A stretch of 64,000 nt of DNA. Origin: Solirubrum puertoriconensis. Its GTDB lineage: Bacteria > Bacteroidota > Bacteroidia > Cytophagales > Hymenobacteraceae. The position numbers were made by a program, and so were the translations under genes. Of this stretch, positions 1 to 64,000 are shown piece by piece. Below the pieces are notes generated by a model. It did not search any database and was not told where the DNA came from. It saw only the letters and a program-made list of their open reading frames with translations. The stretch is from assembly GCF_001483135.1 (NCBI RefSeq), contig NZ_LNAL01000007.1, positions 62,001 through 126,000 of the forward strand. Direction: 5' to 3'. Numbering within the stretch: position 1 is the first letter of the stretch; each line of letters begins with the position of its first letter.

Positions 1-1737
1 CAGGTCGGCGGCCATTTGCAGCGGCGAGTACATGGTAACGTACAGGGCCAGCTGCTTGGCAAGGGTAGTGTGCACTTGCCGGCCTTTGTTGCGCTCGGGG
101 TTCCAGCTTTCCAACTTTATCTGGAAGACGCCCGGCGTGTAATCCATGGGGCCGCCCATCAGGCGCGTGAAGGGCAGAATGGTTTCGTGCTCGGGCGGGT
201 TGCCTTCGCTCCAGGCGTTGAACTCGTTGCCGCGTGCGGCCTCGCTGGCCAGCCAGTTGGGGTAGGTGCGGTGCTGGCCCGTCGGCCGCACCGATTCGTG
301 CATATCCACCATAATCTGGCGCTTGGCCATGTGCTCGGCGGTGCGGTTGTAGTGGTTCACCATCCACTGGCCATCGTGGTGCTCCCCGCGCGGAATAATG
401 CGGCCCACGTAACCGGTTTTCACGGCGTCGTAGCCGTGGTCTTTCATAAAGCGCAGGGCTTCGTCTTGGCGGCGCTCGTAATTGGTAACCGAGCCCGAGG
501 TTTCGTGGTGCATAATCAGCTTCACGCCCTTGCCCGTGGCGTAGCGCTGCAGCTCCTGCACGTCGAAATCGGGATAGGGCGTCACAAAGTCGAACACCTC
601 CTCCTTCCAGTTGCCGTGCCAGTCTTCCCAGCCCACGTTCCAGCCTTCTACCAGCACGCCCTCAATGCCGTGCTTGGCTGCAAAATCGATGTAGCGCTTC
701 ACGTTGGCGGTGTTGGCACCGTGGCGTCCGTTGGGCTTAAGCGCGTTCCAATCGGTGGAGGCCAGCTTTAGGTTGCCCGTGTCGGAATAGTTCCAGGAGG
801 CTTTGTTGACGTGCATTTCCCACCACACACCCACAAACTTCTGCGGCTTTATCCAGCTTACATCCTGCAGCTTGGTGGGCTCGTTCAGGTTCAGAATAAG
901 CTTCGAGGCCAGTACCTCGGTGGCTTTGTCGCTTACCACCACCGTGCGCCAGGGCGTGTGCTCGGGCGCTTGCAGGTAAGCCGCGGCCCCGGTAGCCGAG
1001 GGCACCAGCTGCGCACCTAGGGCGTAGTTCTTGGTGTCCACGTTCAGCATCATGGCAGGGTAGTTCACCAAGGCTGCTTCGTGGATGTTCACGTACAACC
1101 CGTCGTCCGATTTCAGCATTAAGGGCGTTTGCACCGTGGTTGGCGCTGCCTTCAGCTGAATGGGCGTAATGGGCAAGGTGTTTACCTCGCTCAGGCGGGT
1201 GGTTTGGTAAGCGTACTCGTTCGAGTCGTAGTCGCCGGGTATCCAGAAGGCTTTATGGTTGGCGGGCAAGTTGAACTCGGTACGCTCTTGCTGCACCACA
1301 AAGTACTGTAGGTTGGGCTGCTGCGGCCACTCGTAGCGAAAACCTAGGCCGTCGTCGAACAACCGGAAACGCACCTGCATCTGCCGCTTTTCAGTGCCCG
1401 GTTGCTGCAGCGTTACCAGCAACTCTTTGTAGCGGTTGCGGATTTGCTTCACCTCGCCCCACACCGGCGCCCAGGTTTCATCAACCTGCGCCGAATCAAC
1501 TTTGATTACAGTTAGCCCTTTGTCGAACCCTGGCTGGCCTTGCAGCAACACACCTAGGCGGCTGGGTTTCAGCACCTGCTTCTGCCCGAAGCTGAGCTGG
1601 TACAGCGGCTCGCCCTCGGGGCTTAGCCGAAAGTTGAGCGCGAGCTTATTGGTAGGGGAGTGGAGGGTTTGAGCCAGCGCGGGCCCGGAGGCAAGCAGCG
1701 CGGCGGCAAAGGCAAAGGCAAAGGCAGCACGGGTCAT
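1..1737 (-). CDS. GH97 alpha-glucosidase, SusB type (3' end cut by window edge)
   Basis: The first 579 residues are present; the C-terminus lies beyond base 1. A signal peptide (about residues 1-23, ending ALAQ) predicts export to the periplasm. Then come the GH97 N-terminal beta-sandwich and the catalytic barrel with GVLVEGWNVGWEDW. In the well-studied inverting family member, Bacteroides SusB, I recall E439, E508 and E532 as catalytic or calcium-binding glutamates. Here E412 (HHETSG), E481 (MHES) and E505 (RGNEFNAW) show exactly the same spacing (69 and 24 residues). This suggests an inverting, calcium-dependent exo-alpha-glucosidase rather than the retaining GH97 subtype, which uses an Asp nucleophile. 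The role would be trimming starch-like oligosaccharides. No susC/susD is visible on this side. Family is sure; substrate is inferred. Confidence 0.93.
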   Translation of the reverse strand, partial: MTRAAFAFAFAAALLASGPALAQTLHSPTNKLALNFRLSPEGEPLYQLSFGQKQVLKPSRLGVLLQGQPGFDKGLTVIKVDSAQVDETWAPVWGEVKQIRNRYKELLVTLQQPGTEKRQMQVRFRLFDDGLGFRYEWPQQPNLQYFVVQQERTEFNLPANHKAFWIPGDYDSNEYAYQTTRLSEVNTLPITPIQLKAAPTTVQTPLMLKSDDGLYVNIHEAALVNYPAMMLNVDTKNYALGAQLVPSATGAAAYLQAPEHTPWRTVVVSDKATEVLASKLILNLNEPTKLQDVSWIKPQKFVGVWWEMHVNKASWNYSDTGNLKLASTDWNALKPNGRHGANTANVKRYIDFAAKHGIEGVLVEGWNVGWEDWHGNWKEEVFDFVTPYPDFDVQELQRYATGKGVKLIMHHETSGSVTNYERRQDEALRFMKDHGYDAVKTGYVGRIIPRGEHHDGQWMVNHYNRTAEHMAKRQIMVDMHESVRPTGQHRTYPNWLASEAARGNEFNAWSEGNPPEHETILPFTRLMGGPMDYTPGVFQIKLESWNPERNKGRQVHTTLAKQLALYVTMYSPLQMAADL

Positions 1738-1852
1738 AGGGCGCAAGGTAAGGCAGCTGCGGCAGTTTAAGTTGCGCAGTTTATTTGCAAGATGCCTGTT
1801 TTATCGACTGTGCCACCAACCTGTTTTTGCAACACCGACTACCCATCGGCAG

Positions 1853-2785
1853 TTACCCCAAGGCTACCGCCGATAACTTGGTGGCACTTGCTCGCTCTCT
1901 GATAATCTTCCCGATTTCATCCAGAGCCTGCCGGGCCTCACGCATTACGGGCAGCAAGGGCCAGATGTGCGGCATACCTGCGCCACGTACCACCCGTAGC
2001 GGTACCTCTGCGGTCATCAGTTTTTGAGCCAGCAACTCTTCGTCGGGGCGCGTGATGTCGCGCTCGGCAATGAATAAGTAAGTAGGCACGAAGCCCTCGA
2101 ACGAGCCGTAAAGCGGCGAAATATCAGAGCTGCGCAACGACAACGGGCCGGCACACATGCGCTTGGCCGACAACACGCCCGCCGTAGCAAGCATGATATC
2201 CTGCTGATCCAGCGACAGTATTGCCGGGTTGGTCATGCTTGCATCGGCCACCGGCGACACCAGAATGAGGCTATTGGGCAGTTCGGCCACAGCTCGCTGC
2301 AGCAGCCGTTGGACCAGCAGCGTTAGCAGCGTGCCGCCCACCGAATCACCGATGAGAATAATGTTGCGGGCGGCGTAGCGCGTGAGCAGGTGGGCGTAGG
2401 CGTCGTCAAGGCTGCGGTTGAGCGCGCCGATCTGGTTTTCCGGCGCTTTGGGATAGTCTACCAAGTAAGCCGTCAGCTGGGTTTGCTGCGCAAGCCGGGC
2501 AATGCTGTGCCAGTTAATTTCGGTGGGGCCGTAGACAAAGGCGCCGCCGGGGCAGTACAGTACAGCCACGTCCGGCTGGCTGACGGTGGCGGGCAATATT
2601 TCCGTCAGCGTGGCTAGCCCGGCCTTTACCGTCCGGAACTCTTGCCCCAGCGTATGGCGCGACGTGGGCACGTGCACATCATCGCGGCGCAGCTTAGCGT
2701 AGTCGATGGGGGAGCCGGCAAAGGTTTTCTTCAAGCCTTTGAGCTTGATGACGGAGGCAGTTAGGTAGTAGGTCAGGCTAGGCAT
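1853..2785 (-). CDS. Alpha/beta hydrolase, HSL/acetyl-esterase type
   Basis: About 310 residues. The oxyanion motif PGGAFVYGP (about 79-87) is the HGG motif of the hormone-sensitive-lipase family with H replaced by P. The nucleophile elbow is GDSVGG (Ser about 148), the acid lies in AERDITRPDE and the catalytic His in AGMPHIW. No signal peptide, so a cytoplasmic carboxylesterase on small acyl esters is likely. I chose the Met at 2785 because family similarity starts there (MPSLTYYL); an in-frame ATG at 2830 would add 15 residues. The P for H change in the oxyanion motif is unusual. The substrate cannot be told from sequence. Confidence 0.85.
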   Translation of the reverse strand: MPSLTYYLTASVIKLKGLKKTFAGSPIDYAKLRRDDVHVPTSRHTLGQEFRTVKAGLATLTEILPATVSQPDVAVLYCPGGAFVYGPTEINWHSIARLAQQTQLTAYLVDYPKAPENQIGALNRSLDDAYAHLLTRYAARNIILIGDSVGGTLLTLLVQRLLQRAVAELPNSLILVSPVADASMTNPAILSLDQQDIMLATAGVLSAKRMCAGPLSLRSSDISPLYGSFEGFVPTYLFIAERDITRPDEELLAQKLMTAEVPLRVVRGAGMPHIWPLLPVMREARQALDEIGKIIRERASATKLSAVALG

Positions 2786-2887
2786 GTTGCAGATAAGGGT
2801 TAGCTGTTGTGCACTGACCAGCAAAGCCATTGCCCCGCTGCACTACGCACGAGCAATTCACCCTTTTATGTGGTGCTGGGCTAAGCT

Positions 2888-3832
2888 CTAGATAGCCTTA
2901 AGATGTGTGCTCAGAAGTTTATCTCGAAGATCTGCAATGAGTTCACCATTAATGGTTTTCCAAGCTGTCCATCCATTTACTGTCTGTCTATTGCTTCCAG
3001 CGTTCTTTATCCCAGCTAAGGCAGCATAGCTTGGACTTGTAAATACTTGACCTAAGACTGCAAGTGAGCCGTCATCTTGTATCACAGCTTCATACTTATT
3101 CTGACTTCCGTTCTTAGGCTTGTACGTCATAAATAACTTATCAAATGGTTGTATGTAGCCAGCAGCTATTAGATCAAATATCTCAATATTGTTTTTAGAT
3201 AAACTACCCGATAATGTTTTATATTTTTCTTCTTCCTCTATATCTATTGTAGGTTTAAATTCCTCGGGAAATTCGTAAATAATATTGTTTGGATCTCCTA
3301 ATTCTACAAACTTGCTAAGTGTCCAAAGTTTTAATTTTAGTTTTTGCTGCCTGGCCCAATCACTTAGATCATTGGGGATAAAGTCTATTGGAATGCCTAT
3401 GACAGGATCTTGATTTAATATCTCGCTAACTATTTTTCTTACATCAACTGAGTTGATGTTTAGGTTGTCAAACTTTTCTTTGGTTTGAGAATTTACATCG
3501 CTATATAACTTTACTGCTGCATCTTCAAGGATGCGTTTAGTTGACGTTTGTTGAGAAGCCACTATCTGCTTAGATACTTGTTTGGCAATATGATTCCATA
3601 CATCATGATGACCTAGTTCAGCCTCAACGATGTACCATTTGCGCTGACCTATATCGATAGCAAATACATCTGGTATGGTTCCTAAACCATCAGCGGTTCT
3701 AATTTTAGTCTTAGGCAAGTAGAATGAATCAGGCCCAAACAAGTATTCGTAATTATTTATTACAACTTGCTCAAGTTCTGCTTCGTTCTTGAAGGGTGTT
3801 TTTAGGTATTTTCTTGTAGCAAAAATTAACAT
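2888..3832 (-). CDS. Putative PD-(D/E)XK nuclease with C-terminal RAMA-like domain
   Basis: 314 residues, strikingly AT-rich compared with both neighbours and with different codon use (many AAA, AAT, ATA, TTA codons), a sign of horizontal transfer. The N-terminal part fits a restriction-endonuclease-like core: E18 and E21 in the first helix, PDVFAID (Asp55) and WYIVEAEL (E70, E72), followed by a helix with HHDVWNHIAKQVSKQ. The last 65 residues (YEAVIQDDGSLAVLG, SPSYAALAG, VNGWTAWKT) resemble a RAMA domain, a small module found with restriction enzymes and adenine methylases. No methylase or other subunit is adjacent. It may restrict foreign or modified DNA, or be a stand-alone nuclease. Domain calls are by motif only; no function is proven. 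Confidence 0.65.
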   Translation of the reverse strand: MLIFATRKYLKTPFKNEAELEQVVINNYEYLFGPDSFYLPKTKIRTADGLGTIPDVFAIDIGQRKWYIVEAELGHHDVWNHIAKQVSKQIVASQQTSTKRILEDAAVKLYSDVNSQTKEKFDNLNINSVDVRKIVSEILNQDPVIGIPIDFIPNDLSDWARQQKLKLKLWTLSKFVELGDPNNIIYEFPEEFKPTIDIEEEEKYKTLSGSLSKNNIEIFDLIAAGYIQPFDKLFMTYKPKNGSQNKYEAVIQDDGSLAVLGQVFTSPSYAALAGIKNAGSNRQTVNGWTAWKTINGELIADLRDKLLSTHLKAI

Positions 3833-3874
3833 TGTTTTATTGTATTATCACATCAAATAAATTGAGTCAATTAA

Positions 3875-5233
3875 TTACCGCACCGGCTTCGGTATTACCG
3901 GCAAGCTTTCGTGGCCTTGCTCATCCACCGATGCCACGCCGAAGATGAAGTTATCCTTGCTATGGGGCAAGTCGGCGGTGGTGCCTTGCACGGGGAAGCG
4001 CTGCTGCCATACCGGCGACGAAGTTTCGCGCATCAGCACCACGTAACCAGCGGGCTTGCGGCCGGTAGTGGGAGCGTCCCACTTCAGCTCGGTACGGTTG
4101 GTGAGGTTGGCCGTGAGCACGCCTACGTTTTGCGGCGCGGCGGGCGCCAGAGCCAGGCTAGCCATGGTGGCCAGGTTTACGCCGGTGTTCTTGCGCAGGT
4201 ACTCGTAATCCACAAACTCGGGCAAATCACCGTACTGGCGGCCGTTTTCGGTGCGCAGGTCCTGGTGTTGGTGCGTAAAGTCCTCGTTCATCTCGGAGAA
4301 GCGCACCGCGGCGTAGCCTTGCTGGTTGAAGGGCGTGTGGTCGCCGCCGCGCAGGAAGCGGTCGGGGCGGTACTCCAGTGCTACGGTGTGGCCGGCTACG
4401 TACTGCTCGCCGGCTTGCTTGGCATAGCGGGCCAACTGGCGCGAGGGCGAGTCGTTTTCGGAGGAAAGCTGGCGGCGCAATTGGGCCTGCTCGGGGGTTT
4501 CGTTGGCGGGCACGCCTTCGCTAAACACGCGTACTAGGTTGGGTTGGTGCAAGTCGGGGTCGTGGCCGTGCGAGTTGCCCACAATGTCGTTGTTGAGCAT
4601 GCCCACTATGTTCCAGTTGTTGGCCTTGGCCTTGCGGGCCAGGTAGCCCGAGCCGATCAGGCTTTGCTCTTCGCCCTGCACGGCCACAAAAATGAGCGTG
4701 CACGGGAATTTGCGGGTGCTCATCACGCGGGCCATTTCCATTACTACGGCTACGCCCGAGGCATCGTCGTTGGCGCCGGGGGCGTCGGCCGTGCGGTTCA
4801 TTACGTCGGTCACGCGCGAATCGAGGTGGCCGCTCACGATGAACACGCGGTTGTCGTTGGGATCGGTACCGGGCAGGGTAGCCATTACGTTGGCCATCAC
4901 GGTTTTCACGTCCACACGCCGGCCGTCGGGCTTCACCGTAAAGGTGTCTTGCTCCACCTTCAGGCGGCCGCCGCTGGCCTTGCTGTACTTCCAAAACTCG
5001 TCTTCGACCCAACGCCGTGCCGCGCCAATGCCACGCTTCTTGCTCTTGGTATCGGAGAGGGTGTGGCGCGTGCCAAACGACACCATTTTATACACGTCGT
5101 CCTTGAGGCGGTCGGCCGAAATTTCGGCTACCATTTTCTGGATTTCGGCGTCGGTGGGCGGAGTGGTGGGGGCTTGGGCGAAAAGGGCTAGCGGGAAGAG
5201 GAAAGCAGCAGACGCGAGCAGCGAAAATTTCAT
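3875..5233 (-). CDS. M28 family zinc metallopeptidase, secreted
   Basis: 452 residues with a signal peptide (1-20, ending LFAQ). Zinc ligands of the M28 fold are recognisable: H136 and D138 in SGHLDSR, the bridging Asp in GANDDASG (155-160), the catalytic Glu pair in QGEEQ (about 188-189), Asp216 in LNNDIVGN and a His in GGDHTPFNQQG (about 310). The last 90 residues look like a fibronectin-III type sandwich (TELKWDAP, GYVVLMRE). This is the usual architecture of Bacteroidota secreted aminopeptidases that release N-terminal residues from peptides in the periplasm. It is transcribed divergently from the AraC-family gene; the 165 bp between the two starts must hold both promoters. It may be controlled by that regulator, but no operator is visible. 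Confidence 0.9.
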   Translation of the reverse strand: MKFSLLASAAFLFPLALFAQAPTTPPTDAEIQKMVAEISADRLKDDVYKMVSFGTRHTLSDTKSKKRGIGAARRWVEDEFWKYSKASGGRLKVEQDTFTVKPDGRRVDVKTVMANVMATLPGTDPNDNRVFIVSGHLDSRVTDVMNRTADAPGANDDASGVAVVMEMARVMSTRKFPCTLIFVAVQGEEQSLIGSGYLARKAKANNWNIVGMLNNDIVGNSHGHDPDLHQPNLVRVFSEGVPANETPEQAQLRRQLSSENDSPSRQLARYAKQAGEQYVAGHTVALEYRPDRFLRGGDHTPFNQQGYAAVRFSEMNEDFTHQHQDLRTENGRQYGDLPEFVDYEYLRKNTGVNLATMASLALAPAAPQNVGVLTANLTNRTELKWDAPTTGRKPAGYVVLMRETSSPVWQQRFPVQGTTADLPHSKDNFIFGVASVDEQGHESLPVIPKPVR

Positions 5234-5398
5234 GGCGGGGCGTAGGGGAAATTGGGAGCCTAACTTACGTTGCTACCCGCAATTTCGGCTGCTATGCACC
5301 CATTAAAGTGCACGCAGCGCAACCACATAGAGGCCGCAAACGCGGAAACTATGCAGCTCAGCAGGCCAAACGGCAACCAACACGGGTTATCTTGCTGC

Positions 5399-6271
5399 AT
5401 GGTTATTCAGTTACCGCACTACTTCCGGGAACAGGCCGATACCTACCGCACCATCGAGCTGAACGCGAGCACGCTGGCCTCGTACCGGCGCAACGAAGAC
5501 TCGCGCAACAACCAGGTGCACCTCAGCGAAAACCTGCTGTTGCTGGTAGTAGGCGGTCAGAAAATTGTGCGCACGCCAGGCCAACCCGATCTGGTGGTAA
5601 AGGCCGGCGAAGGCGCTTTTATCCGGAAGGGCTTGTACCTGATGTCGTCGTTGTGCGCCGATGAGCAGCCTTACGAGAGCGTGCTGTTTTTCTTGCACGA
5701 AGAGCCGGTGCGACAGTTTATCGGTCAGTACGCCGGCCACTTCGCCGCCGATGCCGCACCCGATGATCATAACCCGCCCGCAGCGCTACCCTTTGCCATT
5801 GGCCCAGTGCTGGAGGGCTACGTGCGCTCGGTGCAGCCCTACTTCGAGCAGCCGGCCGCAGCGCCGCAGCCGTTGCTGCAGCTAAAGTTTCAGGAGTTGC
5901 TGCTGCACTTTGTGCTGGCACCCGATGGCGCGCGGTTTCGGGAGTTTCTGCTGCGCATCAACCACGCAGCCAGCTACGATTTGCGCCTGCTGATGGAGCA
6001 GAACTTTCAGCGGCCGTTCAGCTTGGCGGAATTTGCGTTTTTGTCGGGCCGCAGCCTGTCGTCGTTTAAGCGCGACTTCAGCAGCACCTTTGGGCAACCG
6101 CCGGCGCAGTGGCTAAAGGCACGCCGGCTCGAGCAGGCCAGGTTTTTGTTGCGCACCACCTCGCTCAGCGTGGGGCAGGTGGGCGACGAAGTGGGCTTTG
6201 CCAGCACCTCGCACTTTGTGCAGGCCTACAAAGAGCGGTTTCAGCACACGCCGGGGCAGGCGGTGGCCTGA
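5399..6271 (+). CDS. AraC-family transcriptional regulator
   Basis: About 290 residues. The N-terminal 170 residues form a cupin-like sensory domain (LLLVVGGQKIVRTPG, AGEGAFIRKG). The C-terminal 100 residues hold the two AraC helix-turn-helix units: FSLAEFAFLSGRSLSSFKRDF, followed by the second unit ending VGFASTSHFVQAYKERF. The start at 5399 (MVIQLPHY) is chosen because the sequence upstream in the same frame is not conserved-looking and would overlap the promoter of the divergent peptidase. Cytoplasmic DNA-binding protein; effector unknown. A role in controlling the divergent M28 peptidase gene is inference from position only. Confidence 0.88.
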   Translation: MVIQLPHYFREQADTYRTIELNASTLASYRRNEDSRNNQVHLSENLLLLVVGGQKIVRTPGQPDLVVKAGEGAFIRKGLYLMSSLCADEQPYESVLFFLHEEPVRQFIGQYAGHFAADAAPDDHNPPAALPFAIGPVLEGYVRSVQPYFEQPAAAPQPLLQLKFQELLLHFVLAPDGARFREFLLRINHAASYDLRLLMEQNFQRPFSLAEFAFLSGRSLSSFKRDFSSTFGQPPAQWLKARRLEQARFLLRTTSLSVGQVGDEVGFASTSHFVQAYKERFQHTPGQAVA

Positions 6272-6327
6272 GCCGCTGGGGACATTCTTTGGCCCGCAGC
6301 CGCTACCCGCTGGCCTGGCACTCAAAC

Positions 6328-6335
6328 TAGCTTTG
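6328..6335 (+). promoter_or_regulatory. Bacteroidota -7 promoter element (TAGCTTTG)
   Basis: TAGCTTTG matches TAnnTTTG, the sigma-A -7 element of Bacteroidota, and lies 22 bp before the ATG of the PhnD-like gene. A clear -33 TTG cannot be assigned. The short leader fits a directly transcribed single gene. Confidence 0.5.
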
Positions 6336-6357
6336 TCGGAGAGAAAACGACTTAGCT

Positions 6358-7317
6358 ATGAAGACCTTGCTCGCCCTGTTTGCCGTGGTGTTGCTGCTGG
6401 CAGCACCTGCCTTTGCCCAACCTTACAAAGCACCCGCGGCCGCGCCCTTGGTGGTGGCTACCTACGCCTATGGCGGCAACGACCGAGTAGCCAACATCAG
6501 TCCCTTAGCCGAGGAGCTAGCCCAAAAACTGGGGCGAAAAGCCCAGGTAAAAAGCTATCCAACCGTACCTGCGCTATTGCAAGCCGTGCGGGCCGGGCAA
6601 GTTGATGTGGCCCTGCTGAATACCCTAGGTTATTTGCTGCTCGATGCCGAAGCGAAGGCAGCCGTGGTACCTTTGGCTATGCTGCAACAACCCACGGGTG
6701 GCAGCGGCAATTACCAAGCGTGCCTGGTAGCCCATCAGCGCAGCGGTGTAAGCTCGTTGGCCGATCTGACGAGCAACGCAGGCAAGCTGCGCTTGGCATT
6801 CGCTGGCGAGCATTCTACCTCGGGTCACGTGGTGCAGCGCCTGCAGCTAAGTGCCTTAGGTATCGGGGAGCCCGAGAGCAGTTTCGCGGCCATTAGCTAC
6901 AGCGGCAACCATGCGGCCGTGCTGCAAGATGTGCTACAAGGCCGCGCCGACCTAGGCGCCTGCGGCCTAGGTGAGTATCTGCGTCTGCAGCAACAAGGAG
7001 CCGCCCAGGAGCTGCGCTTGCTGTGGGCTTCCGAGGACATTCCGCTGGGCCCCGTGGTGGCGCGGCCGTCGTTGGGTAGCATACAGCTCCGCCGGTTGCA
7101 AGAGGCGCTGCTTGCCCTGCACGAAACCAACCTAAATGCGCTGGCACAAGTGCGGGCTGCTTGGGCTGAGGCCAAACATGCGGAGCGCTTTGTGCCGGTA
7201 CAGGCAGGGGCATACCGGAGCCTTTACCAAATTGCTGATAGCCAGGATCAGCGCATGCACAACCTGCCGGGCCAAGCCGATGAGCTGCGGCGCATATTGG
7301 CGCACTACGGGCAGTAG
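6358..7317 (+). CDS. PhnD/SsuA-like substrate-binding protein
   Basis: 319 residues. A signal peptide (1-20, ending AFAQ) is followed by a periplasmic binding-protein fold: VVATYAYGG, LAEELAQKLGRKAQVKSYPT, VDVALLNTLGYLL, AGEHSTSGHVVQRLQL and GRADLGACGLGEYLRL. This pattern is that of phosphate/phosphonate (PhnD) or aliphatic-sulfonate type binding proteins, where a Ser-Thr-Ser-Gly turn contacts the oxyanion. No ABC ATPase or permease is adjacent (a biotin operon is convergent downstream), so it is an orphan binding protein. It could feed a transporter encoded elsewhere or act as a ligand sensor. The ligand is not predictable from the sequence. Confidence 0.8.
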   Translation: MKTLLALFAVVLLLAAPAFAQPYKAPAAAPLVVATYAYGGNDRVANISPLAEELAQKLGRKAQVKSYPTVPALLQAVRAGQVDVALLNTLGYLLLDAEAKAAVVPLAMLQQPTGGSGNYQACLVAHQRSGVSSLADLTSNAGKLRLAFAGEHSTSGHVVQRLQLSALGIGEPESSFAAISYSGNHAAVLQDVLQGRADLGACGLGEYLRLQQQGAAQELRLLWASEDIPLGPVVARPSLGSIQLRRLQEALLALHETNLNALAQVRAAWAEAKHAERFVPVQAGAYRSLYQIADSQDQRMHNLPGQADELRRILAHYGQ

Positions 7318-7327
7318 CTCTTAGGTG

Positions 7328-8569
7328 CTAATCGGCCAGCGCAACGATGGTACTGGCCGCGTTGCCGCCAAAGCCGGCCGCATTCACCATGATACGGCGC
7401 AAGGGCTTCTGTACGGGGTGTTCGTTGATCCACGTTGCAAAGGGCAAGGCAGCTGGAGCCGCGCCCAACAGCAGCTCGCAGGCGTAGTTCAGGCTGAGCG
7501 CAGCGGAGGCACCTAGGGTATGGCCCACGAGCCACTTGTTGGAGGTACACGCCGGTAGCTGCCCGCTAAATATGGCATGTACGGCCCGCCGTTCGGCAGC
7601 GTCGCCGGCAGTGGTGCCGGGGCTGTGCAGCACCAAGGCATCTACTTCGTGGGGCTGGCAGTTGGCTTGCTGCAGCGCCTCGCGCATGGCTCGCTGAAAG
7701 TGCTGCCCATCGGGCGAGAGGCCGGTTTTGCTGGGTATGGCTTCGAAACCAAAGCCTACGCCTTCGAGCACAAGCAGCGGGGCGTTACGTTGTTTGCGTT
7801 CGGCTTGCAGGGCTTCGGGGCCGAGGCGTTCCAAAGCAAAAACAGCAGCGCCTTCGCCTAGCACAAAGGTGTTTGGGGCACCGGCACCCGGCTGGCAAGG
7901 CCACTGCTCGGCCCCAAAGGGCGAGTAGATACCTAGGGCTTGCATTTGAGCCAGTGTGAAGTTGGTGAGCGGAGCCTCGGTGCCACCAGCCAAAAAGCGC
8001 TGCGCCATGCCGGCGCGGAGCCACGCCACCGCATTGCCGAGTGCCTGAAATGCGCTGCTGCAAGTGCTGGAATGGCTGAGTGCTGCGCCTTGGCTGCCGG
8101 CATCAAAAGCAACCCAGCTGGCAACGTTGCCCAATGTGGTGAGGGGCGAGGCCGCAGCGGGTACACTACCCTCGGTTAAGTAGCTGTTGTGAAACTCCTC
8201 GAACCGACCCGTAGCCCCGCGCGATGAGCCAATGCTTACCGTGAGTAGAGCGGCTTGCATATCGGAAGATGGATTGCCTGATAATTCATCTTCTGAATGC
8301 CAGCCGGCTTGCATGCGGGCAGTGCGGGCGGCCAGCAACCCAAGCAACACGGTACGGTCGAGTTGGCGGAAAGCGGGTTGCTGCCGACGCAAGGCCTGGA
8401 GTAGCTCTTCCTCGGCCGCGGGTATGCTGCCAACGGGTGCTTGCTGCGCACCTAGGGAACGAGCAGTAAATGGGGAGGCTGCCGAGACGGGCGCAACCGC
8501 CGCTGTACCTAGGGCCGAAACGCTGCCGCGGCCACGAATTACAATGGCAGTCCGGGCGAAATCAGTCAT
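7328..8569 (-). CDS. FabF-like beta-ketoacyl synthase in the biotin operon
   Basis: 413 residues with the thiolase fold and full catalytic triad of condensing enzymes: Cys170 in SSTCSSAFQAL, His315 in LHSPGTTAGD and His350 in LVGHTLGAS, with Lys345 (TSNK) before it. It is the last gene of the bioB-F-D-A cluster and overlaps the end of bioA by 8 bp (ATGACTGA), which suggests translational coupling. Condensing enzymes join acyl-ACP or acyl-CoA to malonyl-ACP. In a biotin operon the obvious inferred task is extending the pimeloyl precursor or a substitute for it. It is of KAS I/II type, unlike BioZ, which is KAS III-like. It is shorter at the N-terminus than housekeeping FabF. Confidence 0.85.
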   Translation of the reverse strand: MTDFARTAIVIRGRGSVSALGTAAVAPVSAASPFTARSLGAQQAPVGSIPAAEEELLQALRRQQPAFRQLDRTVLLGLLAARTARMQAGWHSEDELSGNPSSDMQAALLTVSIGSSRGATGRFEEFHNSYLTEGSVPAAASPLTTLGNVASWVAFDAGSQGAALSHSSTCSSAFQALGNAVAWLRAGMAQRFLAGGTEAPLTNFTLAQMQALGIYSPFGAEQWPCQPGAGAPNTFVLGEGAAVFALERLGPEALQAERKQRNAPLLVLEGVGFGFEAIPSKTGLSPDGQHFQRAMREALQQANCQPHEVDALVLHSPGTTAGDAAERRAVHAIFSGQLPACTSNKWLVGHTLGASAALSLNYACELLLGAAPAALPFATWINEHPVQKPLRRIMVNAAGFGGNAASTIVALAD

Positions 8570-9890
8570 GCGGAAACTCAGGAATCGAAGCCGGCGTGGT
8601 TTCGGTAGCGGCGCGCAACACCAGCTCGCGCATGGCTAGCAAGGTGTCGTACACCAGGCGCAACTCGTCGTTGCTGATGCAGTAGGGCGGTAGCACGTAC
8701 ACGATGTTGCCGAGCGGACGCAGCAGCACGCCGCGCGAAACAGCCAAGGCGTAGAACTCGTCGCGCAGGCGGCTGAAGTACGAAGTGGCTTCGTCGGGGG
8801 CGTACTCCACGGCCAGAATGGTGCCGAGCTGCCGTACTTCCCGAATGCCGGGCAAGCCGTGCAACTCCTTCGCAAACTGCGCGTGGGCAGCGGCAATCCG
8901 CTCGCGGTCGGCAAACGACTCGGGCGCCAGCAGCAGATCGAGGCTGGCCAGGCCGGCGGTGCAGGCTACCGGGTTGGCCGTGTAGGAGTGCCCGTGGAAG
9001 AAAGTCTTGGTCCGGTCGCTGCTCAGGAAAGCCTCGTAAATAGCGGCCGAGCAGCTAGTCACACCTAGGGCCATGGTGCCGCCCGTGAGGCCTTTCGACA
9101 GGCACATGATGTCGGGTTGCTCGCGCAGGTGGTCGGAGGCGAACAGCCGGCCGGTGCGGCCGAAGCCGGTCATTACTTCATCGGCAATGATGAAGATGTC
9201 GTGGCGGCGGCAAATGCTCAGCAGCGCATCTAGAGCTTCGGGCTCGTACATCACCATGCCGGCCGTGCCGAGCACCAAGGGCTCGAAGATGAACGCGGCC
9301 ACGTCGTCGCGCTGGGCCAGGGAAGCCATTTGAGCAATTACCTCGGCTTCGCGGCCGCGCACCGGCACGTCGATAAACTCCACGTTGAACAGCAGCGGGG
9401 CAAACGGCGCCGTGAAGGCCGAACGCGCACTTACGCTCATGGCGCCGAAGGTGTCGCCGTGGTAGGAGTCGCGGAAGGCAATGATGGTGCGGCGCTCCGG
9501 CTGGCCTAGGTTGTGGAAGTACTGCAAGGCCATTTTGATGGCCACTTCAACCGACGTAGCGCCGTTATCGGAGTAGAAAACGCGGTTCTGTGTGCTGGGC
9601 AAAATCTGCAGCAAGCCTTCGGCTAGCTCCACCGCCGCCGGGTGCGTGAAGCCGGCGAACATAACGTGCTCCAGGGTAGCCAGCTGCTCGCTTACGCGCT
9701 TGGTAATGTGCGGGTGCGCGTGGCCGTGCAGGTTCACCCACCACGAGGCAACCGCATCGAGGTAACGCGTGCCGTCTTCGGCAATCAGCCACGCACCTTC
9801 GCCGCGCACCACCGCAATGGGCAGCGGCGCGGTTTGCATTTGGGTGTACGGATGCCAGAGAACAGCGGCGTCGCGTTGGGCTAGGGACAT
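8562..9890 (-). CDS. bioA: Adenosylmethionine-8-amino-7-oxononanoate aminotransferase
   Basis: About 442 residues, class III PLP aminotransferase. It converts KAPA to DAPA using S-adenosylmethionine as amino donor, the third step of biotin synthesis. Seen: WHPYTQM near the N-terminus, SWWVNLHGHAHPHI, DNGATSVEVAIKMALQY, DSYHGDTFGAMSVS, IADEVMTGFGRTGR and the PLP lysine in LSKGLTGGTMALG, all typical of BioA. I prefer the Met at 9890 (MSLAQRD); an ATG at 9929 would add 13 residues. It follows bioD after about 200 bp containing inverted repeats and overlaps the next gene by 8 bp. Cytoplasmic. Confidence 0.95.
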   Translation of the reverse strand: MSLAQRDAAVLWHPYTQMQTAPLPIAVVRGEGAWLIAEDGTRYLDAVASWWVNLHGHAHPHITKRVSEQLATLEHVMFAGFTHPAAVELAEGLLQILPSTQNRVFYSDNGATSVEVAIKMALQYFHNLGQPERRTIIAFRDSYHGDTFGAMSVSARSAFTAPFAPLLFNVEFIDVPVRGREAEVIAQMASLAQRDDVAAFIFEPLVLGTAGMVMYEPEALDALLSICRRHDIFIIADEVMTGFGRTGRLFASDHLREQPDIMCLSKGLTGGTMALGVTSCSAAIYEAFLSSDRTKTFFHGHSYTANPVACTAGLASLDLLLAPESFADRERIAAAHAQFAKELHGLPGIREVRQLGTILAVEYAPDEATSYFSRLRDEFYALAVSRGVLLRPLGNIVYVLPPYCISNDELRLVYDTLLAMRELVLRAATETTPASIPEFPHD

Positions 9891-9938
9891 GGAAGCAGTA
9901 GGTAATGGAACCGCAAAGATGGCGCACAAACCGCCGAT

Positions 9939-10097
9939 GTAGCGCGACTGGAGCGCGGGCTTGAGCCCGCGTTTGCCAGAACGAGGCCGTTCCCTGTAGC
10001 GCGGACTTTGCAGTCCGTGTCCGCAGATAGTTACTTCTAATCAGCTAAAGGATTGGGAATACTATCCGTGGACGCGGACTGCAAAGTCCGCGCTACA
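9939..10097. repeat. REP/BIME-like extragenic palindromes between bioD and bioA
   Basis: Three copies of the head GTAGCGCG occur. One at about 9939 leads into a small palindrome (CGCGGGCT, TG, AGCCCGCG at 9954-9971). The second, at 9995-10017, and an exact inverted copy at 10075-10097 form 23-bp perfect arms separated by 57 bp. Each arm also has an internal hairpin (CGGACT, TTGC, AGTCCG). The right arm runs into the last bases of bioD, including its TAG stop. Layout is that of bacterial interspersed mosaic elements. In the mRNA it could form a strong hairpin that stabilises or separates the bioD and bioA parts; this is inference. Confidence 0.8.
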
Positions 10098-10761
10098 GCT
10101 GCACTTGTTCGGCGTAGCGCGCCACGGTAGCGGCGTTGAGCTGCACTTCTTGCTGCAGGCGGAAGAGTACCGGCGCAGGCGTGTGGTGCAAAATGGCCTC
10201 TTCAGAAGGCGCATCGAGTTGGCTGTCGCCGTTGAAAACAAGGCCGCGCAACGGAATACCACGTTGGCGCAGCACCTCAAGCGTAAGCAGTGTGTGGTTA
10301 ATGCTGCCTAAGTAGTGGCGGCTTACCACCACCACTCCGAGCCCTAGGTGCTTTACCAGATCGGCTACGAGTAGGCCGGGGGCCAGGGGCACCAGCAGGC
10401 CGCCGGCGCCTTCTACTACCAAGTGGTTGTTGGTGGCGGGTAGCCGAAAATCATTGAGCTGAATGGTAATACCCTCGGCGGCAGCAGCGCGGTGCGGCGA
10501 GGCCGGCATCTGCAGGCGGTGCCGCTCGGGGTGGAAGTGCGATGCCGAATTGCTCACGAGGCTACGCACGGTGTCGGAATCGGTGAAGTCGAGGCCGCCG
10601 GCTTGTACGGGTTTCCAGTAGTCGGCACCTAGGGCTTGCACCAGCACGGCGGCGGCAACGGTTTTGCCCACATCGGTTCCGATACCGGTAACAAACAAAC
10701 GCTGAGGAGGGGTAGAGCTAGGCAGCGGCGAGAGCGGCGCGGAGGGCGTCGGCGAATGCAT
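10093..10761 (-). CDS. bioD: Dethiobiotin synthetase
   Basis: 222 residues. ATP-dependent carboxylation of DAPA to dethiobiotin. P-loop GIGTDVGKTV at about 26-35, YWKPVQAGG after it, VEGAGGLLVPL (the GAGG motif) and VVVSRHYLGSINHTLLTLEVL are all BioD hallmarks. The start overlaps the end of bioF by 44 bp; no later Met precedes the P-loop, so the overlap appears real and suggests coupling. The first 20 residues are Pro/Ser-rich and probably disordered. The stop codon lies inside the right arm of the extragenic repeat. Confidence 0.94.
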   Translation of the reverse strand: MHSPTPSAPLSPLPSSTPPQRLFVTGIGTDVGKTVAAAVLVQALGADYWKPVQAGGLDFTDSDTVRSLVSNSASHFHPERHRLQMPASPHRAAAAEGITIQLNDFRLPATNNHLVVEGAGGLLVPLAPGLLVADLVKHLGLGVVVVSRHYLGSINHTLLTLEVLRQRGIPLRGLVFNGDSQLDAPSEEAILHHTPAPVLFRLQQEVQLNAATVARYAEQVQL

Positions 10762-11869
10762 CTATTTCGGCAGTGGTATTGTAGGCATGAACAATGGCGC
10801 GCAGGCATTGTTGGCCCGCAGGCACCGTAGGCGGCACAATAGCCCGCACATCAAAGCCAGCTTGCTGCAGGGCTAGGGCAAGGGCGCGCACCTGCGCCGG
10901 CGTAGCATCGGGTAGCCTGATGGGGTGAATAATCTGGCTTTCGGCGGGCATTTGCACGCCAGGCACATTGGCTAAGCGTTGCCGCAAGTAGGCCGATAGC
11001 GCAAACAGCTGCTGGCGCTCGGCGCCTAGGTGCGGCAGTAGCTCGTAGGCGGCAGCCAAGCCAGCCAGCGTGAGGGGCGGCAGCGAGGTGGTGTAGATGA
11101 AAGGCCGACTGAAGTTCAGGAGGTAGTCGTGCAATACGGCCGAGCCAACTACGGCGGCACCCTGGCTACCCAGGGCTTTGCCGAACGTAACTACCCGCGC
11201 CAGCACCTTATCATCCAGCCCCAACTCAGTTACCAGTCCTTCGCCGTTGGGGCCGTGCACGCCCACGCTGTGGGCTTCATCAACTACCAATTGCGCATCG
11301 GATTCGGAGCAAACAGCGGCCAGTTCGGTCAGCGGAGCAGCATCACCGCCCATCGAGTACACGGCCTCTACCGCCACAAACACTACGCCGGTACTTGGTT
11401 GCTGGCTTAAGCGGCGGCGCAGATCACCTAAGTCGTTGTGCCGGAAGTTGTAGGCCGTAGCAAAGGAGCTGCGGATACCTTCCTTAACCGAGGCGTGCGA
11501 GGCCTCGTCGTACAGAATCACGTCGCCGCGGCGCGGCACCGCCGAGAAGAACCCCAGGTTGGCGGTGTACCCTGAGTTGAAGAGCAAGGCCGCCTCGGTA
11601 CCGTGGAAGGCGGCAATGCGCGTTTCCAAGGCTTCGGCTTCGGTTGAATTACCTGTGAGCAAACGGGCACCCGTGCTGCCGATGTTGGTAGCCTGGGCCG
11701 CAGCTTGCCGCACAGCCGCCGCAAGTTGCGGCGAACGGGCCAGCCCCAAGTAGTCGTTGGAAGCAAAATCAACCAAGCCTTGCGCGGGCAAGGTTAGGCG
11801 GCGGCGCGTGCCTTCGGCCTCGCGCTGTTGCAGCTGCTGCGCAAGCCGCGAAAGGAGAGGAGAGGCCAT
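10718..11869 (-). CDS. bioF: 8-amino-7-oxononanoate synthase (KAPA synthase)
   Basis: 383 residues, alpha-oxoamine synthase family (PLP). Condenses pimeloyl-ACP (or -CoA) with L-alanine to give KAPA. Seen: VDFASNDYLGLARSP, GSTGARLLTGNS, LFNSGYTANLGFF, DEASHASVKEG, VDEAHSVGVHGPNGEG and the PLP lysine in TFGKALGSQGAAV. These distinguish BioF from the threonine-directed Kbl only weakly, but the operon makes BioF certain. It precedes bioD with a 44-bp overlap and follows bioB after 256 bp of repeat-rich DNA. Confidence 0.94.
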   Translation of the reverse strand: MASPLLSRLAQQLQQREAEGTRRRLTLPAQGLVDFASNDYLGLARSPQLAAAVRQAAAQATNIGSTGARLLTGNSTEAEALETRIAAFHGTEAALLFNSGYTANLGFFSAVPRRGDVILYDEASHASVKEGIRSSFATAYNFRHNDLGDLRRRLSQQPSTGVVFVAVEAVYSMGGDAAPLTELAAVCSESDAQLVVDEAHSVGVHGPNGEGLVTELGLDDKVLARVVTFGKALGSQGAAVVGSAVLHDYLLNFSRPFIYTTSLPPLTLAGLAAAYELLPHLGAERQQLFALSAYLRQRLANVPGVQMPAESQIIHPIRLPDATPAQVRALALALQQAGFDVRAIVPPTVPAGQQCLRAIVHAYNTTAEIDAFADALRAALAAA

Positions 11870-11923
11870 GAATACGCGAATCGAATGCTAGAGCTAAAAA
11901 CTAGAGGCTAAGGCTGAGTTAAG

Positions 11924-12091
11924 ACTAGTTCCCCTCCTCAGATGAAGAGGGGCTAGGGGTGATTGACTTCTCCTTGAACGTCATGCTTCGGCGGAGCTCA
12001 GCATGACAGACGAGAAAATTAGACCTAGGTACTTTTAGCTCTAGCCTTTCAACCACCCCTAACCCCTCCTCATCTGAGGAGGGGAACTAGT
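11924..12091. repeat. Nested inverted repeat between bioB and bioF
   Basis: Outer arms at 11924-11960 and 12055-12091 (37 bp each) are near-perfect inverted copies containing CCCCTCCTCAGATGA and its complement. Between them lies a second palindrome-like unit around 11979-12007 (GTCATGC and GCATGAC). There is no ORF inside. The whole looks like a small non-coding mobile or REP-type element rather than a terminator: stems are long, loops large, and no T-tract follows. It sits inside the biotin operon, so it would be in the transcript if bioB to bioF are co-transcribed. Confidence 0.75.
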
Positions 12092-12125
12092 TTTAGCCTC
12101 TAATTCTAAGCTCGAGTGCTAAGGA

Positions 12126-13133
12126 TTAGGCCTCTACCGTGGCGGCTTTAGCCAGCACGGTAGCGCCTTCGGGTACGTGGTTCTTGAACGACTGACGCGG
12201 CTTCAGACCTAGGAGTGCGAACATCTCTTTGTCAGCGTCGAAATCGGGGTTGGGAGTGGTCAGCAGCTTCTCGCCCGAGAAAATGGAGTTGGCACCGGCC
12301 AGGAAGCACAGGGCTTGCTCCGTTACGGGCATCTCCTGGCGGCCCGCCGACAGGCGTACCATCGTGTTGGGCATCAGAATCCGGGCCGTGCCAATCATGC
12401 GCAGCATTTCCCACACGCTCACGCGGGGTTGCTCGGCCAGCGGGGTGCCCTGTACGGGTACCAGCGCGTTCACCGGCACCGACTCTGGGTGGGCCGGCAG
12501 CGTGGCCAGGGTGTGCAGCATTTTCACGCGGTCCTCGTCGGTTTCGCCGAGGCCGATGATGCCACCCGAGCAAACCGACAGGCCAGCCTTGCGCACGTTT
12601 TCGAGCGTGTTCAGGCGGTCGTCGTAGGTGCGGGTGGTGATGATATTGGAGTAATTTTCTTCGCTCGTATCGAGGTTGTGGTTGTAGGCGTACAGGCCAG
12701 CCTGCTTGAGTTTCTCAGCCTGGTAGTCGTTTACCATGCCCAGGGTGGCGCACACCTCCAGGCCTAGGTCGTTTACCTGCGACACCATGTTCAGCACGCG
12801 GTCGAAGTCGCGGTTGTCGCGCACTTCGCGCCAGGCGGCACCCATGCAAAAGCGCGTCGAGCCCGATTCTTTGGCGCGCTGGGCAGCCGCTAGTACTTCG
12901 GCGTCGGGCAGCAGTTTGTGCGCTTGTACGCCGGTGTGGTAGCGGGCAGCCTGTGGGCAGTAGGCGCAGTCTTCGGGGCAGCCACCGGTTTTAACGCTCA
13001 GCAGGGTGCACACCTGCACTTCGCCGGTAGTTTGGTGCTGGCGGTGTACCTCGCTGGCTTGGGCCACCAGCTCGAGCACGGGTTGGTAATAAATGGCTTT
13101 TACTTCGTCGAGCGTCCAGTCGGTGCGGAGCAT
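12126..13133 (-). CDS. bioB: Biotin synthase
   Basis: 335 residues from the Met at 13133 ([18 protein letters not shown]), which is where BioB similarity begins; an in-frame start at 13283 would run through a strong hairpin and is unlikely. Radical SAM cluster C52-x3-C56-x2-C59 ([10 protein letters not shown]), then [25 protein letters not shown] and [11 protein letters not shown]-like [12 protein letters not shown], including the residues that bind the auxiliary 2Fe-2S cluster. Inserts sulfur into dethiobiotin, the last step. First gene of the operon bioB-F-D-A-KAS. Cytoplasmic. Confidence 0.97.
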
Positions 13134-13192
13134 ATGAGTCGGTGGGAAGGGGTTGTGGTCAACTGAGAAAAGGCCGTAAGCGGCAAACCAAA

Positions 13193-13227
13193 CGGCCCGC
13201 CGCAGCTGCAGGAGCTGCGGCGGGCCG
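13193..13227 (-). terminator. 15-bp hairpin ahead of bioB: terminator or attenuator
   Basis: Perfect 15-bp GC-rich arms (13193-13207 and 13213-13227, loop GCAGG). Read on the minus strand it is followed by TTTGGTTTGCC, a weak T-tract, 60 nt before the bioB start. It could end transcription from the rluF gene upstream, or act as an attenuator in the bioB leader. The remaining gap, 13228-13438, holds nothing else that I recognise: no ORF, tRNA or BirA-like palindrome. Confidence 0.55.
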
Positions 13228-13438
13228 CAAGTTACACGCGAAGCCGGTTTTGAAAGCAGTTTTGCCGTGTCAGGTGTCGCCAATAGAACGGCCTAGTCTT
13301 GGGTAAGGCAATGATCTGGTTCACCTAGAGACTTCCGAGGAGGCTCACAATCAATATTCTCGCCACATCTGTAATCAGCAACGATGCATCTGAATACTCA
13401 CCTGTTCAGCATTGATAAATGGACGCCTAGGCAGCGTG

Positions 13439-14449
13439 TTACCTACCGCTCGAATGCCTGCCGCGCGGCTTGCTACTGCGGCCACCGGTTTTGCCACCAG
13501 CCGCTGGCTTTGCCGCTTTGCGGCTGCCCTCGTTGGCGGCTTTGGGTTTAATGCTACCGGGGCGGTGGCGGCCCTTGGCTTGCGCATCTTTGCCGTAGGT
13601 AGGCAGGGCACCGGGTTTGCGTGAGCCCGACTTACCTGTACCGGTTGGTGTAACTGTTTTGTGGGGCGCCTCGCTTAGCCATTCTTCGCTGGCTATTTGC
13701 TGCGGCGTTTTGGCCCGCGAGCGGCGCTTGGGAGCGGTGCCGCTAGAGTGCTCGATGGCTTCGAATATCCCGGCCAATTCTTTCTCGGTCAGTTCGCGCC
13801 AGTCGCCCACGCCCAGGCCTTTGAGCGTTACGTTCATCACGCGCCAGCGCTCCAGTTGTACTACCTCGTAGCCGAAAAACTCGCACATGCGGCGAATCTG
13901 GCGGTTGAGGCCCTGCACCAGAATAATGCGGAAGATGTAGTCGGTTTCCTTGCGTACCTCGCATTCGCGGGTAACCGTACCGAGCATGGGCACGCCCTTT
14001 CGCATGCCCTCCAAAAAAGCTTCCGTAATGGGCTTGTCCACCATCACGATGTACTCCTTTTCGTGCTCGTTGCCGGCGCGCAGGATTTTGTTCACTATGT
14101 CGCCGTTCGAAGTCAGCAAAATCAAGCCCTGCGAGTCTTTATCGAGGCGCCCGATTGGGAAGATCCGCTCCGAGTGCTTGATGTAGCGGATGATGTTGTC
14201 CTTAACGCTGCGCTCAGTGGTGCTGGTGATACCCGGCGGCTTGTTGAAGGCAATGTAAATGGCGTCTTCCTCGGCGCGTGGCTCAATGAGGTTGCCGTTC
14301 ACCATCACGCGGTCGGTGCGGTTCACCTGGTCGCCGATGTTGGCGCGCTTGCCGTTGATGGTCACCTGCCCCATTTCGATGTAGCGGTCGGCTTCGCGGC
14401 GCGAGCAAAGGCCGCTTTCGCTGATGTATTTGTTGAGACGAGTAGCCAT
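13439..14449 (-). CDS. rluF: 23S rRNA pseudouridine synthase, RluF-like
   Basis: 336 residues. An S4 RNA-binding domain (1-60, [21 protein letters not shown]) is followed by the RsuA/RluB/E/F catalytic domain with the nucleophile Asp in [25 protein letters not shown] and [18 protein letters not shown]. The segment [14 protein letters not shown] and the N-x-QIRRM pattern fit RluF (U2604 in E. coli numbering) better than RluB. The last 95 residues are Lys/Arg/Pro/Gly-rich and disordered, an extension common in Bacteroidota homologues that probably adds RNA affinity. Cytoplasmic; ribosome maturation. Monocistronic as far as can be seen. Confidence 0.88.
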
Positions 14450-14505
14450 GGGCAGAGAGTTGGAATGAGTTAAGAGTCTGGAGGGAGAACTGGCAGCAGG
14501 GGCTG

Positions 14506-14919
14506 CTAGGGAACCCTGGTGGTCAGGTAATCAAGGTCGTTGCGGAGCAACGCGTTCAGGTATTCCCCGGCCTCTTGCAAGGTTTGGCCATGTATCTCCG
14601 ACAGGTAATTCGGGTGCAGCACCTCCACTAACCCAAACAGCTTCCTCACCTTCTTCGGGCGCTTATAAAAAACGTAGAATTCGTATTCCTGGGGCTCGCC
14701 GGCTACCGAAATACTGAGGCCATGCTGGTTGGCCTGGTTTTCTACCTCAAACGAAGGAGCGTAAAAAATCGCGTCGTGCGAAGCACCTGCCATCCGCTCC
14801 AAGTAGTTGAGCCACGGGACTTGCTGGAAGAACGATAATGCCTCGGCAGCAGTGGTTATGCCCTTCAGTTCAATTATTTCGGGCTGAAAAGGGTCGCAGA
14901 AGGAGGCTCGAAACCGCAT
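14506..14919 (-). CDS. Hypothetical protein
   Basis: 137 residues, no signal peptide or membrane segment. Mixed alpha/beta content with a long amphipathic C-terminus ([18 protein letters not shown]). I do not recognise a family. It lies 57 bp downstream of rluF on the same strand and could be co-transcribed. Base composition matches its neighbours and there is no competing ORF, so it is probably a real gene. Confidence 0.6.
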
Positions 14920-14965
14920 GGATGCAGAACTACGATTTCTGGAAAAGGAAACCGCACAAAAGTAC

Positions 14966-14995
14966 GACGGGCTGCCTGGAGTAGGTCAGCCCGTC
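14966..14995 (-). terminator. Terminator hairpin after the S33 peptidase
   Basis: 9-bp arms GACGGGCTG and CAGCCCGTC flank a 12-nt loop, 22 bp past the stop at 15018. Read on the minus strand it is followed by ACTTTTGT. Confidence 0.6.
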
Positions 14996-15017
14996 GGTTG
15001 TAGTTGAAAACTTAGCG

Positions 15018-16082
15018 TTATAGCGCCACCTTCTTCTCGCCCTGGTCTACTCCCTTCAAGAACTTGATCAGCCCTGTCATGTACGTCTGCTGGTCGTCGT
15101 AGAAGCTCATGTGCGAGCCGTTGGGGCAAATGAGCGCCGTGCCGTTTTGCACCTTCTGTGCCACCATGCGCATATGCTCCGGATCCATCGTGTCGTACTT
15201 GCCGCCAATGCTCAGCACCGGTACCGCGAGCTTGGGCAAATCGGGTACCCGGTTCCAGTTCACCAGTTTGCCGGCCACGCCAAATTCGCTGGGGCCTTGC
15301 ATGGTAACATATAGCGACTGGTTCATCTTGGCGAACGAGCGGTTTACCGGCTCGGGCCACTTATCGAGCGGTAGGCGCAGGATGTGCTCCACGTAGAAGT
15401 TGGGCAGCAACAGCTCCATGTAGCGCGGGTTCTGGAAGTCCTTTTTGGCTTCAATGGCGCGAATTTCCTTCAGCACCTCGGGCTTTAGCTGCGGGGCCAG
15501 CACCTCGTCGGCGTAGCGGCCGTAGGCGGGCACATCCATCATCATGTTCGAGATGATGAGGCCTTTCATGTTCTGCTGGTACTTGAGGGCGTACTCAGCG
15601 GCCAGGATACCGCCCCACGAATGGCCCAGCAGGTAAAAGTTGTCTTTGTTCAGGTTAAGCGCCTGGCGTACCTGCTCTACTTCTTCTACGTAGCGGGGCA
15701 GGCTCCACATGGCCGTGTCCTTGGGGTTGTCGGAGTTGCCGCAGCCGAGCTGGTCGTAGTAAATGAACTCGATGCCCTCTTGCGGCAAGAAGCTCTCCAT
15801 GCACTCGAAGTACTCGTGCGTGGCGCCGGGGCCGCCGTTGAGCAGCAGCAGCTTGATGCGCGGGTTGTTGCCGAAGCGCTTCGTCCAGACGTTGAACTTG
15901 CCCTTGGGCGTGTTGATGGACACCATCTGCACGCCGCCGTCTTTGATGCGCGTGGTGTCGCTGGCAAAGTAGCTAGCGGGTGCGGCGGCGTTGTCGTCGG
16001 CATCATCAACGGTTTTTTGCTGAGTGCAAGAAGCGGCGGCGAGCAGCAAGCCAGCCGCAAAAACAGTAGCAGTGAACTTCAT
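15018..16082 (-). CDS. S33 prolyl aminopeptidase-like lipoprotein
   Basis: 354 residues from the Met at 16082, which begins a lipoprotein signal (LLLAAASC, Cys about 18). The alpha/beta-hydrolase fold shows the proline-iminopeptidase pattern: oxyanion region LLNGGPGATHEYF, YYDQLGCGNSD, nucleophile GHSWGG, Asp in GGKYDTMDPE and His in GSHMSFYDD. Enzymes of this type cleave N-terminal proline from peptides. The lipobox places it in the periplasm or outer membrane, unlike cytoplasmic Pip. An upstream ATG at 16163 would bury the signal peptide and is rejected. A hairpin terminator follows. Confidence 0.88.
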   Translation of the reverse strand: MKFTATVFAAGLLLAAASCTQQKTVDDADDNAAAPASYFASDTTRIKDGGVQMVSINTPKGKFNVWTKRFGNNPRIKLLLLNGGPGATHEYFECMESFLPQEGIEFIYYDQLGCGNSDNPKDTAMWSLPRYVEEVEQVRQALNLNKDNFYLLGHSWGGILAAEYALKYQQNMKGLIISNMMMDVPAYGRYADEVLAPQLKPEVLKEIRAIEAKKDFQNPRYMELLLPNFYVEHILRLPLDKWPEPVNRSFAKMNQSLYVTMQGPSEFGVAGKLVNWNRVPDLPKLAVPVLSIGGKYDTMDPEHMRMVAQKVQNGTALICPNGSHMSFYDDQQTYMTGLIKFLKGVDQGEKKVAL

Positions 16083-16198
16083 AGAACAGGTAGGTGGGGT
16101 TGCGGGTATGGGCAGTAAGTGTACCGTTGAGCTAAACGTACTGATAAATAAACAGCGCCCCAACGCCGCCTCGGCGCTTACCGCCCGCTTCGCCTAGG

Positions 16199-17263
16199 TT
16201 ACTTTTCTTCCGCGAGCCACTGCATGGCGCGGTACTCGCCGGGGCCCACAAACAGGCGCAGCAACTCATCGGTAAGCTTAAGGCCGTTGGCGCTGTTGGT
16301 GAAGAACACCAAACTGGTTTTCTGGGCCGGAAACGTCATAAAGAAGGCCTTGAAGTCGCCGTTGTCGCCCCAGTGCCAAAGGGCGGTACCGGCACTGGTA
16401 TTGGCCAGGCCCACGCCGTGTGCCCAAGATATGTAAGGGTCGGTGGGGGTGGGGCCCAGGCCGCAACGATTGGCCGGGTTGGCGGTTGTGGCGAGTAGCT
16501 GCGCTGTAGCGGGTTTGAGGCCTTGGCCCACCATCAGGGCTTGCACAAAACGGCTGTAGTCGCTGGCGGTGGTGAGCAGGCTAAACCCCGCATTGGGCGC
16601 GTTAAACTTGCGCACTTCTGTAGGCTTGCCGCTCGCATCATGCCCAAAACTGGCATCGCGCGCAAAGGCTTCGCGCCACACAAAGCTGCTGTTCTTCATG
16701 CGCAAGGGGCCAAATACCTCTTCTTGCGCCAGTACTTGCAACGACTTGCCCGTGACGTGCTCCAGGGTTTTTTGCAGCCACACGAACCCTTCGCCGGAGT
16801 AATTCCAGCAGCTATCGGGGACGTACTTCAGCTTTAAGTGCGAAGTGGCCCAGGTGGCACCTAGCGGGTTTTCGGCCCAGTTGGGGAGGCCGCTGGTGTG
16901 CGTAAGCACCATGCGGGCCGTAATGGCAGCGGCGCGCGGCTGGGTGCCAAGCCGCGGGTAGTTGTAGTAGCCAAGCAGGGGCTTGTCGAGGTTGATAACG
17001 CCGCGGTCGTGCAGGCGCAAAGTGGTGTAGGCCAGCACCACTTTGCTCAGCGAAGCGGCCTGCATGATGGTGTTGGCCGTGAGAGTCTTCGTAGTACCGG
17101 CCTCGGGCGCACCTAGGCTGTACTGCACAGTTTCGCCCTTTTTGCTGAACACGAGCTGTAGACCCGGCACGTTTTCTTTTTGAAGCAGGGCTGTTAGTTC
17201 GGCTTGTTGGGCTGTGGCTGCAAAAGCACTTAGCCAGAGCAGCATGGTTAAGAATAGTCTCAT
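16199..17263 (-). CDS. Class C beta-lactamase-like serine hydrolase
   Basis: 354 residues from the Met at 17263 (MRLFLTMLLWLSAF, signal peptide ending ATAQ). The active-site motif S-x-x-K is SLSK in MQAASLSKVVLAY (about 71-74), the second motif Y-x-[SG] is YSG in CWNYSGEGFVWLQ, and HWGDNGDFKAF near the C-terminus is the equivalent of the KTG loop, here H-x-G. This is the pattern of secreted esterases and D-aminopeptidases of the family, not of a resistance enzyme; beta-lactam hydrolysis should not be assumed. The CCTAGG palindrome lies directly before its stop codon. Probably monocistronic. Confidence 0.85.
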   Translation of the reverse strand: MRLFLTMLLWLSAFAATAQQAELTALLQKENVPGLQLVFSKKGETVQYSLGAPEAGTTKTLTANTIMQAASLSKVVLAYTTLRLHDRGVINLDKPLLGYYNYPRLGTQPRAAAITARMVLTHTSGLPNWAENPLGATWATSHLKLKYVPDSCWNYSGEGFVWLQKTLEHVTGKSLQVLAQEEVFGPLRMKNSSFVWREAFARDASFGHDASGKPTEVRKFNAPNAGFSLLTTASDYSRFVQALMVGQGLKPATAQLLATTANPANRCGLGPTPTDPYISWAHGVGLANTSAGTALWHWGDNGDFKAFFMTFPAQKTSLVFFTNSANGLKLTDELLRLFVGPGEYRAMQWLAEEK

Positions 17264-17315
17264 CGGGGATAAATAGGAGAGCCGACAAAGGGCGGAAAAC
17301 AGGGCCAATGTAAAG

Positions 17316-17353
17316 CCAAAGCGGGCTGCCCCTGTAGGAGCAGCCCGCTTTGG
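17316..17353 (-). terminator. Terminator after yebC
   Basis: Perfect 14-bp stem CCAAAGCGGGCTGC with its complement (10-nt loop), 24 bp beyond the yebC stop. On the minus strand it is followed by CTTTACATTGG. Confidence 0.7.
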
Positions 17354-17376
17354 TAAATAGTTAGGTGCCGAAACGC

Positions 17377-18111
17377 TTAGCCCAGGGTGTGGTACACGGC
17401 CTGCACGTCGTCGTCGTCCTCGAATTTCTCGATCAGGTTCATCACCTCGTCCAGCTGTTCGCCTTCCAGGTGCACGGTGGTGTTCGGAATGCGTTGCAGC
17501 TGGGCGCTGATGACGTTCAGGTTTTTCTGCTCCAAGGCTTTCTGCATCTGGCCGAAGTCGCTGAAAGCGGTTTCTACCACAATGAAGTGCTTCACGTTGC
17601 CCTGCTCGTCTTCCTCCGAATCTTCGTAGATGTCGTCGGCGCCGAAGTCGATCAACTCCAGTTCCAGCTCGTCGCGGTCGAGGCCCTCGGCAGCCAGCTT
17701 AAACACGCCCTTGCGGGTGAAGGTGAAATCGGAGGAGCCGGCGGTACCTAGGGCGCCGTTGCCGCGGTTGAAGTACATGCGTACGTTGGCCACGGTGCGT
17801 GTGGGGTTGTCGGTAGCGGTTTCAACCACAATGGCCACGCCGTGTGGCGCGTAGCCCTCGTATACCACCTCCTGGTAGTTGCCTTCTTCCTTCGAAGAGG
17901 CGCGCTTGATGGCGGCTTCTACGCGGTCCTTGGGCATGTTCACGCCTTTGGCATTCTGCATGGCCGTGCGCAGGCGGGAGTTGGTATCGGGGTTGGCGCC
18001 GCCTTCCTTCACGGCAATCACGATTTCGCGCCCAATGCGGGTGAAGTCTTTCGACATCCGGTCCCAGCGCTTCATTTTGCGGCCTTTGCGGAATTCAAAC
18101 GCGCGTCCCAT
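17377..18111 (-). CDS. YebC/PmpR family regulator
   Basis: 244 residues. N-terminal MGRAFEFRKGRKMKRWDRMSKDF-like start is the Bacteroidota variant of the YebC opening (usually AGHSKW), followed by FTRIGREIVIAVKEGG, NSRLRTAMQNAKGVNMPKD and the conserved YEGYAPHGVAIVVE. The acidic middle (DFGADDIYEDSEEDEQGN) and C-terminal VYHTLG complete the family pattern. Members were described as transcription factors and, more recently, as factors helping ribosomes translate polyproline stretches; the human relative is TACO1. Cytoplasmic. Single gene with its own terminator. Confidence 0.92.
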   Translation of the reverse strand: MGRAFEFRKGRKMKRWDRMSKDFTRIGREIVIAVKEGGANPDTNSRLRTAMQNAKGVNMPKDRVEAAIKRASSKEEGNYQEVVYEGYAPHGVAIVVETATDNPTRTVANVRMYFNRGNGALGTAGSSDFTFTRKGVFKLAAEGLDRDELELELIDFGADDIYEDSEEDEQGNVKHFIVVETAFSDFGQMQKALEQKNLNVISAQLQRIPNTTVHLEGEQLDEVMNLIEKFEDDDDVQAVYHTLG

Positions 18112-18270
18112 AGTATGAGTGTTGTGCTAAGTGCTTAAGAGTTAAGGCTTCGGCGAGAGGCGCCTAGGTGCCTGCTGCCAAAGGGGCTGCAAGTTAGCCG
18201 AAAGCCAAGCCCAGGGCAACACCAGCCCTAGGTGCCCGGCGTGGTGGGGCGCACAGGCTGCAGGGTGCGC

Positions 18271-18759
18271 CTAACGCAAGGGGCCTGCAGACTGCAGCAC
18301 GTACACCGCCTTGCTGCCCTCTGGGAAGCCCTTTATGGTGAGTTCAAGGGTTTGCTTCTTGGCGTCGTACCGAAACGTGCCGTTGTCTGCTTTTGGCGTC
18401 TGTTGGCTATCGAGGTAGGCAAAGCTGATGTTTTCGCCATTCACGGTAAAGCGGCCGCGCTGCGAAAACGTAACCTGGCCGTTGGGGCCCGTAAGCTGCA
18501 TGCTCTTCTCGAACAGGCCCGTTGGCAATAGCTTAAGCGTGCCGCCCACGCCGTTGGCTTGCACCGGCTCCTCGCCCGAAGAGTGCACCGTGTAGGAGCG
18601 GTAGGTGTAGGTGCCGAAAAACGACTTTGGCAGCTGCGACATACCTACCGAGGTTGGCGGCGGTGCCGGTTTGGAACCGGGTTGCTGCGCCACTGCCAGC
18701 CCCGGGCCAATAGCCAAGCAAAGCAGAGCCGCGGCCGATCGTATCATTTGAACTGTCAT
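18271..18759 (-). CDS. Secreted hypothetical protein, lipocalin-like size
   Basis: 162 residues from the Met at 18759 (a second Met lies at 18747), with a signal peptide ending AVAQ. The mature part is mostly beta (FFGTYTYRSYTVHSS, GRFTVNGENISFAYLD, TFRYDAKKQTLELTIKGF), as expected for a small beta-barrel or lipocalin-type fold, but I do not recognise a family. The translated region upstream of 18759 is not coding-like. Divergent from the HutG-like gene; the two share a 150-bp promoter region. Location: periplasm or outside. Confidence 0.65.
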   Translation of the reverse strand: MTVQMIRSAAALLCLAIGPGLAVAQQPGSKPAPPPTSVGMSQLPKSFFGTYTYRSYTVHSSGEEPVQANGVGGTLKLLPTGLFEKSMQLTGPNGQVTFSQRGRFTVNGENISFAYLDSQQTPKADNGTFRYDAKKQTLELTIKGFPEGSKAVYVLQSAGPLR

Positions 18760-18909
18760 GTAGCGAAGGTAGGCAGAGGACTTATTCGGTTGTGCGTTGC
18801 CAAGGGGTACAAACTCGATTAAGTAAGTTGCCGCACCAAAGCCAAGCCGAGCAAGCCCTTGCCCCATTTGGCTGCGTTGGCCTGATAACCGATTATCCAG
18901 CAACTTCCC

Positions 18910-19815
18910 ATGCCCACGTTTCTGCGCGAACTAATCCGCCCCGTTGCCGAACTGCCCGAAGCCGATGTGTGCCTGGTAGGCCTGCCGCTCGATCATGGCA
19001 CTGTGCTCGAGGGGGGCAGGGCAGGGGCCGTGGGCGCTCCGGCGGCCATCCGGCGCGAGCTGCGGCGCTACCACAAAACCTACAACCTCGAGCACAACGT
19101 GCGCCTCGACGGCCTGCGCATTGCCGATGCCGGCGACATTGCGGGCCCCCAGCCGTACAACCACACCGAGCACCACCAGCGCATCCGGGAGCGGGTGGCC
19201 GAGCTGCTGCGCCAGTACCCGCGCGTGGTGGTGCTCGGCGGCTCGCACGATGGTACTTACAGCACCGTGCGCGGCCTTTATGATGCAACCGGTAGCCAGG
19301 CCCTAGGGGGAGTGAACGTGGATGCCCACGCCGACGTGAAAGACCGTGCCGACCTAGGCAGCGGTACGCCCTTCGGCAAGCTGCTGCGCGAAGGGTTTGT
19401 AAGCGGTCAGCGCTTCACCGAAATCGGATTGCATTCCAACCTCAACACCTTTGAGGACATCGAGTTTCTGCATCAGCAGCAGGCTACCATTGTGCCCTTG
19501 GCGCACGTGCAGAAGGATGGCATGGCCTTGTACATGGAGCGTGCGGTGCGCCGCGCCGCCGCTGGTACGGCCTTTGTGAGCTTCGATACCGATGCCGTAG
19601 CGCAGGCGTTTGCCCCGGCTGTAAGTGCGCCCAGCGCCGATGGCCTCACGCCAAGACAGGCCGTGGAAGCTGCTTTTGAAGCAGGTCGCCACACCGAGGT
19701 TCGGCTGTTTGAAGTAGTGGAGTTTAACCCCGTTTTCGACCGCGATTTTCAAACGGCGCGGCTGGCGGCTACGGTGATTACCGCCTTCCTGACGGGAGTA
19801 GCCTCAAAGACCTAG
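18910..19815 (+). CDS. hutG: Arginase-family hydrolase, probable formimidoylglutamase
   Basis: 301 residues, ureohydrolase fold. Binuclear manganese ligands are visible: H113 (GGSHDGTYS), D138/H140/D142 (VDAHADV) and D226/D228 (SFDTDAV). Arginases and agmatinases have GGDHS at the first site; GGSHD is more like formimidoylglutamases, which hydrolyse N-formimidoyl-glutamate in histidine breakdown. Urocanase and imidazolonepropionase genes on the same strand in this window support that role, but they lie 10 and 40 kb away. Agmatinase or guanidinase activity cannot be excluded. The TAG stop is part of CCTAGG. Cytoplasmic. Confidence 0.8.
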   Translation: MPTFLRELIRPVAELPEADVCLVGLPLDHGTVLEGGRAGAVGAPAAIRRELRRYHKTYNLEHNVRLDGLRIADAGDIAGPQPYNHTEHHQRIRERVAELLRQYPRVVVLGGSHDGTYSTVRGLYDATGSQALGGVNVDAHADVKDRADLGSGTPFGKLLREGFVSGQRFTEIGLHSNLNTFEDIEFLHQQQATIVPLAHVQKDGMALYMERAVRRAAAGTAFVSFDTDAVAQAFAPAVSAPSADGLTPRQAVEAAFEAGRHTEVRLFEVVEFNPVFDRDFQTARLAATVITAFLTGVASKT

Positions 19816-19946
19816 GACGCTTAAATTTCTTCGCGCTCGAACGCCGCTGCACACCATTCGCCGGCCGTGGCTGCAACTCGCCGATTAGCATTGGGCGGCC
19901 GCATACGCCCTAGGTAGGTTAGCGCCGAACCTACCCTGCAACGGCC

Positions 19947-21095
19947 ATGCTTTCTGCCCGCTTAACCCTGTCCATCTGGTTCCGGCACCTGCTACCTTTC
20001 TTCACGGTACTTCTGTTAATCGTCCTAGGTGCAGGCGCTTGCCAGCGCCAAGCAGCACCAACGGTAAGCGCCAGCAGCGGTCCTGCCCAGTTCGAGGTGA
20101 AAGGGCAACTTAGCAATGCCACCGCTGGCACGCGCATTGTGCTGGCCGATGGTACAGATTCGGCGTGGCGCCGCCTCGACTCGACCAACACCGACGCTGC
20201 CGGCCGTTTTGCTTTGCGCGGGCAAATTGCCGAGCCGGCCGTGTACACGCTGCTGGTTGGCCCCAAAGCCGAATCCGTGCCCGTGGCCCTCGATAATACC
20301 GCCCGGGTGTTGCTGACTGCCGATGCCAACCAACTGGCCGCTAGCGCTCAGCAAGGCGGCACCGCCGATGCGCAGGTGTTGCAGCGTTTTCAGGAGGTGT
20401 TGCGGCGGCACCGGCAACGTACGCAGGAGCTCATCAAACAAGGCGAGCAGCGCTCCGGCCCCTGGAACGACGCCTGGAGCGAGCGAGTTGTAGGAACGAA
20501 GCAGCTGATATCGCAACACCCAACCTCCTTGGTGGCCGCCTACGCCACCGTCGACCTCAGCGGGTACTCGCGCGAAGAGGCCCTGCTCGATTCGCTTACC
20601 AACCACTTTGCCGCCGCGCTGCCCAACTCGCGCTACACGCAGGTGCTCCTAGATCGGCAACAGGCCCGGCAAGCTACGGCCGTAGGCAAGCCTGCCCCCG
20701 AGCTCAGCTTGCCCGGCCCCGATGGGCAACCCGTTGCCTTGTCCTCGCTGCGCGGCCGCTACGTGCTCGTCGATTTTTGGGCCTCGTGGTGCAAGCCCTG
20801 CCGCCAGGAGAATCCTGCCATGGTAAAGCTCTATCAACAGTACAAGCAGAAGGGGTTTGAGGTGTATGCCGTGTCGCTCGACGACTCGCGGGAGAAGTGG
20901 CTGAAGGCCATAGCCGCCGATCAGCTGCCCTGGATTCAGGTATCCGACCTGCAAGGCTTTAGCAGCCCCAGCGCCGAGGTGTACGATGCCCGCGCTATTC
21001 CGCTTACGGTGCTGCTTGATCCGCAGGGGCGCGTAGTGGCCAAAGATTTACGCGGCAAACAGCTGGAAGAAAAGCTGGCGAAGCTGTTTCCTTAA
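19947..21095 (+). CDS. TlpA/ResA-type thioredoxin lipoprotein with DUF4369-like domain
   Basis: 382 residues. N-terminal signal with lipobox LGAGAC (Cys about 32). A beta-rich DUF4369-like domain (about 45-130: FEVKGQLSNATAGTRIVLAD) is followed by a helical linker and a C-terminal thioredoxin domain (about 230-382) with the redox motif WCKPC in DFWASWCKPCRQENP and a cis-Pro in ARAIPLTVLLD. This two-domain form is widespread in Bacteroidota. It probably reduces disulfides of periplasmic proteins while tethered to a membrane. It sits 33 bp ahead of the LytS gene and may share its transcript. Confidence 0.88.
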   Translation: MLSARLTLSIWFRHLLPFFTVLLLIVLGAGACQRQAAPTVSASSGPAQFEVKGQLSNATAGTRIVLADGTDSAWRRLDSTNTDAAGRFALRGQIAEPAVYTLLVGPKAESVPVALDNTARVLLTADANQLAASAQQGGTADAQVLQRFQEVLRRHRQRTQELIKQGEQRSGPWNDAWSERVVGTKQLISQHPTSLVAAYATVDLSGYSREEALLDSLTNHFAAALPNSRYTQVLLDRQQARQATAVGKPAPELSLPGPDGQPVALSSLRGRYVLVDFWASWCKPCRQENPAMVKLYQQYKQKGFEVYAVSLDDSREKWLKAIAADQLPWIQVSDLQGFSSPSAEVYDARAIPLTVLLDPQGRVVAKDLRGKQLEEKLAKLFP

Positions 21096-21127
21096 CTTAC
21101 GCCTGCACCGCCAACTGCCGCCCTCTC

Positions 21128-22291
21128 ATGGAAGTGGAACTGCTTACCCCGCCTGCCCCCGCGCCCCCGGCCTGGGCACCACCTACAACGGCCGCTGTGC
21201 ACCTAGGCGCGCCGCCGCTTACGCCCGAGCAGCCCGCCCGCCTTACGTGGCGCGGCCTGCTCGCTATGGCGGGCTTTTACATGGGGTTTGCGGTGTTGTA
21301 TGCCGGCACCATCGCCTACACCGCGCAGGATGTGCAGCCCGATGCCTTTGCCAATTACCTGCGCCGGGTGCTGTTGTTCGATTACCCGCTCAAAGCCCTC
21401 TGGACGCTGCCGGTGTGGTGGGTGTTTTTCCGGACGCCGCTCGAGCGCGCTTCGTGGCCGCTTAAGCTGCTGGCGCACGCGGTGGTGTGGCCGCTGTGGG
21501 TAGGAGCGTGGTTTGTGAGTTATTACGGACTGCTGAATTGGATGGGCGAAGCTACCATGAGCGGCAACGGGCGGGTGTGGGATGTATACATTCCGGCGCT
21601 GTTTTATGGGGTGCAGTTTGGCGTGCTGCACGTGCACCGCTTTATTCAGCAACTGCGCCACCACAACCTGCTAAACCAGCAGTTGCAGGCGCAGGCCCAC
21701 GCCAGCCAGATGGCCGCGCTCAAGGCCCAAATCAACCCGCATTTCCTGTTCAACACGCTCAACTCCATCAGTGCTTCGGTGCCGCCCGAGCTGGAAGGTA
21801 CCCGCGAGCTGATTGTGCGCCTGGCCCACACCTTCCGCTTCGCGCTCGATGCCTCGCGGCACGAGCGGCTGCCCCTCGGTGATGAGCTGCAGTTTTTGCA
21901 GAGCTACCTCGAACTGGAGCAAGCCCGTTTTGGCAATCGGCTGCGGGTAAGTTTCGAGGTGGACGAAAGCTTACTATCGATACCCGTGCCGCCCATGCTC
22001 GTGCAGCCGTTGGTAGAAAATGCCGTGCGGCACGGCCTGGCCCCGGCCGTGCAGGGTGGCGAGGTACACGTGGCCGCCCGGCACCTAAGCAGTAATCAGC
22101 TCAAAGTCATCGTGGCCGACACCGGCGTGGGCCTGCCTGCCGGATGCACAGCGGACACGCTGCTCGGCTCGGCGCGGGGCGTAGGGCTGCGCACCACCCA
22201 CCAGCGCCTACTGGCCCTAGGTAGCCACGGCCTGCACATCGAAGGCAACCAGCCGCAGGGCTTGGTGGTGTCGTTTGTACTGCCGATCTAG
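21128..22291 (+). CDS. LytS/YehU-type sensor histidine kinase
   Basis: 387 residues. A Pro-rich N-terminus is followed by four predicted membrane helices (about 45-165), a short coiled coil (NLLNQQLQAQAHASQMAALKA cut short here) and the His_kinase domain: phospho-acceptor His in QINPHFLFNTLNS (about 203), then the ATPase with VQPLVENAVRHGL and GVGLRTTHQRL. There is no extracellular domain of note, so the signal is probably sensed in the membrane. The stop is 20 bp before the LytTR regulator, forming a two-component operon. Inner membrane. Confidence 0.93.
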   Translation: MEVELLTPPAPAPPAWAPPTTAAVHLGAPPLTPEQPARLTWRGLLAMAGFYMGFAVLYAGTIAYTAQDVQPDAFANYLRRVLLFDYPLKALWTLPVWWVFFRTPLERASWPLKLLAHAVVWPLWVGAWFVSYYGLLNWMGEATMSGNGRVWDVYIPALFYGVQFGVLHVHRFIQQLRHHNLLNQQLQAQAHASQMAALKAQINPHFLFNTLNSISASVPPELEGTRELIVRLAHTFRFALDASRHERLPLGDELQFLQSYLELEQARFGNRLRVSFEVDESLLSIPVPPMLVQPLVENAVRHGLAPAVQGGEVHVAARHLSSNQLKVIVADTGVGLPAGCTADTLLGSARGVGLRTTHQRLLALGSHGLHIEGNQPQGLVVSFVLPI

Positions 22292-22311
22292 CTTGCCAAA
22301 CCACTGCTTGC

Positions 22312-23076
22312 ATGACCACGCTCATCATCGACGACGAAGCGCCCGCCCGCACCATTGTGCGCCAGTACCTGGCCGATTTTCCGCAGGTACGCATTGTGGG
22401 CGAGTGCGCCGATGGGTTCGCCGCCGTGGAAAGCATCGCCCAGCTGCAGCCCGAGCTGGTGTTTTTGGATATTCAAATGCCTGGCCTCAACGGCTTTGAA
22501 GTGCTCGGGCGGCTCGAGCAGGTGCCACGGGTGGTTTTCTCCACGGCCTACGATCAGTACGCCCTCAGTGCCTTCGAAGCCGGCGCCCTCGATTACCTGC
22601 TGAAGCCCTACGACCGCACCCGGTTTCGGCGGGCCGTGGATCGCGTGTTGCAACACACCGCCGATGCACCCGATGCCAACCTGCAACGCTTGTTGCAGCG
22701 CCTCGAGGACGCGCGCAGCACAATGCCGGCACCTGCCGCACCGGCCGCTTTTCCGCCTAGGTTGTTTGTGCCTCAAGGGGCACGGCTGGTGGCAGTGCCC
22801 GTCGAAACCATCCGGTGGGTTGAGGCTGCCGGCGACTACGCTACGCTGCACACCACCACGGGCCAGCACCTAAGCAACCTAGGCATTACGGCACTGCAGC
22901 ACCGGCTCGATCCGCAGCGCTTTCTGCGTATTCACCGCTCGGTGCTGGTGGCACTAAACGCCGTATCGGAACTGGAGCGCGACGGCAGCGGGGGCTATTA
23001 TGCCACGCTCGAAGGCGGAAAGGTAGTGCGCGTAAGCCGCTCGTATGCTGATGCTTTGCGGCCCTTGCTCGGGTAG
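22312..23076 (+). CDS. LytTR-family response regulator
   Basis: 254 residues. Receiver domain 1-120 with acidic pair DDE (7-9), phospho-acceptor Asp53 in VFLDIQMPG and Lys98 in LLKPYD. The LytTR DNA-binding domain is C-terminal (about 155-254: VPVETIRWVEAAGDYATLHT, RFLRIHRSVLVALNAV). Partner of the kinase just upstream. LytTR proteins typically bind pairs of imperfect 9-bp repeats; I did not find a convincing pair upstream of the next gene. Targets may include the DUF4097-like gene 100 bp downstream, by position only. Confidence 0.94.
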   Translation: MTTLIIDDEAPARTIVRQYLADFPQVRIVGECADGFAAVESIAQLQPELVFLDIQMPGLNGFEVLGRLEQVPRVVFSTAYDQYALSAFEAGALDYLLKPYDRTRFRRAVDRVLQHTADAPDANLQRLLQRLEDARSTMPAPAAPAAFPPRLFVPQGARLVAVPVETIRWVEAAGDYATLHTTTGQHLSNLGITALQHRLDPQRFLRIHRSVLVALNAVSELERDGSGGYYATLEGGKVVRVSRSYADALRPLLG

Positions 23077-23176
23077 CTAATACAAGAAGTACGAAAAACT
23101 TCGTTGTATATGCAGCCTTTGATATTTGGTTTTCGTCAGTGAGCTGAACATCTCAACCAATTGCCTTTCTGAAGCT

Positions 23177-24010
23177 ATGAAACATGTACTAGCTGCCCTG
23201 CTGCTCAGCTCCGCTGCCTTGGTTGCCCACGCCCAAACGGCGCCGGCCTTTACCTCTACCTGCGAAGAGGGCAAGTGGGGCAACTCGGAGCAAAAGCGCT
23301 ACTGCGAAACGCGCGACTTTACCCTGCCCGCCACCAAGGGCGAGAAGCTGACCGTAGATGGCCTGCGCAACGGCGGCATCTCGGTAAAAGGCTACGACGG
23401 CAGCGAAATTCGGGTGCGGGCCAAAGTACAAGCCTGGGGCCGCGACGAAGCCACCGCCAAAGCCACCGCGCAGCAAGTAAAAATCAGCACCGAAGGCAAC
23501 ACCCTGCGCGGCGCCGGGCCCGATGGCAGCGGCAGCAACTCGGGCTATGCCATGAGCAACGGTGGCTATGCCGTGAGCTACGAAATCTTTGTGCCCCGCA
23601 AGCAGGCACTGGCCCTTACTACCCACAACGGTGGCATCAGCCTCGAAAACGTGCAAGGCCCGGTAACCTTTGAGGCGCACAACGGCGGCGTGAGCATTAC
23701 CGGCAGCGGCGGCGACCTGAAAGGCCGCACCCAAAACGGTGGCCTAAGCATCAATCTCACGGGTACTAAGTGGGAGGGCAATGGCCTCGATGTAACCACC
23801 ACCAACGGGGGCATCTCGTGGCGCGTACCGGCCGACTACTCGGCGCAGCTGTTCACCAGCACCCAACGTGGCCCCATCAGCACCGATTTCCCTACCAAAG
23901 TGCAAGGCACTATCGGCCGCGAAGTATCGGTAGCCCTAGGCAAGGGCGGTGCTCCGGTAAAGGCCGTTACCACCAACGGGGGCGTAACCGTGAGCCGCGC
24001 TGGCAAATAG
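23177..24010 (+). CDS. DUF4097-like periplasmic beta-repeat protein
   Basis: 277 residues from the Met at 23177, which starts a signal peptide (ending AHAQ). The mature part has the repeated short beta segments of the DUF4097 / putative auto-transporter adhesin head type: NGGISVKGYDG, NGGISLENVQG, NGGVSITGSGG, NGGLSINLTG, NGGISWRVPAD and NGGVTVSRAGK, giving the recurring motif NGG-[IVL]-[ST] that suggests a right-handed beta-helix. Such proteins often lie beside sigma/anti-sigma or two-component genes and are thought to act at the envelope. The LytS/LytTR genes are immediately upstream. Function unknown. Confidence 0.8.
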   Translation: MKHVLAALLLSSAALVAHAQTAPAFTSTCEEGKWGNSEQKRYCETRDFTLPATKGEKLTVDGLRNGGISVKGYDGSEIRVRAKVQAWGRDEATAKATAQQVKISTEGNTLRGAGPDGSGSNSGYAMSNGGYAVSYEIFVPRKQALALTTHNGGISLENVQGPVTFEAHNGGVSITGSGGDLKGRTQNGGLSINLTGTKWEGNGLDVTTTNGGISWRVPADYSAQLFTSTQRGPISTDFPTKVQGTIGREVSVALGKGGAPVKAVTTNGGVTVSRAGK

Positions 24011-24115
24011 CCAATGCTCCTTTTCAGGCAACAATCGGAGGCGCAGGTGGTGGAGCCGCGTGGTTGGTTAGAGCCCGCCGATCGTTCCCTAGGTCATTTC
24101 CCGCTCACATGAACA

Positions 24116-24147
24116 ACAAGGGCCCTGGCTGCAGCCAGGGCCCTTGT
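24116..24147. terminator. Bidirectional terminator between convergent genes
   Basis: Perfect 15-bp arms (24116-24130 and 24133-24147) with a 2-nt loop, lying between the DUF4097-like gene and the convergent MBL gene; GCTATTT follows on the plus strand and TGTTCATG on the minus. Confidence 0.75.
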
Positions 24148-24171
24148 GCTATTTACCACCTAGGGCGGCAG

Positions 24172-25191
24172 TTACAAGCGATACTCCTTATAGCCGTAGG
24201 AACTCGAATCGAGTTCGGGCGGCAGCGTAGTAAGCCCAATTGGGCGCTTACCGCCGCGCCGCTTGCGGTTCTTGGTTTTGCGCCGGCGGCCCAGCAACGC
24301 CAGCGCCCCAATAGCCAAAGCTGCTCCTGCGCCTACCAAAGCAGCTTTTTGCGGGAAGGTATCGGCCGGGGCAGGAGGGAGGTACTGCACACCGTCGGCG
24401 TCGGCTACGGCGGGCTGCTCCACGTAGCGGCCGTACAGGGGCATCGGGAAGTTGTTGGCCAGGGCGAGCAAACCCGCTGCGGCTTCGGGCCCTTTGATTA
24501 CCGGGCCGTGCCCGCAGCCCACGGCCTGCGGCTGCAACGAAGCCAGCAACTGCACCGACTGCTGCACCTCCTGCCAATTGTAGTTGAACGGGGCGCCCGC
24601 CACACTGATTTTCGGCACCTGCATCAGCAGCGCCGGCACCGATTCGTGGTTGGCCGTGGCAAAAGCATCGGCACCTAGGAGCGTGCGGTCCGACTCGCGA
24701 AACAAAGCCACCTGCCCCGGCGCATGGCCCGGTACGTGCAGCCAGCGCCACTGTTCCAGGTACGGCACGGTGTTGTCCTGCGTGGGCAAGGCCTGCACCA
24801 CGTCGCTCAGCTGAAAGGACTGCGGCGGGAAAAACCGCGCCACAAACGCCAGCGAGCCGCCTTTATCAACGGTAGGGTCGGCGGGCGGATACACGGCCCG
24901 GCCTTGCAAAAAAGGCAGCTCCAGCGGGTGGGCCAGTACCGGCACTTTCCAGTGCTCGGCCAGCTCGCGGGCCGAGCCGGAGTGGTCCATGTGGCCGTGG
25001 GTGAGCAAGATGGCCTGCGGGTGCGTGCCGGGGTAAAACAGCTTGTCGGCCGCGGCAATAATGGCCTTGGCCGAACCGGGCAGGCCGGTATCAACCAGCA
25101 CCCATTCGCCGGCCAAGCCAGCTTCTACAAAGTATACGTTTACAAAACGTTGAATCTGGAGCTGGTGTACACCAGCGGCTACCTTTTCCAT
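24172..25191 (-). CDS. MBL-fold metallohydrolase with C-terminal membrane anchor
   Basis: 339 residues. The N-terminal 230 residues are a metallo-beta-lactamase fold: metal-binding HGHMDHSG, further ligands in VPGHAPGQVALF (His), GADAFA (Asp) and GCGHGPVI (His), as in glyoxalase-II-like hydrolases. About residues 275-300 (AALVGAGAALAIGALALLG) form one membrane helix, followed by a basic tail (RRRKTKNRKRRGGKR) that should stay in the cytoplasm. A tail anchor on this enzyme type is unusual. Substrate unknown; resistance to beta-lactams is not implied. Confidence 0.85.
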   Translation of the reverse strand: MEKVAAGVHQLQIQRFVNVYFVEAGLAGEWVLVDTGLPGSAKAIIAAADKLFYPGTHPQAILLTHGHMDHSGSARELAEHWKVPVLAHPLELPFLQGRAVYPPADPTVDKGGSLAFVARFFPPQSFQLSDVVQALPTQDNTVPYLEQWRWLHVPGHAPGQVALFRESDRTLLGADAFATANHESVPALLMQVPKISVAGAPFNYNWQEVQQSVQLLASLQPQAVGCGHGPVIKGPEAAAGLLALANNFPMPLYGRYVEQPAVADADGVQYLPPAPADTFPQKAALVGAGAALAIGALALLGRRRKTKNRKRRGGKRPIGLTTLPPELDSSSYGYKEYRL

Positions 25192-25280
25192 CGCAGCATC
25201 TGTTGGTTGATGATACAGGCAGTACGCAAAGTAGCCCGGCTAAGTAGCAGCCGATGTGGTGTTGGGGCAGCGAGCGTGCT

Positions 25281-26519
25281 TCAGGAAGCCGTTTGGTAAC
25301 GGGCACGCCGGATGGGAACGGTAATGCGCGGATTGTAAAAAGCGGAGGCAAAATGCGCATGTAAAACTCGCCGCACCTGCCGGCCCCAAGCATCCCAGTT
25401 CAGGCGCTGCTCGTACAGATTTCGCGACTTTTCACGCAAGCTGTAGTACAGCGCGTCATCGTCCCACACGCGTTTTATGGCTTGGGCGTAGTCGTGCCCT
25501 CGGGCCGATAAGCTAAGCCGGTAGCCATTCTCATTGTTCACAACAAAATCGGCAATGCCGCCCGTCTCCGTGGTAAACGAAGGCACGCCGAAAGCACTGG
25601 CCTCGCAGAACGCAATGGCGGCACACTCGGCCCGCGTAGGCAAAATGAAAAAGTCAGCGGCCTCATATAGCGCATTCAGGCGTTGCAGCTGAACGGGGTC
25701 GTTTTTATCCAGAAACGGAATCACCGTAAGCTTATCCTGCATGTTGTGGATAAGCTCCGGAGGCGGCACGCAGCCGCAAATAGTGAGATGAGCATCCACC
25801 TGCAGTCGACTTAGCTCGGCCAGCGTTTCAACAGCAATTTCACCGCCTTTCCGCTTCCATTCTACGCCGACAAATAGCAACTCGCAGCGGCTTGTCTTGG
25901 TGTGCTGCAACACGGTTTGGCGGTCAGGAATCTGGGTAAGATTTGCTCCAAAAGGCACCACTTCAACCATCCGTTCCGGTGCCCCGAACGTGTCTTTAGC
26001 CGATTGCGCTGCCCACTGCGACGAATACAGCAGCAAACTGGCCTTGTTGATGGCTCTTTGCTCGATGTAATTCAGTTCCTTTTTGGAGATGGGCAGCAGC
26101 GCCGACATGCCATCGTAATAGCCAATAAGTTGTGCCAGTGTCGAATCGGCGCAATACACGATTGGAAGGTTGGTGCGCAGAAATGCAAACTCGGTGTAAG
26201 CAGCGGGAGCGAAGATGAAGTCGTACCGCTTGCGGCGGAGCTTAAACCAAAACAGCGCCGCGTACAACCAGCTCACCAGCACGCTCGTGCTGTAGTGGTA
26301 GCGTTTGCCGCCCGTGAGCCAGCCAATCACGCGGTTCAGCCGGTCGCCGAGTGCAAACAAGTAGCGCAGCGAAACCGGGCCTAGGTAATCTACATCGCCC
26401 ACGTGTTCCTCGAGGGTGTGCCCTAACATGCGGTGCAAGCCAGACCAAGAACGCCTATCCTTCGGGTCAGTCGACGTTAGAAAAGCGATGCGCGGGCGGC
26501 GCGAGGTATGTTTTGGCAT
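25281..26519 (-). CDS. Glycosyltransferase, GT4-like
   Basis: 412 residues, GT-B fold. Recognisable: VEVVPFGANLTQIP, LLFVGVEWKRKGGEIAVETL (the nucleotide-binding turn), and the donor-site motif in a form of E-x7-E: AECAAIAFCEASAFGVPSFT, followed by TETGGIADFV. No signal peptide; a peripheral cytoplasmic enzyme using a nucleotide-sugar donor. No other polysaccharide genes are adjacent, so the acceptor cannot be guessed. Slightly lower GC than most neighbours. The 621 bp upstream lacks genes. Confidence 0.85.
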   Translation of the reverse strand: MPKHTSRRPRIAFLTSTDPKDRRSWSGLHRMLGHTLEEHVGDVDYLGPVSLRYLFALGDRLNRVIGWLTGGKRYHYSTSVLVSWLYAALFWFKLRRKRYDFIFAPAAYTEFAFLRTNLPIVYCADSTLAQLIGYYDGMSALLPISKKELNYIEQRAINKASLLLYSSQWAAQSAKDTFGAPERMVEVVPFGANLTQIPDRQTVLQHTKTSRCELLFVGVEWKRKGGEIAVETLAELSRLQVDAHLTICGCVPPPELIHNMQDKLTVIPFLDKNDPVQLQRLNALYEAADFFILPTRAECAAIAFCEASAFGVPSFTTETGGIADFVVNNENGYRLSLSARGHDYAQAIKRVWDDDALYYSLREKSRNLYEQRLNWDAWGRQVRRVLHAHFASAFYNPRITVPIRRARYQTAS

Positions 26520-27089
26520 AGCTCAGGTAGAATTAGGGCGAGGTATACGGTACGGGTAAGCCAATGCCGAACGCAGAGTTCGACCCAGCAAACACCAAAC
26601 GCTTCCGGCGGACTAGCCCAGGCCAGACCGAAACAGAAGCACCAATAGGATTACGGCGGTAGGCATTACGGCCTGCCGCCGTTTAAATCATCGCGTAATC
26701 GTCTCTCTCCATTCCAATGTTCGGCTTTATCAAACTCAGTTTTGCAATAGCTGAATGATGTTACACTGGACCTACTCTGTGCTCCCCTCCACACCCCGGC
26801 AAAGGAAGCTAACCGTGCTGGGCAGCATCAGGTTTTTGACGCTTGCTGCTGCTTTTAGGCGCCCGGCTAGTTAGGTGAAAATAGAGCATGTTTTCGAAAA
26901 CTGCGAGCTGAAGCGTTGGAGGTAGATCAGGTTCGGCAGCGTAATTCCCAAAGCATATGCTTAGCAACCCATTAAACCTCAATTAGTTAAGTTTATACGG
27001 CTGGTGCTTGTTAAGGGATAGTTATTTATTTGATAATTCATATTCAGACGCCCGCTTTTACCCGGCTTGGCAAAAAGTACCACAACAAA
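26520..27089. other. Gene-free stretch
   Basis: No credible ORF on either strand. It holds one hairpin at about 26653-26682 (ACGGCGGTAGGC pairing with GCCTGCCGCCGT, one G-U pair, then TTTAAAT), possibly an orphan terminator, and an AT-rich part from 26950 to 27060. Presumably the glycosyltransferase promoter lies at its left end. Confidence 0.4.
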
Positions 27090-27090
27090 A

Positions 27091-27116
27091 AAGCCCTCCG
27101 CGCTGGCGGAGGGCTT
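27091..27116 (-). terminator. Terminator of the first Thr/Gly-rich lipoprotein gene
   Basis: 11-bp stem AAGCCCTCCGC with its complement and a 4-nt loop; on the minus strand it is followed by TTTTTTGTTG, a good T-tract. Confidence 0.85.
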
Positions 27117-27140
27117 GGGGGTAAGCTAGGTAAGCGGGAC

Positions 27141-27449
27141 TTACTGGCCGGTAGTAGTGCCAGCAGCACCCGTGCCGCCACCCGTAGTTACAGCGCCGGC
27201 TGCGGTGGTGCCAGCAGCGGTGGTGCCGGTGGTAGCGGTGCCGGTAGCAGTAGTGGTGCCACCAGCAGTGCCGGCCGAGTCGGCAGTAGCGCCGGCTTCA
27301 CCGCCGCCCATATCCGTAACAGTAGTCGAGTCGGTAGCGGTGGTTTCGGTGCTAGTGCCTTCAGCGCCTGCGCCAGATTCCTGCTGGTTGCCGCACGAAG
27401 CGAAGGTGAACGAAGCGGCGGCCAGAGCCAGGAACAGTACTTTTTTCAT
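27141..27449 (-). CDS. Low-complexity Thr/Gly/Ala lipoprotein (paralogue 1)
   Basis: 102 residues from the Met at 27449. Lipoprotein signal MKKVLFLALAAASFTFASC with Cys19, then an almost pure Thr/Gly/Ala/Ser sequence with no folded domain. The signal peptide is nearly identical to that of the gene 300 bp upstream (one substitution), so the two arose by duplication. In the mature part the repeats are TT[AG]-based. Probably tethered to the outer membrane with a flexible, glycosylatable tail: Bacteroidota O-glycosylate D-[ST]-[AILMVT] sites, and DSTT occurs here. Function unknown. Own terminator downstream. Confidence 0.7.
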   Translation of the reverse strand: MKKVLFLALAAASFTFASCGNQQESGAGAEGTSTETTATDSTTVTDMGGGEAGATADSAGTAGGTTTATGTATTGTTAAGTTAAGAVTTGGGTGAAGTTTGQ

Positions 27450-27703
27450 GATTGGGGTAGGTGAATGGTGAAGAATGGCAAGAGTACTTTTCGGCTCGCA
27501 GATACAATTGGTGCAAGCTGCACGCAAGTAAGGAATCGAAGTAAGTAAGTTCCAAATTTGAACTTCGTTAAGGATACTTATTTCGATATATACAGCTGCT
27601 TAGGCTTGCGGCATGGCTTGTTTTGTAGGGCGCGTAAGTAGCAGTTTCTTTCTGCTTGCCTTGCAATGCAATGGTCGTGCGCTTCGGCTAAGTCCCAGAA
27701 ACA

Positions 27704-27734
27704 GCAAAGCCCCCCGCGGCGCGAGGGGCTTTGC
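27704..27734 (-). terminator. Terminator of the second lipoprotein gene
   Basis: 10-bp stem GCAAAGCCCC with its complement around an 11-nt GC-rich loop, 24 bp past the stop at 27758; on the minus strand it is followed by TGTTTCTGG. Confidence 0.65.
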
Positions 27735-27757
27735 GTATTGGAACAGGATAGGGACAA

Positions 27758-28198
27758 TTAACGGCCCGTAGTGCCACCCGCGCCGGTAGAGCCCGTGCCG
27801 CCGGCGGTAGAGCCGCCAGCCGTGGTGCCACCTGCAGTGCTGCCGCCCGTAGTAGAGCCGCCAGCCGTGGTGCCGGTAGTGGAGCCCATTGTGGAGCCGC
27901 CCGTGGTGCTGGCCGTAGTAGTGCCGCCTGCCGTCGAGCCACCCGTGGTTGAGCCGCCGGCCGTGGAAGCGCCACCCGTTGAGCCGGTGGTACCCATATC
28001 GCCGCCGGTGCCGCCCATACCGCTGGTGTCGCTGCTCATGCCGCCACCCGACTGATCCATGGAGCCCGTATCGCCGCCCGTAGCTTCGGTGCCGCCGCCG
28101 CCCGTGCCGCCGCCTTCAGCGCCGCTTTCTTGATTGCCGCCGCATGAGGCGAAAGTGAAGGAGGCTGCTGCCAGTGCTAAAAAGAGTGCCTTTTTCAT
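27758..28198 (-). CDS. Low-complexity Gly/Ser/Thr lipoprotein (paralogue 2)
   Basis: 146 residues from the Met at 28198. Signal MKKALFLALAAASFTFASC with Cys19, then GGNQESGAEGGGT and a long tail of GGST[TA] units (about residues 75-146), encoded by imperfect 15-bp DNA repeats that could expand or contract by slippage. Duplicate of the gene at 27141. The tail has no predicted fold and is probably a flexible surface or periplasmic spacer. Expression may be high, judging from the dedicated terminator. I do not know a function. Confidence 0.7.
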   Translation of the reverse strand: MKKALFLALAAASFTFASCGGNQESGAEGGGTGGGGTEATGGDTGSMDQSGGGMSSDTSGMGGTGGDMGTTGSTGGASTAGGSTTGGSTAGGTTTASTTGGSTMGSTTGTTAGGSTTGGSTAGGTTAGGSTAGGTGSTGAGGTTGR

Positions 28199-28555
28199 GG
28201 TGATTGGTTGTATAAGGGTAAGATGTGACTGCTGCAAACCATCCACCGGATGCTCTGCAAGGACTTTATACTGATTCGGGCCTGAGGTAACCTAGATTTT
28301 ATAAGAAAATATTTACAATGTTGAACAATCTCAACAATAAGCCAAGTGCAATAGCATTTATCTAATGTCGAGCTTGCGGCTGAATTGTCGGCATTTCGCA
28401 ATAGTGGGCTGGCAAAGTAGCATCAGCTAAGCTGCCTGCACTGGCCGGTGCAAAGCCAACCTAGGAGTGTAGTAAGCAACGGTGGAGCCTGTTTGGGCAT
28501 GCGGCCAAAATCATATCTTGCCGCTCCACCCAAGCTCCTAGTTCTCCCACCCATT
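28199..28555. promoter_or_regulatory. Divergent promoter region, lipoprotein / hutU
   Basis: AT-rich between 28270 and 28380. Near the right end ATATCTTG (about 28513-28520) resembles a -7 element for hutU but lacks one T. No ORF or palindrome is convincing. Confidence 0.35.
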
Positions 28556-30325
28556 ATGTCGAACTCTGCTCTCCAAACCCCCGAGCTCAACCTCGAAGCC
28601 ACCAGCGTTTCCGACGACGCCAACCAGCAGCCCAAGGCCAAGCGGCCGATGTACTACGAGTACAAGCCCCAAGAAACCGTGCGCGCCCAGCACGGCACCA
28701 CGTTGCGCTGCAAAACCTGGGAAGCGGAGGCCGCCCTGCGTATGCTTGAGAACAACCTCGACCCGGCCGTTTCGCTGGTGTACGACGAGCTGATTGTGTA
28801 CGGCGGGGCCGGCCGCGCGGCGCGCAACTGGAAGGAATACCAGACCATTGTTAACACGCTCCAGAACCTCGAACCCGACGAAACCATGCTGGTGCAGTCG
28901 GGCAAGGCGGTGGGCGTAATCCGCACCTGGCCCCACGCCCCGCGGGTGCTCATCGCCAACAGCAACCTAGTGCCTGCCTGGAGCACCCAGGAGTACTTCG
29001 ACGAGCTCGACCGCCAAGGCCTGATGATGTACGGGCAAATGACCGCCGGCTCCTGGATTTACATTGCCACGCAGGGCATTCTGCAGGGTACCTACGAAAC
29101 CTTCGCCGCTGTGGCCGATAAGCATTTCGACGGCACCTTGGCAGGCACTATCACTGTTACGGCTGGCCTAGGTGGCATGAGCGGCGCGCAGCCCTTGGCC
29201 GTTACCATGAACGACGGCGTGTGCCTGGTAATCGAGCCTATCGATGCCCGCGTAAAGCAGAAGGTGCGCGAAGGCTACGTGGACGAGCAAGCCCGCGACC
29301 TGGAGCACGCCCTCAAGCTGTGCCAGCAATACAAGCAGGAGCGCAAGGGTTGGAGCATTGGCCTCACCGGCAACGCCGCCACCGTGCTACCAGAGCTAGT
29401 GCGCCGCGGCTGGCGGGCCGATGTAGTAACCGACCAAACCTCGGCCCACGACCTGATGGACTACATCCCCGAAGGCGACATTACGGAGGTGCTGCAGCTG
29501 CGCGAGCAAAACCCCGAGGAGTTTAAGCGCCAGGCCCTGCAAGCCATTATAAAGCACTGCCAGGCCATTATTGATATGCAAGCCGCCGGCGCCGTAGCCC
29601 TCGATTACGGCAACAACCTGCGCGGCCAAGCTGAAAAAGGTGGCCTAAAGGTGCGCGACGAAAACGGCCAGTTCCTATACCCCGGCTTCGTGCCCGGCTA
29701 CATCCGTCCGTTGTTCTGCGAAGGCAAAGGCCCCTTCCGTTGGGCCGCACTCAGTGGCGACCCGCAAGACATTCTGCGCATCGACCGCGCTCTGCTCGAA
29801 ACCTTCCCCGAGAACCAGATGCTGCGCCGCTGGATTGAGAAGGCCCAGGCCAAGGTGCCCTTCATCGGCCTGCCCGCCCGCGTGTGCTGGCTGGGCTACG
29901 GCGAGCGGGAAAAGTTCGGCCTCGTAATCAACGACCTCGTGGCCCGCGGCGAAGTAAAAGCGCCCATCGTCATCGGCCGCGACCACCTCGATTGCGGCTC
30001 CGTGGCCTCGCCCAACCGCGAAACCGAAGGCATGAAGGACGGCTCCGACGCCGTAGCCGACTGGCCTCTGCTCAATGCTCTGGCCAACTGCGCCTCCGGC
30101 GCCGACTGGGTAAGCCTGCACAACGGCGGCGGCGTGGGCATTGGTAACAGCACCCACGCGGGCATGGTAATCGTGGCCACTGGCACCCCCGAAAAAGCCG
30201 AGCGCCTGCGCCGCGTGCTCACCACCGACCCCGGCATGGGCGTGTTCCGCCACGCCGACGCGGGTTACGAGCTGGCGCAGCAGGTGGCCGAGGAGCGTGG
30301 GGTGAAAGTTCCGAGTAGGGAGTAA
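28556..30325 (+). CDS. hutU: Urocanate hydratase (urocanase)
   Basis: 589 residues from the Met at 28556 ([11 protein letters not shown]). Converts urocanate to imidazolonepropionate, step 2 of histidine degradation, using tightly bound NAD+. Seen: [51 protein letters not shown] (NAD-binding), [11 protein letters not shown] and the catalytic Cys in [18 protein letters not shown]. The C-terminal [16 protein letters not shown] is also diagnostic. The in-frame ATG at 28448 would add 36 non-conserved residues. It stands alone here with its own terminator; hutH is not adjacent. Cytoplasmic. Confidence 0.96.
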
Positions 30326-30348
30326 GAAATAGTTTTATGTAAACTAAG

Positions 30349-30395
30349 CGGCACTGCCGTTGCTGGTCTCTAATGGATGAGCAACGGCAGTGCCG
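30349..30395 (+). terminator. Terminator of hutU
   Basis: Perfect 16-bp stem (30349-30364 with 30380-30395), 15-nt loop, then TTTTGGGT, 24 bp past the stop. Confidence 0.85.
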
Positions 30396-30467
30396 TTTTG
30401 GGTAACCCTGGACAAGCTCTTAATGAGGTTCATCGAGGGCTGGGCGGCTTAACAGGAGACCCAGGTA

Positions 30468-31235
30468 TTAGGGCCGCTGTTGTACTTGCGTGCCTCGGCT
30501 TAATAAATGCGGCCGCAGTAGCAGTCCAATTCCCATAATCGGCGAGGAGGTGTTTAACTCGTATTCCATGTGAGGTTGTGCAGCTGGTAGCGGGCGTGAT
30601 GCTCCCACCTGAATCTGAAGCTGGATAGGACCGCTTCCCGCTCGCATGTACCAATAGTTGCCGAGATACAAGTCGCCGACGGCACCAGTCGGTGCCTGTC
30701 CGTTGAATTCTAGCTCAGTGTACCGTAAGCTGGTGAGCCTTAGAACCGTGCCTAGGGCGAAGTTTTCGTGTTGAAATGCAAACTGGGCCTGCCCATATGC
30801 TGGATTGTAGCGCAGACTGTACACTTTGCTAGCCGAGGCGGAGCTCGATGTTTCAAACCGTGAGTGCGTACGGGCCCTGCCATAGCCGCCCAAGCCGCTG
30901 ATGTACCAATGTTGTTCGCGACCAAGGACGGTGTAGTACCCTAGGGCTGCATCAACTTGGTGGAAGGTGATTTTTGTGTCACCTCCCGAGACGTCCCAGG
31001 CTCTTGAGGCACTTCCCGCAACCAGCAGATGATTCAAAGGGGAATAAGCTGCGTAAACCTCGCCCATAACCAAGGGCCGATAGAAGCCTCCCACTTCAGC
31101 CTGCCCGCGTGCTTGCACCATGGATGTCGGTCCTAGGGTTGGCACGTACAGTCCGCAGCCTATCAGGTGCAACAACAGGAAGCCAAATAATCCCCACACC
31201 AACAAGCTACGGAAAGAATAGACCCGCGAAATCAT
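30468..31235 (-). CDS. Hypothetical lipoprotein, beta-rich
   Basis: 255 residues from the Met at 31235 (MISRVYSFRSLLVWG). Lipobox LHLIGC puts it in the outer or inner membrane. The mature part is dominated by alternating aromatic/aliphatic strands (GGFYRPLVMGEVYAAYSP, QVDAALGYYTVLGREQHW, QAQFAFQHENFALGTVLRL, GPIQLQIQVGASRP), as in a small beta-barrel; many Hymenobacter lipoproteins of this type exist without known function. The ORF extends to 31430, but that part lacks coding character. Lower GC than its neighbours. Confidence 0.65.
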   Translation of the reverse strand: MISRVYSFRSLLVWGLFGFLLLHLIGCGLYVPTLGPTSMVQARGQAEVGGFYRPLVMGEVYAAYSPLNHLLVAGSASRAWDVSGGDTKITFHQVDAALGYYTVLGREQHWYISGLGGYGRARTHSRFETSSSASASKVYSLRYNPAYGQAQFAFQHENFALGTVLRLTSLRYTELEFNGQAPTGAVGDLYLGNYWYMRAGSGPIQLQIQVGASRPLPAAQPHMEYELNTSSPIMGIGLLLRPHLLSRGTQVQQRP

Positions 31236-31503
31236 TACAACAGGAGGAGTGGAAGAAACGGATAAAGTAAGGAAAATAATTAGCCCCTTGTTAATCGGTG
31301 CTTTGTACCACCTGGTCAGCAGCAACCTGTAGCCTATCCGGTGAAACCAGGCGGCGCTGATTGATGTAGCAGACAATGGTGCAACTGCTTGGCTTAAGCT
31401 TACCTCTGCAACCGACCGCCCAAAAAGCATTTCCTAGCCTCCGCAGTTTAGCTACTTGCGGCGGCAATGTGCCAATGCGCAAACCATGTAAACCTTCCCA
31501 ACT

Positions 31504-32241
31504 ATGAACATCGGAATCATTGGAGCCGGCCACATTGGCAGCGCCCTGGCCGTGCGGCTCACCGGCCTAGGTCATAAGGTATACATCGCCAACTCCCGCG
31601 GCCCCGAAACGCTGATGGACGTGGCTCAGAAAACCGGCGCTACGCCCGTAACGGTCGAGGAAGCCGCCCGGCGCGGCACCAACCTGATCGTGGTAACCAT
31701 TCCGCTGAAAAACATTCCCGACCTGCCCAAGGACCTTTTCGCGGGCGTGCCAGCCGAGGTGCCTGTCATCGACACCTGCAATTACTACCCGCTGCTGCGC
31801 GACGGCCGGATACCGGAGCTGGAAAGCGGCAGCCTCACCGAAAGCGAATGGGTGCAGCAGCACCTAGGGCGCCCAGTGGTGAAGGTGTTCAATAATATCC
31901 ACGCCGAACACATCGTAACTAGGGCGCTGCCTGCTGGCACGCCGGGCCGCATTGCCCTGCCCGTAGCCAGCGACGATGATGCCGCCAAGCAAAAGGTAAT
32001 GGCCTTGGTGGAGGAACTGGGCTTTGATGCCGTGGACGGCGGCAATCTGCACGCATCGTGGCGGTACCAGCCCGGCACCCCCGCATACGGCGAATACAAG
32101 CCAGCTGACAAGCTGCGCGAGTACCTGGCCGACCTAGGCATGGAGCGTACCGAGGCCCAACACGCCGAGTTCCGGGCCAATCACACCCGGCAGGAGCAAG
32201 AATTTCTGAAGCAGATGCAGCAATCCGGTGGGGCGGAATAG
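31504..32241 (+). CDS. NAD(P)-binding reductase, F420-dependent-reductase-like family
   Basis: 245 residues. Rossmann motif GIIGAGHIGSALAVRL at the very N-terminus with ANSRGPETL after strand 2 (Ser-Arg suggests NADPH preference), then VVTIPLKNIPDLP and VIDTCNYYPLLRDG. The family is that of coenzyme F420H2:NADP oxidoreductases (NpdG), but Bacteroidota do not make F420, so here it is a general NADP-linked reductase of unknown substrate. The C-terminal 30 residues are charged and helical. Cytoplasmic; single gene, divergent from the lipoprotein on its left. Confidence 0.8.
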   Translation: MNIGIIGAGHIGSALAVRLTGLGHKVYIANSRGPETLMDVAQKTGATPVTVEEAARRGTNLIVVTIPLKNIPDLPKDLFAGVPAEVPVIDTCNYYPLLRDGRIPELESGSLTESEWVQQHLGRPVVKVFNNIHAEHIVTRALPAGTPGRIALPVASDDDAAKQKVMALVEELGFDAVDGGNLHASWRYQPGTPAYGEYKPADKLREYLADLGMERTEAQHAEFRANHTRQEQEFLKQMQQSGGAE

Positions 32242-32447
32242 CTGCCATAATTCGCTTTTAACTTATAGCGGTTCACCATTCGCACAAAGCAGAAAATACA
32301 TCTGTAGCCGCTGCCGAACTGTGGGCGAGCATCGCTTCCGCTTTGCAACGCCAAAGCATCATTCCTCGCTTGGAATCGGAAGAACGTGCTGATTTGTGAA
32401 ACTGACTAACGGCAGACCTAGCGGAGCACTGTCTTGCAAGAGCCGCT

Positions 32448-33017
32448 TCAATCCGGCTTAAGCGGTGGGCCGATAAAATGAATATCGTGCTTGGCGGCTA
32501 GGTTTTGGCGGGCTTCCAGGGTTTGATCGGGGAGCTGGCTGGCAGTGCGGAAATACTCCTCCATAGAGCCGGCAGGCTGGTGCATCAGCAGCAGGCGGGC
32601 CACGCCTTCGCTGATTTTGACGAACGCGTGGGCCATGCCGCGCGGTATCAGCAGCGAGTCGCCGGCTTGCAGGCGCAGGGTTTCCTGGCCAGCCTGAAAC
32701 TTGAACTCGCCTTCTTCCACATAAAACCATTCGTCGCAGTTCTTGTGGTAGTGTAGGGCCGGGCCCACCTTGGCTGGGCGCAACGTATCAAAAATTACGC
32801 AGCGGCCTCCCGTATCCTGCCCCGATACCTTAACGGTAAACGTAGCTTCCAAAAACTTGAACGGCTGATTCCGGCGGTCGTGCTGGCGCCGCACCAATAC
32901 CGCTTTGCCGGGGGCCACATCGGGCAGAGCGTGAACCAGCGGCGCCGCCCACATCGGCAGAGGCGCTAGGGTTGCCGGAGCCGCGAATGACAGGTGCAGG
33001 AACGTCCGACGTTGCAT
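32448..33017 (-). CDS. Cupin-domain protein, exported
   Basis: 189 residues from the Met at 33017 (MQRRTFLHLSFAAPATLAPL), a Tat-like signal with RR-x-F-L. One cupin barrel: metal motif 1 is HYHKNCDEWFYVEEGEFKF (H-x-H...E), motif 2 PRGMAHAFVKIS. Residual metal ligands are therefore present and a mononuclear metal site is likely. Twin-arginine export suggests folding with cofactor before secretion. Substrate unknown. The sequence upstream of 33017 in the same frame looks non-coding. Confidence 0.78.
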   Translation of the reverse strand: MQRRTFLHLSFAAPATLAPLPMWAAPLVHALPDVAPGKAVLVRRQHDRRNQPFKFLEATFTVKVSGQDTGGRCVIFDTLRPAKVGPALHYHKNCDEWFYVEEGEFKFQAGQETLRLQAGDSLLIPRGMAHAFVKISEGVARLLLMHQPAGSMEEYFRTASQLPDQTLEARQNLAAKHDIHFIGPPLKPD

Positions 33018-33211
33018 CGCATAAGGCCGGCTTGGTAATGCTAAGAATATACCAGTTATAGGTGTCAATAACCACAGCAATCGTTGATAATCAAAATGAT
33101 TGGTGCAAGAGCTGATCTGAAGTGGTAGTGATGCTCATCTGTTTGCTAGAAGCAACCTTTGCAGTGTTTGCCCATTTAGGCGCTCTGCCTGCAGGCACTG
33201 GGTCAATAACA

Positions 33212-33265
33212 AGCGGCTCCCGCCATGGCCGCCAGCTAAATGCTTGCGTCAAAGCGGGAGCCGCT
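33212..33265 (-). terminator. Possible terminator after the membrane protein gene
   Basis: 12-bp arms AGCGGCTCCCGC and GCGGGAGCCGCT separated by 30 nt. On the minus strand it is followed by TGTTATTGACC. The loop is long for a terminator, so this is tentative. Confidence 0.45.
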
Positions 33266-33287
33266 GAACCCTAGGCCGTAGGCTTAC

Positions 33288-33827
33288 CTAGGCCGAACGG
33301 AGACTGCGTGCCTGCCGGTACAGCCACCCCGAGACGGCCCACATGCCCACAAAAATCATGTTGCCGGCCATGCCTTCCATATCCATCGGCTCCGATTGCC
33401 AAATCAGCAGCGCAACCACCGGAACCAGGAACTGCACAAGCGCCGCCGCAAACATGGTTTGGGCCATGCCTCGCGGCTGCAAACGCGCTCGGGCCGAACC
33501 AATGAACACCGTAACAAACACGGCGGCAAACATGAGGTTGGCTCCATTGGGGCCGCTGCCGATAATGCCCACTGCAAGATTCACCCACAAGGACAGAAAA
33601 CCAGCTGCCACGGCCAGTGCGCCGGCTAAGCGGTGCATAAGGGTGCCCGACTGGCTTACCAGCAGCTGACCCACCAACCCGGTGATGAAAATAAGCGCCC
33701 CGGCAATGGCGAAGTCAGACCCAGACCAGTTCACACCCGTGTCAAACTTCATGGCCACAAACGGAATCAGCAGGAGGAGAGTAGTTACCAGCGCGGTGCC
33801 AGCAATGTTTTTGATGCGCAAGGTCAT
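33288..33827 (-). CDS. Integral membrane protein, unknown
   Basis: 179 residues with five to six hydrophobic helices (IAGTALVTTLLLLIPFVAMKF, FAIAGALIFITGLVGQLLV, LAGALAVAAGFLSLWVNLAVG, NLMFAAVFVTVFIGSA, MFAAALVQFLVPVVALLIW, GNMIFVGMWAVSGWLY, shown in order). The second helical pair is linked by short loops; no catalytic motif is visible. The stop TAG is embedded in CCTAGG. Probably a small inner-membrane protein of the kind annotated only as hypothetical in Hymenobacter. Confidence 0.75.
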   Translation of the reverse strand: MTLRIKNIAGTALVTTLLLLIPFVAMKFDTGVNWSGSDFAIAGALIFITGLVGQLLVSQSGTLMHRLAGALAVAAGFLSLWVNLAVGIIGSGPNGANLMFAAVFVTVFIGSARARLQPRGMAQTMFAAALVQFLVPVVALLIWQSEPMDMEGMAGNMIFVGMWAVSGWLYRQARSLRSA

Positions 33828-34158
33828 GGGAGTATGGGTTGGTTGTTGAAAAGCAAGGAAGCGTCAGGTAAGCAAATGCTTAGGTGCAGAAAGCGCCGGC
33901 AGCAGCAGGAGCGCATGTGGCGTAGCTGATGTTGATGCGAAGTAATGTAAAGAACTTTGTGTTGCAAAGTGAATACGTAAAAATTTCTGCGCAGTTCCGC
34001 GTTTGCCTCTCGGATGACGCACTGGCGCAGCCGATAAGCAGTGCTTACCGACGAGCTTCTGCAGTGAAAAACGTTATGTTGCGTTGGCTGGCAGCGCCTG
34101 AGGCAATGTTGCGACGCCATTCGTTACCATCCAGCCAAACTCACCCGCTCGTTAGCCA
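33828..34158. other. Intergenic region without gene
   Basis: Divergent promoters for both neighbours should lie here. Open frames on both strands lack coding character. Nothing else recognised. Confidence 0.35.
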
Positions 34159-34632
34159 ATGCTGAAAAAGCTATTCCTTCCGTCATTATTCTTAGCTGCT
34201 GTTTCGGGAGCACATGCCCAAACCGATTGCCCTAAGCCCATGGTATCGGTATTGCGCGAGGGGCAAGCCATTACCACGGCTGGTGCCGCCATGGCCCCAA
34301 CAATTAAGCTGCAACTAACCTCCGACCCAGCCTGCTCCGACAAGGCAAGCTACCGGTGCAAGTACGCCGAGCTAACGCTGATGCGGGCCGGGCGCCCCGT
34401 GTTTCCGGCCATCCGAGCCTACAAATCCGATGTTGGCCTATCGGCTTGGGTGCGCGCCGCCAGGCCCGGCGACAAAATCTACGTGTTCGTGCCTTACCAG
34501 AACCTCACGGTGGTTGCAGCCGATGGTTCGCAGCAGCCATACACCTTGCCCGAGCCGGCCAAACCCAAGTATCCCGATTTGCGCACCGACGAGGCCAAGG
34601 GCGTAAGCTTCAGCTGGCAGCTCCTAAAGTAG
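34159..34632 (+). CDS. Secreted hypothetical protein
   Basis: 157 residues with a signal peptide (1-20, ending GAHAQ). Two Cys (CSDKASYRC) may form a disulfide. The segment AELTLMRAGRPVFPAIRAYKS followed by RPGDKIYVFVPYQNLTV vaguely recalls the C-terminal strand pattern of GldM-like proteins (gliding/type IX secretion), with the GDKIY-[VIF] turn, but this is too weak for an assignment. Periplasmic or outside the cell. Single gene. Confidence 0.6.
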   Translation: MLKKLFLPSLFLAAVSGAHAQTDCPKPMVSVLREGQAITTAGAAMAPTIKLQLTSDPACSDKASYRCKYAELTLMRAGRPVFPAIRAYKSDVGLSAWVRAARPGDKIYVFVPYQNLTVVAADGSQQPYTLPEPAKPKYPDLRTDEAKGVSFSWQLLK

Positions 34633-34734
34633 CAGCACTGCGGTTGGGCGCTGGCCGAGTGCCAATAGGGTAGCTAATGCAATGCCCGCGCTATACCTTG
34701 GGCGGATTGGTTAACCGCACCACGTGTAGCACTT

Positions 34735-35928
34735 ATGCAAGTAGTAGCCCAATTGCCCGCAACGCCCGCGCAAAGCAGGGCTACCAGTGCCCGGGTGCAA
34801 GCCATTGATGTAGTACGCGGCCTGGTAATGGTTGTAATGGCCCTCGACCATGTGCGCGACTTCTGGAGTCCTACTACCTTCCGTCCCGAGGATGTAGCTC
34901 AAACCACGGGCCTGCTGTTTCTTACCCGCTGGGTTACGCATTTCTGCGCGCCCACCTTCGTATTTTTGTCGGGCATAAGTATTTGGCTATATGCCCAAAA
35001 GCAGCCCCGCCTAGGTGCCACCAGTCGCTTCTTGGTGACGAGGGGCTTGTGGCTGATTGCGCTAGAGCTGTGCGTCATCAGCTTGGTGCTGTTGTGGGGC
35101 TACAGCATGTTGCTGCTGCAGGTCATTTGGGTAATTGGCTGGGGCATGGTGTTGCTGGCCGGGCTGGTGTGGCTACCGAGGGCAGTACTCGCCGGAGTGG
35201 CCGCTTTAATATTGCTCGGCCACGATGCGCTGCCGTTTATTCAGCCTGTTACTGCTGCCAATGCCGGGTGGGCGCTGCTGCACAACAATCCTTTTTTGCT
35301 GCCCCTGGGCAAGCTGCCGCCGCTGCTGGTAGCCTACTCTGTGGTGCCGTGGCTGGGCGTAATGCTGGCGGGCTACGCAGTGGGCCCCTGGTTTGGGCTA
35401 GCACTGCCCGAGCGCAACCGCCGGCTGCGCTGGGCCGGCGTGGCGCTGTTGGTGCTGTTTGTAGCGTTGCGAGCCACCAATTGGTACGGCGACCCAGTGC
35501 CCTGGAGCGTGCAGCCCCGCGGTTGGGGCTACACGGTGCTGTCGTTTCTGAACGTAACCAAGTACCCGCCCTCGTTGCTGTTTGTGTGCCTGACGTTGGG
35601 CGTTGCGCTGCTGCTCCTGAGCGTGGCCGAAGGTGCCACAAGCCGACTTAGCCGCTGGCTGCGCACCTTCGGGCAGGTGCCGTTTTTCTACTACTTGTTG
35701 CACCTAGGGCTTATTAGCGCCAGTGCTTGGCTCTGGTCGCGCGTAGCCTTCGGGCAAGCCATCAACTTGTCGTTTTCGCCGCCGCCAACCTGGCCCCAAA
35801 CCTACGCGCCTAGTTTGCTGCGCGCCTACTTGGTGTGGCTGGGCGTGGTGCTAGTGCTCTACTGGCCCTGCCGCTGGTACCAAGGCTACAAGCAGCGGCA
35901 TACGCATTGGTGGCTTTCGTATTTGTAA
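34735..35928 (+). CDS. DUF1624/HGSNAT-like membrane acyltransferase
   Basis: 397 residues with about ten membrane helices. The N-terminal signature RVQAIDVVRGLVMVVMALDH-VRDFW holds the conserved Arg-Gly and Asp-His of the heparan-alpha-glucosaminide N-acetyltransferase/DUF1624 group, and TFVFLSGISIWLYAQK is also typical. Relatives move acyl groups across the membrane to sugars; the substrate here is unknown. Inner membrane. The run of basic residues at the very end should be cytoplasmic. Confidence 0.85.
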   Translation: MQVVAQLPATPAQSRATSARVQAIDVVRGLVMVVMALDHVRDFWSPTTFRPEDVAQTTGLLFLTRWVTHFCAPTFVFLSGISIWLYAQKQPRLGATSRFLVTRGLWLIALELCVISLVLLWGYSMLLLQVIWVIGWGMVLLAGLVWLPRAVLAGVAALILLGHDALPFIQPVTAANAGWALLHNNPFLLPLGKLPPLLVAYSVVPWLGVMLAGYAVGPWFGLALPERNRRLRWAGVALLVLFVALRATNWYGDPVPWSVQPRGWGYTVLSFLNVTKYPPSLLFVCLTLGVALLLLSVAEGATSRLSRWLRTFGQVPFFYYLLHLGLISASAWLWSRVAFGQAINLSFSPPPTWPQTYAPSLLRAYLVWLGVVLVLYWPCRWYQGYKQRHTHWWLSYL

Positions 35929-35966
35929 ACCTTAGGTAGCTGGCCGCCTGGGAGGCAGTGCAATGG

Positions 35967-36908
35967 CTACCCACGCGCGGTTGCCAGCACTTCGCGCACG
36001 GTCGTAAACCGAATTTCGGGGTAGCGGTGGTTATCGAGCGGTTCAAGCTTGGGCAAGCCACTGAGCATGTTGTGCATGTACTGCATGCCCTGCCAAGCCG
36101 GAAACACCTCGCCGTGGCTGGGCGCCAGCGCGCGGGTAAGCTTAGCAAGAGCCCCAAACGCACCTAGGCCGCCGGGACGCAGCAACTTAAACGGCTGGCC
36201 GGTGGCGGCGGTGGCGGCCGTTTGCAAATCGCGGGTGGTGGCCACCTCGCCCGCCACGCGCAGGTACCTAGGCGTGTTGGCATCGAGGGCCGCTGCGGCC
36301 GTAAAGGCGGCGGTATCGTCGAGCGTGGTGAAATCCATGGGCTGATCGGGGCTGCCCCAGTACAGTACCCGCCTCGGACCAAACAGGATAACCGGTGCTT
36401 GCCCCGTAAGCAGATCGGTGAACATGCCGTTGAAGATGGAAGTAGCCTGAATGGGCGCTTGATCGAGCCTTTGGCTGAACTCGCGGCGCAAATCGAGGTT
36501 GCGGTTGGAGCCCTCGGGCAGCTTGGTGTAGTCGATGCAGTAATCGGATGGAATGAAGCGGGGCGCGCCGGCCTCCACGGCAGCCAGCAGCAGCAGGCGC
36601 TGCGTTTCCACAATTACCTCGCGCAGTCCCGATAGCGCCGATACCACGCAGCTTGCTCCAGCACACACCTTCGCCATTTCGGCCACGCTACCGTAGTTTA
36701 CTTCGTGCACCTCTGCGCCCAGCTGGCGTAGCTCCTCGGCTTCGGGTTTGGTGCGGCTGCCTAGGCGTACCAAGGCCCGCACCCTAGCACCGCGCTGCCG
36801 CAGGTGGTAAGCAATGCGCCGACCTAGGGCACCGGTGGCGCCGGCTAGCACGACAACCGAAGCGGCTGACTCGGAAGTATTGGAAGCTGAATAGGTATTG
36901 GCAGGCAT
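35967..36908 (-). CDS. NmrA/isoflavone-reductase-like NAD(P)-binding protein
   Basis: 313 residues from the Met at 36908. Rossmann motif VVVLAGATGALGRRIAYHL (GATGxxG) near residue 20, then ALVRLGSR, where the Arg suggests NADPH. FIPSDYCIDYTKLPEGSN and RREFSQRL fit the isoflavone reductase/NmrA branch of atypical SDRs. These are either redox enzymes on small aromatics or redox sensors; no decision is possible. Cytoplasmic. The upstream part of the ORF (36909-37043) is not coding-like. Confidence 0.82.
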   Translation of the reverse strand: MPANTYSASNTSESAASVVVLAGATGALGRRIAYHLRQRGARVRALVRLGSRTKPEAEELRQLGAEVHEVNYGSVAEMAKVCAGASCVVSALSGLREVIVETQRLLLLAAVEAGAPRFIPSDYCIDYTKLPEGSNRNLDLRREFSQRLDQAPIQATSIFNGMFTDLLTGQAPVILFGPRRVLYWGSPDQPMDFTTLDDTAAFTAAAALDANTPRYLRVAGEVATTRDLQTAATAATGQPFKLLRPGGLGAFGALAKLTRALAPSHGEVFPAWQGMQYMHNMLSGLPKLEPLDNHRYPEIRFTTVREVLATARG

Positions 36909-37400
36909 GAGCGAAAAGCAACAGGTGGGTGAAGCGCCCCGCGCACTGCGGCAGCTAATGATGCAAGCCAGCACAACGGGACAGATGCGGAGGTAATACC
37001 GCAAACCCCCGCGAAAGTTGTTGCGCGCTTCGCCGCACTGCAAATCAGCGAAATACCCGCCGGCGCATTTCTGAACTAATTTGTTGCTTGCCTGTAGGCG
37101 CTTGCAGCTGCAATAAATGGTTGCTTATATTGATTTATGATTTGGTTATCAATGGATTGCAATATATTTAATCGTTAATATATGCGCGTTTTGAACTTAA
37201 GAAAGTGCCGCTTGGTTAGCTCCCCGTACAACGCAGGCAAGCTCGGTGCTGAATAGTTTTCGCTAGGCAGTTCGAATAAAAAGCTTACGTTTACATTGTT
37301 TAAGGCAAGTTGCCTCGTGTTACCTACCATCATTCGCTTGCAGAATCGCAGTAGTGTTCCGTTGCCAGTTGCTTTGTTTTCACCCATTTCCTAAAGCATC
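36909..37400. promoter_or_regulatory. Long AT-rich leader region upstream of the cold-shock gene
   Basis: About 490 bp without a credible gene, distinctly AT-rich from 37080 to 37330. Csp genes commonly have long 5' UTRs that refold with temperature, so much of this may be leader. No exact -7 TAnnTTTG; near-matches are TACGTTTA (about 37287) and TTGCTTTG (about 37371). Confidence 0.45.
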
Positions 37401-37598
37401 ATGTCAACAGGAACCGTAAAATTCTTCAATGAAACCAAAGGCTTTGGTTTCATCAACGACGCCACCACTGGTCAGGACATCTTCGTCCACGTAACCGGCC
37501 TCATCGACGAAATCCGCGAGCGGGACACCGTAGAGTTCGAGGTAGAGCAAGGCCGCAAAGGCCTGAACGCTGTGAAGGTTCGCCGCACGCAAGCGTAA
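37401..37598 (+). CDS. Cold-shock domain protein (CspA family)
   Basis: 65 residues, a single OB-fold cold-shock domain. RNA-binding motifs RNP1 KGFGFI (13-18) and RNP2 DIFVHV (26-31) are intact; in E. coli CspA they are KGFGFI and DVFVHF. Binds single-stranded RNA and melts structure, as an RNA chaperone. Cytoplasmic. It has a strong terminator and a long leader, both typical of the family. High confidence. Confidence 0.97.
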   Translation: MSTGTVKFFNETKGFGFINDATTGQDIFVHVTGLIDEIRERDTVEFEVEQGRKGLNAVKVRRTQA

Positions 37599-37620
37599 GC
37601 TCCCTCGCTTCGCACAGTAC

Positions 37621-37652
37621 AAAAGGAGCCCACCGTATGGTGGGCTCCTTTT
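37621..37652 (+). terminator. Rho-independent terminator of the csp gene
   Basis: 14-bp stem (AAAAGGAGCCCACC, loop GTAT, complement) then a run of T, 22 bp past the stop. Confidence 0.92.
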
Positions 37653-37738
37653 TTTATTGCTCATCGGCAAATCAGGGCAAAAAGCAGAACGGGGCTTGCC
37701 CAAAGCGGGGCAACTCGGCCCCGCTGCACCCGGGCAAA

Positions 37739-39301
37739 CTAGGCCAATGCTTCGGCGGGTTGGAGCTGCTGCACCAAGGCTTGCAGCTGCGCGTGGTGCG
37801 GCAGCTTGGCGGCCAGCATTTGCAGTTGGCCAAGCTGTTGGTCGCTGAGTTGCGCCGGCATGCCATCGGTAAAGAAGCGCACGTTGCGCTCGAAGCGGGC
37901 CCGCGCATCGGGCTGGCTGCCGTGGCCTTCCATCCGGAACTGCGCCGGCGCCAGCAAGCCAAAGAACAGCTCGGCGGCTAGCTCGGGGTAGCGGTGCAGG
38001 GTAGGGGCAATGCCCAAATCGGCCGAAATCATTTCGGCAACTTCCTGGCAAGTAGTTGTGCCGCGGTGCTGCTTGAAAAACTGAAACTCCTGCAAGCCGG
38101 CTTTCATTTCGGCGGCTGTAGGCAGAGCGCGGGCACCGCTCCAGCAGGCGGCAATCCAGCGGGCCTGCATCTCGGCCGACACGAAGTACGAGCCGATTTG
38201 CTCGTACAAACCCATGAAGGCGAAGTTGGGCAGGGCCGGGTGGAAGGTGAAGTGATGCAAATCAAGGTGCTTGCGGTCGAGGTTGACGGTGCGCTCCAGC
38301 TCCTCGTTCAGGAAGGGCAGGTTCAGGTCGTAACCCGTGGCCAGAATAATGGCATCGATGGGCAGCTCCTGGCCATCAGTAAGGATAACGGAGTTGCTGG
38401 TGTAGGACTGCACGCCGATTACGGCTTTGATGCGGCCTTCCTTCACGAAGTCGAGGTAGTCCTGGCACTGCGAAACGCCTGCTTCGAGCAGGTTTTCGGA
38501 GGGGCGCAAGCCGCCGTAATCAGCGGGGTTGCCTACGGCGCTTAGCACTAGTTGCTTGAGGCCTTCGGCAGCCTCGTGCGGCGGCAGGGCTTGGTTGGCA
38601 TAGGCCCCAAAGCGCGTGAAAGCCAGCTGATCGGTGGGTACGCCGTGCATGATTTTGCGGGCGATGTAGCGCGGCTTGCGGGCCGAGGAAATCACCAGCG
38701 TATCGGGGTTGCGGGCCACGTCACTGGCAATTTCGACGCCGCTGATGCTGTTGCCCACCACCAGCACGCGCTGCCCCCGGAACGCTTCGCGGCCACGGTA
38801 CGCAAACGAGTGGATAACCTTGCCCCGGAACTGCTCGATGCCGGGCGTGTTGGGCAGGTGCGGCTTGTTGTAGCGGCCCGTGGCCACAACTACGTGCGAA
38901 AATACCTCGGTGCGCTCTTCGCCATGCTTATTTACCGACCATACCGTGTAATGCCCCTCGGGGCCCCGGCTAATGAGTTGCACGCGGGTATTCAGGCGCA
39001 CGTGGGCATCAACCCCAAAGCGCCGGGCGTAATCCTTGAGGTAAGCCAGCACCTGCTCCGTGCTCGGGAACATGGGCGTGCCCTCGGGGTAATCGTGGTC
39101 GGAAAACGACATTTTGATGTGGCAGGAGTTGGCCGGCATGCCCGGCCACTGGCCGCTGTGAGCCGCTCCTTGGTTCCACTGTCCGCCTATCGAGCTGCTT
39201 TGTTCGATCAGTACGGGCGTGAGGCCATCTTCGAGCAGAGATTTGGCAGCCACAATGCCTGCGGGGCCGCCACCGATGATGGCTACTTTGTTGGTTTTCA
39301 T
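37739..39301 (-). CDS. Flavin-containing monooxygenase-like protein
   Basis: 520 residues from the Met at 39301. FAD-binding VAIIGGGPAGIVAAKSLLEDG at the N-terminus, NADPH-binding RVLVVGNSISGVEIASDVA (about 190-210), and the linker VVVATGRYNKPHLPNTPG, which corresponds to the FMO/Baeyer-Villiger fingerprint region. IILATGYDLNLPFL gives the C-terminal ATG-type motif. It inserts one oxygen into a soft nucleophile (N or S) or a ketone. Cytoplasmic. No pathway neighbours, so substrate unknown. The N-terminal extension to 39388 is rejected as it precedes the Rossmann start. Confidence 0.87.
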   Translation of the reverse strand: MKTNKVAIIGGGPAGIVAAKSLLEDGLTPVLIEQSSSIGGQWNQGAAHSGQWPGMPANSCHIKMSFSDHDYPEGTPMFPSTEQVLAYLKDYARRFGVDAHVRLNTRVQLISRGPEGHYTVWSVNKHGEERTEVFSHVVVATGRYNKPHLPNTPGIEQFRGKVIHSFAYRGREAFRGQRVLVVGNSISGVEIASDVARNPDTLVISSARKPRYIARKIMHGVPTDQLAFTRFGAYANQALPPHEAAEGLKQLVLSAVGNPADYGGLRPSENLLEAGVSQCQDYLDFVKEGRIKAVIGVQSYTSNSVILTDGQELPIDAIILATGYDLNLPFLNEELERTVNLDRKHLDLHHFTFHPALPNFAFMGLYEQIGSYFVSAEMQARWIAACWSGARALPTAAEMKAGLQEFQFFKQHRGTTTCQEVAEMISADLGIAPTLHRYPELAAELFFGLLAPAQFRMEGHGSQPDARARFERNVRFFTDGMPAQLSDQQLGQLQMLAAKLPHHAQLQALVQQLQPAEALA

Positions 39302-39655
39302 AGCAGTTGGGTAAGGTGATAAAGCGCAGTTGACGTCGGCTGCTGCAGGGCCCGGGCACGCGCCGCACCTAGGCAGCCGACGGTGCAAGTTTAGGGCATC
39401 GGGCGGCTGCTGTCTATAGCATGTGTATGTGATATAAGTAGTTAGCTATGGGTTTCGTATCGCCCTAGGTGCTCGGAGCTACATGTACATGTGGCAGCCA
39501 AATGCCGAAACGTATTACCGTGCGGCAAGCTGAGCGGCAGGCATAGCACGCTCATGTGAGGCCCAGCTTTTGCGCTGGGGCGGGGCCTTTGAGTACTTGC
39601 GGGGGTGCTGCCGAAGGGTAGTGCATTCACGCTCCTCATCAACCCCATACCCGCT
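39302..39655. promoter_or_regulatory. Divergent promoter region, FMO / lipoprotein
   Basis: Contains the palindrome ACATGTACATGT at about 39480 and a CCTAGG at 39463. No gene seen. Confidence 0.35.
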
Positions 39656-40252
39656 ATGAAAACGCTCTTATTTGCCCTGCTGCTCGCCGCCAGCTGCGGC
39701 TCCTTAGCCGCTTGCACCGACGGCAACAAGGAAACTGACCCTGCGCCCGACGCCGGGAACTTCGGCAACAACGCGCGCTCCGAGGTACCCGACGAGCTGG
39801 TGGGCTACTGGCTGGCCGGCTCCAGCTCCATCGGCAACTTTTGGGGCTACGACGGCCGCTACGCCGGCCCGGCCTACGAAATAGCCCTGGGTTACCGCTT
39901 CTACAAAAACGGCACGGCCAAGCAGTACTTCTACTACACCAGCACCTCCACCTACTGCCGCACGCAGGTGCTGGGCTACCGCGAGGGCACCGTGGTGTTC
40001 GACACGCGCAACAAAACCTTCGAGTTTTTTGCGGCCAGCGGCAACTACCGGCACTACAACGGCTGCGGCAGCAGCCAAAGCCCCGGCTACGGCGAAACCA
40101 AGCCTTACGATTCGAATGAGCTGTACCCCGCCAAAAAGCACCGCTACAACGGCTACGAGGTGGTGCAGCAAAGCGGTAAAACCATCTGGCGCTGCGCCCT
40201 CGATGGCGGCGGCAACCAGGACTTTGAGAAATCGACGGAACCGCAGCGCTAA
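39656..40252 (+). CDS. Hypothetical lipoprotein
   Basis: 198 residues from the Met at 39656. Lipobox GSLAAC with Cys about 20. The mature part is rich in Tyr/Gly/Asn (IGNFWGYDGRYAGPAYE, YFYYTSTSTYCRTQ, YNGCGSSQSPGYGE) with three Cys that could form a disulfide. The series of strands with VGYWLAGSS at the front resembles the lipocalin-like lipoproteins common in this phylum. No function known. Separated by a bidirectional terminator from the convergent SDR gene. Confidence 0.7.
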   Translation: MKTLLFALLLAASCGSLAACTDGNKETDPAPDAGNFGNNARSEVPDELVGYWLAGSSSIGNFWGYDGRYAGPAYEIALGYRFYKNGTAKQYFYYTSTSTYCRTQVLGYREGTVVFDTRNKTFEFFAASGNYRHYNGCGSSQSPGYGETKPYDSNELYPAKKHRYNGYEVVQQSGKTIWRCALDGGGNQDFEKSTEPQR

Positions 40253-40272
40253 GATTAGGTGGCAAACGCAGC

Positions 40273-40316
40273 AACGCCCGCCCGGCAGCCGCATTGCGCG
40301 GTGCCGGGCGGGCGTT
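40273..40316. terminator. Bidirectional terminator
   Basis: Perfect 15-bp arms (AACGCCCGCCCGGCA with its complement) between convergent genes. Confidence 0.75.
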
Positions 40317-40343
40317 GGCCTAGGTGCGTTGCGGCAACGGCAC

Positions 40344-41060
40344 CTAGGGGTTCGTCGACCACATGCCGGCTTCTTTGATGAAGATGCGGCGGTTGAGCTT
40401 GAGCTGGGCAATGATGAACTCGGCCAGGTCTTCGGGCTGCATCACGCGCTCGGGGTTGCCGTCGGTGAGCTTATTGCTGATGGCCAGCTCCGTGGCTACC
40501 GTGCTGGGCGTAAGCGCCGACACGCGAATGTTTTGCTTGCGCACCTCCTGCATCAGCGACTCGGTGAAGCCCAGCACCGCAAACTTGGAGGCGCTGTAGG
40601 CGCTGGTGGTAGCGGCGCCGCGCTGCCCCGCCGTTGAGGCCACGTTGATAATGTCGCCGGCTTCGCGGGCAATCATATCGGGCAGCACGGCGCGCGTGGT
40701 GTAGTAGGTACCCAGCAGGTTCACCTGAATAATCCGTTCCCACTCTTCCACGGGGATATCGAGCAGCTTGGCAAACGTACCGATGCCCGCGTTGTTGATG
40801 AGTATGTCGATGGGGCCGAGCTGCTGGCGCACCTGCTCCACGGCCGTTTCCACGGCCTGGCGGTCGGCCACGTCGGCCGTTACTACGGCGGTTTTTACAC
40901 CTAGGGCGGCAATTTCAGCGGCTACTTCTTGCAGCTGGCTTTCGGTGCGGGCCAGCAGGCCTACGTGGGCGCCTTCCTTGGCCAGGGCTACGGCTACGGC
41001 GCGGCCAATGCCTTTGCCGGCGCCGGTTACAAGGGCAACTTTCCCGGTAAGTGATTCCAT
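40344..41060 (-). CDS. SDR, 3-ketoacyl-ACP-reductase-like
   Basis: 238 residues, classical short-chain dehydrogenase. [15 protein letters not shown] (cofactor loop), ARTESQL (Arg suggests NADPH), LINNAGIG, Ser in [11 protein letters not shown] and Y-x3-K in [11 protein letters not shown], so the Ser-Tyr-Lys triad is complete. Family similarity is to FabG-type reductases, but the context (no fatty acid genes) gives no substrate. The TAG stop lies within CCTAGG. Cytoplasmic. Confidence 0.88.
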
Positions 41061-41188
41061 ACGGTTGTTCGGAGTAGTTAGGGATGAGTTGTATAACCGA
41101 GGGCTAGCTCCTGGGTTGCTTAAGCCGGCAATAAGTTTTGCGCCTTAGGTGCGCTGCAATGGTTAATGCGCTGGCAACCATAAATAAG

Positions 41189-41218
41189 CAAGGCCACCCC
41201 TGAGCAGGAGTGGCCTTG
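41189..41218 (-). terminator. Terminator of the DUF3140 gene
   Basis: 13-bp stem with one mismatch (CAAGGCCACCCCT with AGGAGTGGCCTTG), 21 bp past the stop; CTTATTTATGG follows on the minus strand. Confidence 0.7.
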
Positions 41219-41238
41219 CGGTCGGCAGGAGCTTGCGC

Positions 41239-41610
41239 TTATTTGCGGCCTTTGTCCTTCAGTGGGTCGTGGCCCCAATTCATGAGCGAGTAGCGCCAGC
41301 GCGAGTTTTCTACGTCTTTGGCGTTGTGGGGGCCTTGGGCTAGGTGGCGGCTCACGTAGCTGTGCACGCGGTGCATGTGGTCTTCGTCTTCGGGCGTGAG
41401 GTCGGCCTGCTTTTTATGCAGTATCTGCACAATTCGCTCGCCGGAGTGGCGGCCAATGCTTTTGCCTTCGCCGCCGTCCTGGCCCACCGACTTCGATTCG
41501 TCGGTGCGTAGCCATTTCTCCAGCTCCGAGGCCGTCATGTTTACATCGTCCTTGAACTGCTTGCGGATATCGTCGCTGTGATCGGGGCGACTGTTGTGGG
41601 TAGTAGCCAT
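41239..41610 (-). CDS. DUF3140 family protein
   Basis: 123 residues, charged and soluble. The pattern VNMTASELEKWLRTDESKSVG, GRHSGERIVQILHKKQADLT and MHRVHSYVSRHLAQGP, ending RYSLMNWGHDP, is that of DUF3140, a small DNA-associated-looking family without known activity. It is 48 bp downstream of the DUF5872-like gene on the same strand, likely as an operon. Many His, Lys and Arg suggest nucleic-acid binding; that is inference. Confidence 0.8.
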   Translation of the reverse strand: MATTHNSRPDHSDDIRKQFKDDVNMTASELEKWLRTDESKSVGQDGGEGKSIGRHSGERIVQILHKKQADLTPEDEDHMHRVHSYVSRHLAQGPHNAKDVENSRWRYSLMNWGHDPLKDKGRK

Positions 41611-41658
41611 GCGGGGTGTGGTTGTGGTTGAAGAATGTATGCCTGCGTGGGCGGTGGG

Positions 41659-42126
41659 TTAGTCGTGCTGAGTGGTTTTGCGGTGGGCCGTTTTGGCCGC
41701 AGCGGTGTTCTCTACATGTTGTTTGCCGGTGCGCGAGCCGGCTCGTTTCTTGGCGTCGGTGGCTTTTTGCTGGGCGGGCGTTAGTTGCTCCCACGCTTCC
41801 TTGGGCAGGTAGCGGGCGGTGCCGTTGGCGCGTTTGGCCCGTTTGCCATCAGATGTTTGCCAGTCTTGCTCCGTCCACTCGTGCAGGTGCTCCTGTGCTT
41901 CGGTAGGCTTGCGGTTTTTGTAGCCTCCGCCGGCCTTTTTGTACTCGCGGGTGAGCATCTGCGATTTGCGGGCGCTCCACTGGCCCGGTTCGCCGCCTTT
42001 ATTGCCGGCCATAATCTGCGCCTTCAGCTTTTCGCGCAGCTTGGGGTCGGTGTAGGTGTCGTCGGGCGTCCGTTTGGCGGCGGGTTTGCGCGCAGCGGCG
42101 GCTTTGCTGGCTGATTCCTTTGCCAT
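41659..42126 (-). CDS. Basic protein, DUF5872-like
   Basis: 155 residues from the Met at 42126. Very Lys/Ala-rich N-terminus (AKESASKAAAARKPAAKR) then a conserved core: DPKLREKLKAQIMAGNKGG, WSARKSQMLTREYKKAGGGY, LHEWTEQDWQTSDGKRA and RYLPKEAWEQLTPAQQKAT. The core matches what I remember of DUF5872, present in Bacteroidota and some giant-virus genomes; this name is from memory. Strong positive charge suggests DNA or RNA binding. Leads the pair with the DUF3140 gene. Confidence 0.72.
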   Translation of the reverse strand: MAKESASKAAAARKPAAKRTPDDTYTDPKLREKLKAQIMAGNKGGEPGQWSARKSQMLTREYKKAGGGYKNRKPTEAQEHLHEWTEQDWQTSDGKRAKRANGTARYLPKEAWEQLTPAQQKATDAKKRAGSRTGKQHVENTAAAKTAHRKTTQHD

Positions 42127-42308
42127 TGCAATAGCTTTGTGGGTGAGAAACACTTACCTCGGAGGAAGGAGCAGCTACTCTTAACGTGCCGAGCATGAGC
42201 AGGTTGAGTAAAGTTGAGGCAAGCTCGGCGGTTTATGGGGCCGGTTTGCTTACTTCGTGGCAGCTGGCGCCCAGGGCTTTGCATCGGACACCACACCACC
42301 AATCCGTT

Positions 42309-42740
42309 ATGAAAATCCTCTTCCCCGAACGCGTTGCTGCCTACGGCATATTGCTGATTACCGGCTTGTCGGTGGGGTTCCATGTGCTGGTGCTAGCCAG
42401 GGTAGTGCCCTCGGAAATTGTGTGGGGCGGCGGCCAAAAAGACCCGCAGCAATTGCTGGTGCTCGAGTCGGTTTCCATCACCATCAACCTGCTGATATGG
42501 ATGGTAGTGGCCGTGCGGGTAGGCTTGCTGAAGCTGAAGATAAATGCCACGGTAATAAGGGGTGCCTTGTGGCTGATGGTTGGCGTGTTCGCGCTGAATA
42601 CCGTGGGCAATCTGTTCTCCACCAACAGCTTCGAGAAGGCTGCCTTTACGCCCGTAACCTTGCTGCTGGCCTTATTTAGTTTGCGGCTTGTACTCGGCAA
42701 CCGCCAGCAGCCCGCTGCCACCCCGCACCCCAGTGCGTAG
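42309..42740 (+). CDS. Small four-helix membrane protein, unknown
   Basis: 143 residues from the Met at 42309. Four hydrophobic helices: VAAYGILLITGLSVGFHVLVL, ESVSITINLLIWMVVAVRVG, VIRGALWLMVGVFALNTVG and FTPVTLLLALFSLRLV. No known domain. The in-frame ATG at 42186 would add a non-conserved hydrophilic stretch. Divergent from the DUF5872-like gene. Inner membrane. Confidence 0.72.
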   Translation: MKILFPERVAAYGILLITGLSVGFHVLVLARVVPSEIVWGGGQKDPQQLLVLESVSITINLLIWMVVAVRVGLLKLKINATVIRGALWLMVGVFALNTVGNLFSTNSFEKAAFTPVTLLLALFSLRLVLGNRQQPAATPHPSA

Positions 42741-42803
42741 GGATACCTAGGGCACTAATCTGCGTACGTATCCCTGACACGCAGCAAGCCCGCCCCGACG
42801 CCC

Positions 42804-43637
42804 ATGATGCAGCAACCCAAGGCCACAGTACCACTCGTATTCAATCAGCAGATGCCAACACTGCCGATGTGGCTGTTGCGGCTGGGTTGCCGTGCGCAGC
42901 TCAAAGCAGTAGGGGGCGTGTTTGGGATGGTGTTGCTAACCACCGCCTGCTCCGACGACAGGCCACGCGACACCGCCGGGCAGCAACGCGAACCAGTTTC
43001 AAGCCCAAGCCCAGCAACTTCGCCAATTGCTGAAACCGACGATTACGCCGACGACAACCAGCAGGTAGGGCCGGGTAGTTGGTTTCGGGTGGTAGCGGAT
43101 AGGGCGTATTTTTTTGATGCACCGCGCGGTAAGAAGCCCAACGGGCGATACCTGCTCCGCGGCGACGTGCTGTACGCCGACGACGTGGTAAACCGCTACG
43201 TGAAAACCAGCTTTAAGCAGCCCAACGGCGCTACTGCCACCGGCTGGCTGAAGGCAGAGGACCTAGGCCGCCTTGCCCGCAAGCCCGAGGTGGCCATTGC
43301 CCAGCCCAACCGTGCAGCTCAACGCCCGCGGCCCAGCCCCCAACCTACTAAGCAGCCCGATACCTACAGCTACGAGCTAGAGGCCGAGCCGAGTACTCCG
43401 ACCAGGCAACCGAGCCCTGCGGTTAGCGGTGCTGCCACTGCCGTGGTAGCGGCCGAGCGGTCTTATTTCTACAACTCGCCCGACCTTACCGACCGCCGCA
43501 AAGCCCACTGCGTACGCGGCGACAAGGTACGCCTGGGCGAGGAGCAAGGCGAAGCGGTGTACGTAACGTTTACCAACTGGCAAGGCGTAACCTCGCGCGG
43601 CTGGATGCGCAAAGATGCTTTGCAGCTCAACCGCTAA
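42804..43637 (+). CDS. Lipoprotein with two SH3-like repeats
   Basis: 277 residues. Lipobox VLLTTAC (Cys about 49). A later Met (about 22, MWLLRLGC) could be the true start and would give a more usual signal length. Two SH3b-like units, about 92-155 (VVADRAYFFDAPRGKKPNG, ATGWLKAEDL) and 213-277 (VAAERSYFYNSPDLTDRRK, SRGWMRKDAL), are joined by a Pro/Gln/Thr linker of about 55 residues. The repeated pattern AYFFDAP / SYFYNSP suggests an internal duplication. SH3b domains often bind peptidoglycan. Outer or inner membrane lipoprotein. Confidence 0.78.
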   Translation: MMQQPKATVPLVFNQQMPTLPMWLLRLGCRAQLKAVGGVFGMVLLTTACSDDRPRDTAGQQREPVSSPSPATSPIAETDDYADDNQQVGPGSWFRVVADRAYFFDAPRGKKPNGRYLLRGDVLYADDVVNRYVKTSFKQPNGATATGWLKAEDLGRLARKPEVAIAQPNRAAQRPRPSPQPTKQPDTYSYELEAEPSTPTRQPSPAVSGAATAVVAAERSYFYNSPDLTDRRKAHCVRGDKVRLGEEQGEAVYVTFTNWQGVTSRGWMRKDALQLNR

Positions 43638-43652
43638 CAACGCAAGGCAAAT

Positions 43653-43675
43653 GAGCCGGCTGGTAAGGCCGGCTC
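43653..43675 (+). terminator. Terminator after the SH3-repeat gene
   Basis: 8-bp stem GAGCCGGC with its complement, loop TGGTAAG, then TTACAAAAAC. Beyond it, to 43960, I see no gene, only two odd ORFs without coding character. Confidence 0.6.
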
Positions 43676-43960
43676 TTACAAAAACAAGTAAGCCGGCCAC
43701 CTAGGGCGGCGCTGGTGCCACGAAAATTAGCTGCTCCAGCTGCTTATTCGGTAGCCTGTGGTGTCGCGTAGCCACACGATGATGACTGGCGCGGACGCTT
43801 TGGGTGCAGGTTTGGGCCACTGCCGGCAAATACTGGGGCAGCGCAGCACCAAGGCAGCCATTCTTATGCACGAACAAAAGAATGGCTAAGCTTGCGGCCA
43901 AGGCCATTCGTCAAACTTCCGGGCCCGGTGGCCGTTGTTGCTACATCAGCCGCTAAGCCC

Positions 43961-44614
43961 ATGAACACCAACCTCGACCAGCCTTTTTCGCCCAATGCGT
44001 TTCGGCGCCTGGATGAGACGCCCGATGCCGAGTTTTACCGGCAGCCGCGCTTTGTAACGCACATCGACGAAGGCGCCATTGCAGCCGTAACGCAGCTCTA
44101 CCGCGAGTACTTTAGCGCTGGCAGTAGCTTGCTCGATTTGATGAGCAGCTGGGTAAGCCACCTGCCGCCCGAGGTGCAGTACGGGCGCGTGGTGGGGCTG
44201 GGCATGAACGAGGCCGAACTGCGGGCTAACCCGCGCCTGAGTGCCTACGTGGTGCAAGATCTGAACCAGCAACCCCAGCTGCCTTTCGCCGACGCCGAGT
44301 TTGGTGGCGCCGCCATTTGCGTGTCGGTTGATTACCTGACGCAGCCCGTGGCGGTAATGCAGGAGTTGGGCCGCGTGCTGCAGCCCGGCGCGCCGCTGGT
44401 CATTACGTTCTCAAACCGCTGCTTCCCATCCAAAGCCATTGCCGCCTGGCACCAGCTCAGCGACCAAGGCCACCTGCAGTTGGTAGGGCAATACTTGCAA
44501 GCCGCCGGCAACTGGCACGGCATCAAGCTGCTCGACCGCAGCCCGCGCCCGCCCGGAGTTTCCGATCCGCTGTTTGCGGTGGTTGGCCGGGCTGGGGCCG
44601 TTCCGCAGCCCTAG
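43961..44614 (+). CDS. SAM methyltransferase-like protein
   Basis: 217 residues from the Met at 43961. Class I methyltransferase fold with a degenerate motif I: SSLLDLMSSWVSHLP in place of the usual G-x-G-x-G, then VVGLGMNEAEL (strand 2) and LPFADAEFGGAAICVSVDYL with QELGRVLQPGAPLVITFSN (motifs IV/V region). The weakened SAM loop is family-typical in one Bacteroidota/cyanobacterial group but could mean lost activity. Cytoplasmic; substrate unknown. Its TAG stop lies in CCTAGG. Confidence 0.75.
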   Translation: MNTNLDQPFSPNAFRRLDETPDAEFYRQPRFVTHIDEGAIAAVTQLYREYFSAGSSLLDLMSSWVSHLPPEVQYGRVVGLGMNEAELRANPRLSAYVVQDLNQQPQLPFADAEFGGAAICVSVDYLTQPVAVMQELGRVLQPGAPLVITFSNRCFPSKAIAAWHQLSDQGHLQLVGQYLQAAGNWHGIKLLDRSPRPPGVSDPLFAVVGRAGAVPQP

Positions 44615-44627
44615 GTGCTTTGCAGTG

Positions 44628-44732
44628 TTACAACGAATAGATGAGCGCGCAGGCCGCAGCAGCGGCCATGACGAGGTAGAGCACTAAGTCGTTGCGCTTG
44701 ACGGCTCGTTCGTACTTGCGTGAGGAATACAT
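44628..44732 (-). CDS. 34-residue single-helix membrane protein
   Basis: Short ORF: MYSSRKYERAVKRND, then the hydrophobic stretch LVLYLVMAAAAACALIYSL to a TAA stop. A positively charged N-terminal segment and one membrane helix ending at the C-terminus are typical of real small membrane proteins (N-in). It converges on the methyltransferase gene, leaving only 13 bp between the two stops, and the 335 bp before its start is otherwise empty, so a promoter has room. No homologue recognised. Confidence 0.5.
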   Translation of the reverse strand: MYSSRKYERAVKRNDLVLYLVMAAAAACALIYSL

Positions 44733-44959
44733 GGCCTGAAAATCAAAAGGTTGTTTCAGCGCCGGCTTGCCATTGGTGGCGCGCTGGCAACGTGCGGCAC
44801 ATGCGTTGCAGCGCTCTTGTCATTTACGGCTACAGTTTGCTCTTTGTATGTAATTGGTTGTTAAGGCTTTGTTATGTTTTTGAGCTTTCGTCACATAGGC
44901 GCGAGTCTTGGGCTAATGGCAGCTGAGCAGGGATAGTCGATTGTCGGAGTGAAATTGTA

Positions 44960-44993
44960 TTGTCCACATTTTCATGTGGATAGCTGTGGATAA
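44960..44993. promoter_or_regulatory. 18-bp palindrome within a DnaA-box-like cluster
   Basis: TCCACATTTTCATGTGGA (44963-44980) has perfect 7-bp arms. The same stretch contains three DnaA-box-like 9-mers: TTGTCCACA (44960-44968), TGTGGATAG (44975-44983) and TGTGGATAA (44985-44993), the last an exact reverse TTATCCACA. A -7 element follows at 44995. Either an operator of the methyltransferase gene or a DnaA-titration site. A related palindrome is at 52953. Confidence 0.5.
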
Positions 44994-44994
44994 A

Positions 44995-45002
44995 TATATT
45001 TG
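44995..45002 (+). promoter_or_regulatory. Bacteroidota -7 element (TATATTTG)
   Basis: Exact TAnnTTTG, 65 bp before the methyltransferase ATG, 14 bp after the palindrome. Confidence 0.55.
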
Positions 45003-45067
45003 CCTACATATACAGTTTAGCGGCCCCGCAACATTGCTGCTTTACCATCCGCCGCCCCTGTTTTGCT

Positions 45068-45874
45068 ATGGATACAACCAATACCTACCTCGAGCTGAAC
45101 CGTGCCCTCTGGAATGCCCGCACCGAGCACCACTTGTCCTCGGAGTTTTATGATGTGGAGGGGTTTCGGGCCGGTAAATCGTCGCTGAACAGCATTGAGC
45201 TTGAGCTGCTGGGCAATGTGGCCGGCAAGCGGGTGCTGCACCTGCAGTGCCACTTCGGGCAGGATGCGTTGTCGCTGGCCCGGCTAGGGGCGCAGGTTAC
45301 CGGCGTCGATTTGTCGGACGAGGCCATTGCCGCGGCTCGCCGGCTTAACACCGAACTGGGCCTCACGGCGGAGTTTGTGCGCTCCGATGTGTACGAGTTG
45401 CCCCAGCACTTGCCCGCCGAGCAGCAGTTTGATGTGGTGTTTACCAGTTACGGCGTAATCGGCTGGCTGCCCGACCTAGGCCGCTGGGCAGAGGTGGTAG
45501 CGCGCTACCTCAAACCGGGTGGGCAGTTTTTGCTCGTGGAGTTTCACCCAGTGGTCTGGATGTTCGATAACGACTTCACGCACGTGCAGTACAGCTACTT
45601 CAACGCAGGCGCCATCGAGGAAACCGAAACCGGTACCTACGCCGACCGCGAGGCGCCCTTGGTACACCAATCCGTTACCTGGAACCATGGCCTGAGCGAG
45701 GTGATTGGCAGCCTGTTAGGGCAGGGGCTGCAACTCACGCATTTCTCTGAGTACGACTACTCGCCCTACGCCTGCTTTGCCCACACGGTACCGGCCGGCG
45801 AGGGGCGCTACCACATCGGGCCCCTAGGTGATAAAGCCCCGTTGGTGTACGCCGTGGCGGCAACCAAGCCGTAG
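45068..45874 (+). CDS. Class I SAM-dependent methyltransferase
   Basis: 268 residues. Motif I VLHLQCHFGQDALSLARLG (here H-x-Q-C-x-x-G-x-D in place of the usual G-x-G-x-G), motif II VTGVDLSDEAIAAAR, motif IV FDVVFTSYGVIGWLPD, then YLKPGGQFLLVEFHPV. The LHLQCHFGQDTL-type motif I is shared by a group of widely distributed methyltransferases of unknown substrate. Followed 15 bp later by the CtlX-like gene, so probably one transcript. The palindrome/-7 arrangement upstream suggests repression. Cytoplasmic. Confidence 0.85.
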   Translation: MDTTNTYLELNRALWNARTEHHLSSEFYDVEGFRAGKSSLNSIELELLGNVAGKRVLHLQCHFGQDALSLARLGAQVTGVDLSDEAIAAARRLNTELGLTAEFVRSDVYELPQHLPAEQQFDVVFTSYGVIGWLPDLGRWAEVVARYLKPGGQFLLVEFHPVVWMFDNDFTHVQYSYFNAGAIEETETGTYADREAPLVHQSVTWNHGLSEVIGSLLGQGLQLTHFSEYDYSPYACFAHTVPAGEGRYHIGPLGDKAPLVYAVAATKP

Positions 45875-45889
45875 GCTACCTTTGGGCCT

Positions 45890-46810
45890 ATGCAGGCAGC
45901 CCGTACCGTATTTGTTGTTCGTCCGGCCCGGTTTGGCTTCAATGCCGAAACCGCCCTTTCCAATTCGTTTCAGCAAGCCCAGGGCCACCTAGGCGCCGAA
46001 CTGGTACAGCAGCAAGCCCAGGCCGAGTTTGAGGCCGCCGTGGCCACGCTGCGCGCCCACGGGGTAGAGGTGTTGGTGTTCGAGGATACCGCCGAGCCAC
46101 CCAAGCCCGATGCTGTGTTCCCGAACAACTGGCTTACGCTGCACCCCGATGGCCGCGCCGTGTTGTACCCCATGTGCACGCCCAACCGCCGCACCGAGCG
46201 CCGCCCCGATATTCTGCAGGCCCTAAGTAGCCAGTTCGAGGTGCGCGAGGTAGTCGACTTATCGGCGCACGAAAACCTGGGGCAGTACCTCGAGGGCACG
46301 GGCAGCATCGTGTTCGACCACCCCAACCGCGTGGCCTATGCTTGTCTTTCGCCGCGCACCGATGCCGCGTTGTTGCACCAAGTGGCCGATATGCTGGGCT
46401 ACCGCTCCGTGGCTTTTCATGCTCACAATATGCAAGGGCAAGCCATTTACCACACCAACGTGATGATGTGCGTGGGCCCGCAGTTTGCTGTGGTGTGCCT
46501 TGAAAGCATTACCGACCCCGCCGAACGCGAGCAAGTAGCGGAGGCGCTGCGCAACACCGGGCACGAGCTTGTTGAAATCAGCCAAGTGCAGGTGGCGCAA
46601 TTTGCTGGCAACATGTTGGCGTTGGAGTCGGATACAGGAAAGGCACTATTGGTAATGTCGGGGCAGGCGCATGCGGCGCTTACCGATGCACAGCGGGCGC
46701 AGTTGCAGCGCTACTGCCAGCTAGTGCCGCTGGCCATACCCACCATCGAAACTATTGGTGGCGGCAGCGCCCGCTGCATGTTGGCCGAGGTATACCTGCC
46801 CCGGCGTTAG
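45890..46810 (+). CDS. ctlX: CtlX-type citrulline/amidinotransferase-family hydrolase
   Basis: 306 residues, beta/alpha propeller of the amidinotransferase/arginine deiminase superfamily. Seen: DAVFPNNWLTLHPDGR, then HENLGQYLEGTGSIVFDHPNR (Glu-Gly-Thr-Gly), the catalytic His in YHTNVMMCVG and the catalytic Cys in GGGSARCMLAEV near the C-terminus. The pattern FPNNWxxxH is that of CtlX, described in Francisella as releasing citrulline's ureido group; the symbol is by family only. Cytoplasmic. Same transcript as the methyltransferase is likely. Confidence 0.8.
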   Translation: MQAARTVFVVRPARFGFNAETALSNSFQQAQGHLGAELVQQQAQAEFEAAVATLRAHGVEVLVFEDTAEPPKPDAVFPNNWLTLHPDGRAVLYPMCTPNRRTERRPDILQALSSQFEVREVVDLSAHENLGQYLEGTGSIVFDHPNRVAYACLSPRTDAALLHQVADMLGYRSVAFHAHNMQGQAIYHTNVMMCVGPQFAVVCLESITDPAEREQVAEALRNTGHELVEISQVQVAQFAGNMLALESDTGKALLVMSGQAHAALTDAQRAQLQRYCQLVPLAIPTIETIGGGSARCMLAEVYLPRR

Positions 46811-46977
46811 CCGCCCGCGCACCTAGGGTCGGTTGCAGTTTGTATTAGCATTTACCTAGGATCAAATTTGCTTTAAGCAGCAAGGATTGGCATATTGAGT
46901 ACCAGCTCAAGGGCTGGCAGCAAGGCACTGCAAATGGCTGCAATGCCTGCGGCGGCCCACCTCAGCAGGTTACCATG

Positions 46978-47400
46978 ATGTATCACATTGTGTACCAAAG
47001 CACCGCCGTGGAACCGTTTAATTCGGAGCCCATGCAGGCAATGCTTGAACACTCGCGCCGCAAAAACCGCCGCATCGGCATTACCGGATTGCTGCTCTAC
47101 AGCAACGGAAACATTCTGCAGATTCTGGAAGGGGAGGAGCCTATAGTGCACGAGCTGTACAAGTTGATTCAGCACGACGTGCGCCACACCAACGTCATTA
47201 CCCTGGCCGACGGCCCCATCAGCCAACGCATGTTTTCGGATTGGAGCATGGGTTTTCAGGACATAGCCGACCAGGATTTTAAGCACATTTTGTCGTGCGT
47301 AGAGGCGCGGCAGCTGCCTCCCACCAGTCGTGTTGAGGTTGATGAGCCTTTACTTAACCTGATAAAGTCGTTTGTGGAAGACGAACAGCCTCGGCTGTAA
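46978..47400 (+). CDS. BLUF-domain blue-light photoreceptor
   Basis: 140 residues. Flavin-binding residues of BLUF are all in place: Tyr6 (HIVYQST), Asn30, Gln48 (ILQILEG) and Trp89/Met91 (SDWSMGF), with GITGLLLYSNG between. No effector domain is fused (no EAL, GGDEF or cyclase), so the signal must go to a partner protein through the C-terminal helices. The tandem ATG-ATG at 46975 and 46978 makes the start ambiguous by one codon. Cytoplasmic. Separated from CtlX by 167 bp. Confidence 0.93.
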   Translation: MYHIVYQSTAVEPFNSEPMQAMLEHSRRKNRRIGITGLLLYSNGNILQILEGEEPIVHELYKLIQHDVRHTNVITLADGPISQRMFSDWSMGFQDIADQDFKHILSCVEARQLPPTSRVEVDEPLLNLIKSFVEDEQPRL

Positions 47401-47428
47401 ATGCCCTAGGTGCTACCAGTGAGCAGAA

Positions 47429-47470
47429 ACAAACAGGGCCACCCACATGCTTGTGGGCGGCCCTGTTTGT
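47429..47470. terminator. Bidirectional terminator, BLUF / mqo
   Basis: 12-bp arms ACAAACAGGGCC and complement, with an inner CCCACA/TGTGGG helix; followed by T-runs on both strands. Confidence 0.8.
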
Positions 47471-47486
47471 TTTTGGAACGGTTGGG

Positions 47487-49010
47487 TTACTTTGCCTCGG
47501 TGGGCTCGGCAGCCATTAGGTTTAGTACGCGGCCGGTAAACTCGCGGATTTCCTCCACCAGCTGCGGGTTGTCGTGCAGCGACACGCCGTACGAAGGAAT
47601 CATCTCCTTGAACTTGGCCTGCCACTCGGGCGTGCGGGCTTGCTGCGGAAAGCAGCGCTCAATCAGGCCTACCATAATGCTCACGGCCGTGGAGGCACCC
47701 GGCGAGGCGCCCAGCAGCGCCGCAATGGAACCATCGGAAGCGGCTACCACCTCGGTGCCAAACTCGAGCACGCCGCCCGCTTTTTTGTCCTTCTTGATTA
47801 CCTGCACGCGCTGGCCGGCAATTTCCAGTTCCCAGTCCTCAAAGCGGGCTTCGGGCAAGTACTGCTTCAGCGAGGCAAAGCGGTCTTGCGGCGATTGGCG
47901 CACCTGGTCGATGAGGTAGCGCGTGAGCGGAATGTTCTTGAGGCCGGCAATGATCATGGGGCGCATGTTGCTGAGCTTGATGCTCAGCGGCAAATCCAGG
48001 AACGAGCCTTTCTTCAGGAACTTGGTAGTAAAGCCAGCGTAGGGGCCAAACAGCAGCTCGCGCTTGCCGTTGATCATGCGCGTATCCAAGTGCGGTACCG
48101 ACATGGGCGGCGAGCCTACCTCGGCCTTGCCGTACACCTTGGCCTGGTGGCGCTCAATTACTTCGGGGTTTACGCACTTCAGCCACTGGCCGCTTACCGG
48201 GAAGCCGCCAAAACCGGCTGCCTCCGGAATGCCCGAGCTGATGAGCAGCGGCAACGAGCCACCGCCCGCGCCAATGAACACAAAGCGGGCCCGCAGCTTT
48301 AGGGTGTCGCCGGTGGCAAGGTCTTTGGCCTTGATGCGCCACGAGCCGTCCTCTTTGCGGCGGATTTTGCTTACCTCTTTGTTGAAGTGAAACGCTACGT
48401 TGGGCTTCTCCTGCAGCAAATGGAACATGCCGCGCGTAAGCGAACCGAAGTTTACGTCGGTACCCATATCCATGCAGGTAGCGGCTACCTTTTGGTTAGG
48501 GTCGCGGCCTTCCATCACCAGCGGCATCCACTTCTGCAGCTGCTCGCGGTCTTCGGAGTAGCTCATGCCCTTGAACAAGGGCGACTGCGTGAGGGCAGCA
48601 TGGCGCTTGCGCAGGAAGTTCACGTTCTCGTCGCCCCACACAAAGCTGAGGTGCGGAATGTGGTTGATGAAGCGGCTGAGCTCTTTTACCTGGTATTTCT
48701 CGGCCAGGAAAGCCCAAAACTGCTTCGATTGCTCGAACTGATCGGCAATCTTGATGGCCTTGCCCGTGTCGATGGAGCCATCGGCCTTTTCGGGGGTGTA
48801 GTTCAGCTCGCAAAAGGCCGAGTGGCCGGTGCCAGCGTTGTTCCAGGCGTCGGAGCTTTCGGCAGCAGCAACGTCGAGGCGTTCTACCACGGCAATGCGC
48901 AGCTCGGGCTGCAGCTCCTTGAGCATCATGCCCAGGGTGGCACTCATGATGCCGGCCCCAATGAGCACTACGTCGAGGGATTGTTCGGAGGAGTTATCTA
49001 TAGAAGTCAT
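47487..49010 (-). CDS. mqo: Malate:quinone oxidoreductase
   Basis: 507 residues from the Met at 49010 (MTSIDNSSEQ). FAD-dependent, membrane-associated enzyme oxidising malate to oxaloacetate and reducing quinone, an alternative to malate dehydrogenase. Seen: DVVLIGAGIMSATLGMML (dinucleotide fold), ESSDAWNNAGTGHSAFCELN (diagnostic for Mqo), GRDPNQKVAATCMDMGTDVN, FVFIGAGGGSLPLL and LFGPYAGFTTKFLKKGS. Length fits the family. Peripheral, inner face of the inner membrane. Monocistronic with a terminator. No CCTAGG occurs within it. Confidence 0.96.
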   Translation of the reverse strand: MTSIDNSSEQSLDVVLIGAGIMSATLGMMLKELQPELRIAVVERLDVAAAESSDAWNNAGTGHSAFCELNYTPEKADGSIDTGKAIKIADQFEQSKQFWAFLAEKYQVKELSRFINHIPHLSFVWGDENVNFLRKRHAALTQSPLFKGMSYSEDREQLQKWMPLVMEGRDPNQKVAATCMDMGTDVNFGSLTRGMFHLLQEKPNVAFHFNKEVSKIRRKEDGSWRIKAKDLATGDTLKLRARFVFIGAGGGSLPLLISSGIPEAAGFGGFPVSGQWLKCVNPEVIERHQAKVYGKAEVGSPPMSVPHLDTRMINGKRELLFGPYAGFTTKFLKKGSFLDLPLSIKLSNMRPMIIAGLKNIPLTRYLIDQVRQSPQDRFASLKQYLPEARFEDWELEIAGQRVQVIKKDKKAGGVLEFGTEVVAASDGSIAALLGASPGASTAVSIMVGLIERCFPQQARTPEWQAKFKEMIPSYGVSLHDNPQLVEEIREFTGRVLNLMAAEPTEAK

Positions 49011-49253
49011 GAGGCGTTCGGGAAAGCCTTGCAGAATACGTGCAACACGCAAAAAGGTATTTGGTTGAGGACCGCAAACTGGTACGAGGCTACACGCAAA
49101 AAGGCCGGCTACACTGGCCGGCCACAGTAGCTATGTGCGGGTTTGGCCAATGCCGCAACCGGGTACTTGGCCTGCCACGCAGGCCGTGGCTGGCGCCAAT
49201 AGGCCCCCAACAGCACCTTTTCGGGCCGCAAATGTAGAGCATCAAACAAAGAA

Positions 49254-49278
49254 AAAGCCCGGAGAAATTCCGGGCTTT
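49254..49278 (-). terminator. Terminator of the outer-membrane-protein gene
   Basis: 10-bp stem AAAGCCCGGA with complement, then TTTTTCTTTG on the minus strand, 31 bp beyond the stop. Confidence 0.8.
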
Positions 49279-49308
49279 GCTTTTCGGCTGAGTATCAGGC
49301 CGCCTAGG

Positions 49309-49896
49309 TTAGTACCCCACGGGCGAATACAGCATGGGATTGAGCCCCGGCGCCGAGGTACCGCCCTGCACCACGCGCACCCCACCCGAAACCGAAATGT
49401 TCTCGGTGATTTTGTAGTCGGCGCGCAGGTTTACGCCCTGCCCTAGGTTGCTGAAGCCCGAGTAGGGGTTAACAGCCGAACCCATGTTGGGCAAGCCGGG
49501 CGTCATGTCTTTCCAGGCACTGCCGGTAAGGGCTAAGCGCGGGCTGAGGGCATAGGTGCCGCCACCGTAGAGCAAGTAGTGGTTGGTGCCAGTGCGCAGA
49601 TTAGCCCGCGGAGCGCCGCCCTCGGTAGTGGCGGGGTAGTACGCCGCGCCCGGCATAAAGCGCATAAACGTGCCGCCCGCAAACAGCGTGAGGCGGTTGC
49701 TCACCTGAAAATTGGCTTGCGGGCTGAGGTAGGTGGCTGAGCCGTAGCGGCCCGCAAACGAAGCCCCGGCCTGCAGGTTGTACGACACGAGTGGCTTGCG
49801 CAAACCCAGCGCGGGAGCCTCTTGGGCATCCTGCGCCAGCACCGAGCCGGCCGTTAGCAACAAGGTACCTAGGGCAACTGAAAAGCGAAAGTTCAT
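49309..49896 (-). CDS. Outer-membrane beta-barrel-like protein
   Basis: 195 residues from the Met at 49896. Signal peptide (ending SVLAQD). The mature chain alternates strands with aromatic residues (GASFAGRYGSATYLSPQANFQ, LTLFAGGTFMRFM, HYLLYGGGTYALSPRLALTGSAW, LRADYKITENISVSGGVRVV), ten or so in all, as in small outer-membrane barrels, but without the terminal Phe. Function unknown. The stop follows a CCTAGG directly. Outer membrane inferred. Confidence 0.72.
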   Translation of the reverse strand: MNFRFSVALGTLLLTAGSVLAQDAQEAPALGLRKPLVSYNLQAGASFAGRYGSATYLSPQANFQVSNRLTLFAGGTFMRFMPGAAYYPATTEGGAPRANLRTGTNHYLLYGGGTYALSPRLALTGSAWKDMTPGLPNMGSAVNPYSGFSNLGQGVNLRADYKITENISVSGGVRVVQGGTSAPGLNPMLYSPVGY

Positions 49897-50068
49897 AAGG
49901 CAGCGGAGTAGAGGAGCCGAGCCAGTTGGCATCCACAAGATACGCAATGCGAAACGAACAAGATTGGTGCCTCAAGCACCCGGGCCGCCGCGCACCTAGG
50001 GCCCGGCAAACAAAACCGACCGGCCGCGGGTACAACGCTCTCAGCTGTCAACCTTACCCCGCAAGCGC

Positions 50069-50809
50069 ATGAACCTATCCGAAAATACCGTGCTCATTAC
50101 CGGCGGCGCCTCCGGCATTGGGCTCGCCCTGGCCAAACGTTTCCAGCAGGCGGGCAGCCAGGTAATTGTGTGCGGCCGCCGCGCCGATAAGCTCCGTGAA
50201 GCGCAGCGTGAAGTACCCGGCCTGCTCACCCGCGTGTGCGACGTGGCCCAACCCGCCGAGCGCGAGGAACTGCTGCGCTGGGTGCAGCAGGAGCACCCGC
50301 AGCTGAATGTGCTGGTAAACAACGCTGGTATTCAGCGCCGCCTGCAAGTGGCCGATGAGGAGCCCTGGGAAGTGCGGCAGCAGGAAATTGCCATCAACCT
50401 CGATGCGCCCATACACCTGTGCTCGTTGTTTGTACGGCACCTGCAGCAGCAACCTAGGGCGGCCATCATCAACGTAACCTCGGGTTTGGCTTTCACGCCC
50501 ATGGCTATTGCGCCGGTATACTGCGCTACCAAAGCCGCGCTGCATTCCTTCACTCAATCGTTGCGCTACCAGCTGCAGGATACCGCCGTGGAGGTACTCG
50601 AGATTGTGCCCCCGGCCGTGAACACCGACCTAGGCGGCGCCGGCCTGCACACCTTTGGCGCCGACGTAAACGAGTTTGCCGACTCCGTGATGGCGCGCCT
50701 GGCCAACGGCGAGCAAGAGGTAGGCTTCGGCACTTCGGAAGTGCGCCGCTTGGCTTCGCGCTCCGAGTTGGACGCTGCTATGGAAGCCATGAACGCCCGC
50801 TTCAGCTAA
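50069..50809 (+). CDS. Short-chain dehydrogenase (DltE-like SDR)
   Basis: 246 residues. TGGASGIGLALAKRF (cofactor loop), GRRADKL (NADPH-type Arg pair), LVNNAGIQRRLQ, Ser in INVTSGLAFTPM and Y-x3-K in YCATKAALHSF, so the triad is complete. The segment VLEIVPPAVNTDLGG after the triad is typical of the DltE/YqjQ-like branch. Substrate unknown. Cytoplasmic; standing alone. Confidence 0.87.
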   Translation: MNLSENTVLITGGASGIGLALAKRFQQAGSQVIVCGRRADKLREAQREVPGLLTRVCDVAQPAEREELLRWVQQEHPQLNVLVNNAGIQRRLQVADEEPWEVRQQEIAINLDAPIHLCSLFVRHLQQQPRAAIINVTSGLAFTPMAIAPVYCATKAALHSFTQSLRYQLQDTAVEVLEIVPPAVNTDLGGAGLHTFGADVNEFADSVMARLANGEQEVGFGTSEVRRLASRSELDAAMEAMNARFS

Positions 50810-51199
50810 GAAGCTTCGCGCACATCTTCGCAGTATTGGGCATTTCACGCCCGAGCTCGACCAACATGTTGTTATTGCATATGGCAGCCGTGTTGGCACC
50901 GGCGGACGTCCTTACAAAAGTGTTTGAGGCACTTGAGGAGTCGCCGTATTTCTGCCCCGCTGAATTCGGCGCTTGCGCATCGGAACTGCTAATACCGGGC
51001 AGTACTGCGCCTTGGCATATGTGTTCAGCACGACAGGCGTGTGGAGTTACGCCTTGAATTGGATGTTGTCTTCGGGCAAGCTATACTCGCGCCCTGCGGC
51101 TGTCGGGGGCGAACAGGCTGAAACCGTGGTAGCGGCACCGGCCTTGCTTCCCCGCCGCCACTCATGAATGACGGCTGTAGCAGCGGGGAAAAATAGGGA
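50810..51199. other. Gene-free stretch
   Basis: No convincing ORF. One frame (about 50818-50915) reads LRAHLRSIGHFTPELDQ, faintly like the start of a Crp-type regulator, but it meets stops soon after. A decayed gene is possible; I cannot show it. Confidence 0.3.
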
Positions 51200-51613
51200 T
51201 TAGCGCAGCATGAAGCGCGAGAGCCGGCGCTTAAGGAAGTTGTTGACGCCTGCATGGTCTTTGCGCGACACCAGCCCAACAATTTGAGCTGATTGTCCAT
51301 TTTGCAACAAGTCGATGGTCAAAAAAGAATCACCAGAGGTTTCTTTTTCTAGGTTAATGCGCTGGATATCCGCAAAAGGAACTCCGTATTTGCGCATCTT
51401 CATTTTGTACGGCGTGGACAGCTCCAATCCCTCCGGACGCATTTTTAGATTTAGAAACAGTATTGTGGAATCCCACATAGTGGTTCGATATTCCTCAAAT
51501 TCAGGAATACCATCTTGGTAACGAACCTTGCCAACGAGTTGAATGGGAAACCAGAAGCTCGGTTTACCCAATTGGCTGTTTAAATCGGGCTCGTGTACAA
51601 GTTGAGCTGACAT
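51200..51613 (-). CDS. Hypothetical protein
   Basis: 137 residues from the Met at 51613. Soluble, mixed alpha/beta: SFWFPIQLVGKVRYQDGIPEF then MWDSTILFLNLKMRPEGLELS, and a basic C-terminus (NNFLKRRLSRFMLR). The pattern of strands with GVPFADIQRINLEKE resembles PH/GRAM-like domains, by general look only. Lower GC than neighbours, which may mean recent arrival. No family recognised. Confidence 0.6.
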   Translation of the reverse strand: MSAQLVHEPDLNSQLGKPSFWFPIQLVGKVRYQDGIPEFEEYRTTMWDSTILFLNLKMRPEGLELSTPYKMKMRKYGVPFADIQRINLEKETSGDSFLTIDLLQNGQSAQIVGLVSRKDHAGVNNFLKRRLSRFMLR

Positions 51614-51733
51614 AAAAAGAAATGCGTGGATGAAAAATAAATGGGAACCAAGATATGGGTTGGATTGCACTTCTCCTTCTAATGGAGGCAGAACCGAATC
51701 CGCGGCCGGTCAAGCAAAGGCTGCCGAGCCGGT

Positions 51734-52825
51734 TTAGTCTACTATTGTGGCTGGCTGACCTAGCGTGTCGGTTACGGCGCGCGTTTTGGGCAGGCACTGT
51801 GGGTAGTGCTGCTGCACAAAGCCGAGCAGCTTTTCTCGCACTTCGCAGCGCAGCTCCCAAATGTCGCCCGAGCTAGCGGCGCTTACCAGGGCGCGCAGCT
51901 CCAGGGTGCGGTCTTTGGAGTCGGTTACGTGCAGCACGCACACGCGCTTATCCCAGTACTGGCTTTGCTCTACAATCCGTTGCAGGGCCGTTCGCACCTC
52001 GTCTACCGGAATGGTGTAATCGGTTTGCAGGTGCACGGTGCCGAGCAGCTGCGAGGTGGTGCGCGTCCAGTTCTGGAAGGGTTTCTCGATAAAGTAGTTG
52101 AGTGGCAGCACCAAGCGGCGTTCGTCCCAGATGCGCAGCACCACGTAGGTAAAGGTAATTTCCTCTACGCGGCCCCACTCGCCCTCCACCACTAGCACGT
52201 CGTCGAGCCTGATAGGCTGCGTAAAGGCTATCTGAAAGCCAGCTAGCAAGTTGCTGATGGAGCGCTGCGCCGCAAAGCCCACGATAACGCTGGCAATACC
52301 CGCCGAGGTGAGCAAGCCCGTGCCAATTTTGCGCACGGTGGCAAAGCTCATCAGCACCAAAGCCACGGCCAGAAACACAATCAGCGACACCACAAACTTG
52401 CGCACGAACTGCAGCTGCGTGAACAGCTTGCGCACCCGTAGGTTGTCGCCGCTGTCGAGGCGGTAGTGGTGCTGCACCATATCCTGCACCACGCTCACCA
52501 GCCGTACCAAACACCAGGCAAACGAAGCAATCAGGCAGGTTTCGACGATGCGGCGCAGCACCTCGAACGGCTTGGGAGCCAACGGGGCCAGCGGCAACAC
52601 AAACGACAGCACCAAAATGGGCAAAAAGTAGCCGCTCGGGCGCGTGAGGCGCCGCACCACTGATTGCAGCAGCTTTGGGTCGTCGGGGCGGTGACTGTAG
52701 GTGCGTAGCACCGCGAAAATGGCGAACTTCAGCAGCAGCCCGGCCGCCAAGCCGCCCAAAATTACGGCGGCCGTGCGCAGGGCAAGGTCAAGCTGATAGG
52801 GGAGGTCTAGGCCTAGATCGGACAT
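51734..52825 (-). CDS. MscS-family mechanosensitive channel
   Basis: 363 residues from the Met at 52825. Three or four N-terminal helices (TAAVILGGLAAGLLLKFAIFAV and SGYFLPILVLSFVLPLAPLA among them), the pore helix TM3 and beta-domain start GLLTSAGIASVIVGFAAQRSISNLLAGF with its Gly/Ala packing, then QPIRLDDVLVVEGEWGRVEEITFTYVVLR-type beta domain. Opens under membrane tension to protect against osmotic downshock. Inner membrane. Single gene. Confidence 0.92.
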   Translation of the reverse strand: MSDLGLDLPYQLDLALRTAAVILGGLAAGLLLKFAIFAVLRTYSHRPDDPKLLQSVVRRLTRPSGYFLPILVLSFVLPLAPLAPKPFEVLRRIVETCLIASFAWCLVRLVSVVQDMVQHHYRLDSGDNLRVRKLFTQLQFVRKFVVSLIVFLAVALVLMSFATVRKIGTGLLTSAGIASVIVGFAAQRSISNLLAGFQIAFTQPIRLDDVLVVEGEWGRVEEITFTYVVLRIWDERRLVLPLNYFIEKPFQNWTRTTSQLLGTVHLQTDYTIPVDEVRTALQRIVEQSQYWDKRVCVLHVTDSKDRTLELRALVSAASSGDIWELRCEVREKLLGFVQQHYPQCLPKTRAVTDTLGQPATIVD

Positions 52826-52952
52826 AAGCAGAACAGCATAGGTAGGCCACTGCCGGCCAGCGGCAGGCTCCATTCTGTACCCCGTGGCAGCAGCAAAGGT
52901 TGTGGCTGCCGCACCTCGGCTACATGGCTATGCGAGGCGCAAGCAGAGCAGT

Positions 52953-52999
52953 TTCACATGATTATGTGGATGACAGGCCTGCTGCGTGTGGTATTTTTG
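52953..52999 (+). promoter_or_regulatory. Palindrome plus -7 element upstream of the cupin gene
   Basis: TTCACATGATTATGTGGA (52953-52970) resembles the palindrome at 44963 (arms T[CT]CACAT / ATGTGGA, 4-bp spacer). An exact -7 element TATTTTTG follows at 52992-52999, 127 bp before the cupin ATG. The rest of the 300-bp gap shows nothing else. Confidence 0.5.
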
Positions 53000-53126
53000 C
53001 ATGCTGAAGTTGGACGAAGCTCTAGCTGTTTACATACAAGCTGCCTAGTTGCCGGGGTTTACAAACCCGTCACCTAGGTCCTCCGAACTCGCAACCTCCT
53101 ATCCGCCTATTTACCTGTGCAACGCC

Positions 53127-53690
53127 ATGGCTTATCAAGGTCAATTCATCGAGAATCCCATTACCGGTCAGAGCATCTATTTCCTGACAACTACCCGCCA
53201 AAGCCAAGGTGCCGAACTGGTAATCGAGTCGAGCTACCGCGGGCATAGCACCGAGCCGTTGCCGCACTACCACCCAGCTCAGGAAGAATACTTCGAAGTG
53301 CTGCAAGGCGAAGTAACCGTGCGCCTCGATGGCGAGCTACACACCCTGCGCCGCGGCGAAGAGCTGCGCATTGCGCCCAAGCAGGTACACAGCATGTGGA
53401 ACAACTCCGAAGCCCGCGCCACCGTGCGCTGGACCACCCGCCCCGCCTTGCGAACCGAGGAGTTTCTGGAAACCGTGTTTACCATGGCGCAAGCCGGCTT
53501 GGTTACTCCCAGTGGCGTGCCCGGCGTACTGCAGTCGTCCTTGCTGGCAGGCGAGTTCGATGGCGAATTTCGGTTGGCCAAGCCGCCGCGCTGGGTGCAG
53601 AAGCTGGTGTTTGGCTTGCTGCGGCCCTTGGCGCGCGTGTTGGGGCTGCGGGCCGTATACAGCCCCGTGCGCAAAGCCAAAGTGGCCTAG
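53127..53690 (+). CDS. Cupin-domain protein
   Basis: 187 residues from the Met at 53127 (MAYQGQFIENP). Cupin motif 1 is PLPHYHPAQEEYFEVLQGEVTV-like (H-x-H-x4-E), motif 2 APKQVHSMWNNS, so three of the usual metal ligands can be picked out. The C-terminal 60 residues (LVFGLLRPLARVLGL) are amphipathic and may touch the membrane. Metal-dependent dioxygenase, isomerase or sensor; not decidable. The TAG stop is in CCTAGG; 8 bp separate it from the convergent pncA stop. Confidence 0.8.
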   Translation: MAYQGQFIENPITGQSIYFLTTTRQSQGAELVIESSYRGHSTEPLPHYHPAQEEYFEVLQGEVTVRLDGELHTLRRGEELRIAPKQVHSMWNNSEARATVRWTTRPALRTEEFLETVFTMAQAGLVTPSGVPGVLQSSLLAGEFDGEFRLAKPPRWVQKLVFGLLRPLARVLGLRAVYSPVRKAKVA

Positions 53691-53698
53691 GTAGCTGC

Positions 53699-54322
53699 CT
53701 ACTGGGCGTGCTGGTGCAGCACCTCGGCGGCCTTCACCAGCCGGCCACTTAAGCGCTCAATGTCAGCCTTGGCGCGCTCGTAGCCCTCGGCCGAAATGGG
53801 CCGGGCGGCGTCTTCAATCAAGTACGTCTCAAAGCCCTCGTGCAAGGCATCTTTGGCCGTGAAATACACGCAGTAGTCGCCGGCTAAGCCAGCTACATAC
53901 ACCTGCTGCACGCCCTTGCCGCGCAGGTAATCGGCCAGGCCCGTCGACTTCTGGTGGCCGTTATCGAACAGGCCGCTATAGCTATCGATTTCGGGGTTGG
54001 TGCCCTTCCGAAAAATGGCCTCGATGCGCTGCGTATCGAGGGCGGGGTGCAACTCGGCGCCGGGCGTGCCCTGTACGCAGTGTACCGGCCACAGTACCTG
54101 CTCCAGCCCGTGCAGCTCAATAGTTTCGAACTCCGTTTTGCCCGCGTGGTTGGCCGCAAAGCTTTTGTGCGTGCGCGGGTGCCAATCCTGGGTAGCCACT
54201 ACTAAGTCGAAGTGCGGCTGCAGCTCGTTGGCCAGCCCTACAATTTGGTCGCCCTCGGGCACGGCCAGCGCGCCACCGGGTACAAAGTCATTCTGAATAT
54301 CGATGAGCAGCAGAGCTTTCAT
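53699..54322 (-). CDS. pncA: Nicotinamidase
   Basis: 207 residues, isochorismatase-like fold. Hydrolyses nicotinamide to nicotinate in NAD salvage. Catalytic Asp8 (LLIDIQNDF), Lys in FRKGTNPEIDSYSG (about 109) and Cys in LAGDYCVYFTAKDA (about 153); metal-site His in TQDWHPRTHKSFA. I prefer the second Met (54322, MKALLLID) over 54328. Cytoplasmic. Next upstream is the 2H phosphoesterase gene at 80 bp, perhaps one transcript. Confidence 0.94.
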   Translation of the reverse strand: MKALLLIDIQNDFVPGGALAVPEGDQIVGLANELQPHFDLVVATQDWHPRTHKSFAANHAGKTEFETIELHGLEQVLWPVHCVQGTPGAELHPALDTQRIEAIFRKGTNPEIDSYSGLFDNGHQKSTGLADYLRGKGVQQVYVAGLAGDYCVYFTAKDALHEGFETYLIEDAARPISAEGYERAKADIERLSGRLVKAAEVLHQHAQ

Positions 54323-54403
54323 GGGCATGGCAAGAATGGAGGAGCACCTAGGAACGCGCGCGGCCGGGCATGGGGTGGCCTAGAGCAGGTACGTGGCGCA
54401 AAC

Positions 54404-54919
54404 CTAGGCGCCAAACGCAAAACTACGCAGCAGCTCCCAGGGCCCGTTGCGGTACGCCCACAGCTGCAAGCCCGTACCGGTAGCCTCGAAGGGCTCAAAG
54501 GAGGCGCTTAGCTGCTCGTGCAGCTCGCGGGCGGCGGCGGGTGTTACCTTGTTTTGGATGGTTACGTGAGGCCGCCGCCGCTGCTGATCTTGCGGCGTTA
54601 ACTGCTCGCGCCACACGGCCTGCAGCTCGCGGTGCAAGGCTTCGGCCTCGGGTGCCTCAAGCGCAAACGCCACCCCGCGCCCCAGAAACTGCAGCCCCGC
54701 TACGCGCATAGCCATGGGGTGCTGCGCGTGGGCCCGAGCGGCCAGGGTAGCCGCAATGCTGTCGAACTCCGAGCCGGGCAGATGATGAAACAAGGTGAAA
54801 TGCGCATCGAGGTAGTTGCGCTCCGGTGGGAAGTGCTTCTGGCGCAGGGTGTTGAAGTACTCAAACGTTTTCTCATCGAGCGAGAGGGTAAGGATAAGGG
54901 GAGCGTCGATAGCAGGCAT
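54404..54919 (-). CDS. 2H phosphoesterase (2'-5' RNA ligase family)
   Basis: 171 residues. The two H-x-[TS] motifs that name the family are visible: HFTL (about 40-43, in LDAHFTLFHHLPG) and HVTI (about 118-121, in RRPHVTIQNKV). The internal pseudo-duplication around them is typical. Members hydrolyse or ligate 2',5' or cyclic phosphodiester bonds in RNA or nucleotides such as ADP-ribose cyclic phosphate; together with pncA this could be a nucleotide/NAD-salvage pair, by inference. The stop TAG is within CCTAGG. Cytoplasmic. Confidence 0.85.
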   Translation of the reverse strand: MPAIDAPLILTLSLDEKTFEYFNTLRQKHFPPERNYLDAHFTLFHHLPGSEFDSIAATLAARAHAQHPMAMRVAGLQFLGRGVAFALEAPEAEALHRELQAVWREQLTPQDQQRRRPHVTIQNKVTPAAARELHEQLSASFEPFEATGTGLQLWAYRNGPWELLRSFAFGA

Positions 54920-55071
54920 AGTGCCTTAACTAAGAGTACGTAGTTATAGTTGTGGTTTGATAAGTACAATGTTGTTATTCAAATACTTGCTATGTAATTG
55001 TTGAAGTAAAAGTGAAAACGAATGTGGAATGAATGAAGATGACGAGCTATTCACTAGTGCACAGATAAAAA

Positions 55072-55104
55072 CCCGCACCAGTAAGTAGTACCTACTGGTG
55101 CGGG
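55072..55104 (-). terminator. Terminator of the NTF2-like gene
   Basis: 12-bp stem CCCGCACCAGTA with complement and TTTTTATCTG on the minus strand, about 25 bp beyond the stop. Confidence 0.8.
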
Positions 55105-55128
55105 CGAGCTAAAAAGCGGCAATACCAC

Positions 55129-55992
55129 CTAGGGTTTAGCGGGTTTGGTAGGGTTCAGCACTTCGGCCACCAGACGCCAGCCTTTCGCCTCGTGCTTCCA
55201 AACGTGCGCGTAGCCACCTTTCGGCCCGTCGGGTGTGGCCGAGGTGTAGGTGCCGTACACGTAGCCCAAGTCGCCGGCGGTCGAAATTTGGCTACCCAAG
55301 GGTTGAAACTGCATAGCCGACTCAGCCTTAAGCTTTTCCTGCATGGCTGCGGCGGTGGTTAACGGCATTAGCCCGTCGCGGTGCAGGCGGCTTTGCTGGC
55401 TTAGCATGGCGGCGTAAGCCGGGGCCATGCCGTTCTGCCGAATGGCTTCGCTGAGCTGCTTATCGAGGGCCAGCAAATCGGCGGGGCGTTGCTTGCTGGG
55501 GCGGCTGGGGGTGTTGCCAAATGTAACTTCTGTTGGAATACCGGTTTGCTGCGGCGCGGCGTGCGGAATGCCAATGTCGGTCAGGAACTTGAGGCTGCCA
55601 TCGGCCTGCCTGCCCCACACCGTGAAGTAGTGCCCGAAGGCCACGCGCCTGCCATCGGGCTGCTCCAAGTAGTACGGGCCGGTGGTGTAGCCTAAGTCGG
55701 CGCTGCGGGCGGCATCGGCAAATTCGGGGCCCCACACCAGCTTGGGGCTGCCGGCCGGGGCCTCGGGTTGCTTTTGCCAAACGGGTTTACCTAGGGCTGG
55801 CTGCCCGTTCTGGAACACGATGCCCGAGTCGGCAATGCTGCCCAAAAAGGCCACTTTCACGGAGGCCTCAACCGCCGTGCGGGCAAAGTCGCGTTCGGCT
55901 TGCACGAAGGCATCGGCGGGGCGCTGGGCCTGGGCACTGCTAGTCCAGGCCAACAGCAAGGCAGCAGGTAATAACAAGCGGGGGAGGAGCAT
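55129..55992 (-). CDS. Secreted protein with two NTF2-like domains
   Basis: 287 residues from the Met at 55992. Signal peptide (ending SAQAQ). Two halves of about 125 residues share the NTF2/DUF4440 look: ADAFVQAERDFARTAVEASVK ... YYLEQPDGRRVAFGHYFTVW and LLALDKQLSEAIRQNGMAPAYA ... GYVYGTYTSATPDGPKGGYAHVW. The second half ends with WRLVAEVLNP. Such tandem cone-shaped folds usually bind small hydrophobic ligands or act as enzymes. Function unknown. Periplasm. TAG stop within CCTAGG. Confidence 0.8.
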   Translation of the reverse strand: MLLPRLLLPAALLLAWTSSAQAQRPADAFVQAERDFARTAVEASVKVAFLGSIADSGIVFQNGQPALGKPVWQKQPEAPAGSPKLVWGPEFADAARSADLGYTTGPYYLEQPDGRRVAFGHYFTVWGRQADGSLKFLTDIGIPHAAPQQTGIPTEVTFGNTPSRPSKQRPADLLALDKQLSEAIRQNGMAPAYAAMLSQQSRLHRDGLMPLTTAAAMQEKLKAESAMQFQPLGSQISTAGDLGYVYGTYTSATPDGPKGGYAHVWKHEAKGWRLVAEVLNPTKPAKP

Positions 55993-56203
55993 GGCTTGGC
56001 GGTTGTTTCCGGACTGCAAGCTGGTGGCTGACAGAGGCTTCTGCAATCACACAATCATGCGGCGCGGGCTGCTCAAGCGGCTAGCAAATAGTTTAGCACG
56101 GTGGTTGGAAAATTAGCGCATAAGTTGTTGTAAGTCAATGTGTAAATATTGTGTATTTAACGTACTGGATGGAGCTTATGACGTCTGCCTGGTGTTGTAG
56201 CTA

Positions 56204-57319
56204 ATGATGATCGAACAGCTCACGTTACCCGTTCTAAACGCTCCAGCCACCGCCCAACCCGAGCCCTTGGTGCGCACGCACAGCGCCAAGCTTTGGCTGC
56301 CCAAGCGCGTGCTCTTCACGCCCGATGCCCTCGACGAGGAGTTCGGGCAGCAGATCTATCAGCGCGTGCTGCAGCACGACCTCGAGGTGGAGGTGCTCAA
56401 GAGCAACCGCCTGACGGGCCTGCGAGGTACCGACGACCGCGACACTTACCGCCGTGCCAAGAGCACCCTGGCCGTGGTGAAGGCCCCGCCGAGTGCGCTG
56501 CGCCTGCAACCCACGCCGCCCTCGGCCGATTGGCAGATGAACCTGGCCGAAGGCTGCCCCGCGCACTGCCAATACTGCTACCTGGCGGGCTCGTTGCAGG
56601 GCCCCCCGGTGGTGCGCGTGTTTGCCAACCTGCCCAACTTGCTGCAGAACACCGCCAGCTACGAGCAAGCCGGCCGGCTTACCAGCTTCGAGGTCAGCTG
56701 CTACACCGATGTGCTCGGTATTGAGCACCTTACCGGCAGCCTAGCCGAGTGCGTGCGCTACTACGGGCAGCGCGAGGGTGCCCGCCTGCGTTTTGTGTCG
56801 AAGTACGACCAAGTGGGTTCGTTGCTCGACTTGCCCCACAACGGCCGCACGCGGGCCCGGGTAAGCCTCAACGCCGAGTCGGTAGCCCGCAAGCTCGAGG
56901 GCGGCACGGCTTCCATCGAGGCTCGTTTGCAGGCTTTGCGACAACTGGCCTTGCCTAAGGAGCTAGGCGGTGGCGGCTACCCCGTAGGCGTGGTGCTGGC
57001 GCCCATTATGCCCATTCCTAACTGGGAGCAGGAGTACCGCCAGCTGTTCGAACGCCTGGAGGCCACGCTTGATTTTGAGTGCGACCTGACGGCCGAGTTC
57101 ATCAGCCACCGCTTTACGCCTGGCTCTAAGGACGTGCTGCTGCAGTGGTACCCCAACACCTCCCTCGACTTCGACGAGGCCAAGCGCGCCGTTAAGCGCA
57201 ACAAGTTTGGCAGCCACAAGTACGTGTACCAACCCGACGACATGCGCCGTCTCAAGGAGTTCTTCTACAGCGAGTGGCAGCAGCGCTTCCCGCAGGCCCC
57301 CGTTAAGTACTGGACCTAG
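56204..57319 (+). CDS. Spore photoproduct lyase family radical SAM protein
   Basis: 371 residues. Radical SAM cluster C118-x3-C122-x2-C125 (CPAHCQYC) followed by YLAGSLQGPPVVRVFANL. A further Cys166 (FEVSCYTDVLGIEHLTGSL) stands 41 residues after C125; in Bacillus SplB, from memory, the essential H-atom donor Cys lies 43 after. The GIEHLT context also matches SplB. Bacillus SplB reverses the thymine dimer formed by UV in spores. This genus makes no spores, so it may repair a related lesion or do another radical job. Start could also be the next ATG (56207). Cytoplasmic. TAG stop within CCTAGG. Confidence 0.88.
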   Translation: MMIEQLTLPVLNAPATAQPEPLVRTHSAKLWLPKRVLFTPDALDEEFGQQIYQRVLQHDLEVEVLKSNRLTGLRGTDDRDTYRRAKSTLAVVKAPPSALRLQPTPPSADWQMNLAEGCPAHCQYCYLAGSLQGPPVVRVFANLPNLLQNTASYEQAGRLTSFEVSCYTDVLGIEHLTGSLAECVRYYGQREGARLRFVSKYDQVGSLLDLPHNGRTRARVSLNAESVARKLEGGTASIEARLQALRQLALPKELGGGGYPVGVVLAPIMPIPNWEQEYRQLFERLEATLDFECDLTAEFISHRFTPGSKDVLLQWYPNTSLDFDEAKRAVKRNKFGSHKYVYQPDDMRRLKEFFYSEWQQRFPQAPVKYWT

Positions 57320-57459
57320 GCCCCCGGTGCCGCCAGTAGCAAATGCGCCCAACTGCAGCCGCCACAATGGCGGTAGCAGTTGGGCGTACGAGCAAAGAGG
57401 GAGGGAGAAACTGTAAAAGGTTTGCGTTAGGCAAAGCGGCGGCTGTAGGAGAAAAAGAG

Positions 57460-57741
57460 CTAGGCGCGGTTCATGTAATCCAAATAGAACTTCACGAACT
57501 CGTCGTACTTGTGCAGCTTGGGGTTGGAGGCTTCCGGTGGCGGGGTCGGCTCGTTCGACGAGGCTACCATGAAGCTGGTAGTAGCAGGCGAGCTTTTCGG
57601 GCTCGTGGTACTTACCTGCACCTTTAGGGAGCTAACTGTAGCAATGGGCTGATCGTCGGGGCGGATCGAGCGTTCGACGGCTTCGTTGGGCAGCGCAGAG
57701 ACTATCGTGAGCAGGGGCAGAGAGTTTGCAATAGGTCTCAT
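57460..57741 (-). CDS. Small secreted hypothetical protein
   Basis: 93 residues. Hydrophobic start (MRPIANSLPLLTIVSALPNE) may be a signal peptide; the middle is Ser/Thr/Pro-rich and likely disordered, and the end (KLHKYDEFVKFYLDYMNRA) is a helix. No family recognised. It stands convergent to the SPL-like gene and divergent from the ATPase gene. Low complexity makes it the least secure CDS here. Confidence 0.4.
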   Translation of the reverse strand: MRPIANSLPLLTIVSALPNEAVERSIRPDDQPIATVSSLKVQVSTTSPKSSPATTSFMVASSNEPTPPPEASNPKLHKYDEFVKFYLDYMNRA

Positions 57742-57882
57742 AGGCTCTTGCGGTTAGGTTGCTGTATAATAATAATCAGATGAGCTATTGAAAACCAAAG
57801 ACGAGTTGGAAAAAGTATACGAAACTCTTCTTCAGGACTACCAATAGCTCGTCGAGGCTAACCTCCTCTGTTTCTTAACGCT

Positions 57883-58326
57883 ATGCAAGCAGTCGTTTTC
57901 TGCGGAATTCAGGCCACGGGCAAGTCCACGTTCTACAAGCAGCGGTTCTTCAACTCGCACGTTCGCATCAGCCTCGACCTGCTCCGTACCCGCCACCGCG
58001 AGCGGCGCCTGCTGCAGTTTTGCCTCGAAACCCAAGCCCGGTTTGTGGTCGATAACACCAACCCCTCGGCAGCCGAGCGGCAGGTATACATTGCTGCCGC
58101 CAAGCAGGCCGGATACCAAGTGGTGGGGTACTATTTTCAGTCGGTGCCGCGCGAGGCCCTGCTGCGCAACCAACAACGGCCCGCCCCGGAGCAGGTGCCG
58201 GCCAAAGGCATTTACGGCGCTAGCGGCCGACTCGAGTTGCCTGACTACGCGGAGGGCTTCGATGAGCTCTACTACGTGCGCATTGTGCCTGGCGGCAGCT
58301 TTGAGGTGAGCCCCTGGCAGACGTAA
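57883..58326 (+). CDS. PNK-like P-loop ATPase
   Basis: 147 residues. Walker A FCGIQATGKSTFY (8-20) and a Walker-B/lid region with RFVVDNTNPSAAERQ, both as in the T4 polynucleotide kinase 5'-kinase domain and Zeta-toxin-like small kinases. It lacks the phosphatase half of PNK. Substrate could be an RNA or DNA 5' end, or a small molecule. Cytoplasmic. It is 52 bp ahead of the DUF3052-type gene. Confidence 0.82.
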   Translation: MQAVVFCGIQATGKSTFYKQRFFNSHVRISLDLLRTRHRERRLLQFCLETQARFVVDNTNPSAAERQVYIAAAKQAGYQVVGYYFQSVPREALLRNQQRPAPEQVPAKGIYGASGRLELPDYAEGFDELYYVRIVPGGSFEVSPWQT

Positions 58327-58378
58327 AGGTCTTGTGGTACCTAGGGCGGCGCGGCGTTCTTCTGCTACCTTTAGCCTC

Positions 58379-58813
58379 ATGAAGTCAGCCGTTGAGAAAA
58401 TGCTCCTGAAGCCCGGCGCGGTGGTGCTGGTGCTCGGGCTACCCGCCAATTTGCAGCCCCTGCTTGCCGACCTGCGCACCCACTGCACCGTGGTGGAGCA
58501 TGCTGCCGATAAAGTTGATGCGGCCTTGGTATTTGCCACCATGCAAACGGAAATCGATCAGTTGGCACCACAGGTAGCTGCTTTGGCTGCCGGCGACGCA
58601 GCCATATGGTTTGCCTACCCCAAAGGCACCAGCAAAAAGTACCGCTGCGACTTCAACCGCGACACCGGCTGGGCTCCGCTGCACGCCCTCGGCTTCGAGC
58701 CCGTGCGGCAAATTGCTATTGATGACGATTGGTCAGCGCTGCGGTTTCGCCGCGTTGAGTACATCAAGCAGATGACGCGCGCCACCCGCCGCGCCACCCA
58801 GCCTCAAGCCTAG
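58379..58813 (+). CDS. DUF3052-like protein
   Basis: 144 residues from the Met at 58379. Soluble alpha/beta: MKSAVEKMLLKPGAVVLVLG, DAALVFATMQTEIDQL, AIWFAYPKGTSKKYRCDFNRD and FEPVRQIAIDDDWSALRFRRVE. The order (WFAYPKGTSK, then a Asp-rich DDDWSALRFR near the end) is that of DUF3052, a family without known activity. The Arg/Lys-rich C-terminus (TRATRRATQ) suggests nucleic-acid binding. Stop TAG in CCTAGG; hutI starts 24 bp downstream. Confidence 0.75.
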   Translation: MKSAVEKMLLKPGAVVLVLGLPANLQPLLADLRTHCTVVEHAADKVDAALVFATMQTEIDQLAPQVAALAAGDAAIWFAYPKGTSKKYRCDFNRDTGWAPLHALGFEPVRQIAIDDDWSALRFRRVEYIKQMTRATRRATQPQA

Positions 58814-58837
58814 GTACTACACTCGCTCCGCTCCGCA

Positions 58838-60106
58838 GTGCCCACCACCCAACCCTACTCGCTGCTCATCCGCAACGCCGCGCAGGTGCTCACGCTGGCC
58901 GGCCCGCCCGCCGATAAGCCGCTGGCCGGCGCTGCCATGGCAGAGTGGCGCATCATCAACCTAGGGTACGTAGCCTGCCACAGCAGCACCATTGCCGCGG
59001 TGGGTGCCATGCACGAGCTCGACGAGGCGCTGATTGGCCCCGAGACCCGCATCATTGATGCCACGGGCCGCGTGGTGATGCCCGGTTTGGTAGAGTGCCA
59101 CACGCACCTGGTGTTTGGCGGCAACCGCGCCGATGAGTTTCAGCGCAAGCTGCAAGGCGAGTCGTACCTCGATATTCTGGCTTCGGGTGGAGGCATCCTG
59201 AGCACCGTGCGCAAAACCCGCACTGCTTCCGACGCTGAGCTGCTCGCCCAAGCCCTGCAGCACCTCGATGGTTTTCGGCGCTACGGCGTAACCACCCTCG
59301 AAGCCAAAACCGGCTACGGCCTCGATAAGGAAACTGAGCTGCGCCTGTTGCGCGTGGCCCGGCAAGCAAGCCGGCAGCAGCCCGTGCGCATCGTTAATAC
59401 CTTCCTGGGTGCCCACGTGCCCGGCCCCGAGTACAAAGGCCGCCCCGCCGATTACCTCGATTACCTGGTGGCCGAAGTACTGCCCGAGGTGCGTGGCGCG
59501 GCCGAGTTTGTGGATGTGTTTTGCGAAGAAGGCGCATTTGGCGTCGAGGATTCGCGCTGCTACCTGCAGCATGCCCGCGACCTAGGATTCAAGCTGAAAA
59601 TCCATGCCGAGCAACTACACGACCTAGGCGGCTGCCTGATGGCCGCCGAGCTGGGTGCCATCAGCGTCGACCACTGCGACTACCTCACGCCCGAAGGCGC
59701 TGCGCAGGTAGCAGCAGCGGGCCAGGGCCGCACCGTGGCGGTGCTGCTGCCGCTGGTGCCCATGTTTTTGCGGCAGGATAAATACGCGCCCGGCCGGCAA
59801 TTTATCGACGCGGGCTTGTCTGTGGCCATCAGCACCGATTTTAATCCCGGCTCGTGCCCCAGCAAAAACCTGTGGCTGGCCCTGCAGGTAGCTTGCCTGA
59901 AAATGGGCCTGACGCCGCGCGAGGCTTTGACTGCCGTAACCATCAACGCCGCCTGGGCCATCGACCGGCAGCAGGACTGCGGCACTTTGGAGCCCGGCAA
60001 GCGCGCCGATGTGCTGCTGCTGCGCGTGCCCGACTACCGCGAGCTGCCGTACTGGTTGGGCGAAAACCCGGTGGCGCAGGTGGTGATTGGCGGCAAGGTA
60101 GCCTAG
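58838..60106 (+). CDS. hutI: Imidazolonepropionase
   Basis: 422 residues with a GTG start at 58838, the only start in frame that leaves the N-terminal strand intact. Amidohydrolase fold that opens the imidazolone ring, step 3 of histidine breakdown, giving N-formimidoyl-glutamate. Metal ligands: HTH in VECHTHLVFGGNR, His in KIHAEQLHDLGG, and Asp in STDFNPGSCPS; the GFRRYGVTTLEAKTGYG segment binds substrate. Likely transcribed with the DUF3052-type gene. TAG stop in CCTAGG. Cytoplasmic. Confidence 0.95.
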   Translation: MPTTQPYSLLIRNAAQVLTLAGPPADKPLAGAAMAEWRIINLGYVACHSSTIAAVGAMHELDEALIGPETRIIDATGRVVMPGLVECHTHLVFGGNRADEFQRKLQGESYLDILASGGGILSTVRKTRTASDAELLAQALQHLDGFRRYGVTTLEAKTGYGLDKETELRLLRVARQASRQQPVRIVNTFLGAHVPGPEYKGRPADYLDYLVAEVLPEVRGAAEFVDVFCEEGAFGVEDSRCYLQHARDLGFKLKIHAEQLHDLGGCLMAAELGAISVDHCDYLTPEGAAQVAAAGQGRTVAVLLPLVPMFLRQDKYAPGRQFIDAGLSVAISTDFNPGSCPSKNLWLALQVACLKMGLTPREALTAVTINAAWAIDRQQDCGTLEPGKRADVLLLRVPDYRELPYWLGENPVAQVVIGGKVA

Positions 60107-60112
60107 GTTACA

Positions 60113-60163
60113 GGGCGCGGCTCTGCAGCGCGGAACGAATTTCCGCGCTGCAGAGCCGCGCCC
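60113..60163. repeat. 23-bp perfect hairpin, REP-like
   Basis: Arms 60113-60135 and 60141-60163 (GGGCGCGGCTCTGCAGCGCG... and its complement) with a 5-nt loop, no mismatch, directly after hutI. Longer and more GC-rich than a usual terminator and without a T-tract. It shares the style but not the sequence of the repeats near bioA. Confidence 0.75.
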
Positions 60164-60178
60164 AGGGTCAACCAAAAA

Positions 60179-60209
60179 GGGCCGGCCCCTAGGTGCTAGG
60201 AGCCGGCCC
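60179..60209 (-). terminator. Terminator after the ECF operon
   Basis: 14-bp stem with one mismatch (GGGCCGGCCCCTAG and its partner) and T-rich CCTTTTTGG on the minus strand, 37 bp beyond the stop of the lipoprotein gene. Confidence 0.75.
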
Positions 60210-60245
60210 GTATCGAACACCGGAATAGGTAATAGATTAAGCTGG

Positions 60246-61214
60246 CTATAGGGTGCGGATGTCGGCCACCATAGCCGTAACATCGGTTTCCGTGGGCGTT
60301 AGGGTTACGGCCGTAGCGGAGCCCACCACCAGGCTTTGCTTGGCGTAGTACACCCGCTCGTTATCAACGTGGATTACCAACACTTTCACCTTGGCTCCGG
60401 TGGGCAGTTGGTTGGCGGTGAATTTGTTGTTGCTGTCGGCGCAAAGCTGCAGCACCGCGTTCAGCTCATCGAACACCACAAACACGGCGGTTTTGGTCTT
60501 GTCAACGGTTGGGGCATTAATCGTGATGGGCAGGGGTGGCGAGGTGGGCAGGCCCACAAACCGGTCGCAGTTAATCCAGCCCAAGCCCGCGTTCATCAGG
60601 CTGCCTTGCACCGAACCCGAAAAACCGCCGCCAGTGGGGGCAAAGGCCGCCGTGGGCAGCGGTATCCAGCTAAAGCAACCGGCTGCGCCGCCACCTACAC
60701 CATTACCCACGAACAGCTGCATGCCTTGCTGCGAGGTGAGCACCGGCGGTAGCACCGTCTGGAAACGCACCTGCGTGGTGTCGTTGATGCGCAGCGGCAC
60801 GCTATCCTGGGTGGCCTGAATCTGAAACTCGCCGGCTGATTCGAGCAACTCGCCCTGCTGCGCCACCGTGGGCATGGCCGAAAGCACCATATCGGCCTTG
60901 CCCATCACCTCGCGGATACGCACCCGCACGGGGCTGTTCGACAGCGGCTGGTTGTCGGTTCGGATGAAATTGTTTGCCGCGAAGCTGAAGCGGTTGCCTT
61001 TGGCGGTTACCACGGTTTGCGCGGTGCGCGCCGACAGCGAAAAAAGCTGCGGCGCAGCGCCGTACCGGGTAGTAAAATCCGCAATGCTGGTGAACTTGGT
61101 AGGGTTCGTGACTGGTGGAGTTACACCGCCGTCAACTTCACAAATAACAATGTCTTCTTTGGCGCAGCCGAACATGCTAGCAGCCAGCGCGGAGAGGAGA
61201 AGGATACGCTTCAT
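60246..61214 (-). CDS. Lipoprotein, last gene of the ECF sigma operon
   Basis: 322 residues from the Met at 61214 (MKRILLLSALAASMFGC, lipobox with Cys about 17). Mature part is beta-rich in two similar halves, without recognised family: FSLSARTAQTVVTAKGNRFSF, VRVRIREVMGKADMVLSA, then FSWIPLPTAAFAP and KVKVLVIHVDNERVYYAKQ. It starts 13 bp after the stop of the fusion gene, so the three genes sigma factor, fusion, lipoprotein form one operon. Probably outer membrane or periplasm; role in envelope sensing is by context. Confidence 0.75.
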   Translation of the reverse strand: MKRILLLSALAASMFGCAKEDIVICEVDGGVTPPVTNPTKFTSIADFTTRYGAAPQLFSLSARTAQTVVTAKGNRFSFAANNFIRTDNQPLSNSPVRVRIREVMGKADMVLSAMPTVAQQGELLESAGEFQIQATQDSVPLRINDTTQVRFQTVLPPVLTSQQGMQLFVGNGVGGGAAGCFSWIPLPTAAFAPTGGGFSGSVQGSLMNAGLGWINCDRFVGLPTSPPLPITINAPTVDKTKTAVFVVFDELNAVLQLCADSNNKFTANQLPTGAKVKVLVIHVDNERVYYAKQSLVVGSATAVTLTPTETDVTAMVADIRTL

Positions 61215-61227
61215 AAACCAGTCAGAA

Positions 61228-62889
61228 TTAGTGTTTAGCAATGGCCGGGACGGGACGCTTCGGCTCTTTTAAGTTGAAAGACACACCGGTTTGCAGGCCC
61301 ACCGACATGGGGCGGCGCTGCAGCAGCCCCGAGTTGGGGGCGGTGAGCGAAGTGAGTTGGTATTGCAGCGTGGGGCGCAGGAGCAGGCGCACGTCGGGCG
61401 TAAGGTTGTAGTCGACGAAAGCGCCGGCGGTGGCGGCTACCGTCCAGGTGCGGTAGCGGGCGTCGGTGGTGGGGTCGTTGTTCTGCGTGCAGTTGCAGGC
61501 GCTGCCTTCGGTGGTGCGGCCGCCGGTGTACACCCCCAGCGTACCTCCGGCCAGCCAACCTAGGGCGTAGCGGTGGTTGCCAGCGAGTTTGTATTGCAGC
61601 TGCACCGGCACCACCATAAAGCGGTACACATCGCGCTGATCTACTTTCAAAATGTTGCCGTTGCTCTTTTGAACCTGGTAACGGTAGCGGGTAGCGTAGT
61701 CGGAGTAGCCCAAGCCCACCGAAACCTTCGCCTGGCGGTTGAGGGCGTAAGCCACGTTCAGCTGACCCGAGTAGCCCACTGCCGGGCGCTCCAAGCTGGT
61801 AAGCTGCCGTTGGGCTTTGCTACCGTCGCCCAAGAGGTGACGATAGGAGTAGGCGGCGCCGGCCACCATTTCCACGCTCAACCCTTTGATGATGCGGGCT
61901 CGGCGGCTTTGCGGCTTGCGGCTGCTGCGGCGGGTACGGCGTACTTCCGGCTCGTCGGGCTCGGTTAGGGCCACCCCAGGGGCAGTAGGCTCAAGCGGCT
62001 GACTAACTCCCTTGATGCGGCCGCTAGTACCCGTGCCAGCAGAGGCTAGGTTGGTAGTAGTGCCAGCTTCCGAAAGGCTAGCCAAGGCTTGGCCGGTTTT
62101 CGGGCGAGCGGCGCGGCGCAGGCTCTTGCGCGTCAAGCCCAATTTGCGAGAGGCTGAGGCATTGGAGGCCGCGGCAAAGGTGTTGCTGCCGGCTCGGCTG
62201 GTAGCAGTCCGGCTACCCAAGCTAGCTACGCTTTGCTCTTTGCCTAGGCGCCCGGTGCGGGTACGGGCAGCCGTGCTGGCAGTGGCCGCAGCCGCCGAGC
62301 CCAAGATCTTAGCTCGCGCCGAGCGCGCAGTGCGGCGGCTGCCTTTGCCGGCCGTAGCTGCAGCGTATTCGGAGGGAGCCGCTGCGGGCGCCAGGCCGTT
62401 GCTGACTTCCGGGGCACCTAGGGCGTTGCGCTTGCGTGCCGACGCCGAGGTATTGCTTGCATAAGTACCAGTGGCTGGGTTGGCAACTGCTCCTTCCGGA
62501 GTGGCTTGTGCAGCATTGGTTTCCGCATCAACAACCCCGGCGTTGTTGCTACCCGCGGAGCCAGGGTTGCCGGGCTGCTCGTTCGGTACTATGCCAGCTT
62601 GGCCAGCTTGCCCGCTGCCATTGGCAGCGCGAGCGGCAACCGGCTGCGCAGAGCCAGCAGCACTTTTGCCGAAGGGCAGGTTGAAGCGGTGAAAGCCACC
62701 TAGGAGCGCCACGCCAAGCAGCAGAATGGCAGCCGCGGTGCTGAGGTAAAAAAACAGGCGGCGGTCTTTCTTCTGCTGGGGCAGGCGGCTCTGGATACCT
62801 GCCCAAGCATCACTGGGTGGTTCGGCACCAAAGTCGTGGAGCTTATCGTGCAGCTCCCGAAAAAAATCTTGCTGATCGTGCTCAGTCAT
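61228..62889 (-). CDS. Anti-sigma-like N-terminus fused to an outer-membrane barrel-like domain
   Basis: 553 residues. Residues 1-43 are cytoplasmic, acidic and soluble (MTEHDQQDFFRELHDKLHDF), followed by one membrane helix (about 45-65, FFYLSTAAAILLLGVALLGG). Then a 230-residue Ala/Ser/Thr/Arg/Gly linker and a C-terminal 210-residue part with alternating aromatic strands (VEMVAGAAYSYRHLLGDG, VSVGLGYSDYATRYRYQV, FMVVPVQLQYKLAG, TWTVAATAGAFVDY, GVSFNLKEP) like the PorT/OMP_b-brl_2 barrel. It is 5 bp after the sigma gene, the place of an anti-sigma factor. Such a chain would span from cytoplasm to outer membrane. Confidence 0.72.
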   Translation of the reverse strand: MTEHDQQDFFRELHDKLHDFGAEPPSDAWAGIQSRLPQQKKDRRLFFYLSTAAAILLLGVALLGGFHRFNLPFGKSAAGSAQPVAARAANGSGQAGQAGIVPNEQPGNPGSAGSNNAGVVDAETNAAQATPEGAVANPATGTYASNTSASARKRNALGAPEVSNGLAPAAAPSEYAAATAGKGSRRTARSARAKILGSAAAATASTAARTRTGRLGKEQSVASLGSRTATSRAGSNTFAAASNASASRKLGLTRKSLRRAARPKTGQALASLSEAGTTTNLASAGTGTSGRIKGVSQPLEPTAPGVALTEPDEPEVRRTRRSSRKPQSRRARIIKGLSVEMVAGAAYSYRHLLGDGSKAQRQLTSLERPAVGYSGQLNVAYALNRQAKVSVGLGYSDYATRYRYQVQKSNGNILKVDQRDVYRFMVVPVQLQYKLAGNHRYALGWLAGGTLGVYTGGRTTEGSACNCTQNNDPTTDARYRTWTVAATAGAFVDYNLTPDVRLLLRPTLQYQLTSLTAPNSGLLQRRPMSVGLQTGVSFNLKEPKRPVPAIAKH

Positions 62890-62894
62890 GGCAA

Positions 62895-63434
62895 TTAGGC
62901 GATTTTGTTGGAGGCCACCAGTCGTTCTTCGAGTAAGTGGCGGGCGCGGGATAACTGAGATTTGCTGGTGCCCTCGGAGATGCCCAGCAACTCCGCGATT
63001 TCGGCGTGCGAGTAGCCTTCCACGGCGTAGAGGTTCAGCACGGTGCGGTAGCCCAGGGGCAACGTCTGCATCAGGCTAAGCACCTCGTGCGCCGAAAGCT
63101 GCTCGAGCGGGGTGCCGTCGGGGTGGGCTTGGTCGGCCGCTTCCTCGCAGTCGACGTGCGGGCCGCGCTGCTTGCGTTGGTGGTAAGCGTTGATGGCGGT
63201 GGTAACGGCAATGCGGCGCGCCCAGGCTTCAAAGGGGCCTTGCCCGGCGTACTGGTGCAGGTTGCTGAAGATTTTGACGAAGGCGTTTTGCAGTGCGTCT
63301 TCGGCTTCGGCGCGGGTGGGGCTGTAGCGCAGGCACACGCCCATCAGCCGGTAGGCCAAGTGGTCGTACAACTGCCGTTGGGCCGCCGGGTGGTTGCGGC
63401 GACACCCGGCTAAAATCTCTTCGATTGGCGGCAT
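62895..63434 (-). CDS. ECF-family RNA polymerase sigma factor
   Basis: 179 residues from the Met at 63434 (MPPIEEILAGCRRN). Region 2 NAFVKIFSNLHQYAGQGPFEAWARRIAVTTA with its RNA-polymerase-core and -10 contacts, and region 4 GYRTVLNLYAVEGYSHAEIAELLGISEGTSKSQLSRARHLL (helix-turn-helix). The ORF runs 105 residues further upstream, but that part is not conserved-looking. First gene of the operon; its product is probably held by the protein encoded next. Cytoplasmic. Confidence 0.93.
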   Translation of the reverse strand: MPPIEEILAGCRRNHPAAQRQLYDHLAYRLMGVCLRYSPTRAEAEDALQNAFVKIFSNLHQYAGQGPFEAWARRIAVTTAINAYHQRKQRGPHVDCEEAADQAHPDGTPLEQLSAHEVLSLMQTLPLGYRTVLNLYAVEGYSHAEIAELLGISEGTSKSQLSRARHLLEERLVASNKIA

Positions 63435-63678
63435 ACAGTACTTATAGAGCAGGGTAGCAAAGCTGATATTCCGGAATATGACAACCTTCTGCACGCTTGA
63501 CCGGGCACCTGTTTGCGCGGTTGCACGGCTCCTGAAATAATTATTCAAACCTTCGAATGAAGCTATAAAGCACCGATTTATCAGTATGAATTGTCGGGCT
63601 TTGGGCACGCAGCAAGCGCGCCGCGAGAAATGTGGTAGCCAAGCCACGCCTCGGCTTGTCGCCGTACCTTCGCCCTGT

Positions 63679-64000
63679 ATGAATCCGCGTCTGCTGCTGG
63701 TAATCGGCATTGTTTGCATCTCGCTTTCGCCGATCTTCGTGAAGGGCATGCCGGTGCCGGGGCTTACCTCAGCCTTCTACCGCATCGTGGTGGCGTGGGC
63801 AGTGCTGGCGCTGTATGTGCTCCTCGCCCGCAAGCTCAAGCCCATCAGCCGCAAGGACTTGCTTATTTCCCTGCTCGGCGGCTTAGTATTCGCCTCCGAT
63901 ATTGCTGTTTGGAACATCTCCATCAGGCTGTCGTCGGCTACGGTAGCAACGCTGCTGGCCAACCTCGCGCCCGTGTGGGTGGGCTTGGGCAGTGTGTTGT
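63679..64000 (+). CDS. EamA-type transporter, 5' part only
   Basis: 107 residues up to the window edge. Hydrophobic helices from the first residue (MNPRLLLVIGIVCISLSPIFVKG), then TSAFYRIVVAWAVLALYVLLA and DLLISLLGGLVFASDIAVWNIS, with SATVATLLANLAPVWVGLG, the pattern of the drug/metabolite transporter superfamily (10 helices in full). Inner membrane; substrate unknown. Divergent from the ECF operon, with 244 bp between the starts. Confidence 0.85.
   Translation, partial: MNPRLLLVIGIVCISLSPIFVKGMPVPGLTSAFYRIVVAWAVLALYVLLARKLKPISRKDLLISLLGGLVFASDIAVWNISIRLSSATVATLLANLAPVWVGLGSVL

Follow-up and report, generated by a model that had tools for sequence, protein, structure and literature searches.

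The window, that is, the whole 64-kb stretch of DNA that was analysed, contains 93 copies of the hexamer CCTAGG, with 61 lying inside called genes and 32 outside or across them; the genes were called from open reading frames and codon likelihood rather than taken from an annotation. As shown in Table 1, the copies extend over most of the window, and the longer form GCACCTAGGGC or its complement occurs 11 times. The sequence-only reading had claimed about 93 copies in excess, in genes and gaps alike, and both claims are borne out. In 100 dinucleotide shuffles the mean is 15.5 and the maximum 25, and the count is far above the expectations of Markov models of order 1, 2 and 3 (15.6, 13.9 and 20.3, respectively), while a model of order 4, which already includes the excess of CCTAG and CTAGG, expects 69.5. 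In a codon-phase Markov model, whose count is confined to sites that do not straddle the edges of called genes, CCTAGG ranks first among the palindromic hexamers, with 81 observed against 10.3 expected. The excess persists in the rest of the genome (G000, 4.80 Mb), where 6212 copies of CCTAGG, or 1293 per Mb, compare with 136 of the reversed control word GGATCC. Neither of the outcomes that the sequence-only reading had named as refuting its claim has come about. It is a DNA-level signal, present in all permitted codon phases, on both strands and in noncoding DNA, and the phenomenon itself is well supported.

Table 1. Coordinates of CCTAGG sites and site-free stretches in the window.
Feature	Position	Strand	Remark
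CCTAGG sites	1016..62704	no single strand	93 sites, window count
Exemplar of + orientation	1013..1023	+	complete extended consensus GCACCTAGGGC; lies within a called gene, read as xxC CTA GGx
Exemplar of - orientation	6623..6630	-	CCCTAGGT (= ACCTAGGG on - strand)
Full 8-bp palindrome	12023..12030	no strand	ACCTAGGT, one of only two in window (other at 53072-53079)
Longest site-free stretch	1559..6623	no strand	0 permissive contexts of the two counted kinds
Site-free stretch	36829..39367	no strand	one permissive context; includes FMO-like gene
mqo	47487..49052	-	site-free; single permissive context, unoccupied

The near absence of the word from 1.6-6.6 kb, 37-39 kb and the mqo gene, which had also been remarked on, is real. 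Recent import is not needed to explain these three stretches, because each offers only 0-1 permissive contexts, counted as C-CTN-GG and Pro-Arg pairs only. In the window as a whole, the word occupies 52 of the 68 C-CTN-GG contexts; a further site-free stretch at 13.4-16.2 kb holds six permissive contexts, none of them occupied. If the sites were random, a 5.07-kb gap would turn up among 92 with a chance of 0.047.

The description of the signal as a palindrome is correct for the six-letter core but not for the unit, which is an oriented 7-mer, ACCTAGG, with G, C or A as the next letter. In the three high genomes of the source genus (G000, G004 and G007), A stands on exactly one flank of CCTAGG at 701 of 793 sites (476/547 coding and 225/246 noncoding), on both flanks at 20 and on neither at 72; for the noncoding sites, independent flanks would give 122.8 with a one-sided A. 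In the window, 53 sites point to the + strand and 29 to the - strand, two have A and T on both sides and nine have neither. Related genomes also use words that are clearly non-palindromic.

Comparison of related species shows that synonymous positions retain the word in excess. Among Leu codons in the context xxC CTN GGx, the share of CTA is 75.5% in G000, 60.9% in G004 and 50.0% in G007, compared with 3.1 and 0% in the same context of G001 and G005 and 3-12% in other codon contexts; permitted Leu-Gly sites are filled by the word at 50-76% (odds ratio about 24-32; Fisher odds ratio of 31.7 in G000). This excess of CTA holds against all three wobble alternatives, G, C and T, and therefore is not C-to-T decay. 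In six comparisons of related species, retention in the motif compared with CTA elsewhere is 92/96 vs 51/107, 86/98 vs 73/173, 88/110 vs 64/236, 89/132 vs 59/270, 74/83 vs 32/92 and 71/101 vs 42/168, so that the word is maintained beyond mutation. An excess gain is suggested by CTG standing opposite CTA more often in the motif context than elsewhere, although the direction of change is not polarised in any of these counts: 39/72 vs 169/2267 from G007 to G000, 20/37 vs 129/1862 from G004 to G000 and 10/27 vs 69/1762 from G000 to G004. From G000 to G007 there is little gain (2/30 vs 36/2055, also not polarised), which counts against the explanation preferred below.

The comparison with relatives that had been proposed as a check shows that CCTAGG is one dialect of a set marking the chromosomes of some Hymenobacteraceae lineages. 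By whole-genome counts, 39 of 204 family genomes are high, each in one of three patterns and none in two, namely CCTAGG in 13 (four of them through TAGGCCA), CCTACCCC in 14 and AGGTATAG in 12. Presence is patchy inside genera; in the source genus, three members are high and the other five carry 123-249 copies of CCTAGG each. H. busanensis MA3, with 163 copies, is low. Intermediate counts of 574-888 in G118, G061, G136, G134, G044, G087 and G067 count against the preferred explanation. Each of the four dialects tested shows enrichment in noncoding DNA and in codon phases with non-zero expectation; the orientation and noncoding/codon-phase tests of AGGTATAG leave out Pontibacter ummariensis (L073), which has no excess of this word, and the CCTACCC sets of the noncoding/codon-phase test leave out motif-poor small-contig regions of G075 and G096 (3 and 7 sites). 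The enrichment survey of sampled genomes leaves out two contigs below 1.6 kb, five of nine G000 stretches, G004, G007 and motif-poor regions of G104 (two of four) and G123 (one of three), but G004 and G007 enter through a count of their own, and a separate regional count covers all regions of G104 and G123. A literature search, which does not prove absence, found no publication on CCTAGG in Hymenobacter or on HIP1-like palindromes in Bacteroid, Hymenobacter or Deinococcus.

Permitted sites are filled with little dependence on their neighbours, and occupancy drops clearly only within 100 bp (62/122, compared with 411/640 beyond that distance). In G007, occupancy climbs from 0.32 to 0.63 with distance up to 1 kb, and some neighbour effect may exist there. 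The word is scarce on several small contigs, one of which bears conjugation genes (G007:C3, with TraM and TraG genes and 0 sites in 10 kb). Not every small contig is poor in the word: at 200-210 kb, G000:C5 carries 10 sites, G000:C2 (89 kb) is CCTAGG-dense, and four G104 contigs of 79-102 kb carry 3, 32, 3 and 16 sites per 20 kb.

These observations are best read as a watermark akin to a HIP or an uptake sequence, which a candidate sequence-reading factor would drive at each site separately. A putative protein, lineage-specific and exchangeable, would tip each site towards the allele that carries the motif. Biased repair or gene conversion between competing alleles or strands is the most likely route, followed by weak selection for sites to which a chromosomal protein binds. 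For the mechanism as a whole, an oriented dialect word with a lineage-specific reader favouring motif alleles, we infer a probability of about one half. Against it count that no gene was found to track the CCTAGG trait, that selection and biased conversion would lead to one and the same equilibrium, and that the palindromic, restriction-site-like core of this dialect fits a methylase model, in which methyltransferases beyond the four families searched, PF07669 and PF20473 for instance, may act. A further step, which we offer tentatively and at somewhat under even odds, is that a novel exchangeable sequence-reading system, acting without a classical DNA methyltransferase or type IV pili, writes an oriented, lineage-specific watermark of 7-8 letters across entire Hymenobacteraceae chromosomes, and that a switch of its specificity would rewrite the genome.

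Among the rivals, selection for the binding sites of a nucleoid-organising protein, with a pure organism-level benefit, survives best but is unlikely. The near independence of sites, the slight exclusion below 100 bp and the soft flank preferences agree with it, but it requires thousands of sites of near-equal tiny benefit together with lineage-specific changes of the word, and it comes with no candidate protein.

Slightly less likely is a cognate orphan DNA methyltransferase that builds up its own site via methylation-directed mismatch repair, as in the HIP model (Elhai 2015). The density of 1293 per Mb, genome-wide, falls in the range of 500-2500 copies per Mb given for HIPs (Elhai 2015, PMC4390886), the core is the AvrII-type hexamer, and some sampled genomes show palindromic words (GGGGCCCC, TCCGGA and AATATT). 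Methyltransferases were searched genome-wide in the families PF00145, PF01555, PF02384 and PF02086, which cover m5C, N4/N6, N6-gamma and Dam-like kinds. In the 13 CCTAGG-high genomes, PF00145 is found in 4, PF01555 in 5, PF02384 in 11 and PF02086 in 0, and G129, which is high, has none of the four. PF02384 is also present in all five low members of the source genus, and PF02086 in 6 of 39 motif-bearing compared with 7 of 31 other genomes. None of these four families follows the trait between high and low genomes, which leaves the earlier idea of a methylase target without support from them. The sole match to the four families in G000 adjoins a nuclease of the SmaI family and should therefore act on CCCGGG, and the restriction-modification pair found there is SmaI-like. 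The existence of non-palindromic dialects also speaks against the methylase model, as does the little saturation seen at the range of about 1 kb that it proposes (Elhai 2015, PMC4390886), though G007 trends that way.

Less likely again is a DNA uptake sequence, in which cells would favour motif-bearing fragments for uptake and recombination, in dialects like those of Neisseriaceae. In its favour, the word is oriented, recurs about every kb on either strand, varies in dialect from one relative to another and is absent from 10 kb of the conjugative contig. Type IV pilus uptake is not borne out by the machinery, however: PF00437 (type IV pilus/type II secretion ATPase) passes its cut-off in a single genome (G016) out of 32, none of the 13 CCTAGG-high genomes matches it at all, and the other motif-bearing genomes tested have none or weak sub-cut-off matches. 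Uptake of fragments should moreover saturate over kilobases, whereas occupancy falls clearly only within 100 bp, and the patchy presence inside genera is also against it.

A Chi or FtsK-orienting (KOPS) signal is very improbable. Its word length (7-8), high density and uneven strand counts in the window alone (53 vs 29) would fit, and CCTACCC lies mostly on the sense strand (74 vs 23), but the codon-phase model already expects 28 vs 3, orientation counts in stretches of 224, 160 and 200 kb are near even (151/124, 97/105 and 102/122), and AGGTATAG is near even by strand in whole genomes, e.g., 2373 and 2375 in G156 with both replichores summed. The segregation factor suggested by the sequence-only reading (KOPS-like), and with it a Chi-like signal, is thus unsupported, because the stretches examined show no strong polarity between strands. 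A repair or recombination factor, also raised there, may be involved. An origin in ordinary codon usage, in cytosine deamination or in very short patch repair is scarcely credible. One-off counterparts in comparisons between high genomes are mostly CCTGGG/CCCAGG, which speaks for it, but the word is enriched in noncoding DNA and antisense, is in excess against all three alternative bases and defeats the codon-phase Markov model, Vsr (PF03852) occurs in just 3 of the 13 CCTAGG-high genomes and is absent from G000, and CCCAGG is not strongly depleted (O/E 0.85-1.28). CCYRGG methylation or deamination was likewise rejected: CCCAGG and CCCGGG show no special depletion in high compared with low genomes, and the wobble C and T alternatives are depleted too.

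The family thus offers 39 high genomes in 204, which fall into three patterns that exclude one another, and within one genus high and low relatives can be aligned; the cause can therefore be tested via gene content, methylomes and substitution patterns. Iterated words need not be palindromes, nor does a recognised cognate methylase have to accompany them. Should the scarcity on imported DNA prove more general, the word would help to separate resident from newly arrived DNA, and if the exchangeable reader is real, the watermark could mark self DNA.

To our knowledge, the cause of HIP1 in cyanobacteria is still open and few alternates are known. Restriction-modification sites are usually depleted, and very short patch repair by Dcm/Vsr, which works on T:G alone, would turn CTAGG into CCAGG. 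Dcm/Vsr resembles the present case as a repair enzyme able to shift the abundance of a short word, but it pushes the opposite way, and Vsr is confined to the 3 of 13 high genomes noted above. The AvrII-type restriction-modification site, CCTAGG (PMC1939737), is the identical hexamer, with no matching methyltransferase in the four families. The DUS dialects of Neisseriaceae (Frye 2013, PMC3630211) have at least 10 letters rather than the 7-8 found here, and differ in that the CCTAGG-high genomes have no type IV pilus ATPase and the word is patchy within genera, but they are alike in being oriented, lineage-specific and present in thousands of copies. HIP1 (GCGATCGC) and the alternate HIPs of cyanobacteria (Elhai 2015, PMC4390886) differ in that the word is oriented here, with CCTACCCC, AGGTATAG and TAGGCCA non-palindromic, is patchy inside genera and has no cognate methyltransferase among the four families. 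They share one copy per kb or so, strain-specific alternates and an excess at the DNA level; of the likeness to HIP1 drawn by the sequence-only reading, the palindromic unit gives way to an oriented 7-mer set by the flanks, and the density, the genome-wide spread and the maintenance stand.

CCTAGG occurs exactly 93 times in the window, the number that a sequence-only reading had put at about 93, while 100 dinucleotide shuffles gave a mean of 15.5 and a maximum of 25. Markov expectations were 15.6 at order 1, 13.9 at order 2 and 20.3 at order 3, the model against which that reading had proposed to check it. The excess also holds outside the window: the whole genome (G000; 4,804,721 bases, 8 contigs, with the window at C7:62001-126000) contains 6212 CCTAGG versus 136 GGATCC, the same letters backwards.

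CCTAGG sites in the 64-kb window, and one nuclease locus elsewhere in the genome. Site codes give the start; orientation of ACCTAGG (+ or -; P, ACCTAGGT; n, neither); and a final sign (2, C CTA GG phase; 0, CCT AGG; i, not wholly inside a called gene).
Region or locus	Feature
1-12 kb	1016+2 1343+2 1553+2 6624-2 6951+2 6966-2 7512+2 7932+2 8451+2 8508+2 9064+2 9505-2 10343-2 10628+2 11025-2
12-20 kb	12024Pi 12208+2 12763-2 13426ni 16193-i 17112+i 17747+2 18163-i 18227-i 19302n2 19353+2 19811+i 19909-i
20-31 kb	20024-2 21202+2 22216-2 22756-0 22878+2 23935n2 24088-i 24159+i 24674+2 26380-2 28460+0 29167-2 30751ni 30940ni
31-40 kb	31132ni 31566-2 31863+2 32133+2 33270ni 33287+i 35010-2 35703+2 36163+2 36267+0 36760n2 36823+2 39368+0 39464-i
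40-50 kb	40319-i 40343+i 40900+2 42746+i 43262+2 43700+i 44610-i 45475+2 45823-2 45988+2 46822+i 46855+0 47405-i 49303-i 49442-2 49868+2 49995+i
50-59 kb	50453+0 50629+2 53073P0 53686-i 54347+0 54403+i 55128+i 55790+2 57315+i 58340+0 58809-i 58960+2
59-63 kb	59581+2 59623+2 60102-i 60188-i 61559+2 62243n2 62417+2 62699+2
G000:C4, L032:1372-3150	SmaI-family restriction endonuclease beside PF01555 methylase

Within genes, only the frames CCT AGG and xxC CTA GGx are open to the hexamer, the third containing a stop. Across the 224 kb of G000 analysed, CTA makes up 75.5% of the Leu codons that stand between C and GG (n = 277) and 8–12% of those in the other three contexts; between C and GG its share is 60.9% (n = 207) and 50.0% (n = 284) in two high relatives and 3.1% (n = 131) and 0% (n = 51) in two low ones. 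Outside or across called genes, in about 15% of the G000 stretch, lie 86 of its 322 sites, and CCTAGG is denser in noncoding than in coding DNA; the excess is a DNA-level signal. In the window, 52 of 68 C-CTN-GG contexts are occupied. The stretches described as nearly empty (1.6–6.6 kb, 37–39 kb and the mqo gene) hold 0, 1 and 1 permissive contexts (C-CTN-GG or Pro-Arg codon pairs), and a further CCTAGG-free stretch at 13.4–16.2 kb has 0 of 6 contexts occupied.

The unit is an oriented word, ACCTAGG, so the palindrome label first proposed is only partly right: across the three genus members rich in CCTAGG (G000, G004, G007), A (T on the far side) stands on exactly one side in 701 of 793 sites, on both in 20 and on neither in 72. 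Among noncoding sites, A is one-sided in 225 of 246, where independence of the sides predicts 122.8. ACCTAGGG reaches 53 times expectation and, with last letter A, C or T, 19, 10.5 and 5.1 times; any single change at places 2–7 gives a ratio of at most 2.9, mostly about 1. C is favoured before the word, and after it G or C is favoured and T avoided. The strand split is near even over longer stretches (151/124, 97/105, 102/122) and uneven within the window (53/29); relative to genes, ACCTAGGV is sense in 195 cases and antisense in 278. In samples from the family genomes G030 and G036 (L217, L218), the excess covers both ACCTAGCT and ACCTAGGT, giving a palindrome-like form, A[CG]CTAG[CG]T, unlike the oriented one.

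CCTAGG copies are kept beyond control codons. In a three-way alignment of the high genomes (132 kb, pairwise difference about 12%), the wobble A of the motif Leu codon is retained in 92/96, 86/98, 88/110, 89/132, 74/83 and 71/101 cases in six comparisons, and CTA elsewhere in 51/107, 73/173, 64/236, 59/270, 32/92 and 42/168. The wobble-A excess holds against G, C and T alike, and cytosine deamination is therefore ruled out. Of the hexamers found in at least one of these genomes, 85 are shared by all, 70 by two, and 83 are private to a single genome. G007 CTG lies opposite G000 CTA in 39/72 cases in motif context versus 169/2267 elsewhere, and G007 CTA opposite G000 CTG in 2/30 versus 36/2055; excess gain of the motif is only suggested, since these comparisons are unpolarised. 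Sites missing only in G007 read CCTGGG or CCCAGG there in 21 of 34, and G007 is one of three among the family's 13 CCTAGG-high genomes that have both Vsr (present in 3 of the 13) and an m5C methyltransferase; the word may be losing copies to very short patch repair there.

Sites are nearly independent: 62 of 122 permissive contexts are filled where another site lies within 100 bp, 411 of 640 where none does (Fisher p = 0.006), and over 100–1000 bp occupancy is flat in G000 and G004 and climbs from 0.47 to 0.63 in G007. Three large G000 contigs carry 27–28 CCTAGG per 20 kb. Several small contigs are poorer: the 12.5-kb contig G000:C4 has 2; G004:C2 and G007:C3, the latter with TraM and TraG genes, have 0 in 10 kb; and on G000:C5 three stretches of 20, 10 and 10 kb have 1, 0 and 10. 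Small contigs are not all poor, G000:C2 (89 kb) being dense, and four 79–102-kb contigs of G104, another family genome, hold 3, 32, 3 and 16 per 20 kb. G007:C3 also encodes a MAD2 methylase of the methylation-associated defence system (L279, L316).

Comparison with relatives, also proposed earlier, bore out the excess in three of eight genus genomes (6212, 5678 and 5325 CCTAGG), but not in five (123–249). Across 204 family genomes, CCTAGG reaches at least 1209 in 13 and 574–888 in seven more, CCTACCCC, counted on both strands, reaches 1019 or more in 14 and stays at or below 536 in all others, and AGGTATAG reaches 2823 or more in 12 and stays at or below 833 in all others; the three lists do not overlap. 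Word searches (60 sets of about 19–180 kb, plus G004 and G007 separately) returned ACCTAGG in G000, G004, G007, G030, G036, G088, G104 and G123, CCCTAGG in G072, and TAGGCCA in G041, G043, G129 and G137, which accounts for their moderate CCTAGG counts. They returned CCTACCCC in H. latericoloratus, H. glacieicola and others, and AGGTATAG in Pontibacter roseus, P. aquaedesilientis and others, with no AGGTATAG excess in P. ummariensis. Single samples of about 20 kb (L240, L234, L214, L213, L215, L226) gave hints of CAAGTATA, GGGGCCCC, AATATT and TCCGGA; many of the 60 sets had no comparable word. All four dialects tested are enriched in noncoding DNA and in codon phases of non-zero expectation. 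CTCGAG exceeds expectation in the high G000/G004/G007 stretches (424 versus 179, strand counts) and falls short of it in low G001/G005 stretches (14 versus 91). GGATCC is down to 0–10 copies in many genomes of genus g4 and at normal levels in others, a pattern that resembles avoidance of a restriction site.

A methylase targeting CCTAGG is a rather unlikely explanation, one part that it needs not showing up in the four methyltransferase families searched. Among the 13 CCTAGG-high genomes, PF02384 occurs in 11, and all five low genus members have it as well; five PF02384 proteins that were inspected differ in kind (HsdM-like, two Eco57I-like, MmeI-like, MAD2); PF01555 occurs in 5, PF00145 (m5C) in 4 and PF02086 in 0, and G129 has none of the four. 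The only G000 match is the PF01555 protein on G000:C4; it adjoins a SmaI-family nuclease, and its site should therefore be CCCGGG, a word that the window carries 7 times, below expectation, and that is equally depleted in low relatives.

A sequence-reading factor is consistent with the excess retention of copies, their near independence of one another, the dialects and the absence of strong polarity. Such a factor would favour the motif-bearing allele at each site, through biased repair or weak selection for a bound site, and the data fit either; an odds ratio of about 24–32 corresponds, by our arithmetic, to a per-site bias of about 3.2–3.5 natural-log units. An uptake signal, still less probable than a methylase target, likewise lacks a part that was looked for: DUS dialects (PMC3630211) are the next nearest system, but membership fails on pilus machinery, the T2SSE ATPase having 0 matches in the 13 high genomes. 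The nearest kind is HIP1 and its alternates (Elhai 2015, PMC4390886), whose main text mentions neither CCTAGG nor Bacteroid; as described there, membership fails on palindrome form, the word here being oriented.
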